Source: a virus
IMG/VR virus record: IMGVR_UViG_3300030331_001691
Span: 1-31,945 of that record
Reading direction: 5' to 3' (one strand)
Length of the DNA stretch: 31,945 nucleotides
Position 1 is the first letter of the stretch. Every line of letters begins with the position of its first letter. The notes beneath the pieces are model-generated. The model ran no database searches, had not been told where the DNA came from, and saw nothing but the letters and a program-made list of their open reading frames with translations. Below, piece by piece: positions 1-31,945 of this stretch. The position numbers and the translations under genes are program-made.

Positions 1-1044
1 GGTTTCACCGCTGCTTCCGATCCCAGTGCTGATGGTTACACCGGTGGTGACATCTTCGACAGCGCTCTTGGTGACCCACTCGCTGCTCTAGACACTCGCG
101 GTATGACAACTGCAAATGCAGAGGCACTAGGATCGAATGCTCAGGGTACGAACGCATTCAACGAGATGGCATTCACCATCGAGAGAACTTCGGTGGTCGC
201 TAGAAGTCGTGCCCTCAAGGCAGAGTATACCACTGAACTTGCACAGGATCTCCGTGCTGTTCATGGTCTCGACGCAGAAACCGAACTCGCTAACATCCTC
301 AGCACTGAAATTCTTGCTGAAATCAACCGCGAAGTCGTTCGCACTGTTCAGTCAGTCGCAAGACTCGGATGTCAGCAGTCTGACCTCTTCTACAAGGGTG
401 CAGCCACCGGTACTGGTGGTTTCGGAGGCGGTCACGGTACGTCCGTCGCCCTCGGTGCTCGTACAGAAGGAGTCGGTGGTATCTACGATATCCTTCACGA
501 CTCGGACGGTCGATGGAGTGCTGAACGATTCCGTGGTCTTCTCTTCCAGATCGAGAGAGAAGCAAACAGAATCGCCAAGGACACTCGACGCGGTAAGGGT
601 AACATGGTAATCTGCTCCTCGGACGTTGCTGCTGCCCTCGCAATGAGTGGTTCGCTTCAGGCAACCCCAATGGGTGGTGGTCAACTTAACGTTGACGATA
701 CCGGTAACACCTTCGTCGGAACCCTCGGTGGTGGTAGACTTAAGGTCTACGTTGATCCCTATGCAGAGGTCAACTACATCATCGTCGGTTACAAGGGTAC
801 TTCCCAGTACGACGCTGGTCTCTTCTACTGCCCCTACGTCCCACTACAGATGGTACGTGCGGTTGGTGAAAACACCTTCCAGCCCAAGATCGGGTTCAAG
901 ACTCGTTACGGAATGGTTTCAAACCCATTCGTCACTACCGCCATCGGTGGAACTGACGCTGACGAGGGAGCACTCACTTCTAGAGTGAACCAGTACTACC
1001 GCATCTTCCGTGTTGATAACCTACACGGTATCAGTGGTGGTTGA
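1..1044 (+). CDS. gp23: Major capsid protein gp23, C-terminal part (5' truncated)
   Basis: The frame is open from base 1, so the gene starts upstream. About 347 residues are visible, against roughly 520 in T4 gp23. The Met at base 103 is internal. The segments NEMAFTIERTSVVARSRALKAE, AQDLRAVHG, IAKDTRRGKGN and the C-terminal RVNQYYRIFRVDNLHGI are typical of T4-like gp23. It forms the hexameric capsomers of the head after gp21 cleavage. Base use is clearly more GC-rich, with many C-ending codons, than in the neighbouring genes, as expected for a very highly expressed late gene. It is followed by a strong hairpin terminator. Family call is secure. Confidence 0.95.
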   Translation, partial: GFTAASDPSADGYTGGDIFDSALGDPLAALDTRGMTTANAEALGSNAQGTNAFNEMAFTIERTSVVARSRALKAEYTTELAQDLRAVHGLDAETELANILSTEILAEINREVVRTVQSVARLGCQQSDLFYKGAATGTGGFGGGHGTSVALGARTEGVGGIYDILHDSDGRWSAERFRGLLFQIEREANRIAKDTRRGKGNMVICSSDVAAALAMSGSLQATPMGGGQLNVDDTGNTFVGTLGGGRLKVYVDPYAEVNYIIVGYKGTSQYDAGLFYCPYVPLQMVRAVGENTFQPKIGFKTRYGMVSNPFVTTAIGGTDADEGALTSRVNQYYRIFRVDNLHGISGG

Positions 1045-1083
1045 TAACAAACACATCGGATCTTAATCCGACACTAGGAACAG

Positions 1084-1115
1084 GGGGGATCTTCGGATCC
1101 CCCTTGTTTCTTTTC
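1084..1115 (+). terminator. Rho-independent terminator after gp23
   Basis: A perfect 8-bp GC-rich stem (GGGGGATC at 1084-1091, GATCCCCC at 1096-1103) closes a TTCG tetraloop, which is unusually stable in RNA. The T-rich tract TTGTTTCTTTT follows. It lies 40 nt after the gp23 stop codon and immediately before the next late promoter, so it would separate the two transcription units. Confidence 0.9.
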
Positions 1116-1116
1116 A

Positions 1117-1124
1117 TATAAATA
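1117..1124 (+). promoter_or_regulatory. T4-type late promoter (TATAAATA)
   Basis: An exact match to the T4 late promoter consensus TATAAATA, recognised by RNA polymerase carrying gp55. It sits 16 nt before the ATG at 1140, just downstream of the gp23 terminator. A GGAG ribosome site lies between it and the start codon (1129-1132). The gp55 gene itself is in this window. Confidence 0.8.
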
Positions 1125-1139
1125 GTATGGAGAATCATT

Positions 1140-1670
1140 ATGCCTTCATACGATCAGTACACAACAAAAGCTCTCGACAGACATCCTGATAATGAGAACT
1201 TTCTACAACCCACTTCCTTCAGGTTCGTTCTATCCAGAACACCGGAAGTAGTCTACTTCTGTCAGAATGTTTCTGTGCCCACCATATCAGTAAACGCGAC
1301 AGATATACTCAATCAGTTTCCAACGACTGCAATCGCTGATCCTAAAATGCAATTTGAACCTCTATCTTTCTCATTCTTAATCAATGAAGATTTAGGCAAC
1401 TGGAAAGAGATTTTTGATTGGATGAAATCATTCTCTATTAATAGTGAAAAATATAATCCAGACATCCAGACAGATCCAAGAAACTACCAAACAGATGGTA
1501 CGCTTGTAATCTTAAATAGTAATGCCAGACCACAAGCGTCCGTAACATTTAAGAATATGTTTCCAATTTCTCTCGGGGACATTGAATTCAACTCTGCGGA
1601 CACAGGAATCGATCCCCAGTCCGCGACTGTAACTTTTAGATATGACACTTACGATGTGACCGTATATTGA
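1140..1670 (+). CDS. gp3: Tail tube-fold protein, probable gp3 tail completion/sheath stabilizer
   Basis: 176 aa, a late gene behind its own TATAAATA promoter. The protein has the character of the gp19/gp3 tail-tube family: N-terminal FRFVLSRTPEVVYFCQNVSVP, a middle MQFEPLSFSFLINEDLGNWKEIFDWMKS, and C-terminal beta strands ending in TVTFRYDTYDV. T4 gp3 is about this length and caps the tail tube. Exo-T4 marine phages often carry gp3 between gp23 and uvsY, which is the position here. A second gp19-like tube protein cannot be excluded on sequence alone. The tail-tube fold is more certain than the exact gene number. The stop codon overlaps the -35 box of the next promoter. Confidence 0.7.
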   Translation: MPSYDQYTTKALDRHPDNENFLQPTSFRFVLSRTPEVVYFCQNVSVPTISVNATDILNQFPTTAIADPKMQFEPLSFSFLINEDLGNWKEIFDWMKSFSINSEKYNPDIQTDPRNYQTDGTLVILNSNARPQASVTFKNMFPISLGDIEFNSADTGIDPQSATVTFRYDTYDVTVY

Positions 1671-1694
1671 CTTAACTTCCAGTTGTTGTATAAT
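1667..1694 (+). promoter_or_regulatory. Sigma70-like promoter before uvsY
   Basis: TTGACT (1667-1672) and a perfect TATAAT (1689-1694) are separated by 16 nt. The -35 box overlaps the TGA stop of the preceding late gene. The ATG of uvsY is at 1714, behind a GGAG at 1703-1706. It would allow host-polymerase (early) expression of the uvsY-uvsW group independent of late transcription. Confidence 0.7.
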
Positions 1695-1713
1695 TACACA
1701 ATGGAGATAAATT

Positions 1714-2148
1714 ATGAACTTTGATGATATTAGAAGATATGTTCAAGAGGACATGCAAATTGACGACACGCAACTCGACCTAGAATCTCTTCGTATTCCG
1801 CAGTTGCACAACAAATACCTCAACCTATTTCACGACGAACGACTGAAACTGAAGAGAATGAGATATGAATATGCCTCATCCTACAAAGCAAAGTGGGAGT
1901 ACTACTCTGGAAAGATGAGTGAAGAGGAACTCCAATCCAGAGAATGGGAACCGTTTGATCTTAAAATTCTCAAACAAGATCTGGATAAGTATCTCGACGG
2001 AGATGCCGATCTTATACTAGAGAAACAAAAGATAACCTACCAAGAAGAGAAGGTTAGTTATCTTGAATCCGTACTAAAGTCTATTAATAATAGGAACTGG
2101 GAAATCAAGAACGCGATTGAGTGGAGAAAATTCCTCAACGGTACATGA
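1714..2148 (+). CDS. uvsY: UvsY recombination mediator
   Basis: 144 aa against 137 in T4 UvsY. UvsY loads the UvsX recombinase onto gp32-coated single-stranded DNA. The protein is highly charged and helical, with a YxxKWEYYSGKMS segment, a lone acidic-hydrophobic linker (LDGDADLILEKQK) and a C-terminal helix NNRNWEIKNAIEWRKFLNG, as in UvsY. It lies directly upstream of uvsW, as in T4-like phages. ATG at 1714 has a GGAG eight nt upstream. Confidence 0.88.
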   Translation: MNFDDIRRYVQEDMQIDDTQLDLESLRIPQLHNKYLNLFHDERLKLKRMRYEYASSYKAKWEYYSGKMSEEELQSREWEPFDLKILKQDLDKYLDGDADLILEKQKITYQEEKVSYLESVLKSINNRNWEIKNAIEWRKFLNGT

Positions 2149-2163
2149 TCCTAAATATGTTGT

Positions 2164-3660
2164 ATGCCTGATTTGTCTGTTGAAAATATTGATGAAGTAA
2201 ACATCAGAGTTCGTTGTGAAAGAAGTACCGCGAAAGAGCTATCTGATTTCTTCACTTTCAAAGTTCCCGGACACAGGTACATGCCTGCCTACAGAAGTAG
2301 AGTATGGGACGGCACCATAAAACTATACAACATGTTCTCTCAAGAGATCTACAAAGGTCTCGGAGACTACGTTCGTTCCTTTGCCGATCAACGGTCTTAC
2401 TCCATAGAGTTTCCAAACAAGAAGGATAACTTCTTCACCGAGTCTATGGTAGAGAAGTACATGATGAACGATCTGAACATCTCGGTGGGTGGACAGAAAA
2501 TCAAACCACACGATCACCAGATCAAGGCCATCACACACTCTCTGAAAAAAGAAAGATGTCTACTTCTATCCCCAACGGGATCAGGTAAGAGTCTAATTAT
2601 CTACGGTCTTCTTCGTCACTACCAGAGAGGTCTGAAGGATGGGGAGAAGATTCTGATTATTGTTCCTACCACATCTCTGGTTGCACAAATGTACTCAGAC
2701 TTCAAAGACTACAGTCAGTTGAATGATTGGGATGCGGACGAACATGTACACCAGATTTTTTCTGGTCAGGATAAAAATACAGATAAGCAAATAGTAGTCT
2801 CTACATGGCAGTCTCTCTTCAGAATGAGAAGAGACTACTTCTCCCAGTTCAAGGCCGTCATAGGTGACGAATGTCACCTCTTCAAAGCCAAATCATTGAC
2901 TACCATAATGACTAAGCTAGTGAACGCCCGTTACCGTGTGGGGACTACAGGCACCCTTGACGACGCTCAAACCCATAAACTTGTGATCGAAGGTCTCTTC
3001 GGTCCAGTGAATGACGTTACCAGTACAAAGGAACTTATGGAGAAGGATATCCTCTCCAAACTAACGATAGATTGTCTTCTTCTAGACTATGCAACTGAAG
3101 ATAGACAGTTCGTCAAGAACCTCAAATATCACGACGAGATCAAGTGGATTGTTTCGAACGACAGAAGAAACAGATTCATTTCCAAGTTAGCAGGTTCAAC
3201 AAAACAAAACACTCTGGTTCTTTTTCAGTTCGTAGAACAACATGGTAAACCTCTATATGAACTGATCAAGAGTGCCAATCCAGACAAGAAAGTTTTCTTG
3301 GTTCATGGTGGCGTAGACATGGATGATCGTGAGAGAATACGTCACATCTGTGAGAAAGAAAAAGAAGCAATCATCGTGGCTTCGTATGGTACGTTTTCAA
3401 CGGGTATCAATATAAAGAACCTACACAATATTATTTTTGCCTCTCCCTCTAAGTCTAAGATTCGAATCCTTCAGTCTATCGGTCGTCAATTGAGAAAACA
3501 TCAAGACAAAGAAGTAGCCAAACTTTACGATATTGGGGATGACTTACAGTGGAAATCAAGAAAGAACCACACTCTCAAACATTTCGTAGAAAGATTGAAG
3601 ATATATAAAGTAGAACAATTTGAATTTAAGACTATTAAAATACAAACACAAGGACTATAA
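2164..3660 (+). CDS. uvsW: UvsW RNA/DNA helicase
   Basis: 498 aa, close to the T4 length (about 500). This superfamily 2 helicase unwinds R-loops and branch-migrates recombination intermediates, switching replication from origin to recombination mode. Motifs seen: Walker A PTGSGKS (137-143), DECH box (235-238), motif III TTGT (261-264), and motif VI QSIGRQLRKH (437-446). The N-terminal ~100 residues form the UvsW-specific DNA-binding part. No clear ribosome site precedes ATG 2164, so translation may depend on reading through from uvsY, 15 nt upstream. Confidence 0.95.
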   Translation: MPDLSVENIDEVNIRVRCERSTAKELSDFFTFKVPGHRYMPAYRSRVWDGTIKLYNMFSQEIYKGLGDYVRSFADQRSYSIEFPNKKDNFFTESMVEKYMMNDLNISVGGQKIKPHDHQIKAITHSLKKERCLLLSPTGSGKSLIIYGLLRHYQRGLKDGEKILIIVPTTSLVAQMYSDFKDYSQLNDWDADEHVHQIFSGQDKNTDKQIVVSTWQSLFRMRRDYFSQFKAVIGDECHLFKAKSLTTIMTKLVNARYRVGTTGTLDDAQTHKLVIEGLFGPVNDVTSTKELMEKDILSKLTIDCLLLDYATEDRQFVKNLKYHDEIKWIVSNDRRNRFISKLAGSTKQNTLVLFQFVEQHGKPLYELIKSANPDKKVFLVHGGVDMDDRERIRHICEKEKEAIIVASYGTFSTGINIKNLHNIIFASPSKSKIRILQSIGRQLRKHQDKEVAKLYDIGDDLQWKSRKNHTLKHFVERLKIYKVEQFEFKTIKIQTQGL

Positions 3661-3662
3661 CC

Positions 3663-4286
3663 ATGACCTACAGAATAGTCAAACTTCGGAGTGGTGAAGA
3701 ATTAATTGCTGTAGTAAAAGGGGTGAATGCAAACACAGTCGTTGTGGAACGACCGATGCAAGTTAGAATAGCAACTACACATCATCCAGTAACGGGTGAG
3801 GTTCTTAGAGAAACTACTGTTCTTAAAAGTTGGTTGAGTGGGACTAATGAAATTGAGTGTGATATTCCTAGAGATTTTATAGTTACAACACTAATCCCAA
3901 ATGAAAAAACAATTGAGAAGTATGAAACTGAAAAAGAAAAAGAAGATCAATACAAAGAATTAGGTTTAGATCTTAGTGATATAAATGAATTAGTTGACAA
4001 ACTTGCTAAACAAATAGGGTTACCTTCTCCCGAAAATCCGGATAATAAAATGCCCCCGATACCGGGGGCAGAAGAAATAATAGTTATGAGTTTTGCAATA
4101 CCAAAGAATATTTTTGAGAATCTTGTAGAGAGTGGTATACTCTCAGATGATCTTGAAGATATTCCACTTGACGATTTTGGTTTTGAAGAGGTAGAAGATG
4201 ATGAGAGAACAGAAGAGAATGAAGACTGGGGGAATAATTTCTCAGACTGGTCAGAGGATCTTGAGGATTACTTAGGTGACGGCTAA
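3663..4286 (+). CDS. Unknown protein with Sm-like N-terminus and acidic tail
   Basis: 207 aa, no firm function. The first ~75 residues (IVKLRSGEELIAVVKG, then VVVERPMQVRI and FIVTTLIPN) alternate like the strands of an Sm/LSm-type barrel. That is my inference from pattern and not a detected domain. A charged helical linker follows, then a Pro-rich stretch KMPPIPGAEE (129-138), and the C-terminal ~45 residues are almost all Asp, Glu, Asn and Trp. AGGA at 3651-3654 supports ATG 3663. It sits between uvsW and gp55, where marine T4-like phages often carry an uncharacterised gene. The DNA for the Pro-rich stretch contains a perfect GC-rich hairpin (4051-4070). Confidence 0.75.
   Translation: MTYRIVKLRSGEELIAVVKGVNANTVVVERPMQVRIATTHHPVTGEVLRETTVLKSWLSGTNEIECDIPRDFIVTTLIPNEKTIEKYETEKEKEDQYKELGLDLSDINELVDKLAKQIGLPSPENPDNKMPPIPGAEEIIVMSFAIPKNIFENLVESGILSDDLEDIPLDDFGFEEVEDDERTEENEDWGNNFSDWSEDLEDYLGDG
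4051..4070. other. Intragenic perfect GC-rich hairpin
   Basis: TGCCCCCG and CGGGGGCA (8 bp) flank an ATAC loop inside the AT-rich unknown gene at 3663. Read on the + strand it is followed by AGAAGAAATAA, which is not a terminator tail. Read on the minus strand it is followed by TTTTATTATCC, so it has the form of a rho-independent terminator for antisense transcripts. Confidence 0.55.
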
Positions 4287-4295
4287 GCTAGCTTA
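4284..4295. repeat. 12-bp palindrome over the stop codon
   Basis: TAAGCTAGCTTA is a perfect palindrome whose first three bases are the TAA stop of the gene at 3663. As RNA it could only form a short 4-bp stem, so it is not a convincing terminator. A two-fold symmetric protein site is possible. Confidence 0.35.
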
Positions 4296-4376
4296 AAGCT
4301 TCCCTTCTGTCCTTTAGCAAGGAAATTGTAACACACTTTTGGAACTTGTCAAGTAAAAAATTTGTATTTTATTGGG

Positions 4377-4404
4377 TTGATTTTTCTGGATAATGTGATA
4401 TAAT
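4377..4404 (+). promoter_or_regulatory. Extended -10 sigma70-like promoter before gp55
   Basis: TTGATT (4377-4382), a 16-nt spacer, then TATAAT (4399-4404) preceded by TGA, which makes an extended -10 (TGnTATAAT). It lies in the longest gene-free stretch of the window (4287-4429, strongly AT-rich) and 25 nt before the gp55 ATG, with AAAGGA as ribosome site. It would start the gp55-gp47-gp46 unit with host polymerase. Confidence 0.75.
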
Positions 4405-4429
4405 TTCAACGTATGAAAAGGACTTCAAT

Positions 4430-4999
4430 ATGGCTAAATCAAAATCTAAGTCGGATCATTATGTAGACAACGAAAAGTTTTTTAAAGAAATATCAGTATG
4501 GAAGACTGAAGTTAATGAAGCAGATGAGGTAGGCGATCCGCGACCCCCTGTTACCGACTATATCGGTGAATGTTTCATGAAGATTGCTGAACATCTTTCA
4601 TTCAAACCAAATTTCATGAACTATCCTTTTAGGGAAGAGATGATTGGTGATGCTATAGAAAACTGTTTGATGTATGCACACAACTTTAATCCCGATAAGT
4701 CTAAGAATCCTTTTTCATATTTTACTCAGATCATATACTACGCATTTCTTCGTAGAATCGAGAAGGAAAAGAAACAAGTATATGTCAAGTACATGTTGAT
4801 GGAAAAGATGGATAAAGAGGGTAAGTTTACAAAGTGGGCTCATGATAATGAGTTGGTAGATCCTGCTAAGAAGAATGCTTACGCTTCTTATTTTAATTTA
4901 TCCGACAGTGATATAGAGAAGTTTACACCAAAGAAAAAAGGTAGAAAGAAAAAGGAGCCAAGTGGCGGAACTCTGGATATTCTTTTTGACGAGGAATGA
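4430..4999 (+). CDS. gp55: Late-transcription sigma factor gp55
   Basis: 189 aa (T4 gp55: 185). It redirects host RNA polymerase to TATAAATA late promoters. The core DYIGECFMKIAEHLSFKPNF, the region around FREEMIGDAIENCL, and NPFSYFTQIIYYAFLRRIEKEKK correspond to the sigma region 2-like helices that bind the polymerase beta' coiled coil and the -10 element. The extreme C-terminus, TLDILFDEE, is a hydrophobic-acidic tail like the clamp-binding end of T4 gp33 and gp55. This suggests coupling of late transcription to gp45, encoded further on. The last residues before it are Lys-rich. Confidence 0.93.
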   Translation: MAKSKSKSDHYVDNEKFFKEISVWKTEVNEADEVGDPRPPVTDYIGECFMKIAEHLSFKPNFMNYPFREEMIGDAIENCLMYAHNFNPDKSKNPFSYFTQIIYYAFLRRIEKEKKQVYVKYMLMEKMDKEGKFTKWAHDNELVDPAKKNAYASYFNLSDSDIEKFTPKKKGRKKKEPSGGTLDILFDEE

Positions 5000-5002
5000 T
5001 TA

Positions 5003-6055
5003 GTGAAACTTGCAATAATAAACGACACCCACTTCGGTGCGAGGAATGACTCTCAGATATTTCTAGATTACTTTTTAGATTTCTTTGAAAACCAGTTCTT
5101 TCCTTACTGCAAAGAAAATAAAATAACAGATGTAATTCATCTAGGAGACTTCTTCGATAGAAGAAAGTTTATCAATTTCCACACTCTTGCCGAAACCAAG
5201 AGAAGGTTTTTGGATAGGTTGTCTGAGTATGATATCACGTTGCATTGTGTGTTGGGTAATCATGACACTTATTACAGAAACACAAACAGACTAAACTCCA
5301 TTCAGGAGTTGTTGTCTGAAAATGACAAAATCAAGATTTACGATGAACCATCTGTGGTAACTTTTGATTCGTTGGACATGGGACTTGTCGGTTGGATTAA
5401 TAGTGAAAATCATGACGAGTATTGCCAGTTCATTGAGAAGTGCAAGGCTCCTATTCTCATGGGACACTTCGAGATTAATGGATATGAAGTTCTTCGTGGA
5501 GTTACCTTCAAGGGTGGTTTGGAAAAGAACATCTTCGACAAGTTTGAGATGGTCTTGTCCGGTCATTTTCACAGTAAACATAGTAAGAAAAATATCTTCT
5601 ATCTGGGAACACAGTATCAAATTACCTTCAATGATCTGAAAGATAAGAAGGGGTTTCATACTCTGGACACGAAGACCCGAGAGTTGGAATTTGTTGAGAA
5701 CGAGACTCGAATGTTTCATTCAATCACTTACGATGACAGTGTAGATGTTTCTCCTTTGCTGGAGTCGGATTTCTCTAAGTACGAAGGATCTTATGTCAAA
5801 ATTTATGTACTGAATAAAGAAAAGATCTTTACATTTGACAAGATACTTGATAAACTACATGATCATAAAGTGTTAAACATCACTGTCGTGGAGGACGTTT
5901 CCTCAGCAGACGACGAGGATGTTTCTGTTGATATGTCTAAGGATACGATGACAATCATAAACGATGAGATTGATTCGTTGGAATTGAATTCCGATATGCG
6001 AGACAATGTTAAAAGGATTGTCAGAGAACTTTATATGGAGAGCCTTTCGTTATGA
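5003..6055 (+). CDS. gp47: Recombination nuclease subunit gp47 (SbcD/Mre11-like)
   Basis: 350 aa (T4 gp47: about 340). This is the metallophosphoesterase subunit of the gp46/gp47 end-resection complex. Metal-binding motifs: DTHFG (8-12), GDFFDRR (48-54), GNHD (85-88), GH (154-155) and GHFH (187-190), all intact. The start is GTG at 5003, supported by GAGGA at 4991-4995. An ATG alternative does not exist nearby in frame. The stop overlaps the next start (ATGA). Confidence 0.95.
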   Translation: MKLAIINDTHFGARNDSQIFLDYFLDFFENQFFPYCKENKITDVIHLGDFFDRRKFINFHTLAETKRRFLDRLSEYDITLHCVLGNHDTYYRNTNRLNSIQELLSENDKIKIYDEPSVVTFDSLDMGLVGWINSENHDEYCQFIEKCKAPILMGHFEINGYEVLRGVTFKGGLEKNIFDKFEMVLSGHFHSKHSKKNIFYLGTQYQITFNDLKDKKGFHTLDTKTRELEFVENETRMFHSITYDDSVDVSPLLESDFSKYEGSYVKIYVLNKEKIFTFDKILDKLHDHKVLNITVVEDVSSADDEDVSVDMSKDTMTIINDEIDSLELNSDMRDNVKRIVRELYMESLSL

Positions 6056-6618
6056 ATATCTTTGTTCTGGACAAGGATCCTCAAGTTTCCGCACAGATGA
6101 TGTGCGACAAGCATGTGGTAAAAATGATCGTGGAGTCTGCACAGATGTTGTCTACTGTTCACCGTTATCTAGATGGTGATGAGTTTATCTCTATCAGTAA
6201 GAACGGCCGTCGAATTAAAAGATGGACTCACGATACTGATGATATTAATTCAGATATTAGACTGTTTAAGTCTGTTATGTTGAATCACCCGTGTACTATT
6301 TGGACAAGACAGTCTCTAGGAAATTATTGTTGGTTGGCCTCTCATGCACTACACTTGTGTCGAGAGTACACACATCGATATAATAGAGAACATAAGACTG
6401 AAGGTCTGGTGAATTGGTTTGTTGACAACTACCCTCAGAATCTTCATGGGTTCCATCTGACTGAGTTTGCACAAGCAATGCCTGAGGAATACAAGGTTTC
6501 TAAAGATGCTCCTCTTGCGTATCAGAAATATTACATCGGAGAGAAGAAAAGGTTTGCGAAGTGGACTAATCGAAGTATACCCGATTGGTGGCACACTCCA
6601 CAGAAAGTAGCAGTATGA
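6052..6618 (+). CDS. Conserved phage protein of unknown function between gp47 and gp46
   Basis: 188 aa, no recognised enzyme motif. The N-terminus MNIFVLDKDPQVSAQMMCDKHVVKMIVES, the central HPCTIWTRQSLGNYCWLA, and the C-terminal LAYQKYYIGEKKRFAKW with a final PDWW look strongly constrained: many His, Cys, Trp and Tyr, and no low-complexity sequence. I have the impression that such proteins are frequent in large phages of marine bacteria, but I cannot name a function. The overlaps with gp47 (ATGA) and gp46 (ATGA) place it in the same translationally coupled unit. A role with the recombination nuclease, for example as a nuclease or DNA-binding partner, is possible but not shown. Confidence 0.85.
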   Translation: MNIFVLDKDPQVSAQMMCDKHVVKMIVESAQMLSTVHRYLDGDEFISISKNGRRIKRWTHDTDDINSDIRLFKSVMLNHPCTIWTRQSLGNYCWLASHALHLCREYTHRYNREHKTEGLVNWFVDNYPQNLHGFHLTEFAQAMPEEYKVSKDAPLAYQKYYIGEKKRFAKWTNRSIPDWWHTPQKVAV

Positions 6619-8330
6619 TAACATTCAAGAAAGTAAGATTTAAAAACTTTGGGTCGTTTGGTAATGCGTTTACTGAAGTAGATCTAGACAGCAATAATAT
6701 GACTCTCGTATCCGGCAATAACGGACACGGGAAGTCATTTGCTTTGTTGGATTCTATCACGTTCGGTTTGTTCGGTAAACCTTTCCGCAAGATAAACATC
6801 CCCCAACTCCCAAACAGTATCAACGAGAAAGACTGTATGGTGGAGGTTGAGTTTTGTATCTCGGATGATCAGTATCTCATCAAGAGGGGACTAAAACCAA
6901 AGTTGTTTGAGATCCATAAGAATGGTGTTCTGATTGATCAGTCTGCAAAGGCTAAAGATTATCAGAAGATGCTTGAGGAACAAATCCTTCGCATGAACTA
7001 CAAGTCCTTTACTCAAGTGGTGATTCTTGGTAGTTCTTCCTTTGTTCCGTTCATGCAATTACCTGCCGCAGATAGACGAGATGTCATCGAAGACCTCTTG
7101 GATATCAATGTTTTCTCAATGATGAATGTGTTGTTGAAGTCCAAAGTCTCACAACTAAAAGAAGAAGAAAAAGAGTTAGAGTATGAAATTAGTATTACGA
7201 AGGAAAAGATCAAGGTTCACGAAAATCATATCAACAAAGTCAAAAAGAAAAGTGAAGAGTCCATCGAGGAAATTCAAAAGGACATCGGAATAATCTCTAC
7301 GGAGAGAGTTTCTATTCAGAAAGACTTGGTTGATATCACAGAAAAGATTGAACATACCAAAAAGTTTTTAGAACAAGAGAATACTTTGGTTTCATCCATG
7401 AACAAAATCAAAGGTCTTCGTGAGTCAATTGAAAAGAACATCAAGACTGTCGAGAATGATATTTCGTTCTATGAAAAGAACAAGACTTGCCCTACATGCA
7501 CACAGGAGATTTTAGAAGATCATAGATCTCAAATGTTATCCGGTAAACAGAAAAAGCTTGAAGACTTCTCTAATGGTTTATCTATGATACATGAGAAGGT
7601 ATCAAAGATTGAAAAAAGTTATGAGTTGGTTAAGGAGAAGACTAGAGAGTTGCCTAGTTTGGAGTCTCGGTTGTCTGAAATGAAAACCGAACTTTCTCTC
7701 AACGAAGAACGTATGCGTAATGCAAACAAAAGAATAGAGAGACTGCACACAGAAGACACTCAAGTTGAACTGGACAGTCTCAAGACTTTAAGAGAGGATC
7801 TTACTGGAAAAGAGATTGAAAAGAAAAAGAACATGATCTCCGCTCAAGAGCATAGTGTAGTAGCTAGCCTCCTGAAAGATACAGGTATCAAGTCTAAGAT
7901 TATCAAACATTACTTGCCCGTAATGAACAAGTTGATCAACAAGTATCTCTCCGCGATGGACTTCTTTGCACAGTTTCACTTGGACGAAAATTTTAACGAG
8001 ACGATTAAAAGTAGACATCGGGATGAGTTTAGTTACATGAGTTTCAGTGAGGGAGAAAAGATGAGAATTGATCTTGCTCTTTTGCTCTCTTGGAGAGAGA
8101 TCGCTAGATTGAAGAACAGTGCAAACACCAATCTTTTGATTTTGGATGAAGTGTTTGATTCTTCTTTAGATTCTTTGGGAACTGACGAATTCATGAAACT
8201 ACTATACAGTTTGGGTCGAAAAGTTAATGTGTTCATTATTACTCACAAGACAGATCAGTTGAGTGATAAATTTGAACATTCACTGACGTTTGAAAAGAAA
8301 AACAACTTCAGTAAACTAACAAGCGCCTAA
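6615..8330 (+). CDS. gp46: Recombination nuclease subunit gp46 (SbcC/Rad50-like)
   Basis: 571 aa (T4 gp46: 560). ATPase partner of gp47. Walker A GNNGHGKS (34-41); long coiled-coil arms (about 175-290 and 300-420) separated by a zinc hook CPTC (292-295); ABC signature SFSEGEK (476-482); Walker B NLLILDE (506-512); switch His in ITHKTD (544). The start is taken at ATG 6615, which overlaps the upstream stop as ATGA and begins MITFKKVRFKNFGSFG, the usual SMC-type N-terminus. An upstream ATG at 6585 would only add ten residues inside the previous gene. Confidence 0.95.
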   Translation: MITFKKVRFKNFGSFGNAFTEVDLDSNNMTLVSGNNGHGKSFALLDSITFGLFGKPFRKINIPQLPNSINEKDCMVEVEFCISDDQYLIKRGLKPKLFEIHKNGVLIDQSAKAKDYQKMLEEQILRMNYKSFTQVVILGSSSFVPFMQLPAADRRDVIEDLLDINVFSMMNVLLKSKVSQLKEEEKELEYEISITKEKIKVHENHINKVKKKSEESIEEIQKDIGIISTERVSIQKDLVDITEKIEHTKKFLEQENTLVSSMNKIKGLRESIEKNIKTVENDISFYEKNKTCPTCTQEILEDHRSQMLSGKQKKLEDFSNGLSMIHEKVSKIEKSYELVKEKTRELPSLESRLSEMKTELSLNEERMRNANKRIERLHTEDTQVELDSLKTLREDLTGKEIEKKKNMISAQEHSVVASLLKDTGIKSKIIKHYLPVMNKLINKYLSAMDFFAQFHLDENFNETIKSRHRDEFSYMSFSEGEKMRIDLALLLSWREIARLKNSANTNLLILDEVFDSSLDSLGTDEFMKLLYSLGRKVNVFIITHKTDQLSDKFEHSLTFEKKNNFSKLTSA

Positions 8331-8336
8331 TAAATA
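8329..8336 (+). promoter_or_regulatory. Possible late promoter (AATAAATA)
   Basis: AATAAATAG differs from the T4 late consensus at the first base. It overlaps the gp46 stop codon and lies 14 nt before the next start, with GGAG (8342-8345) between. It would give the genes from 8351 their own late start. Single-site evidence only. Confidence 0.45.
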
Positions 8337-8350
8337 GCTGTGGAGTAAAT

Positions 8351-9169
8351 ATGGACTGGTCTACTACTCATAGATTTCCTGAAAGAAAAAAAGAAATGAA
8401 ATCTAACAACATACGACAAAATTGGTACAGTGAACATAGACGAAAGGTTCTTGATAAGTTCAAGAAAGGAAAGCCTAATCGTTCTATGGTTAAGTCCTAT
8501 GATTCTCCTTCTGGGAACTACAAGGTGATCATAACTCCAGTTTCTTGGTTGAGTAGAAACAAGACTAAGTTTTATTACACAACTGCTAGTATTTTTAAAG
8601 ACGGTAAAGAGATATTTACAACTCATCGAAACTCCTCGGATTTCCCTTTTGGTTTTGTTGAAAACTGGCCAGACGGTAATGACTATTTTTTATTTGCGGA
8701 AGATCTACAGGGGAGAAGTGTTCTAAATCTAACCACAGGTAAGTGTAGACATTACATAAGTGAAAAGGCTCAAAGAGATATTGAGTTTTCGTGGACTAAA
8801 ATGCACCCATCTCCCGATGGTAAATATTTAGCTGTGGAGGGTAATGTCAAATATAAACCCAAAGATCTTCTAGACAACAAGGAGATAAGATTCTATAAAC
8901 TGAATGACATATATGATTTACCATATGAAGAGGTCGGTGAAAGGTTTACTGAATATTACGATAGTTTTATTTCTTGGAAAGATGGTCTGAATTATACGCT
9001 TGACAAGAAGGAAGAAAGAAGGTATACTGATGACATGTCAATTCAGCACATGTCTGATGATGAACGAACGAAGTCTTTACAAGATGACGAGATTCGTATT
9101 AAGAAAGTAACTTACAATATACCTTTATTCGAAGGAGTCCGTGAGGAAGTTTATTCTGAATGGATTTAA
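8351..9169 (+). CDS. Unknown protein with beta-propeller-like repeats
   Basis: 272 aa, function not recognised. Two segments resemble the strands of TolB/WD40-type propeller blades: DSPSGNYKVIITPVSWL (about 51-67) and PSPDGKYLAVEG (about 153-164), with DGNDYFLFAED between. The N-terminal 45 residues are basic and the C-terminal ~60 are very charged (YTDDMSIQHMSDDERTKSLQDDE). No signal peptide or membrane segment. GGAG five nt before ATG 8351 is a good ribosome site. The propeller reading is an inference from the xPDGKYL pattern. There is room for only part of a propeller, so it may form a single sheet or oligomerise. Confidence 0.75.
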   Translation: MDWSTTHRFPERKKEMKSNNIRQNWYSEHRRKVLDKFKKGKPNRSMVKSYDSPSGNYKVIITPVSWLSRNKTKFYYTTASIFKDGKEIFTTHRNSSDFPFGFVENWPDGNDYFLFAEDLQGRSVLNLTTGKCRHYISEKAQRDIEFSWTKMHPSPDGKYLAVEGNVKYKPKDLLDNKEIRFYKLNDIYDLPYEEVGERFTEYYDSFISWKDGLNYTLDKKEERRYTDDMSIQHMSDDERTKSLQDDEIRIKKVTYNIPLFEGVREEVYSEWI

Positions 9170-9172
9170 TTG

Positions 9173-9625
9173 ATGGCGACTAGGAAAAAAAGAAAAACAA
9201 AAAAGAAAACAGTTAAGAAAGTTCTTCCAAGAAAAACTTGGGAAAATGGTGAAAACCCACTTGGGTTGAACAAGACATCTACCTGTTCATATGAAAAGTA
9301 TCTAAAGCAAGGACTAGAGGTTATCTCTAAGCATCTGTCGATTAGAACCTATAGACTAGCTCCCGCAGAGGATTATCCATCTTTTATTAGGGGTAAAGAT
9401 CTTCGAGTCCAGATCTTCTGGAAGAAGAACTCTTTATATGAATTTCTGGTCGAACAGAATTTTTGGTTGCAGTCCAACCGAAACAAGGAAGACAGAGTTT
9501 ACATGCGGGGATTTGCCCATGTGCATCTTAAGATTGTACATGACGCTTGGTTAAAGGCAAAGGAAAATCACGAAAAGCCCACCAAGAAAAAGAAAAAGAC
9601 TACTCGAAAGAAAGTTAAAAAATGA
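9173..9625 (+). CDS. Unknown basic protein with lysine-rich ends
   Basis: 150 aa. ATG 9173 is preferred; an in-frame TTG at 9170 directly abuts the previous stop and would add one residue. The first ~20 residues (RKKRKTKKKTVKK) and the last ~15 (KPTKKKKKTTRKKVKK) are almost pure Lys/Arg/Thr and flank a folded-looking middle with YEKYLKQGLEVISKHLSIRTYRL and FVHVHLKIVHDAWLKAKE-like helices (read FAHVHLKIVHDAWLKAKE). Such ends suggest nucleic acid binding. The stop overlaps the RNase H start (ATGA). No family recognised. Confidence 0.7.
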   Translation: MATRKKRKTKKKTVKKVLPRKTWENGENPLGLNKTSTCSYEKYLKQGLEVISKHLSIRTYRLAPAEDYPSFIRGKDLRVQIFWKKNSLYEFLVEQNFWLQSNRNKEDRVYMRGFAHVHLKIVHDAWLKAKENHEKPTKKKKKTTRKKVKK

Positions 9626-10458
9626 TTTTGGTTGATAATAGTCAGGTAGTTCTCTCTGGTATTTTTGCTCATACGAGGGGAGACACCAGTTCGATTGATG
9701 AAAACTTAGTTCGTCATACAGCATTGAACTCCTATCGATATATTCGTAGTCGGTTCTCGGGTGAGTATGGTGAACTTATTATTTGCGAAGACTCCAAGGA
9801 CTGTTGGAGAAAAAAGTTCTTTCCTCTCTACAAGGCCGCTCGTAAGAAGTCTCATGAAAATGATTCCAATGACTGGAGGGCCATCTACGATACTCTCACT
9901 AAGATTCGTAATGAAGTACGCGAGACTTTCCCATATAAGAACATGAGAGTTGACAACTGTGAGGCGGACGATATCATTGCCGTGATTACTCGTCAACACT
10001 GTGACAACGAAAAGATTATGATCGTGTCCGGTGACAAGGACTTTCAACAACTCCAAACATCCTCGAATGTCGAACAGTATTCGCCCATCCAGAAGAAGAT
10101 GATTGTATGTGAGGATCCTAAACGACACCTGATAGAACATGTGATTGGAGGAGACCGTTCGGATGGTATCCCAAACATTCTTTCTGATGACGATGTGTTC
10201 ATGGTCGAAAACAAGAGGCAGAAGCCTTGTGGGAAAAAGAAGATCGGTACGATTATTGAAGATATAGATAATTGGAAGACAACTAGAAATTGGGAAAGAA
10301 ATGAAACTTTAGTTGACTTGACCAAGATTCCAGAGTATATTGTAGAGAGAATTCAGGATGAATGGGAAAAACCAATTGAGGGATCACGATCTAAAATTTT
10401 CAATTACATGGTTAGTCATAAACTAAATAACCTCATTGGAGACATACAGGATTTCTAA
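9622..10458 (+). CDS. rnh: RNase H (T4 Rnh, FEN1-like 5' nuclease)
   Basis: 278 aa (T4: 305). Removes RNA primers from lagging-strand fragments. The acidic metal-ligand pattern of the FEN1/T4 RNase H family is present: D5, ED (56-57) before KDCWRKKFFPLYKAAR, EADD (114-117), SGDKDFQQL (136-144) and GGDRSDGIP (177-184). The family's basic WRKxFxPxYKAxR arch segment is clear. The helix-hairpin-helix part follows with GKKKIGTI. Starts at ATG 9622, overlapping the previous stop. Confidence 0.93.
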   Translation: MILVDNSQVVLSGIFAHTRGDTSSIDENLVRHTALNSYRYIRSRFSGEYGELIICEDSKDCWRKKFFPLYKAARKKSHENDSNDWRAIYDTLTKIRNEVRETFPYKNMRVDNCEADDIIAVITRQHCDNEKIMIVSGDKDFQQLQTSSNVEQYSPIQKKMIVCEDPKRHLIEHVIGGDRSDGIPNILSDDDVFMVENKRQKPCGKKKIGTIIEDIDNWKTTRNWERNETLVDLTKIPEYIVERIQDEWEKPIEGSRSKIFNYMVSHKLNNLIGDIQDF

Positions 10459-10459
10459 T

Positions 10460-10801
10460 ATGAAAGAGATGAAACCACAATACACTTATCGTGCCACTGT
10501 TGAAAAGGTTGTAGACGGAGATACCGTTGACCTTTTAGTTGACTGTGGATTCAACATCATTCGCAAAGAAAGAATTCGTTTTTATGGTGTTGACGCTTGG
10601 GAAGTTCGCGGTGAAGAACGTGAACAAGGACTAAAGGCTAAGGAATTTGTTCTTGAACATTGTCCTGTTGGTTCTGAGGTCGTAGTTGTTACGGGTAAGG
10701 AAAAGGGAAAATTTGGTAGATATCTTGGTGAGATTTTTATAAATAACAAGAGTCTAAACGATATGTTACTTGAACATGGTCATGCTGAAGTTTACAGATG
10801 A
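10460..10801 (+). CDS. Staphylococcal nuclease-like (SNase) endonuclease
   Basis: 113 aa, a complete SNase (thermonuclease) OB-fold domain. Catalytic set in register with staphylococcal nuclease: DGDT with D21, R40 and D45 in RIRFYGVDAWE, E48, and R87 in KFGRYLGE. It probably cleaves DNA or RNA with calcium. There is no signal peptide, so it acts in the cytoplasm, perhaps in host DNA breakdown or repair. ATG 10460 has AGGA at 10448-10451; a TTG at 10436 inside rnh is rejected as start. It directly follows rnh (1 nt gap), and its stop overlaps the next small ORF. Confidence 0.88.
   Translation: MKEMKPQYTYRATVEKVVDGDTVDLLVDCGFNIIRKERIRFYGVDAWEVRGEEREQGLKAKEFVLEHCPVGSEVVVVTGKEKGKFGRYLGEIFINNKSLNDMLLEHGHAEVYR
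10738..10745 (+). promoter_or_regulatory. Exact late-promoter match inside the SNase gene
   Basis: TATAAATA in the codons for FINN of the SNase gene, 53 nt before the small ORF at 10798. An exact match to the late consensus on the coding strand. It could drive the 59-aa ORF and the Cys-rich gene late in infection. Chance occurrence in AT-rich coding sequence is also possible. Confidence 0.4.
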
Positions 10802-10977
10802 ATAATTATTATTACGAAGATGATGATTGGCAAGATTTTACCAAGTCGGTTAAGAAAAGTAAAAAGAAAGCCAAGAGACACCAAAAGAAACAGTCCTTAA
10901 AAAACTATAATAACATGTCAATCGATGAGATTGAGGATGATATTGATCTTTGGGACATCGAAGAAGAGGAAATCTAA
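10798..10977 (+). CDS. Small acidic/basic protein, 59 aa, unknown
   Basis: An ORF of 59 codons starting MNNYYYEDDDWQDF, with a Lys-rich middle (KKSKKKAKRHQKKQ, about 19-32) and a strongly acidic end, IDEIEDDIDLWDIEEEEI. Its ATG overlaps the SNase stop (ATGA), and it ends 2 nt before the next start, so it fills the space exactly as a gene would. The acidic-hydrophobic C-terminus recalls the clamp- or polymerase-binding tails of small transcription cofactors such as gp33, but the T4 gp33 end (LDFLL type) is not present. Function unknown. Confidence 0.65.
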   Translation: MNNYYYEDDDWQDFTKSVKKSKKKAKRHQKKQSLKNYNNMSIDEIEDDIDLWDIEEEEI

Positions 10978-10979
10978 AC

Positions 10980-11639
10980 ATGGGTTGCAACTGCGGTAAA
11001 AATAAAAATACCACTAAAAAAAACTTAGCTAAAGCTTTTAATAGATCTAAGGAAAAATCTGATCAAGTTTCTGTTGATCCTGATAGCATGCCTCAGATAC
11101 AAGAACAAGTTTTTCGAGATGGTAATAAAACAGTAATACGTGTAACTCAGAAACCACAAGAACAGAATGATGCTGAAACTTCCACCCCGGAACCGCCATC
11201 TTTTGGTCGTAAAATCGCAAACTTTACTAAAGCTATGGCTTCTAGAGCTACTAAAGGTAAAGCTTCAGAACAGATCGTTAAGTTGAGACAACTTTCTTGT
11301 CACGGCAATGGTGACATACCACCGTGTCCGTATAGAGGCAATAGCACTGTGAGAGAGGGTTTTTATTTTTGCACAGCTTGTGGATGTGGTGACAAACCCA
11401 TGACATGGTTGAACGATGCTTTTAATGAAGGAAGTTATACTAAGTTGGATTACCCTTGGGTATCTTGTCCAGTTAGAAACCCCGGATTTGGTGATTATAA
11501 ATCTTATGATGTAGAAACAGAAGAGGATAAAAAACCTCTGAAAGAAGGAATGAATAGAAAGAAAATTATTGAAGCTTATTTACAGGCTACGGGAGAAGAA
11601 ATTCCAGATCATCCCCCAGCCAAGCCAAATGGAGATTAA
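10980..11639 (+). CDS. Cys-rich, probable metal-binding protein
   Basis: 219 aa from ATG 10980 (GAGG at 10966-10969). An earlier in-frame non-ATG start at 10950 lies inside the preceding small ORF and is rejected. The N-terminus MGCNCGKNK gives C3 and C5. A disordered basic/Gln-rich part follows to about residue 95. A Cys-rich domain then has SCHGNGDIPPCPYRG (C107, C116), FCTACGCGDK (C131, C134, C136) and PWVSCPVRNPGFGDY (C163). The spacing suits a zinc ribbon or an iron-sulfur site. The last ~45 residues are charged. No enzyme assigned. It precedes the gp45 clamp gene by 6 nt. Confidence 0.8.
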   Translation: MGCNCGKNKNTTKKNLAKAFNRSKEKSDQVSVDPDSMPQIQEQVFRDGNKTVIRVTQKPQEQNDAETSTPEPPSFGRKIANFTKAMASRATKGKASEQIVKLRQLSCHGNGDIPPCPYRGNSTVREGFYFCTACGCGDKPMTWLNDAFNEGSYTKLDYPWVSCPVRNPGFGDYKSYDVETEEDKKPLKEGMNRKKIIEAYLQATGEEIPDHPPAKPNGD

Positions 11640-11645
11640 TATATT

Positions 11646-12347
11646 ATGACAACTGTGGAAATTAATACTATGAAAATGTCAAACACAACTCTAGAGTATC
11701 TTAAGAATTACTCTACAATTAATTCAAACATCATCATTGAACCGGGGAATACACTCAAGACCCTATCTCCTGTTAAGAATGTGATGTCCGAGTGTACGAT
11801 CTCGGAAACCTTCGAACAGACCATCGCTATCTGGGATCTGAACAAGTTCCTCGGTACAATTTCTCTGTTCGACAATCCCACGTTTGAGTTTCACGAAAAC
11901 CATGTCGTGATCTCTGATGAAGGTAAGTCTGCAAAGACCAAGTATCACTATGCAGAACCAGAGTTGATTCAGTCTGTTACTCAGACGATCAATATGCCTG
12001 ACCCTGTTGTTGACTTCCGACTAACTGAGGGCAATCTCAATCAGATCATGAAGGCAGCATCTGTTCTACAACTTCCGGACCTTTGCGTTCGTAACGAAGG
12101 TGGAACTCTCGAACTGGTTGCACTTGATGCTAAGGATTCTTCCTGTAACACCTACTCGGTGAATCTTGGTGAAGTGGACGACGATGCTCCTGCATTCGAC
12201 TTCTTCTTCAAGACCGAGAACATGAAGATGCTTCCCGGTGATTATGATGTAGAGATTACATCTAAGTTGGTCAGTAAGTTTACAAGTGTAAACAATGATC
12301 TGTCCTACTGGATCGCACTGGAAAACAATTCTAACTACGAGGGTTGA
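11646..12347 (+). CDS. gp45: DNA polymerase sliding clamp gp45
   Basis: 233 aa from ATG 11646, or 225 from ATG 11670 (MKMSNTTLEYLKNYS), which matches the usual start of marine gp45 better. Both have a possible ribosome site (GGAG at 11631-11634; GTGGAA at 11655-11660). The trimeric ring confers processivity and also activates late transcription with gp55. Signature pieces: LKNYSTINSNIIIEPGN, DLNKFLGTISLF, and VDFRLTEGNLNQIMKAASVLQLPDL. T4 gp45 is 228 aa. Confidence 0.94.
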   Translation: MTTVEINTMKMSNTTLEYLKNYSTINSNIIIEPGNTLKTLSPVKNVMSECTISETFEQTIAIWDLNKFLGTISLFDNPTFEFHENHVVISDEGKSAKTKYHYAEPELIQSVTQTINMPDPVVDFRLTEGNLNQIMKAASVLQLPDLCVRNEGGTLELVALDAKDSSCNTYSVNLGEVDDDAPAFDFFFKTENMKMLPGDYDVEITSKLVSKFTSVNNDLSYWIALENNSNYEG

Positions 12348-12349
12348 TC

Positions 12350-13288
12350 GTGAAAGAACATTATTTGTGGGTCGAGAAATATCGACCCAACTGTATCAGT
12401 GATTGTATTCTTCCAAATGAAATCAAAGCAAACTTTTCCGATATCGTCCTTTCAGGTGAGATGCAGAACTTGCTCTTGTCTGGTAAGGCCGGTGTTGGAA
12501 AGACTACGGTTGCCCGTGCTTTGTGTGAAGAACTTGGGTGCGAAAGTATTCTGATCAACTGTTCAGAGGACGGAAACATCGATACCCTTCGAACTAAGAT
12601 CCGAAACTTTGCCAGTACCGTTTCTTTCTCGGACAACAAGAAGGTCGTGATCCTAGACGAGTTTGATTACTCAAACGCACAGTCAACGCAACCGGCACTT
12701 CGTGGATTCATCGAGGAGTTCGCAAACAACTGCCGGTTTATTCTGACCTGTAACTACAAGAACAGAATTATCGAACCCCTTCACTCTCGGTGTACTAACA
12801 TCGAGTTTACGATCGACTCGAAGGAGAAGCCCAAACTCGCTGGGGACTTCTTTAATAGATGTAAGTTTATTCTTGACAAGGAGGGGATTCCGTTTAAGGA
12901 GAAGGTTCTCAGTGAACTGGTGATCAAACACTTCCCAGACTTCCGTCGATGTCTTAATGAGTTGCAAAGATACTCGGTTTCTGGTACAATTGATGAGGGA
13001 ATTCTTTCCCAACTGGGTGAAGTCAACATCAAGTCCCTGATGGATTCAATGTCCAAGAAAGACTTCACGAATGTTCGCAAGTGGGTCGTGGAGAACCTAG
13101 ACAATGATCCTACGATTATCTTCAGAAAGATCTATGATAATCTGTATGCACATCTAAGTCCTCATAGTATCCCGCAGGCAATTCTTATTATTGCTGAGTA
13201 TCAGTACAAGTCAGCTTTCGTTTCTGATTTGGAAATTAATCTAACCGCATGTTTAATCGAGATTATGATGGAGTGTAGTTTCAAATGA
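12350..13288 (+). CDS. gp44: Clamp loader large subunit gp44
   Basis: 312 aa (T4: 319) from GTG 12350, with GAGG at 12339-12342. An in-frame TTG at 12344 overlaps the gp45 stop but sits too close to the ribosome site. AAA+ ATPase: YLWVEKYRP (5-12), Walker A GKAGVGKTT (45-53), Walker B ILDEFD (101-106), sensor 1 TCNYKNRI, and arginine-finger motif SRC (146-148). It forms the 4:1 complex with gp62 that opens and loads gp45. The downstream gene is not gp62 as in T4 but a GroES-like gene overlapping by ATGA. Confidence 0.95.
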   Translation: MKEHYLWVEKYRPNCISDCILPNEIKANFSDIVLSGEMQNLLLSGKAGVGKTTVARALCEELGCESILINCSEDGNIDTLRTKIRNFASTVSFSDNKKVVILDEFDYSNAQSTQPALRGFIEEFANNCRFILTCNYKNRIIEPLHSRCTNIEFTIDSKEKPKLAGDFFNRCKFILDKEGIPFKEKVLSELVIKHFPDFRRCLNELQRYSVSGTIDEGILSQLGEVNIKSLMDSMSKKDFTNVRKWVVENLDNDPTIIFRKIYDNLYAHLSPHSIPQAILIIAEYQYKSAFVSDLEINLTACLIEIMMECSFK

Positions 13289-13578
13289 GTAAATTTTATC
13301 CAACTAAAGGAAAGGTTGCGGTCCTCGTTGAAGGCCCGCAACAAGCAGAAGGTGAAATTATTTACGAAGAGAAAGGTAACCCCAAGATCGGAGTAGGTAA
13401 AGTTATGAGTATTGGACACCCAGAGTTGCACAAGAACGGCAAACCCGTTGAACTTCATTACAAGGAAGGTGACCGGGTTCTGTTCGAGAAGGATCGGTAT
13501 GATACTGTACATGGGTATACCATTATGCACCAGTTTAGAATCTTTGCAGTCGTCGAAGAGGGAGTCCGCATTGGCTGA
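13285..13578 (+). CDS. GroES-like co-chaperonin (gp31 analogue)
   Basis: 97 aa, the length of bacterial GroES. It aligns by eye along its whole length: GKVAVLVEG with the DRVIVKR strand; a loop EGEIIYEEKGNPK where GroES has its mobile loop; GVGKVMSIGHPELHKNGKPVELHYKEGDRVLFE with GEVLAVGNG...VKVGDIVIF; and TIMHQFRIFAVVEE with EVLIMSESDILAIVE. T4 gp31 replaces GroES for folding of gp23, but its gene lies elsewhere in T4 and its sequence differs. The mobile loop here is short with an EII/IIY hydrophobic tripeptide. It overlaps gp44 (ATGA) and the next gene. The fold call is fairly confident. Function in gp23 folding is inference. Confidence 0.75.
   Translation: MSKFYPTKGKVAVLVEGPQQAEGEIIYEEKGNPKIGVGKVMSIGHPELHKNGKPVELHYKEGDRVLFEKDRYDTVHGYTIMHQFRIFAVVEEGVRIG
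13561..13564 (+). promoter_or_regulatory. Ribosome binding site fixing a TTG start
   Basis: GGAG within AGAGGGAG, six nt before TTG 13571. No ATG or GTG start is in a comparable position in that frame. The upstream ORF extension from 13412 runs through the GroES-like gene and reads as out-of-frame protein. Confidence 0.65.
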
Positions 13579-14692
13579 ACTCATTCTTAACGAAGAGGAT
13601 ACTAATTATGCACTGTCAAAGGTGTATGATTACTATTCCGATTTCAATAGGATTGATGACTACTTCCGGGAAACGAAGGTCGAGAGGTTGTCTAACACCG
13701 CCTCTCGACTTTTCCCGGTTGAAGATGAGTTCTTTCATGACTTCACGATGAGTCCTATGGATATGGACTTTGAGATTGTGGAGTCTGGTAAGAGCATATG
13801 GAATGATCTTTTCGTTCACATTGGATCCTTCCCTTCTGATGAAAACCCAGGCAAGAACATTCGGTTTCTGGTTAAGGAAAAGAACACCAATACTGTTGTT
13901 GGTTTTGTTCGACTGGGTTCCCCCACCATAAATTCAAAGCCTAGAAACGAAATGTTGGGTGGCCCACCGGACCTGAGTAAACTAAACGAACATATCATTA
14001 TGGGGTTCGTTATCGTTCCGGCACAACCGTTCGGTTTTAATTATCTTGGTGGCAAACTTCTAACAGGTATATGTTGTTCTCACTACATGCGAAGACTTAT
14101 AAATGAGAAGTATGGGGTGAACATCTGTGGGTTTGAAACTACTTCTTTGTACGGTAACATCAAGTCTTGTAGTCAGTATGACGGAATGAAACCGTTCATT
14201 CGTCACGTTGGTGAAACCGAAAGTAGGTTTCTTCTGACCATGATGGGTAAAGAGTTCTACGATTTGAACGAGTGGTTTACTGACAGAAATGGTGGTGAAC
14301 CAATCATCCACCGAGATGCCTCTAGTAGAAAACTTAAGATTCAAACTAAGATGTTGTCCGTCATCAAGGCTAGTCTGAAGAGGCACGGTCGAGATGAGGA
14401 ACACAAAAAGTTCTCTCAGTTCATCGAAGACTCGATCGACAACCTGACCACTAGAAAGAGACAGTACTGGTCCGACTATGGGTTCTCTAACGTGGTGGAT
14501 GTCATGTTGGGTAAGGATCAAGAATTGAAAAAGAAGGAAAACTACGATAGATATGAACTGGAAAATGTGGTAGAATGGTGGAAGAAAAAGGCAACCAAAC
14601 GGTACAACACTTTGGTTTCCGAAGGCCGATTGCGAACAGAATCCGAGGTGTGGACCGAGGACAACATGAATACTATTGATATCATCAGGTGA
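13571..14692 (+). CDS. DruA/DUF4338-like protein
   Basis: 373 aa from TTG 13571, overlapping the GroES-like stop by 8 nt. Residues about 98-225 resemble the DUF4338 (DruA) family: FLVKEKNTNTVVGFVRLGSP, then NEHIIMGFVIVPAQPFGFNYLGGKLLTG, RRLINEKYGVNICGFETTSLYG, and a closing RHVGETESRF. This order (self-description strand, IVP strand, helix with RR and YG, ET-S-Y, G-T-SR) is that of DruA, a component of type I Druantia systems. The C-terminal 150 residues are basic and helical. There is no helicase gene beside it, as Druantia would have. Its position between the two clamp-loader subunits suggests a replication or nucleic-acid role. Family match by eye only. Confidence 0.7.
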   Translation: MAELILNEEDTNYALSKVYDYYSDFNRIDDYFRETKVERLSNTASRLFPVEDEFFHDFTMSPMDMDFEIVESGKSIWNDLFVHIGSFPSDENPGKNIRFLVKEKNTNTVVGFVRLGSPTINSKPRNEMLGGPPDLSKLNEHIIMGFVIVPAQPFGFNYLGGKLLTGICCSHYMRRLINEKYGVNICGFETTSLYGNIKSCSQYDGMKPFIRHVGETESRFLLTMMGKEFYDLNEWFTDRNGGEPIIHRDASSRKLKIQTKMLSVIKASLKRHGRDEEHKKFSQFIEDSIDNLTTRKRQYWSDYGFSNVVDVMLGKDQELKKKENYDRYELENVVEWWKKKATKRYNTLVSEGRLRTESEVWTEDNMNTIDIIR

Positions 14693-14695
14693 CAA

Positions 14696-15070
14696 ATGAA
14701 ACTTACAGACTATCTTAATTCAATCAATCACACTAAAGAGGATGTTATTGGGGATGACGCGAGGGCAGAAAAACTGTATCCCGCGTTTCCTGTTAACAGG
14801 TGCCTATCGTATTTCCCGGACACCATTCTTCAGTCTAACATGATGAACTTTCACAATCATCTCTCGAACAAGATGCAGTACGACTATCTCCGTCACTCAC
14901 TTCGTTCTAGAAAACGATTTAGTAAGTGGATAAATAAAAGAGAAGAAGAAGATTTGGATCTGATTAAACAGTATTTCGATTACTCTAATGAGAAGGCAAA
15001 AGAATCCATTCGTGTTTTGACAGAGGATCAACTTCAATCTATTCGTGACTTTTATAATTATGGTGGATGA
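14696..15070 (+). CDS. gp62: Clamp loader small subunit gp62
   Basis: 124 aa, short compared with T4 gp62 (187) but usual for marine T4-like phages. MKLTDYLNSINHTKEDVI, YPAFPVNRCLSYFPDTI, NHLSNKMQYDYLRHSLR and KRFSKWINK are the conserved blocks (VNRCLS and KR-KW also correspond to T4 gp62). AGG at 14687-14689 precedes ATG 14696. It is separated from gp44 by two inserted genes. Confidence 0.88.
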   Translation: MKLTDYLNSINHTKEDVIGDDARAEKLYPAFPVNRCLSYFPDTILQSNMMNFHNHLSNKMQYDYLRHSLRSRKRFSKWINKREEEDLDLIKQYFDYSNEKAKESIRVLTEDQLQSIRDFYNYGG

Positions 15071-15071
15071 T

Positions 15072-15743
15072 ATGAATCAATATAGTTTTGATATAGACCG
15101 TTACGATTTCAAAGAGACCGTAAGGTCTTTTTTGGGTGTAGAATCTTTGGAATATATTCATAAGGATGAATCTTTTTCATATGATACAACATTCACTAGG
15201 GATAAAGATCAATCCACACATTGGCATGAAAGATATTACGATAGATCTAATCCGTTTTTTGATCTCTACACTAAATTTATTACTCATGAAGTTTCAAAAC
15301 TATATGATGAACCGATCGTGTATCAGAAGATACCGAATATTCGTTTTCACTTTCCGGGAAATATTGCGGTCGGGGAGTGGCATAGAGATAGACAGTACAG
15401 GGATATTAGGTGGTCGTCTCGCGTTAAGGAATTAAACTTTTATCTTCCACTAGTAAATGCCTACGGAACTAACACAATTTGGTATGAGACACAAGAGGGA
15501 CTAGAGGATTTTATGCCAATGGACTGTAAGTATGGTAGTTTTTGTCAGTGGGATGCTTCAAACCTACTACACGGCAACAAGAAAAACATAACTAGTATCA
15601 CCAGAGTTAGTGTTGATTTTAGAGTAATTCCCGAATCTAGATTTGAAGAATTGAGTAGCACTGGATCTATAAATACTAAGACTAAGTTTAGTATTGGTGA
15701 ATATTACGAGGTGTGTTATACGCCTAGTGTAGTGAAATCATAA
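15072..15743 (+). CDS. Fe(II)/2-oxoglutarate-type oxygenase
   Basis: 223 aa from ATG 15072 (GGTGG at 15062-15066); upstream in-frame starts lie inside gp62. Double-stranded beta-helix iron site: H104 and D106 in GEWHRDRQY, H167 in ASNLLHGNKKN, and R178 or R184 in TRVSVDFRVIP to bind 2-oxoglutarate. ELNFYLPLVNAYGTNTIWYE is a typical beta-strand pair of the phytanoyl-dioxygenase/StrG-like group. Substrate unknown. With the sugar genes following regA, hydroxylation of a sugar or protein is conceivable. Only 1 nt after gp62. Confidence 0.78.
   Translation: MNQYSFDIDRYDFKETVRSFLGVESLEYIHKDESFSYDTTFTRDKDQSTHWHERYYDRSNPFFDLYTKFITHEVSKLYDEPIVYQKIPNIRFHFPGNIAVGEWHRDRQYRDIRWSSRVKELNFYLPLVNAYGTNTIWYETQEGLEDFMPMDCKYGSFCQWDASNLLHGNKKNITSITRVSVDFRVIPESRFEELSSTGSINTKTKFSIGEYYEVCYTPSVVKS
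15668..15675 (+). promoter_or_regulatory. Exact late-promoter match at the end of the oxygenase gene
   Basis: TATAAATA on the coding strand, 107 nt before regA. It could read through regA into the glycan cassette late in infection. It is in coding sequence (SINTKT), so chance is not excluded. Confidence 0.35.
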
Positions 15744-15746
15744 ATA
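15739..15746 (+). promoter_or_regulatory. Possible late promoter (CATAAATA)
   Basis: CATAAATA overlaps the oxygenase stop codon, 36 nt before regA. The same C-for-T variant occurs upstream of the structural gene at 31503. This suggests the phage tolerates or uses CATAAATA as well as TATAAATA. Confidence 0.45.
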
Positions 15747-15782
15747 ACATGAATGATTCGAAATATGTAAAGGTGAATTATC

Positions 15783-16190
15783 ATGGAAGAAGATTATGTA
15801 GACATACAACCAGATGACTTGTTAGAGGTTACACTTAAGGAATCGGATGATTTTCTTAAGGTACGAGAGACTTTAACGAGGATCGGCATATCGTCAAAGA
15901 AAGAAAAGAAACTATGGCAGTCCTGTCATATACTACACAAGCGTGGTAAGTATTATATTGTTCACTTCAAAGAACTGTTTGCACTTGATGGATTACCAAC
16001 AAATCTCTCCGACAATGATATCTTCCGTCGAAATACAATTGCTGATTTGTTGGAAGAGTGGGGCCTAATTGATATTGTCGAAAAAGATCCAGAAGATGAA
16101 AGAGTCCCAATACACCATTTAAAAATTATTCCTTATCGGGACAAGGGAGATTGGGAGCTTTGCCCCAAATACCACATAGGTAAAAAATAA
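15783..16190 (+). CDS. regA: Translational repressor RegA
   Basis: 135 aa (T4: 122). RegA binds AU-rich start regions of early phage mRNAs, including those for gp44, gp45 and itself in T4, and blocks translation. It is very similar to T4 RegA: LEVTLKESDDFLKVRETLTRIGI, WQSCHILHKRGKYYIVHFKELF, DLLEEWGLIDIV, and the end WELCPKYHIGKK. It carries an extra N-terminal MEEDYVDIQPDD of twelve residues. AAGG at 15770-15773 lies nine nt before the start. The next T4 gene would be 43, but here the glycan cassette begins. Confidence 0.95.
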   Translation: MEEDYVDIQPDDLLEVTLKESDDFLKVRETLTRIGISSKKEKKLWQSCHILHKRGKYYIVHFKELFALDGLPTNLSDNDIFRRNTIADLLEEWGLIDIVEKDPEDERVPIHHLKIIPYRDKGDWELCPKYHIGKK

Positions 16191-16206
16191 AAAAGGAATT
16201 TAGATT

Positions 16207-16905
16207 ATGAAACTAGTGATAAAATTTCCGACCCGAAGTAGACCCCATAAATTTAAGCCTCTTCTAGACAAGTACATCGATTTCTTGTCCGGTAAACACG
16301 ATATTAGATTCGTTATTACGATGGACGAGGACGATGAGACTATGAACAATGATGACATAAAGTCTTTCATTGAAAATCACAAGTCAAATGGCATTGATAT
16401 TGTCTACCACTATGGACAGTCCAAAACAAAGATTGAAGCTTGTAACGCAGACCTCAAAGGAGAGTCTGGTGATGTCTTACTTTTAATCTCTGATGATATG
16501 GTCCCCGTGGAGAGGAATTATGATGATATCATTTACGAGAATTACCAACAAGTCTTTCCCGATTATGATGGCGCAATTAAGTTTCACGACGGCCTACGAC
16601 AAGACGCTCTGATGACATTACCATGTCTTGGATGGAAACTCTATGAGAAGTTTGGGTATGTGTATTATCCTGAATACAAATCAGTGTATCCTGATAACGA
16701 ACAGACTGAAGCTTGTATTTTGATGGGCAAGTTAGCAATTAGTCGTAAATGTATTATTCGACACCAATGGGTTCATGGTGGCCACGAACAGGCTGATGAA
16801 CTGCATCAGAGGAACGAAAGTAGCGAACACTACGAAACCGATGGTAAGCTCTATCGTGAACGTAAAGCTAGAAACTTTGATATTGAAACGGTAACATTGA
16901 AGTGA
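16207..16905 (+). CDS. GT-A fold glycosyltransferase
   Basis: 232 aa. It begins with the nucleotide-sugar strand MKLVIKFPTRSRPHKF, then FVITMDEDDE, and carries LLLISDDMVP with a DD pair (96-97) in the place of the metal-binding DxD of GT2-type enzymes. A later segment, TLPCLGWKLYEKFGYVYYPEY, looks like the acceptor half. No membrane segment. Donor and acceptor unknown. AAGGAA (16193-16198) supports ATG 16207. First gene of the glycan cassette, 16 nt after regA. Also possible: a nucleotide-sugar enzyme with degenerate site. Confidence 0.72.
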   Translation: MKLVIKFPTRSRPHKFKPLLDKYIDFLSGKHDIRFVITMDEDDETMNNDDIKSFIENHKSNGIDIVYHYGQSKTKIEACNADLKGESGDVLLLISDDMVPVERNYDDIIYENYQQVFPDYDGAIKFHDGLRQDALMTLPCLGWKLYEKFGYVYYPEYKSVYPDNEQTEACILMGKLAISRKCIIRHQWVHGGHEQADELHQRNESSEHYETDGKLYRERKARNFDIETVTLK

Positions 16906-17489
16906 AAAAAATTTATATCGATTGTGGTGGGAACTTGGGACAGGGGTACGATCAAATCACTGAAAAGTTTTCGGACATAGATTTTGATCAGGTTCATATC
17001 TTTGAACCAAACCCAGAGACCTGTAAGTTTCTTTCTAATAAAGAATACAAACACGATGACGTAAAGATTTATCAAAAGGCTGCATACGATAAAAACGTAA
17101 CAAAGATGCTTACTGTAGAATTTGATCCAACGGAAGGTGTACAGGATTGGGTTGGGGGTGCTACAAATATTTTAGAAGATAATTTTGTTAAACCACACTA
17201 CATTGACGATAAGTATATTAAACCCAATGATGTTCAGGTTGATTGTATGGATTTTTCGAAGTGGTTGTCCGACAACTTTTCTGCTGATGATTTTATCGTA
17301 TTGAAGTTGGACTGTGAAGGTTGTGAATATGAAATCTTGGATAAGATGATACTTGAAAAAACCATAGAGTATGTGGATCAAATTATAGTTGAATGGCATA
17401 ATCACATGAGGAATGATCCTGTAAAACCTATTGGATATTATCTTGAGAAGTTTAAACAGTATGATATTGGGTATACACAATGGTATTGA
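16902..17489 (+). CDS. FkbM-type SAM methyltransferase
   Basis: 195 aa from GTG 16902 (GTGA overlap with the previous stop). IYIDCGGNLGQG is the SAM-binding loop; HIFEPNPETCKFL carries the acidic ribose-binding end of strand 2; VDCMDFSKWL, FIVLKLDCEGCEYEIL and IIVEWHNH follow the FkbM order (DCEGxEYEIL is diagnostic). Such enzymes O-methylate sugars in polysaccharides and glycopeptides. The partner is probably a sugar placed by the neighbouring glycosyltransferases. Confidence 0.82.
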   Translation: MKKIYIDCGGNLGQGYDQITEKFSDIDFDQVHIFEPNPETCKFLSNKEYKHDDVKIYQKAAYDKNVTKMLTVEFDPTEGVQDWVGGATNILEDNFVKPHYIDDKYIKPNDVQVDCMDFSKWLSDNFSADDFIVLKLDCEGCEYEILDKMILEKTIEYVDQIIVEWHNHMRNDPVKPIGYYLEKFKQYDIGYTQWY

Positions 17490-18298
17490 ATGTATCTACG
17501 GTCTGTACAAAGTCTAGAATCAAAGAGTTTCTAGTTACAAAGAAAACACTCGAATTGTTTCACGAATGTGAGTGGAGTGTGGTTTGTGATGAGTTCACAT
17601 CGAAGTACTTCGAAGGTGATAAAAGATTCACGCCGGTCAAGATAGTAGACATGGAAGGAAGACACTACAATTCAAGTGAGTCTTCTGCTAGTGATTTTTT
17701 TGAGTTGGTCAAGAATAAAATGGTTGCGATGAAAGAGGGTATCAGGTCTGGTGGGTATAGTCTTTTTCTAGATACGGATCTAATTTTCGTTTCGCCTCTT
17801 GATGATTGTTTTTTTGACTTCCTGAAGGATGATTCTAAAACACTTTTTCTGACCAGTCATTGTCATACCGAAGAACACTCCGACAATCGAGAAACCTACG
17901 GAACATACAATGTTGGTATGTTAGCCTCCAAGACTATTGATTTCACTGACAAGTGGATAGAGGAAACTGAAAGGTTGAATTGTAAGTATGGGTTAGAACA
18001 GAAACCAGTGACCACTATTGCGAATGAGATGATGGATCAGGTTACCGTTGCAGACTCCAATTACAACTATGGGTGGTGGAGATCGGTAATTTCCGACGAT
18101 CATTCTCGACTAACTTCGGACAATGGTAAACTTTGTTTGGATGGTAAGGAAATCATAAACATACACGCACATACAGATCCGCAAAACTCTAGAGGACCGT
18201 ATGAGATAAATTTCCTAAACGAGACTTTTAGGAAAATGACCGACAGTGATAAATATGGTGAAGTGTTTGATATAATTCGTGAAGTTTATGGTATGTGA
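17480..18298 (+). CDS. GT-A glycosyltransferase with DTD motif
   Basis: 272 aa. Metal-binding DTD (98-100) in YSLFLDTDLIFVSPLDD, preceded by KNKMVAMKEGIRSG and followed by YNVGMLASKTIDFTDKW, matching the GT8/GT77-like nucleotide-diphospho-sugar transferase layout. INIHAHTDP near the end supplies the third metal-site His typical of GT8. Overlaps the methyltransferase gene by 10 nt and the next by the TGATG junction. Sugar unknown. Confidence 0.75.
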   Translation: MVLNVSTVCTKSRIKEFLVTKKTLELFHECEWSVVCDEFTSKYFEGDKRFTPVKIVDMEGRHYNSSESSASDFFELVKNKMVAMKEGIRSGGYSLFLDTDLIFVSPLDDCFFDFLKDDSKTLFLTSHCHTEEHSDNRETYGTYNVGMLASKTIDFTDKWIEETERLNCKYGLEQKPVTTIANEMMDQVTVADSNYNYGWWRSVISDDHSRLTSDNGKLCLDGKEIINIHAHTDPQNSRGPYEINFLNETFRKMTDSDKYGEVFDIIREVYGM

Positions 18299-19140
18299 TG
18301 AATAAGATAAAACTACAACCGAGATATCCAGTCTATCCACCATATCACCGAGGGGAGTATCTGGAAGATTACTTTATGACTTTCTTTGATGATACGAAGA
18401 TCGTTACTGACAGAACTTTCATTCCGGTGAGTTGGACTACCTATTACTGTGATGGATATAGTCGTCAAGACTTGCAAAGAGCTCTTAATGATCTTGATCG
18501 AGACGGTAAATATTTTACGGTATGTCAGCATGATGATGCTGTCCAAGAGAACTTACCAGAAGACACTTTGATTTTCTCTGCGGGTGGTAACTGCGAGAAG
18601 CCTGGGGTGATCCCTATTCCCTTGGTCTGTTCGGAGATCCCATCTGAGTTCTTACGAGAAGAGGATAGGGACACACTTATTTCCTTTGTTGGGTCGGACA
18701 CACACCCCATCCGAAAAGAATGTCTTAGACATCTTCTAGAAAAGGAAGGTGTTGAGTTATACTATAAACCTTGGGCAAATACCGTACCGATTGATCAGTT
18801 TGATTTTTTTGTAGGTAAAACACTTCGAAGTAAGTTTTGCCTTGCACCTAGAGGATATGGTAAATCTAGTTTTAGAATGTATGAAGCCATGAGGTTGGGG
18901 TCGATTCCAGTTTATGTTTCAGATGAACACTACACTCCCTTTTCAGATGTGATTGATTGGTCTGAGTTCTCTGTGTTGATTTCTGTATCACAGATACCCA
19001 AGATGTATGATATACTACTGTCGTACACTGACGAGGACATCTCTCGTATGCAATGCAGAATGAAAGAGGTCTATCGAGACTACTTTACTATGGACTCTGT
19101 TTGTCTAAATATTAAAAGAATTTTAGAGGATGAAAATTAA
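18298..19140 (+). CDS. Exostosin-like (GT47) glycosyltransferase
   Basis: 280 aa from ATG 18298 (TGATG overlap; a GTG three bases earlier is less likely). The C-terminal part has the exostosin signature SKFCLAPRGYGKSSFRMYEA-MRLGSIPVYVSD (178-209), followed by PFSDVIDWSEFSVLIS. The N-terminal half contains FSAGGNCE and LISFVGSDTHPIRKECL as in GT47 proteins. A GT-B type inverting enzyme, usually adding hexuronic acid, galactose or arabinose. No membrane anchor. Exostosin-like enzymes are unusual in phages. Confidence 0.82.
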   Translation: MNKIKLQPRYPVYPPYHRGEYLEDYFMTFFDDTKIVTDRTFIPVSWTTYYCDGYSRQDLQRALNDLDRDGKYFTVCQHDDAVQENLPEDTLIFSAGGNCEKPGVIPIPLVCSEIPSEFLREEDRDTLISFVGSDTHPIRKECLRHLLEKEGVELYYKPWANTVPIDQFDFFVGKTLRSKFCLAPRGYGKSSFRMYEAMRLGSIPVYVSDEHYTPFSDVIDWSEFSVLISVSQIPKMYDILLSYTDEDISRMQCRMKEVYRDYFTMDSVCLNIKRILEDEN

Positions 19141-19142
19141 TT

Positions 19143-19880
19143 ATGAAAAAAGTACTATTTGTTATTGCAAACTACGACAACGAAAAACAACAAATCTTTG
19201 ACGAAAAGATCTCTCCCAGAAATCAGGAGTACGCTGATCTTCATGGTTTTGATTACACTGTGAGTAAGGGTGGGGATGTCTTCCGAGGCAATCCTACTTG
19301 GTGGAAGTTTACCTTGATTCGAGACATGATTGAATCGGGTGAACTACAACCCGGTGATAAGTTGACGCACCTAGATGCTGATATGTTTATTGTCAAACCG
19401 GAAAATGACTATGTTACCGACAAGTCTTTTTCTTATGCCATCGACAACGGCAACACACACTGTATGGGATCGTATAGTATAACCGTGAACGACTGGTCCG
19501 TTGACATGATCAATCGTATTCTCGACGAGGACATGTATAACAAAATGAAAAACGATTCTCATTGGATTGGGTTTAGGGAACAGGCATGTTGGTATACACT
19601 ATGTGGTATTGTTCCTCATAGTTGGGAACCATTTTTAGAGATGGATGACAACGGATGGCACTCGAATATAACCGAGAACACTTGGTATGGTGTGCCTGAA
19701 CTCGAAGAACATGTCGAGATTAGAGGGCCCGAATGGAATACTACTCTTCTAGAGGATGACGCTGAAGATCCAGTTACCCAACAATTAATGAAGTATAATA
19801 TCACGAAGAGCAAAAAGGAAGATACCATCATCCGCCACTGGGCTGGTGGTCAACCTTGGGCCCCGGAAAAATGGATGTGA
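19143..19880 (+). CDS. GT34-like GT-A glycosyltransferase
   Basis: 245 aa. N-terminus KKVLFVIANYDNEKQQIFDEKISPRNQEYADLHGFDY is like the GMA12/MNN10 (GT34) family, with NPTWWKFTLIRDMI, metal motif DAD (78-80) in LTHLDADMFIV, and the closing IIRHWAGGQPW. GT34 enzymes are retaining galactosyl- or xylosyltransferases. Soluble here. Starts 2 nt after the exostosin gene. Confidence 0.75.
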   Translation: MKKVLFVIANYDNEKQQIFDEKISPRNQEYADLHGFDYTVSKGGDVFRGNPTWWKFTLIRDMIESGELQPGDKLTHLDADMFIVKPENDYVTDKSFSYAIDNGNTHCMGSYSITVNDWSVDMINRILDEDMYNKMKNDSHWIGFREQACWYTLCGIVPHSWEPFLEMDDNGWHSNITENTWYGVPELEEHVEIRGPEWNTTLLEDDAEDPVTQQLMKYNITKSKKEDTIIRHWAGGQPWAPEKWM

Positions 19881-20809
19881 AAATTTTATTCGTAACACAT
19901 CCTGATCCTAACCAACAGGGTGATCTGTTGGAGGTTGGTATTCTTCACGGACTCAGATCTCTAATGGGTCAAGATTGTGTGGACATTCCTAGAAAGAAAG
20001 TCATGTATCATGATTGGTCTGACACACCGAAGGAAAGTCTTCATGGTAGAGGTTTCAGTTTGTATACGGAACCAATCATGGACGTTGATCGGGATGTTAT
20101 CGATGAAGTTGATTATGTTTTTTATGGTAACATAAACATTGAACCTGACGAGAAGATAAACTCCCTAGCAAAAAAAGCAATCTACTTTTTGGATGGACAT
20201 GACCTATACGGCAACGCTCCTAGAATTATTGAATATGGTGGTGAAAGAGTTATTGGTTTACAGAGAGTACCTTGTTTCAAACGAGAACTGGTTGAGGATA
20301 ACGAGTACGCATACCCGATAGGATTTGGTATTCCAGAGTATCAGATTCGACCAATTGATCTTGAGAGGAAAACTCAAACATATCAAAAGACGGCTCCCGA
20401 CGACTCTTTGTTTCGCAATGTAACCGATCTTGGTGGTAGTAGATATCATCATAAGTTTACTGTGGAAGAAGAGTACTATGATGACTTGTCCTCTTCTTGG
20501 TTTGGTTTGACATGCAAGAAGGGTGGTTGGGACTGTCTTCGACATTATGAAATCATGGCGGCGGGATCTCTATTGTTGTTTAAAGACTACGATAAAAAGC
20601 CTCCGATGTGTTCGCCAGTGGATCTTCCATGTTTCTCTTATTCAACCCAAGAGGAACTGGATGAATTAACTTGTCGTTTGGTGGTTGACAACAAACCCAC
20701 TAGAGAGTATAATGAAATGTTGAATAGACAGAGGGAATGGTTGATTGGTAATGGAACTACCATTGCGAGGGCAAAACAAATCTTGGAGGTAATTGATGAA
20801 CCTAACTGA
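19871..20809 (+). CDS. CgeB-like GT-B glycosyltransferase
   Basis: 312 aa from ATG 19871; GTG 19877, which overlaps the previous stop as GTGA, is an equal alternative. VKILFVTHPDPNQQGDLLEVGILHGL begins a GT-B first domain. SWFGLTCKKGGWDCLRHYEI-MAAGSLLLFKDY (209-240) is the donor-site pattern of the YkvP/CgeB group (GWDxxRxYEIMAAG). ELDELTCRLVVDN and a final helical part follow. Substrate unknown. Confidence 0.75.
   Translation: MDVKILFVTHPDPNQQGDLLEVGILHGLRSLMGQDCVDIPRKKVMYHDWSDTPKESLHGRGFSLYTEPIMDVDRDVIDEVDYVFYGNINIEPDEKINSLAKKAIYFLDGHDLYGNAPRIIEYGGERVIGLQRVPCFKRELVEDNEYAYPIGFGIPEYQIRPIDLERKTQTYQKTAPDDSLFRNVTDLGGSRYHHKFTVEEEYYDDLSSSWFGLTCKKGGWDCLRHYEIMAAGSLLLFKDYDKKPPMCSPVDLPCFSYSTQEELDELTCRLVVDNKPTREYNEMLNRQREWLIGNGTTIARAKQILEVIDEPN
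20785..20789 (+). promoter_or_regulatory. Strong ribosome site for the methyltransferase at 20796
   Basis: GGAGG ends six nt before ATG 20796, inside the 3' end of the CgeB-like gene. It decides the start against the in-frame TTG at 20793. Confidence 0.65.
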
Positions 20810-21473
20810 AAAATATCAAATACAAATGAAGTATAATCAATTCGCACAGGGCGTCAGCCCAAACTTTCAGGATGCTGATGAACAACTTGCATTGGACCAC
20901 TTCGAAAAAACCGTGCTTCAGTTGATGGACAAGAAAAAAGATAAGTTTAGTATGATAGAACTTGGTAGTAATTATGCTTATTATTCCATGTTATTCAAAA
21001 AAATTCTTGGGCCAGATAAGACTTTTAACTTGCTTTTAGAACCTTATGAAACACATATGAATATTGGTAAGGAACATTTTGAACTAAATGAATTAGAAGG
21101 CATTTTTCTGGAAGAAAGAATTTATAATCCAGAAAAATGGTGTGGTATAGAATTTAGTTGTCCATCGATCACAATCGATACACTTCTGGAAAGATATGAG
21201 ATAGATGATCTTGATGTTTTGCATTGTGATATTGATCAGAGTGAAACTTATATGTTAGATGGATCGGTAAAATCGTTGACAGATAAAAAAATTGATAACC
21301 TTTTTATTATGACGCACGCTAAGGATTCTAATGAAGCGACCCAATCATCGAAAAAAGCAACTGAGCTTCACGAAGAGGTTAGATCTAGACTTCTGGACTT
21401 CGGTTATACTTTAGTGTTTGACCACGAAACATGTGACCAGGCTGGTGATGGTATGGTAATTTTTAAGAGATAG
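20796..21473 (+). CDS. FkbM-like methyltransferase, second copy
   Basis: 225 aa from ATG 20796. SAM-loop FSMIELGSNYAYYSMLF (ELGSNYAYYS 55-64), strand-2 region FNLLLEPYETHMNIGK, SITIDTLLERYEIDDLDVLHCDIDQSE, and DNLFIMTHAK. The order is that of FkbM methyltransferases, but the DCEG motif reads DIDQSE, so it is more divergent than the one at 16902. Probably methylates another sugar position. Overlaps the previous gene by 14 nt. Confidence 0.72.
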   Translation: MNLTEKYQIQMKYNQFAQGVSPNFQDADEQLALDHFEKTVLQLMDKKKDKFSMIELGSNYAYYSMLFKKILGPDKTFNLLLEPYETHMNIGKEHFELNELEGIFLEERIYNPEKWCGIEFSCPSITIDTLLERYEIDDLDVLHCDIDQSETYMLDGSVKSLTDKKIDNLFIMTHAKDSNEATQSSKKATELHEEVRSRLLDFGYTLVFDHETCDQAGDGMVIFKR

Positions 21474-21477
21474 AATA

Positions 21478-22230
21478 ATGAAAATTGATGAAATCACAAT
21501 TTGCTTACATGCAGGATCACGACAAGATGTGGTCGATAATCAGATGAAGGCTCTATCTGGTTTAGAAAACAAATATGATGTATATTGGAATAAACGCATC
21601 GAAAGATACCCCTACGCCTACGACAGTTATTCGGAATTGATTAATGAAGCCATTGTGACATCAGCTACAGAATTTTTCATTCTTGTCAACGACAGAGTTT
21701 TGCCTACCGTGGAACAAGCTGAAAAGATAATAAATCAACTGGAGTCTGGATTCGCTTGTGCTATGCAATGGAATGTTGGTTTCATGGGTATGTCGAAGGA
21801 GTTGATCAGAAGAATTGGTTGGTGGGATCAACGATACACAAATGGTGGATGGGAAGATAGAGACTGGGTGTTTCGTTTGATCGGAAATAATCTCGCGTTC
21901 TATGAAAGTCAAGAAAGTGACTACGACTTCAGTTGGAAGTCGCCTTTGCAGGTGTTGGATGGTGTGGAAGGATCTACACCCCACTGGAACAACAAGTGGA
22001 GGATAACACCCACGGAAGTGATTCAAATGATGCCGGATGAAGACTATCCAGACCTAAATGAAATGATAGGCGATGATCGGTTTGATATAAGTGATACTTG
22101 GAAAACTCATGAACATTCGTGCATCGCAATGGACGAGATGGGTAGACGGTGTAGGGGTTACGATAAACCAAACTCTGGCCCTCCCGGAACATTCTACTCC
22201 TTTAACAAGAAGGTGATTCTTCATGGTTGA
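21478..22230 (+). CDS. GT-A glycosyltransferase with GGWEDRDW motif
   Basis: 250 aa. EFFILVNDRVLPT carries NDR (71-73) in the DxD position. IGWWDQRYTNGGWEDRDWVFRLIG (114-136) matches the galactosyltransferase C-terminal pattern (GGxDxD; here GGWEDRDW), which holds the catalytic base. The last 30 residues contain SCIAMDEMGRRCRG with two Cys. Acceptor unknown. Four nt after the previous gene; overlaps the dehydratase gene by 8 nt. Confidence 0.72.
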   Translation: MKIDEITICLHAGSRQDVVDNQMKALSGLENKYDVYWNKRIERYPYAYDSYSELINEAIVTSATEFFILVNDRVLPTVEQAEKIINQLESGFACAMQWNVGFMGMSKELIRRIGWWDQRYTNGGWEDRDWVFRLIGNNLAFYESQESDYDFSWKSPLQVLDGVEGSTPHWNNKWRITPTEVIQMMPDEDYPDLNEMIGDDRFDISDTWKTHEHSCIAMDEMGRRCRGYDKPNSGPPGTFYSFNKKVILHG

Positions 22231-23236
22231 TAATAAAAAAATTATGATCATTGGTGGTAGTGGTTCCCTTGGTATGTCTCTGATCAAGAGACTTGGGGGT
22301 GACAACGAATTGTATATTCTCTCCAGAGATGAGTCTAAACATTGGTCTCTGAAAAATAAATTCAAAGAGAGCAATCTCAACTTCATGGTGTCGGACATCC
22401 GAGATTACGATCGAATGGAGAAGATTTTCAATAGAGTAAACCCCCACATCATTATCATTGCAGCTGCATTGAAGCATGTTGATGTGTGTGAATTAAGTCC
22501 CGAAGAAAGTATTGCTACGAACCTCTCAGGAGTTTCAAATGTTGTTGACATTGTAGAAAACAACCAAGAAACCCTATCGAATCTAGAAACAGTTTTGATG
22601 GTCAGTACGGACAAAGCGTGCAGTCCGATTAATGTTTATGGTATGTGTAAGTCCATCTCTGAGAGAGTGGTTCTAGAAAAGTCAAGACACATTCCCGGTA
22701 TAAAATTTGTTGCTACCCGATATGGGAATGTTTTGGAAACGAGAGGGAGTATCGTTCCTCTGTTTATGCACCAGGCAAAGAACAATGATTTTGTTACTGT
22801 GACCCGTGAGGACATGACTAGATTCGTGATGACTCTTGACGATAGTGTTGACCTCATTCTAAATTGCATTGAAAATGGCCAGAGTGGAGAGACATACATT
22901 CCAAAACTGAAAGCGATGAAGATTGTAGATCTTGCCGAAATTTTTGCCGATCGATATGGTAAACAGATTAAGGTGATAGGAATTCGTAGTGGTGAAAAGA
23001 TTCACGAAGATCTTATCAATGAAACTGAGTCTCTTCGAACTGTTGATATGGGTGATGTGTTTGTTGTTAAACCGATCTACGAGACAAAGATTTACAACGA
23101 TGAAGTCTTCAGATACGATAGTTCCGTGACGCTTACTAAATCTGAATTGATTGAATACTTCAAGAGTATAGATCTATTCGACAAGAATGTGGATGACTTT
23201 AATCAGACCATAAAGCTGGATGATATCAGAAAATGA
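22223..23236 (+). CDS. UDP-sugar 4,6-dehydratase (CapD/PseB-like)
   Basis: 337 aa short-chain dehydrogenase fold. NAD loop GGSGSLG (11-17), IIIIAAALKHVDVCELSPEESIATN, STDKA (128-132), YGMCK giving Tyr139 and Lys143, TRYGNVLETRGSIVPLF, TRFVMTLDDSVDLI, and SGEKIHEDLI. This is the FlaA1/PseB/WbjB group that converts UDP-GlcNAc to a 4-keto-6-deoxy sugar, some members also inverting C5. The catalytic Tyr is present, unlike in WbjB-type enzymes that use Met. Start ATG 22223 overlaps the upstream stop. Confidence 0.88.
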   Translation: MVDNKKIMIIGGSGSLGMSLIKRLGGDNELYILSRDESKHWSLKNKFKESNLNFMVSDIRDYDRMEKIFNRVNPHIIIIAAALKHVDVCELSPEESIATNLSGVSNVVDIVENNQETLSNLETVLMVSTDKACSPINVYGMCKSISERVVLEKSRHIPGIKFVATRYGNVLETRGSIVPLFMHQAKNNDFVTVTREDMTRFVMTLDDSVDLILNCIENGQSGETYIPKLKAMKIVDLAEIFADRYGKQIKVIGIRSGEKIHEDLINETESLRTVDMGDVFVVKPIYETKIYNDEVFRYDSSVTLTKSELIEYFKSIDLFDKNVDDFNQTIKLDDIRK

Positions 23237-23868
23237 AAAAATTGTTCTGTGGTTATCGAGATTGGTCCAAACGAATTTATGAATCTCTCAGTGAGAAACA
23301 CGATTTAGATTTTTGCGAGTCTCAATCACATCTGGAAACCCTGTCACCATCAGATTACTCTATGGTTTTTTTTGTTGGATGGAGTGACATAATTGGACCG
23401 GAGTGGGTAGAGGAAGTTGAGTGTATATGTTTACACCCTTCCATGTTACCAAAGTATCGTGGGGGAAGTCCTATACAGAATCAGATCTTATCCGGTGAAA
23501 GGTGGTCGGGTGTGACTTTGTTCAAGATGAACAATACTTTAGACGGTGGTGACATTGCCTGCCAGAAGTCATTTAGTTTGAGTGGTACATTAGATGAAAT
23601 CTTTACGAGAATAGAAGTTCTGGGTATTTCAATGATCGATGATCTGTTGTCTTCGGACGAAATTGTGTACACTCCACAGGATGATTCTGAAGCTACTTTT
23701 TGCAGTAGACGAACACCACAGATGAGTGAGATTCACCCGAGTGATTTTTTGAAGTTGACACCTGAACAACTTTATGATAAGATCAGATGTTTGCAGGAGC
23801 CATATCCTCTCCCTTACATAGTATGTAAAGGTGGTAAAAAATTGTTTATAAAGGATGTGATGATATGA
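23233..23868 (+). CDS. Formyltransferase (sugar N-formyltransferase-like)
   Basis: 211 aa. Residues 64-84 read CICLHPSMLPKYRGGSPIQ and 94-108 VTLFKMNNTLDGGDI, the formyl_trans_N active-site region. The catalytic His68 and Asp104 are present, but the Asn two residues before His (NxH in Fmt and ArnA) is Cys66. There is no C-terminal tRNA-binding domain as in Fmt, so a sugar N-formyltransferase acting with the adjacent PIG-L deacetylase gene is more likely. The donor would be N10-formyl-tetrahydrofolate. ATGA overlaps on both sides. Confidence 0.78.
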   Translation: MKKLFCGYRDWSKRIYESLSEKHDLDFCESQSHLETLSPSDYSMVFFVGWSDIIGPEWVEEVECICLHPSMLPKYRGGSPIQNQILSGERWSGVTLFKMNNTLDGGDIACQKSFSLSGTLDEIFTRIEVLGISMIDDLLSSDEIVYTPQDDSEATFCSRRTPQMSEIHPSDFLKLTPEQLYDKIRCLQEPYPLPYIVCKGGKKLFIKDVMI

Positions 23869-24476
23869 AAATGATCGTGTCTCCCCATGTGGATGATGAA
23901 GTTCTTGGGTGTGGTGGTATCTTAGATTCCAACACTCATGTTTTACATTTGGGTTTGTCTGAGAATGAGTTGCATGGTAATACTAATTTTACCAAAGACT
24001 ACAGACTGGAGGAGTTCTCTGAGATCATGTCGAGGACAAATCTGACTCATAAACTTCTCGAACACCCCGTCAACAATTACAGACAACAGGATTTGATTGG
24101 TGATATTGAACGGGAGATAAACGAAATCCGGCCTGAAGAAATCTACATACCACATCCATCATATAATCAAGATCACCGGGAATCATATGAGGCTTGTTTG
24201 GTGTCACTCAGGCCACATGACATCAATCATTTTGTGCCAAAGGTTTTTGTTTACGAACAACCACAGGTTCTCTGGAATAATAATTATAGAGAATTTAAAC
24301 CTACCTTCTTCAAAGAGATTGACATTAATCTAAAACTAGAACTGTATCTCTGCCTGAAGTCTCAGGTTAGAAATTTCCGTTCACCTGAATGTGTAAGATC
24401 ACTGGCTAAAATTAGAGGATCGCAGAGTAGATATGAATATGCAGAAGCGTATGAGATCTTGAGGTACGTTTCGTGA
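23865..24476 (+). CDS. PIG-L/LmbE-family deacetylase
   Basis: 203 aa. Zinc motif PHVDDE (7-12) at the N-terminus and HPSYNQDHR (97-105) are the metal and catalytic signature of the PIG-L family, which removes N-acetyl groups from GlcNAc-type sugars. The family usually has about 200-230 residues. It follows the formyltransferase (ATGA) and precedes the reductase (GTGA). Likely substrate is an acetamido sugar, either nucleotide-bound or in the glycan. Confidence 0.85.
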   Translation: MKMIVSPHVDDEVLGCGGILDSNTHVLHLGLSENELHGNTNFTKDYRLEEFSEIMSRTNLTHKLLEHPVNNYRQQDLIGDIEREINEIRPEEIYIPHPSYNQDHRESYEACLVSLRPHDINHFVPKVFVYEQPQVLWNNNYREFKPTFFKEIDINLKLELYLCLKSQVRNFRSPECVRSLAKIRGSQSRYEYAEAYEILRYVS

Positions 24477-25270
24477 AATATTTTGTATTTGGTTCGAATG
24501 GTATGATGGGTAAGTATTTTTGCTCTGTAGCAAAGAACGTTGTTCCCATCACCCGAAAAGATTATGATGTGATGAAAAATGATATTTCATTTTTGTCTGA
24601 TCTTCTTGTGAGAAAGGGAATGGAATCGGGGGATGTAATTATGAATTGTGCGGGTGCTGTCAAACAGAGAGAATTTCCTCTCAGTCAGTATGTAACAATC
24701 AACTCTTTATTTCCCCATCAACTAGAGTTTGTTGCAGAAAAGATGGGCGGCAAACTGATACATCTGACCACGGATTGTGTGTACGATGGACTCTCTGGTA
24801 ATTATGATGAAAACGATAATCATACATGCACAGATTGGTATGGTAAGAGTAAATCTCTAGGTGAACCCGAAAACAGTTGTTGCATAAGAACCTCTATTAT
24901 TGGTTTAGGTAGTGCTAACAATGTTTCCCTTTTGGATTGGTTTTTAAATGAAACCTCACAAGTTCCCCTGAAAGGTTACATGAATCATTTCTGGAACGGC
25001 ACGACCTGTTTGGAACTCTCAAGATACATCATAAATATGGGTAGTGATCTGTGGTCCGGAACTAGACATGTTTACTCAAACTCGGTCTCGAAGTTTGGTT
25101 TGCTTAAAAACTTCAATCGAACATTTGAATTGAACAAAGAACTGATTCCTGTCATGGATAATGTTGGATGTAACAGAACATTAACATCACTATACAATGA
25201 TCCGGTTTTGAATGGCATCGAAACCCAACTTGAGGAATTGAAGGTATATCATGAAAATAGCATTTGTTAA
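24473..25270 (+). CDS. RmlD-like NAD(P)-dependent sugar reductase
   Basis: 265 aa from GTG 24473. NAD loop GSNGMMG (7-13), MNCAGAVKQREFPLSQYVTINSLFPHQL, HLTTDCVYDGLSGNYDENDNH (98-117), Y123xxxK127 in DWYGKSKSLGE. The TTDCVYDG pattern and length are of dTDP-4-keto-rhamnose reductase/WbjC-like enzymes, which reduce a 4-keto sugar. It would accept the product of the dehydratase at 22223. A C-terminal ~100 residues binding the substrate is less conserved. Overlaps the next gene by 20 nt. Confidence 0.8.
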   Translation: MKYFVFGSNGMMGKYFCSVAKNVVPITRKDYDVMKNDISFLSDLLVRKGMESGDVIMNCAGAVKQREFPLSQYVTINSLFPHQLEFVAEKMGGKLIHLTTDCVYDGLSGNYDENDNHTCTDWYGKSKSLGEPENSCCIRTSIIGLGSANNVSLLDWFLNETSQVPLKGYMNHFWNGTTCLELSRYIINMGSDLWSGTRHVYSNSVSKFGLLKNFNRTFELNKELIPVMDNVGCNRTLTSLYNDPVLNGIETQLEELKVYHENSIC

Positions 25271-26354
25271 ATACGCTGGTGTTGCTGCTGGTGGAACCGA
25301 AAAATACTTACAGACAATTGCTCTACTGCTAAAAAAAGAGGGACATGAAGTTGATTATTATTACACTAATGTCGCTAGGTTGATCGGTAGAAACTGGCAA
25401 CATCCGCCAAACGATGCACATCGAAAGAAAATTTTAGACGAAGCCGGAATCAAAACGGTCGAGTGTTATGTTGATTATAAGGTGTGTGGTCAAACGCCAG
25501 AAGTTTGGCATGGAACTGACTTCTTTGAAAAATTTGATGAATCTGAGTATGATATTATTGTTAGTGGTAGACAGGGACAACCAGAATACCCTTTCACTGA
25601 AATAAAAAATACTAAGATCGTCGATACTATTCATGGAACTTGGGCAAGTGGAACACACCAATCAAATATTAAAAAGTGTATTCTCATAAGTCAAGAACAG
25701 AGACAGAAGTGGTTATCAAATGGTGGAGATGATAATAAGTGTGTGGTTATCCCCACGGTTGTCGCTGTCCCCGAAAAATACTCCACCGACTTCAGAGAAA
25801 AAAACAATATACCACATGATGCTTTTGTTTATGGTCTACACCAAAGAGATGATCCGAGTATATTTTCTCCGGTTTCTTTGGAGTGTTTTAGTCGTCTTGA
25901 AAATGAAAATACATACATGGTCATCCTTGGTGGTAGTTCTGCTCATCGAGACTATGTAAAAAATAATAACATAAACAGAGTTATTTTCGTAGAACATTCC
26001 TCTAGTTTAGATGTCATCCATAGTTTCCTTGACGCGATTGATGTTTACGCACACTCCCGACTGGATGGTGAGGTTTGTTCAGCGGCTATCATTGAAGCCA
26101 TGTATCATGGGAAACCGGTAATTACATGTCCCGGTACTTCGGAAAATGGACACATGGAACAGGTTGAGAATTGTGGATCTTGGTGTTCAACTGTTTCTGA
26201 ATATATTTCGGAGATGAATAAACTGCGTGAAGACAATGATTATTACTCTGAAAAGTCAGTGCTAACCAAAAATAAATACGAAAAAAAATACAAGTGTAAT
26301 GTTGTGGAAAAACAACTGTTGCAAGTTTTCAGTGATGTGGAGATTTCAAAATGA
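25251..26354 (+). CDS. GT4-family glycosyltransferase
   Basis: 367 aa GT-B enzyme. GGTEKYLQTIALLLKKEGHEV (14-33) is the acceptor-domain glycine loop. E274 and E282 form the EX7E donor motif in LDGEVCSAAIIEAMYHGKPVITCP. Start ATG 25251 lies within the reductase gene (20-nt overlap). Retaining enzymes of this family build LPS core and O-antigen. Donor unknown, but the neighbouring heptose genes make heptose a candidate. Confidence 0.85.
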   Translation: MKIAFVKYAGVAAGGTEKYLQTIALLLKKEGHEVDYYYTNVARLIGRNWQHPPNDAHRKKILDEAGIKTVECYVDYKVCGQTPEVWHGTDFFEKFDESEYDIIVSGRQGQPEYPFTEIKNTKIVDTIHGTWASGTHQSNIKKCILISQEQRQKWLSNGGDDNKCVVIPTVVAVPEKYSTDFREKNNIPHDAFVYGLHQRDDPSIFSPVSLECFSRLENENTYMVILGGSSAHRDYVKNNNINRVIFVEHSSSLDVIHSFLDAIDVYAHSRLDGEVCSAAIIEAMYHGKPVITCPGTSENGHMEQVENCGSWCSTVSEYISEMNKLREDNDYYSEKSVLTKNKYEKKYKCNVVEKQLLQVFSDVEISK

Positions 26355-27106
26355 TAAATGATGCGTATAAAACTGTTCTTGAAAAGTATCCCGAACACTA
26401 TAAGAGGGGTGATACTTTCAATGACGGGGATTTGGGTGGGTGTAGTGTCCACGGAGATCCTTTGACAGAAAATGTAAAGACATGGAAGTACTTGAAAGAA
26501 AAGTATGACCTAAAGAGTGCAGTCGATATTGGTTGTGGATTTGGACATCATACGGCTACTCTGAGAGATTATGTTGGTATACCCGAAGTCCTCGGTATCG
26601 AGGGGTCTTCTAAAGTTGTAGAATGTGCGTGTATCCCCGAGGTAGTGTGTAATGATTACACCAAGTCAGCGTATGAACTGCCTAAGATTTTTGATTTTGT
26701 CTGGTCTACTGAATTTTTAGAACATGTAGATTCTAGGTATGTTAATAATTTTATGACAACAATTAAATCTTGTAAGTATGCTTTGGTTACTCATGGTTTA
26801 CCGGGACAAGCGGGTCATCATCATGTAAATTGTCAACCGGCAGAATATTGGATTGATGTTTTTAAGTCGTATGGTTTTGAATTCGACCAAGAAGAAACAG
26901 AGAAGTGTCGAGAGATGGCAAAAAATGATGTAGAGGAATTCCTAAGTTGGTATCGTGATCCCAATGGGGAGGCTTCTGGTTATTCAGCAAAAGAAAATTT
27001 AGAACTTCCCTTTGATGCTAACCCATATCGTGATACGAGTATAAACTTTATGCAATGGGCTTGGTTGTACAAGAGTGGATTATTTTTTAGAAACACATCA
27101 GTATGA
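26351..27106 (+). CDS. Class I SAM methyltransferase
   Basis: 251 aa. AVDIGCGFGHHTATL (57-71) is motif I; VLGIEGSSKVVECA gives motif II; FDFVWSTEFLEHVDSRYVNNFM is motif III of the UbiE/Methyltransf_11-type. A small insert with HGLPGQAGHHHVNCQPAEYWIDVFKSYGFEF follows. Typical sugar or small-molecule methyltransferase of polysaccharide clusters. ATGA overlaps on both sides. Confidence 0.82.
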   Translation: MINDAYKTVLEKYPEHYKRGDTFNDGDLGGCSVHGDPLTENVKTWKYLKEKYDLKSAVDIGCGFGHHTATLRDYVGIPEVLGIEGSSKVVECACIPEVVCNDYTKSAYELPKIFDFVWSTEFLEHVDSRYVNNFMTTIKSCKYALVTHGLPGQAGHHHVNCQPAEYWIDVFKSYGFEFDQEETEKCREMAKNDVEEFLSWYRDPNGEASGYSAKENLELPFDANPYRDTSINFMQWAWLYKSGLFFRNTSV

Positions 27107-28038
27107 ACATTACAAGATGTCCTTTTAGAGTGGGTTTAGCCGGTGGATCTACCGATCTGGAAACCTTCATTCAGGACAATGGATATGGTTCGGTGATTAG
27201 TTTTCCGATTAACTTATACACATATACGATTAGTCATAAAGATGTGTTGGGTAGAAACTCAATTGGAAACTACATTGTTAATTACTCAAGAAGAGAAGAA
27301 TGTAATCTTGTTGAAATTCAAAATGATGTGGTCAGAGAAGTGTTGCTTCATTTTGAAAAGGAATCATGTATGGTTACCCTAACGAGCGATGTCTCTTCTT
27401 CTGGTTCTGGATTAGCCGCTTCCTCCAGTTATATGGTTTCTTTGGTTAAAACTATTTCAGAGAGTCTGGGTAAATCATTGTCGAATTATGAATGTTGTAG
27501 ACTCGCATTGAAGTTGGAACGAAAGTTCAATCCCCTGACCGGTTATCAGGATCCCTATGGTTGTGGGTTGGGTGGACTGAAGAGATTGCACTTTACAGAT
27601 GGTGAACTTCCAGAAGTCCAAGAACTGGACTCGTCTGTGTTGAACGGTTTTGATATTTCTTTGGTACATACAGGTATGAGCAGATCATCTACTAGTATAT
27701 TACAAACGGTAAAACCAAATCTTAATTTGTTAGGACTTGTTGATGAAATGGAAAAATCTATTGTGTCGGGAAATGCTGTTGAGTTTTGCAGAATAATAAA
27801 CGAAGGATGGGAAGAAAAACAAAAAACATCTGATATTATTTGCAATCAAAAAATCAATGACATGGATCGTATTCTCTCTGGGATTGACGGTGTTCTTGCT
27901 AAGAGGTTATGTGGGGCCGGCGGAGGGGGTTTCTTTTTAGTTTTCTCCGAACCGGGTACTTTCGAATATATCGAACACAAATTTCCAGAATCTAGTCGGA
28001 AGGTTCAGGTAGATGAAGAGGGTGTAAGAAGTCTATGA
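27103..28038 (+). CDS. GHMP kinase, D-glycero-D-manno-heptose-7-phosphate kinase (HddA-like)
   Basis: 311 aa. Start TRCPFRVGLAGGSTDLETF (4-22), ATP loop SSSGSGLAASSS (98-109), and CGAGGGGFFLVF near 270 are the GHMP kinase motifs. RCPFRVGLAGGSTDLE is the HddA/FKP-type N-terminus. It phosphorylates C1 of heptose-7-phosphate. Next to it is a sedoheptulose-7-phosphate isomerase, so the pair is consistent. Overlaps neighbours by ATGA. Confidence 0.87.
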   Translation: MNITRCPFRVGLAGGSTDLETFIQDNGYGSVISFPINLYTYTISHKDVLGRNSIGNYIVNYSRREECNLVEIQNDVVREVLLHFEKESCMVTLTSDVSSSGSGLAASSSYMVSLVKTISESLGKSLSNYECCRLALKLERKFNPLTGYQDPYGCGLGGLKRLHFTDGELPEVQELDSSVLNGFDISLVHTGMSRSSTSILQTVKPNLNLLGLVDEMEKSIVSGNAVEFCRIINEGWEEKQKTSDIICNQKINDMDRILSGIDGVLAKRLCGAGGGGFFLVFSEPGTFEYIEHKFPESSRKVQVDEEGVRSL

Positions 28039-28553
28039 GATCTGTTGATACATTAACAAACATAAAGAAGTCTATAGATGAAATCGATGTCGATAAGGTG
28101 ATGGATCTTGATCTTATTGTCTCTAGTCATAAAGACATCATCATAATCGGCAATGGTGGTAGCAATGCAATCGCACAACATATGTCAGTAGACTATACTA
28201 AATTCCTAAAGAAACGATGTCATTCGTTTGGCGATAGTCCTCGACTCACTTGTTACATGAATGACTATGGTGTTGAAGACGCATATAAACAATATTTACT
28301 TGAGTTTGCTAGTAAAAAAACTTTGGTGATTTTGATTTCTTCTTCTGGAGAATCGGAAAATATTATTAGGTGTGCTAAATTTTGCGTTAAGAATAAACTA
28401 CCATTTGTGATACTTACTGGTTTTGATTCGGACAATTCGTTGAGAAGGGACTTCGGATCCAAATGTGATGTTGATATTTGGGTTGACTCCACTTCCTATA
28501 GTGTGGTAGAATGCACACACGAAATTTACTTACACTCTATTGTGGGGAACTGA
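28035..28553 (+). CDS. gmhA: Sedoheptulose-7-phosphate isomerase (GmhA-like SIS protein)
   Basis: 172 aa single SIS domain. IIIIGNGGSNAIAQHMSVDYTKFL, LISSSGESENIIRCAKF, FVILTGFDSDNSLRRDF, and VVECTHEIYLHSIVG. The pattern follows phosphoheptose isomerases from surface polysaccharide clusters. The residue in the position of the E. coli GmhA general-base Glu (AAEL) appears to be Asp (SVDY). Makes D-glycero-D-manno-heptose 7-phosphate for the kinase upstream. ATGA overlap with the kinase gene. Confidence 0.83.
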   Translation: MRSVDTLTNIKKSIDEIDVDKVMDLDLIVSSHKDIIIIGNGGSNAIAQHMSVDYTKFLKKRCHSFGDSPRLTCYMNDYGVEDAYKQYLLEFASKKTLVILISSSGESENIIRCAKFCVKNKLPFVILTGFDSDNSLRRDFGSKCDVDIWVDSTSYSVVECTHEIYLHSIVGN

Positions 28554-28555
28554 AA

Positions 28556-29251
28556 ATGATTTACTGCTTTGATGTTGATGGAACTATATGTGATTCGGAA
28601 ACAAACGACTACACACAGTCAACTCCGAGACCACACATGATCGAAAAGATTAATCGTTTATATCAGGATCACCACATAAAGATTTTTACTGCTCGTGGGT
28701 GTGTATCCGGCAAAGACTGGTCTGAGTATACAGAACAACAGTTGAGAGGTTGGGGGTTGAAATATCACGAACTCATTTGCAACAAGAAACCACACTTTGA
28801 TCTACTGGTAGATGATAAAGTTATACACGTTGATCGGTGGGTTGATGAATATTGGCCAAAAAAAGTTGGACTGATAGCAGGTTGTTTTGATATTCTACAT
28901 CCCGGTTATATTAAAATGTTCGAAGACGCAAGAACTGTGTGTGATTGGTTGATCATCGCATTGCACGAAAATCCAAACCAAGAAAGAAATGAAAAATACG
29001 AACCCATCTTCTCGGTTCAGGATCGTAAGAAAACTTTAGAATCCATTAAGTATGTGAGTAATGTTGTTACTTACAGAACGGAGGAAGATTTGGAAACTAT
29101 TATTAAAGAGATTGAACCAGATGTGAGAATCATCGGCAGTGATTACAGAGGCAAATCTATTACAGGTGAAGAATATTCTGAAGAGATATATTTCCACGAA
29201 AGAGATCATGACCACTCTTATAGTAAAGTTCGGAGAGAATTGAATGCTTAG
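28556..29251 (+). CDS. Fused HAD phosphatase and nucleotidyltransferase
   Basis: 231 aa from ATG 28556 with GGGGAA about eight nt before it; an ORF start at 28511 lies inside gmhA and is rejected. Residues 1-100: HAD phosphatase with FDVDGTICDSE (D6, D8), T45 in IKIFTARG, K78, and VDDK (85-88), of the capsule phosphatase (EcbF/BcbF-like) type. Residues 103-231: HldE/RfaE-C type cytidylyltransferase-like fold with AGCFDILHPGYIKMFEDAR (108-126) and FSVQDRKKTLESIKYVSNVV. The HxGH motif reads HPGY. This one chain could dephosphorylate heptose-1,7-bisphosphate and activate heptose-1-phosphate. Confidence 0.85.
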   Translation: MIYCFDVDGTICDSETNDYTQSTPRPHMIEKINRLYQDHHIKIFTARGCVSGKDWSEYTEQQLRGWGLKYHELICNKKPHFDLLVDDKVIHVDRWVDEYWPKKVGLIAGCFDILHPGYIKMFEDARTVCDWLIIALHENPNQERNEKYEPIFSVQDRKKTLESIKYVSNVVTYRTEEDLETIIKEIEPDVRIIGSDYRGKSITGEEYSEEIYFHERDHDHSYSKVRRELNA

Positions 29252-30167
29252 TGATAAAAAAAGTTCGTGTTTGGTTACCGGTGGTGCTGGATTCATTGGG
29301 TCTAATTTAGTTGATCGTTTGATTTTAGACGGTCATAGAGTTGTCTGTGTAGACAATGAATCTGCCGTTAGTAATGAAAAATTTTATTGGAATGAAAAGG
29401 CAGAGAATCATGTCGTTGATATTAGAGATCCTGAATGCGACAAACTTTTTAATGGTATTGATTATGTGTTTCATATGGCCGCAGAGTCTAGAATTCAAAC
29501 TGCAATAGAAGATCCAGAAAATGCTGTTGATGTTAACTGCGTCGGTACTTGTAAAGTGATGCAGTCTGCAAGAAAGCATGGGGTCAAGAGGGTGATGTAT
29601 TCCTCAACATCTGCTGCTTATGGTTTGACTGAAGTCTGCCCGCAGAAAGAAAACTTCCCCGAGGATTGTCTTAATCCATACTCGGTATCTAAAGTTGCCG
29701 GAGAAAAGATATGCAAAATGTATTGGGATCTTTTTGATGTTGAGTGTATCATTTTTAGATACTTTAATGTTTACGGAGAAAGATCTCCTGTGAGTGGACA
29801 GTACGCCCCGGTTCTTGGTATATTCTTAAATCAGGAACGGGATAATAAACCTCTCACCGTGGTGGGTACTGGAGAGAATCGAAGAGACTTTATTCATGTT
29901 TATGATATTGTTGAGGCAAATGTGTTAGCGATGGAAAAAGATCTTTCGTCGGAACACATTGGTGAAGTTTATAATGTTGGTTTTGGGGAGAATCACTCGA
30001 TCAATGAGATCGCGTCGATGATATCTCAAAACAAGATACATATTAGTGAAAGACCCGGAGAAGCAAAGACCACTTTGTGTGATTACTCCAAAATTAAAAA
30101 TGCTTTGGGATGGGAACCAAAGATCAAAGTAAACGAATGGATTGAACAAACAATGGAGAAATCATGA
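29244..30167 (+). CDS. NAD-dependent epimerase/dehydratase (GalE/WcaG-like)
   Basis: 307 aa. NAD loop GGAGFIGS (13-20), FHMAAESRIQTAIEDP, YSSTSAAYG (119-127), Y146xxxK150 in NPYSVSKVAGE, RYFNVYGERSP, and RRDFIHVYDIVEA. It belongs to the extended SDR family with GalE, RmlB and HldD. In this cluster it may be a nucleotide-heptose epimerase or a UDP-hexose 4-epimerase. The sequence does not decide. Start ATG 29244 overlaps the previous stop, with GGAGAG seven nt upstream. Confidence 0.83.
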   Translation: MLSDKKSSCLVTGGAGFIGSNLVDRLILDGHRVVCVDNESAVSNEKFYWNEKAENHVVDIRDPECDKLFNGIDYVFHMAAESRIQTAIEDPENAVDVNCVGTCKVMQSARKHGVKRVMYSSTSAAYGLTEVCPQKENFPEDCLNPYSVSKVAGEKICKMYWDLFDVECIIFRYFNVYGERSPVSGQYAPVLGIFLNQERDNKPLTVVGTGENRRDFIHVYDIVEANVLAMEKDLSSEHIGEVYNVGFGENHSINEIASMISQNKIHISERPGEAKTTLCDYSKIKNALGWEPKIKVNEWIEQTMEKS

Positions 30168-31483
30168 GTAAGCCATTTATGACACTGTGTATGATTGTGA
30201 AGGACGAAGAACATTGTATCGAGAGATGCCTAGAGTCCGTCGTTCCCTTTATTGACCGTTATGATATCAGTGATACCGGATCCAGTGATTCGACCAAGGA
30301 AAAGATCAAGAACTTTTTTGATTCAAAGGGTATTCCCGGAGAAATTTATGACGAACCCTGGCAAGGTTTTGGTAAGTCTAGAACTAAAGCCTTTGATAAT
30401 TGTAAAGACAAAGCGAAATATGCTTGGGTCATTGATGCTGATGATACGTTAGAAGGAGATTTGTCTGAGGGTATATCGTTCATGAAAAAAACGAATTTCA
30501 GTTCTTACAGTCTTCGAATCAGTAGAGGTGAAAATTTTACATGGTGGAGAAATCAAATCTTCAGACTCGAAGACAATTGGAGATATGTTGGTATTCTTCA
30601 TGAGTATGCTGATTGCGAGAACCGAGAGGGTAAACAAATGGCTCAGTTGCCCGGAGATTATAAAATTCACGCTAGGACCGAAGGTGGTAGAAATGTAAAC
30701 ATAACTCCAAAGGAGAAATATGAAAAAGATGCAGCACTACTTCTAGACGCTATAACGAATCCAGAATCTCCAGACTTCGAACCGAACAATGATAGATATC
30801 ATTTTTACTTAGCTCAAAGTTATTTTGATGCAGGTAACTTCGAAAAAGCAGCTCAGTGGTATGACAAAAGAGCTGCAATGGGAAATTGGCAAGAAGAAGT
30901 TTACTACTCAATTTATAGGTCAGCTATGTGTTCCGGAATCTTAGAAGAACCATTTGAAAGAACGGTTCTCAAGTTCATGGAATGTTGGAATTACAGACCT
31001 AATAGAGCAGAACCTCTTCACCAATTGTCTAGGGTCTTTAGGTTAAATAATAAACCTAGAATGGCTTATCTGTACGCAAGCGTGGGTGCGAAAATACCAT
31101 TCCCGCATCAAGACATTTTGTTCATAGCCGGTGATGTGTATGAATGGCAAATGTTAGATGAAGTGTCTGCTACTGCTTACTACGCTGGACAATTGGAGGA
31201 GGGACTGGACGCTACAAATAAACTGATTGATAAGTTTGATACGATTCCAGAGTCCGAACATCAAAGAATCAGAAACAATAAGCACATGTACGAACAGACC
31301 ATCAAGGAGAGAGACGCCAAAATAAGAGAACACATGAAGACCCGCGACGACTTGATGGAAAAGTATGACATAGAAGATAATAAGAAAAAGTTTGAGAATA
31401 AGAAGAAGATGACCGCCAGACAAAAGGCGTTTGAGAAGGCTAAAAAAGAAAGACAACGAAAGAGAAAAAAGTCAAAGGCATAA
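30164..31483 (+). CDS. GT2 glycosyltransferase with TPR-like and Lys-rich C-terminal domains
   Basis: 439 aa. Residues 1-200: GT2 domain beginning MTLCMIVKDEEHCIERCLESV (6-26), DISDTGSSDST, metal motif DADD (91-94) in WVIDADDTL, and an acceptor part with RLEDNWRYVGILHEY. Residues about 205-350: helical TPR-like repeats (HFYLAQSYFDAGNFEKAAQWYDKRA). The last ~80 residues are a Lys/Glu-rich coiled-coil ending KKERQRKRKKSKA. GT2-TPR proteins of the SunS type glycosylate peptides. A similar architecture recurs in large marine phages. Last gene of the cassette, just before a virion gene. Confidence 0.82.
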   Translation: MSKPFMTLCMIVKDEEHCIERCLESVVPFIDRYDISDTGSSDSTKEKIKNFFDSKGIPGEIYDEPWQGFGKSRTKAFDNCKDKAKYAWVIDADDTLEGDLSEGISFMKKTNFSSYSLRISRGENFTWWRNQIFRLEDNWRYVGILHEYADCENREGKQMAQLPGDYKIHARTEGGRNVNITPKEKYEKDAALLLDAITNPESPDFEPNNDRYHFYLAQSYFDAGNFEKAAQWYDKRAAMGNWQEEVYYSIYRSAMCSGILEEPFERTVLKFMECWNYRPNRAEPLHQLSRVFRLNNKPRMAYLYASVGAKIPFPHQDILFIAGDVYEWQMLDEVSATAYYAGQLEEGLDATNKLIDKFDTIPESEHQRIRNNKHMYEQTIKERDAKIREHMKTRDDLMEKYDIEDNKKKFENKKKMTARQKAFEKAKKERQRKRKKSKA

Positions 31484-31486
31484 ATA
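31479..31486 (+). promoter_or_regulatory. Likely late promoter (CATAAATAG)
   Basis: CATAAATAG overlaps the stop codon of the GT2-TPR gene, 16 nt before the next ATG at 31503. One base differs from the exact T4 late consensus, as at 15739. AAGGAG at 31491-31496 lies between, seven bases or less from the start. A structural gene follows, which fits late expression. Confidence 0.65.
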
Positions 31487-31502
31487 GGTAAAGGAGACCT
31501 CC

Positions 31503-31945
31503 ATGGCGGCAGCTAACTATGACATTCAAGTTGATCAGGGTAGTACATTTGTTTTTAATGTTTCTTATCTAGATACTTCGGAATCGGTGATCGACCTCAC
31601 AGAACATGTTGCTTCTATGCAAGTCAGAAAATCTATTTTTACCGATAAAATTTTGATCTCTGTTACTGGTAATACCTTGGGTGGATCAGTATTGGGTGGT
31701 GGATCAACTGGTCATTTCTTGTCTGGCACTGGTTCTAATACCATAGGCACAGGCGGCATATTCCTTAATGCTTCTACTGGTGGTGTCACCGGATCTGGAT
31801 CTAATACAGGCGGCATACACATCACCATTGATGCTACCACCATGAAAAATGTTCCCAGAGGAATACATTTTTACGATCTAGAGTTGACAAAGGACACGGA
31901 AGTGACTAGAATACTCGAAGGTAGATTTGAAGTTGGATCGGAGAT
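31503..31945 (+). CDS. Virion structural protein, N-terminal part (3' truncated)
   Basis: Open to the end of the window (147 codons visible). MAAANYDIQVDQGSTFVFNVSYLD, then IDLTEHVASMQVRKS, HITIDATTMKNVPRGIHFYDLEL and RILEGRFEVGSE. The QG-T-F, DLT-A-MQVR, YDLEL-R-LEG-V blocks are typical of short beta-sandwich tail or baseplate accessory proteins common in phages. Between the second and third blocks lies a Gly/Ser/Thr-rich insert (about 58-108) with an internal repeat, GTGSNT-GTGGI and GSGSNTGGI. Strong ribosome site AAGGAG and a late-promoter-like element precede it. Family role as virion protein is inference. Confidence 0.7.
   Translation, partial: MAAANYDIQVDQGSTFVFNVSYLDTSESVIDLTEHVASMQVRKSIFTDKILISVTGNTLGGSVLGGGSTGHFLSGTGSNTIGTGGIFLNASTGGVTGSGSNTGGIHITIDATTMKNVPRGIHFYDLELTKDTEVTRILEGRFEVGSE
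31749..31817 (+). repeat. Direct repeat in Gly/Ser/Thr-rich insert
   Basis: ACAGGCGGCATA occurs exactly at 31749-31760 and 31806-31817. TCTAATAC precedes both copies (31734-31741 and 31800-31807), so the copies are imperfect duplications of a 20-25 nt unit coding SNT and TGGI. It may reflect slipped-strand expansion of a surface loop. Confidence 0.6.

Follow-up and report, generated by a model that had tools for sequence, protein, structure and literature searches.

A candidate protein-glycosylation locus with an exchangeable interior between regA and gene 43 of an uncultured T4-like phage

What does a phage glycosylate with 15 kb of sugar genes placed directly after regA? The window, by which we mean the whole 31,945-nucleotide stretch analysed (IMG/VR record IMGVR_UViG_3300030331_001691), comes from an uncultured T4-like phage that is apparently marine, and it carries 19 same-strand ORFs (c1 to c19) at 16207-31483. 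The ORFs mostly overlap (spacing at the junctions, -43 to +4 nt), many of them by the 4 nt of ATGA or GTGA, in agreement with the co-oriented block beside regA described in the first-pass annotation (Table 1). Two start codons deserve mention: c4 is taken to start at the ATG at 18298 in an ORF that opens with a GTG at 18295, and c17 probably starts at the ATG at 28556 in an ORF that opens at 28511. The same annotation recognised no internal promoter. This holds for the block as a whole, where promoter-like matches occur at the level of shuffled sequence (57 observed versus 53.7) and a scan for the T4-late promoter motif TATAAATA gave chance-level matches only, but one perfect sigma-70 consensus (TTGACA-17-TATAAT) lies within c6 at 20685-20713; since the total equals that of shuffles, this match is not evidence of a promoter.

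Table 1. The sugar-gene cassette and its two borders
Feature	Position	Strand	Evidence
regA, left border of the locus	15783..16190	+	phrog_242 translation repressor, E 8e-57
c1, putative glycosyltransferase, conserved first gene	16207..16905	+	phrog_14945 glycosyltransferase, E 1e-10
c2, FkbM-type methyltransferase	16902..17489	+	PF05050 3e-8, above cut-off
c3, putative glycosyltransferase	17480..18298	+	motif appearance only; no Pfam/PHROG/PDB match
c4, exostosin/GT47-type glycosyltransferase	18298..19140	+	PF03016 4e-22
c5, putative glycosyltransferase	19143..19880	+	motif appearance only; no trusted family match
c6, putative glycosyltransferase	19856..20809	+	motif appearance only; no family match
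c7, probable FkbM-type methyltransferase	20793..21473	+	PF05050 9e-4, below cut-off
c8, putative glycosyltransferase	21478..22230	+	motif appearance only; no family match
c9, NDP-sugar 4,6-dehydratase, PseB/FnlA/CapD type	22223..23236	+	PF02719 8e-77
c10, sugar N-formyltransferase (from context)	23233..23868	+	PF00551 4e-16
c11, PIG-L-type de-N-acetylase	23865..24476	+	PF02585 1e-7
c12, RmlD-type NDP-4-keto-sugar reductase	24473..25270	+	PF04321 3e-12
c13, GT4-type glycosyltransferase	25251..26354	+	PF00534 6e-8
c14, methyltransferase	26351..27106	+	PF08241 7e-8
c15, HddA-type heptose-7-phosphate kinase	27103..28038	+	best PDB match 3k85, E 3e-31
c16, GmhA-type phosphoheptose isomerase	28035..28553	+	PF01380 2e-8
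c17, HAD phosphatase fused to RfaE/TagD-type nucleotidyltransferase	28556..29251	+	PF01467 3e-15
c18, NDP-sugar epimerase	29244..30167	+	PF01370 3e-59
c19, conserved anchor, GT2 + TPR	30164..31483	+	PF00535 1e-13
o31503, Ig/BppU-N-like putative virion protein, right border	31503..31943, runs off window	+	PHROG and Foldseek

The cassette had been thought to occupy the place that gene 43 holds after regA in T4. Comparison with relatives, all of them contigs and none known as a complete genome, overturned this view: their gene order is regA, cassette, o31503, dUTPase, gp43, with gp43 downstream of the cassette in G001, G003 and G006 and at the far end of G002. The cassette is therefore not a replacement of gene 43, and from this order the window stops short of gp43.

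The enzymes encoded fall into three classes. Among the eight putative glycosyltransferases previously counted, c4, c13 and c19 are supported by Pfam domains and c1 by PHROG, while c3, c5, c6 and c8 matched no family even at relaxed limits and nothing in the PDB. The count of three methyltransferases (c2, c7 and c14) stood, as did that of two sugar-nucleotide modules: by sequence type, c9-c12 would serve an N-formyl/amino sugar and c15-c18 an NDP-heptose. In the former, c9 scores 259 bits against the PseB model (cut-off 408), and the structural matches of c10 are Fmt, ArnA, VioF and WlaRD. In the latter, the GDP/ADP-heptose pathway components (GmhA, kinase, phosphatase and nucleotidyltransferase) are assigned to c15-c17 by type and context, all below equivalog cut-offs: c15 reaches 85 bits against NF049969 (cut-off 600), c16 about 50 bits against GmhA-type models, and c17 76 bits against TIGR02199 and 61 bits against TIGR01518, its HAD part matching PDB 9iqw with a probable GmhB-like role. 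Because the sugar enzymes score below the NCBIfam curated cut-offs, these assignments give the type of pathway rather than the exact sugar substrates. Both the heptose pathway and the protein-glycosyltransferase type of c19 (see below) had been missed in the first-pass annotation.

All products of the cassette appear to be soluble. A hydropathy check of the 19 proteins found no transmembrane-like segment (highest 19-residue Kyte-Doolittle mean, 1.24), and neither a flippase, polymerase or ligase nor a transporter membrane protein is encoded in the window cassette, which thus lacks the hallmarks of an O-antigen or capsule locus of the Wzx/Wzy or ABC type. The earlier impression of a system of soluble proteins, devoid of flippase, polymerase, ligase or membrane anchor, is borne out. 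In the cassettes of five relatives, the same Kyte-Doolittle analysis picked out one borderline transmembrane-like ORF, in G006.

Which acceptor such a soluble system would serve is suggested by its last gene. The c19 product, with a conserved DAD motif at residues 91-93, combines the GT2 domain with weak TPR matches, and its AlphaFold model (pLDDT 85) shows a glycosyltransferase fold followed by helical repeats. By profile it matches GmaR (8e-16), SunS (3e-8) and ThuS (1e-7), and the top six PDB matches of the model by Foldseek are SunS/ThuS, at 16% identity and a TM-score of about 0.55 in the SunS alignment; the wall-teichoic-acid glycosyltransferases TarS and RmlT match more weakly. By resemblance, then, c19 appears to be of the protein-glycosyltransferase type, nearest to GmaR and SunS/ThuS by profile and to SunS/ThuS by predicted fold, which favours a protein acceptor. 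Relatives of c19 are encoded by at least 558 IMG/VR stretches; among isolates we found it only in Tunturi_5 (32% identity), uncultured megaphages and short fragments, and in none of the cyanophage records. Its bacterial relatives, at 23-38% identity, come from scattered phyla. The c19-type enzyme is thus apparently common in environmental phages and almost absent from cultured ones.

The gene that follows c19 supplies a candidate for this acceptor. All six members of the o31503 family examined match phrog_1084 and four of the six match phrog_3304 (tail), and Foldseek matches the predicted structure (pLDDT only 67.5) to phage baseplate and connector chains and to the BppU-N protein of phiM12; this virion assignment is one of PHROG and fold resemblance, and Ig-like folds match widely. 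No match to o31503 was found in isolates at E 0.01. Among the best 80 viral c19 loci, 75 had enough sequence, and in 41 of these o31503 lies at most 250 nt downstream of c19. Loci with this pair are distributed over the c19 tree, with 8 changes versus 26.7 when shuffled. Other loci in this set have no o31503 nearby, and in one clade a lone c19 lies between regA, 19-34 nt upstream of it, and dUTPase, showing that c19 can occur without a cassette.

Between close relatives the cassette keeps its position and its conserved end genes, c1 and c19, while the interior is replaced. Core genes of these close relatives are mostly 85-99% identical to those of the window, and regA is 92-96% identical even where the cassettes differ, yet the cassette interiors are almost wholly different. 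Between the window and G002 or G003, the only clear orthologues in the cassette are c1 (78% in both) and c19 (71-74%); c1 falls to 53-57% in G006 and G016, and c18, at 51-54% identity in G001, G006 and G016, is immediately upstream of c19 there too. In G003 the cassette instead holds a nonulosonic-acid pathway, with NeuB, a PseF-like cytidylyltransferase, a WecB-type epimerase and aminotransferases. Selection on the cassette genes is strongly purifying: compared with the sister cassette L005, in which c7 has no match, their dN/dS is 0.013-0.083 (0.013 for c5) at dS 0.5-2.5, and core genes behave alike (gp62 and o13412 were left out of the comparison with G003, as their frames are disturbed in that contig). 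These values, together with intact frames, a fixed position and conserved ends, make it very unlikely that the cassette is functionless filler or captured host LPS DNA, the 'stuffer DNA' reading once raised for cyanophage LPS clusters (PMC3037559).

A constant position and last enzyme, combined with sugar genes that differ from one phage to the next, make it probable that these phages swap sugar coats on one of their own proteins. On balance we lean towards reading the stretch as a protein-glycosylation locus exchangeable between phages, in which c19 primes a protein, probably of the virion, and the variable glycosyltransferases extend the glycan. Activated sugars would be made in the cytoplasm by the phage's own enzymes: NDP-heptose by way of GmhA, HddA, the HAD phosphatase and the nucleotidyltransferase, and an N-formylated amino or deoxy sugar through c9-c12. 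The enzyme c19 would attach the first sugar to a protein of the phage, most likely one of the virion; the leading candidate is o31503, the Ig/BppU-like neighbour of c19. The remaining glycosyltransferases and methyltransferases would lengthen and cap the glycan. A swap of the interior would then change the sugar coat of the virion, as in bacterial O-antigen or flagellin glycosylation loci. The original suggestion of a glycan built on a cytoplasmic acceptor (virion proteins, phage DNA or nascent LPS core) fits a soluble system; the type of c19 favours protein, and DNA is unsupported.

The main rival holds that the cassette remodels the surface of the infected cell, altering its LPS core, O-chain or capsule through the host's lipid carrier and export, for instance to block superinfection. 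Similar pelagimyophage clusters have been read in this way (PMC7029224), heptose, PseB-type and exostosin functions commonly go with surface polysaccharides, and teichoic-acid enzymes are among the secondary structural matches of c19. Against these points stand the lack of flippase, polymerase, ligase and transmembrane segments here, and nearly so in the five relatives, and a constant gene of protein-glycosyltransferase type adjoining a gene for a virion-like protein, which make host remodelling rather unlikely in our estimation. That the glycans serve a soluble or host protein, or are released free, unrelated to the virion, would suit those c19 loci with no o31503 nearby; we hold this improbable given the recurrence of the pair across the c19 tree.

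T4 glucosylates its own DNA, a precedent for sugars on modified bases of phage DNA, and a putative Nmad1-like ORF and a 2OG-oxygenase-like ORF (15045-15743, by motif only) lie near the locus. However, the latter matches no Pfam model, TET/JBP included, c19 resembles protein glycosyltransferases, and neither thymidylate synthase/pyrimidine hydroxymethylase (PF00303) nor C5-cytosine methylase (PF00145) was found in 14 relatives, all partial (contigs of 118, 135 and 157 kb among them), leaving DNA hypermodification a slim prospect.

Known systems resemble the locus in part. In the cyanophages P-SSM2, S-SM2 and S-SSM7, LPS-gene clusters lie near hli03 or phoH (PMC3037559); like the clusters of SynMITS9220M01 and Bellamy, they are large blocks of co-oriented sugar genes in T4-like phages, and cyanophage SynMITS9220M01 even has the HddA-GmhA-HAD/nucleotidyltransferase-epimerase order of c15-c18. 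Yet the clusters of SynMITS9220M01 and Bellamy sit in tRNA-bearing stretches, the cassette lies between regA and o31503 rather than near hli03 or phoH, and cyanophage Syn1 has gp43 within about 2.6 kb after regA with no sugar genes between. The pelagimyophage host recognition cluster is likewise a hypervariable glycosyltransferase island in marine T4-like phages, but is located in the structural region between VrlC and gp14 with tail fibres (PMC7029224), whereas the cassette has conserved end genes and lies in the regA-gp43 interval. Since large phage sugar-gene clusters are already known, calling the cassette a new phage decoration system, as first proposed, was too strong; in the open-access literature searched we found no description of a fixed locus whose ends are conserved and whose interior is swappable. 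In mechanism the closest parallels are Listeria GmaR, whose glycosyltransferase domain adds GlcNAc to flagellin and whose TPR part is the proposed flagellin binder (PMC9638930), and Caulobacter FlmG, which serves soluble cytoplasmic O-glycosylation of flagellin (PMC7591256). These share a cytoplasmic glycosyltransferase with a protein-binding part and no membrane carrier, and G003 adds a nonulosonic acid pathway; the cassette differs in being phage-borne, in its many extending glycosyltransferases and in an acceptor that is a candidate only. The glycocin S-glycosyltransferases SunS/ThuS have the closest solved fold, but no glycocin peptide was seen at the locus. Phage-encoded glycosylation of virion proteins is also described for mycobacteriophages, a different phage group (Freeman 2023, as cited in PMC12619734).

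A bolder form of the protein-glycosylation reading, which we offer tentatively as plausible rather than probable, is that a constant priming c19 beside a virion-protein gene, combined with swappable cassettes, forms a 'serotype locus' widespread in uncultured T4-like phages, such that virions of near-identical phages would wear chemically different coats (heptose and N-formyl sugars versus sialic-acid-like sugars). If this is true, lytic phages would vary their surface sugars by locus swapping as bacteria vary their O-antigens, with a bearing on adsorption, phage-phage competition and virion recognition, and the sugar-gene clusters of T4-like phages, so far a puzzle, would gain a testable role.

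The left half of the window, a linear IMG/VR virus record of 31,945 bases that is probably a fragment, carries a T4-like core: gp23, a gp19-like protein, uvsY, uvsW, gp55, gp47, gp46, an RNase H/FEN-type nuclease, gp45, gp44, gp62 and regA, several of these names being based on reading of the translations and on the gene order of cyanophage Syn1. The block of glycan genes after regA described by the first-pass annotation was confirmed as 19 same-strand ORFs (c1-c19). Their junction gaps range from -43 to +4 nt, and many neighbours overlap by exactly 4 nt. Family searches returned no matches for c3, c5, c6 and c8. Hydropathy analysis of the cassette products revealed nothing resembling a TM segment (the highest value in a 19-residue span was 1.24), supporting the proposed soluble decoration system.

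Features of the window and family assignments of cassette ORFs
Feature	Position (nt)	Assignment or observation
gp23 region	1-1044	GC 54% vs 35-45% in the rest of the window
ORF between gp47 and gp46	6052-6618	pyrimidine dimer DNA glycosylase family protein
ORF adjoining gp44	13285-13578	Cpn10-type co-chaperonin (Pfam 2e-7)
ORF between gp44 and gp62	13412-14692	above-cut-off match (1e-7) to the Pfam model DruA (Druantia protein DruA); kept at about 87% in relatives L005 and G002
2OG-like ORF	15045-15743	H-x-D...H...R pattern resembling 2OG-Fe(II) oxygenases; no Pfam match
Cassette	16207-31483 (+)	c1-c19
c1		PHROG glycosyltransferase
c2		methyltransferase
c4		GT47 domain
c7		methyltransferase, below cut-off
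c9		PseB/FnlA-type dehydratase
c10		formyltransferase
c11		PIG-L deacetylase
c12		RmlD-type reductase
c13		GT4 domain
c14		methyltransferase
c15		HddA-type kinase
c16		GmhA-type isomerase
c17		HAD phosphatase + nucleotidyltransferase
c18		epimerase
c19		GT2 + TPR domains
sigma-70 consensus within c6	20685-20713	perfect match (TTGACA-17-TATAAT); total hits in the region at chance level
o31503	31503-31943 (+)	Ig/BppU-N-like putative virion protein

The cassette had been thought to occupy the place of gene 43, a reading that proved wrong, as the DNA polymerase gp43 lies beyond the cassette and o31503 in relatives. In the sister contig G003, whose gp44, gp45 and regA are 96-99% identical to those of the window, regA is followed by a 17.6-kb cassette, o31503, a dUTPase-like gene and gp43, which starts 1.4 kb past o31503. 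The same layout recurs in G002, G001 and G006 (regA-o31503 intervals of 14.6, 8.3 and 11.6 kb, respectively), and a DNA polymerase B search found gp43 in 14 of 21 relatives' records. In Syn1, the stretch from regA to gp43 downstream measures roughly 2.6 kb and is free of sugar genes, and at many other regA loci the part of gp43 that was matched lies some 1.4-3 kb away. Five loci (L016, L023, L033, L038 and L046) look like empty sites, since an o31503-like gene (25-33% identity) directly follows regA.

The last cassette gene, c19, points to a protein acceptor. A profile built from six c19 proteins matches GmaR (8e-16), SunS (3e-8) and ThuS (1e-7), and the six best PDB matches of its AlphaFold model (pLDDT 85) are SunS/ThuS. 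GmaR glycosylates flagellin through its GT domain, with the TPR proposed as flagellin binder (PMC9638930), and FlmG acts in O-glycosylation by a soluble cytoplasmic route (PMC7591256). Relatives of c19 are abundant in IMG/VR, where at least 558 were confirmed. Among the best 80 c19 loci, which are the closest matches and whose proportions have no value as an unbiased census, o31503 lies within 250 nt downstream of c19 in 41 of 75. Elsewhere c19 is the sole cassette gene, 19-34 nt downstream of regA (L160, L162, L165, L166, L177, L185, L186, L194, L195, L196 and L199), followed by dUTPase-like and Nmad1-like genes where the sequence is long enough; the distinct lone copies form essentially one clade in the c19 tree. 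The o31503 family matches phrog_1084 (unknown) in 6/6 members tested and phrog_3304 (tail) in 4/6, and its modest Ig-like model (pLDDT 67.5) matches phage baseplate and connector chains and the phage phiM12 BppU-N protein, among many Ig domains. On this footing o31503 is a putative virion protein and a candidate for the glycan acceptor; the Gly/Ser/Thr-rich loop retained in its c19-paired copies would be a natural spot to look at in this candidate.

Remodelling of the host surface by the cassette enzymes, the published view of similar clusters (PMC7029224), is a less probable alternative here. DNA, also among the acceptors first listed, is unlikely, as base-modifying enzymes were not found in the relatives searched, whose genomes may be incomplete. 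A protein acceptor is favoured, and the first-pass interpretation as a whole is partly supported. A cassette of mere filler is rejected: against L005, a sister cassette of the window's type, dN/dS is 0.013-0.083 (dS 0.52-2.46), comparable to that of core genes (0.022-0.076), so that by this comparison the genes are in use.

The L005 cassette shares c1-c6 and c8-c10 at 66-97% and lacks c7. By contrast, the cassette interior is exchanged in G002 and G003. Reciprocal best matches are confined to c1 (78%) and c19 (74%) in G002; in G003 they comprise c1 (78%) and c19 (71%), plus two pairs that are weak or partial. The first cassette genes are common to G002 and G003 at 88-97% and diverge thereafter, as expected of recombination within the locus. 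Locus L019 shares one gene at 94% and another at 82% with G003 despite a regA only 66-68% identical to those of the window and G003, a sign of horizontal exchange. The 2OG-like ORF may belong to the glycan locus, because it was not found at the same spot in G002 and G003 and has a 37% relative inside the G003 cassette.

The window interior holds heptose and amino/formyl-sugar modules, whereas that of G003 holds a nonulosonic-acid set: NeuB (207 bits), a PseF-like cytidylyltransferase (122 bits), DegT aminotransferases and a WecB-type epimerase (202 bits against a cut-off of 210). The DegT-type functions lie in a pair of short, widely separated ORFs of the G003 cassette (L111 10442-11392 and L112 2909-3583), one matching mostly the C-terminal and the other mostly the N-terminal portion of the family. 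Judged from these gene sets, the glycans made by sister phages would differ in their chemistry. The locus is a variant of known phage glycan clusters, set apart from them by its fixed position, conserved end genes, protein-glycosyltransferase anchor and swappable chemistry.
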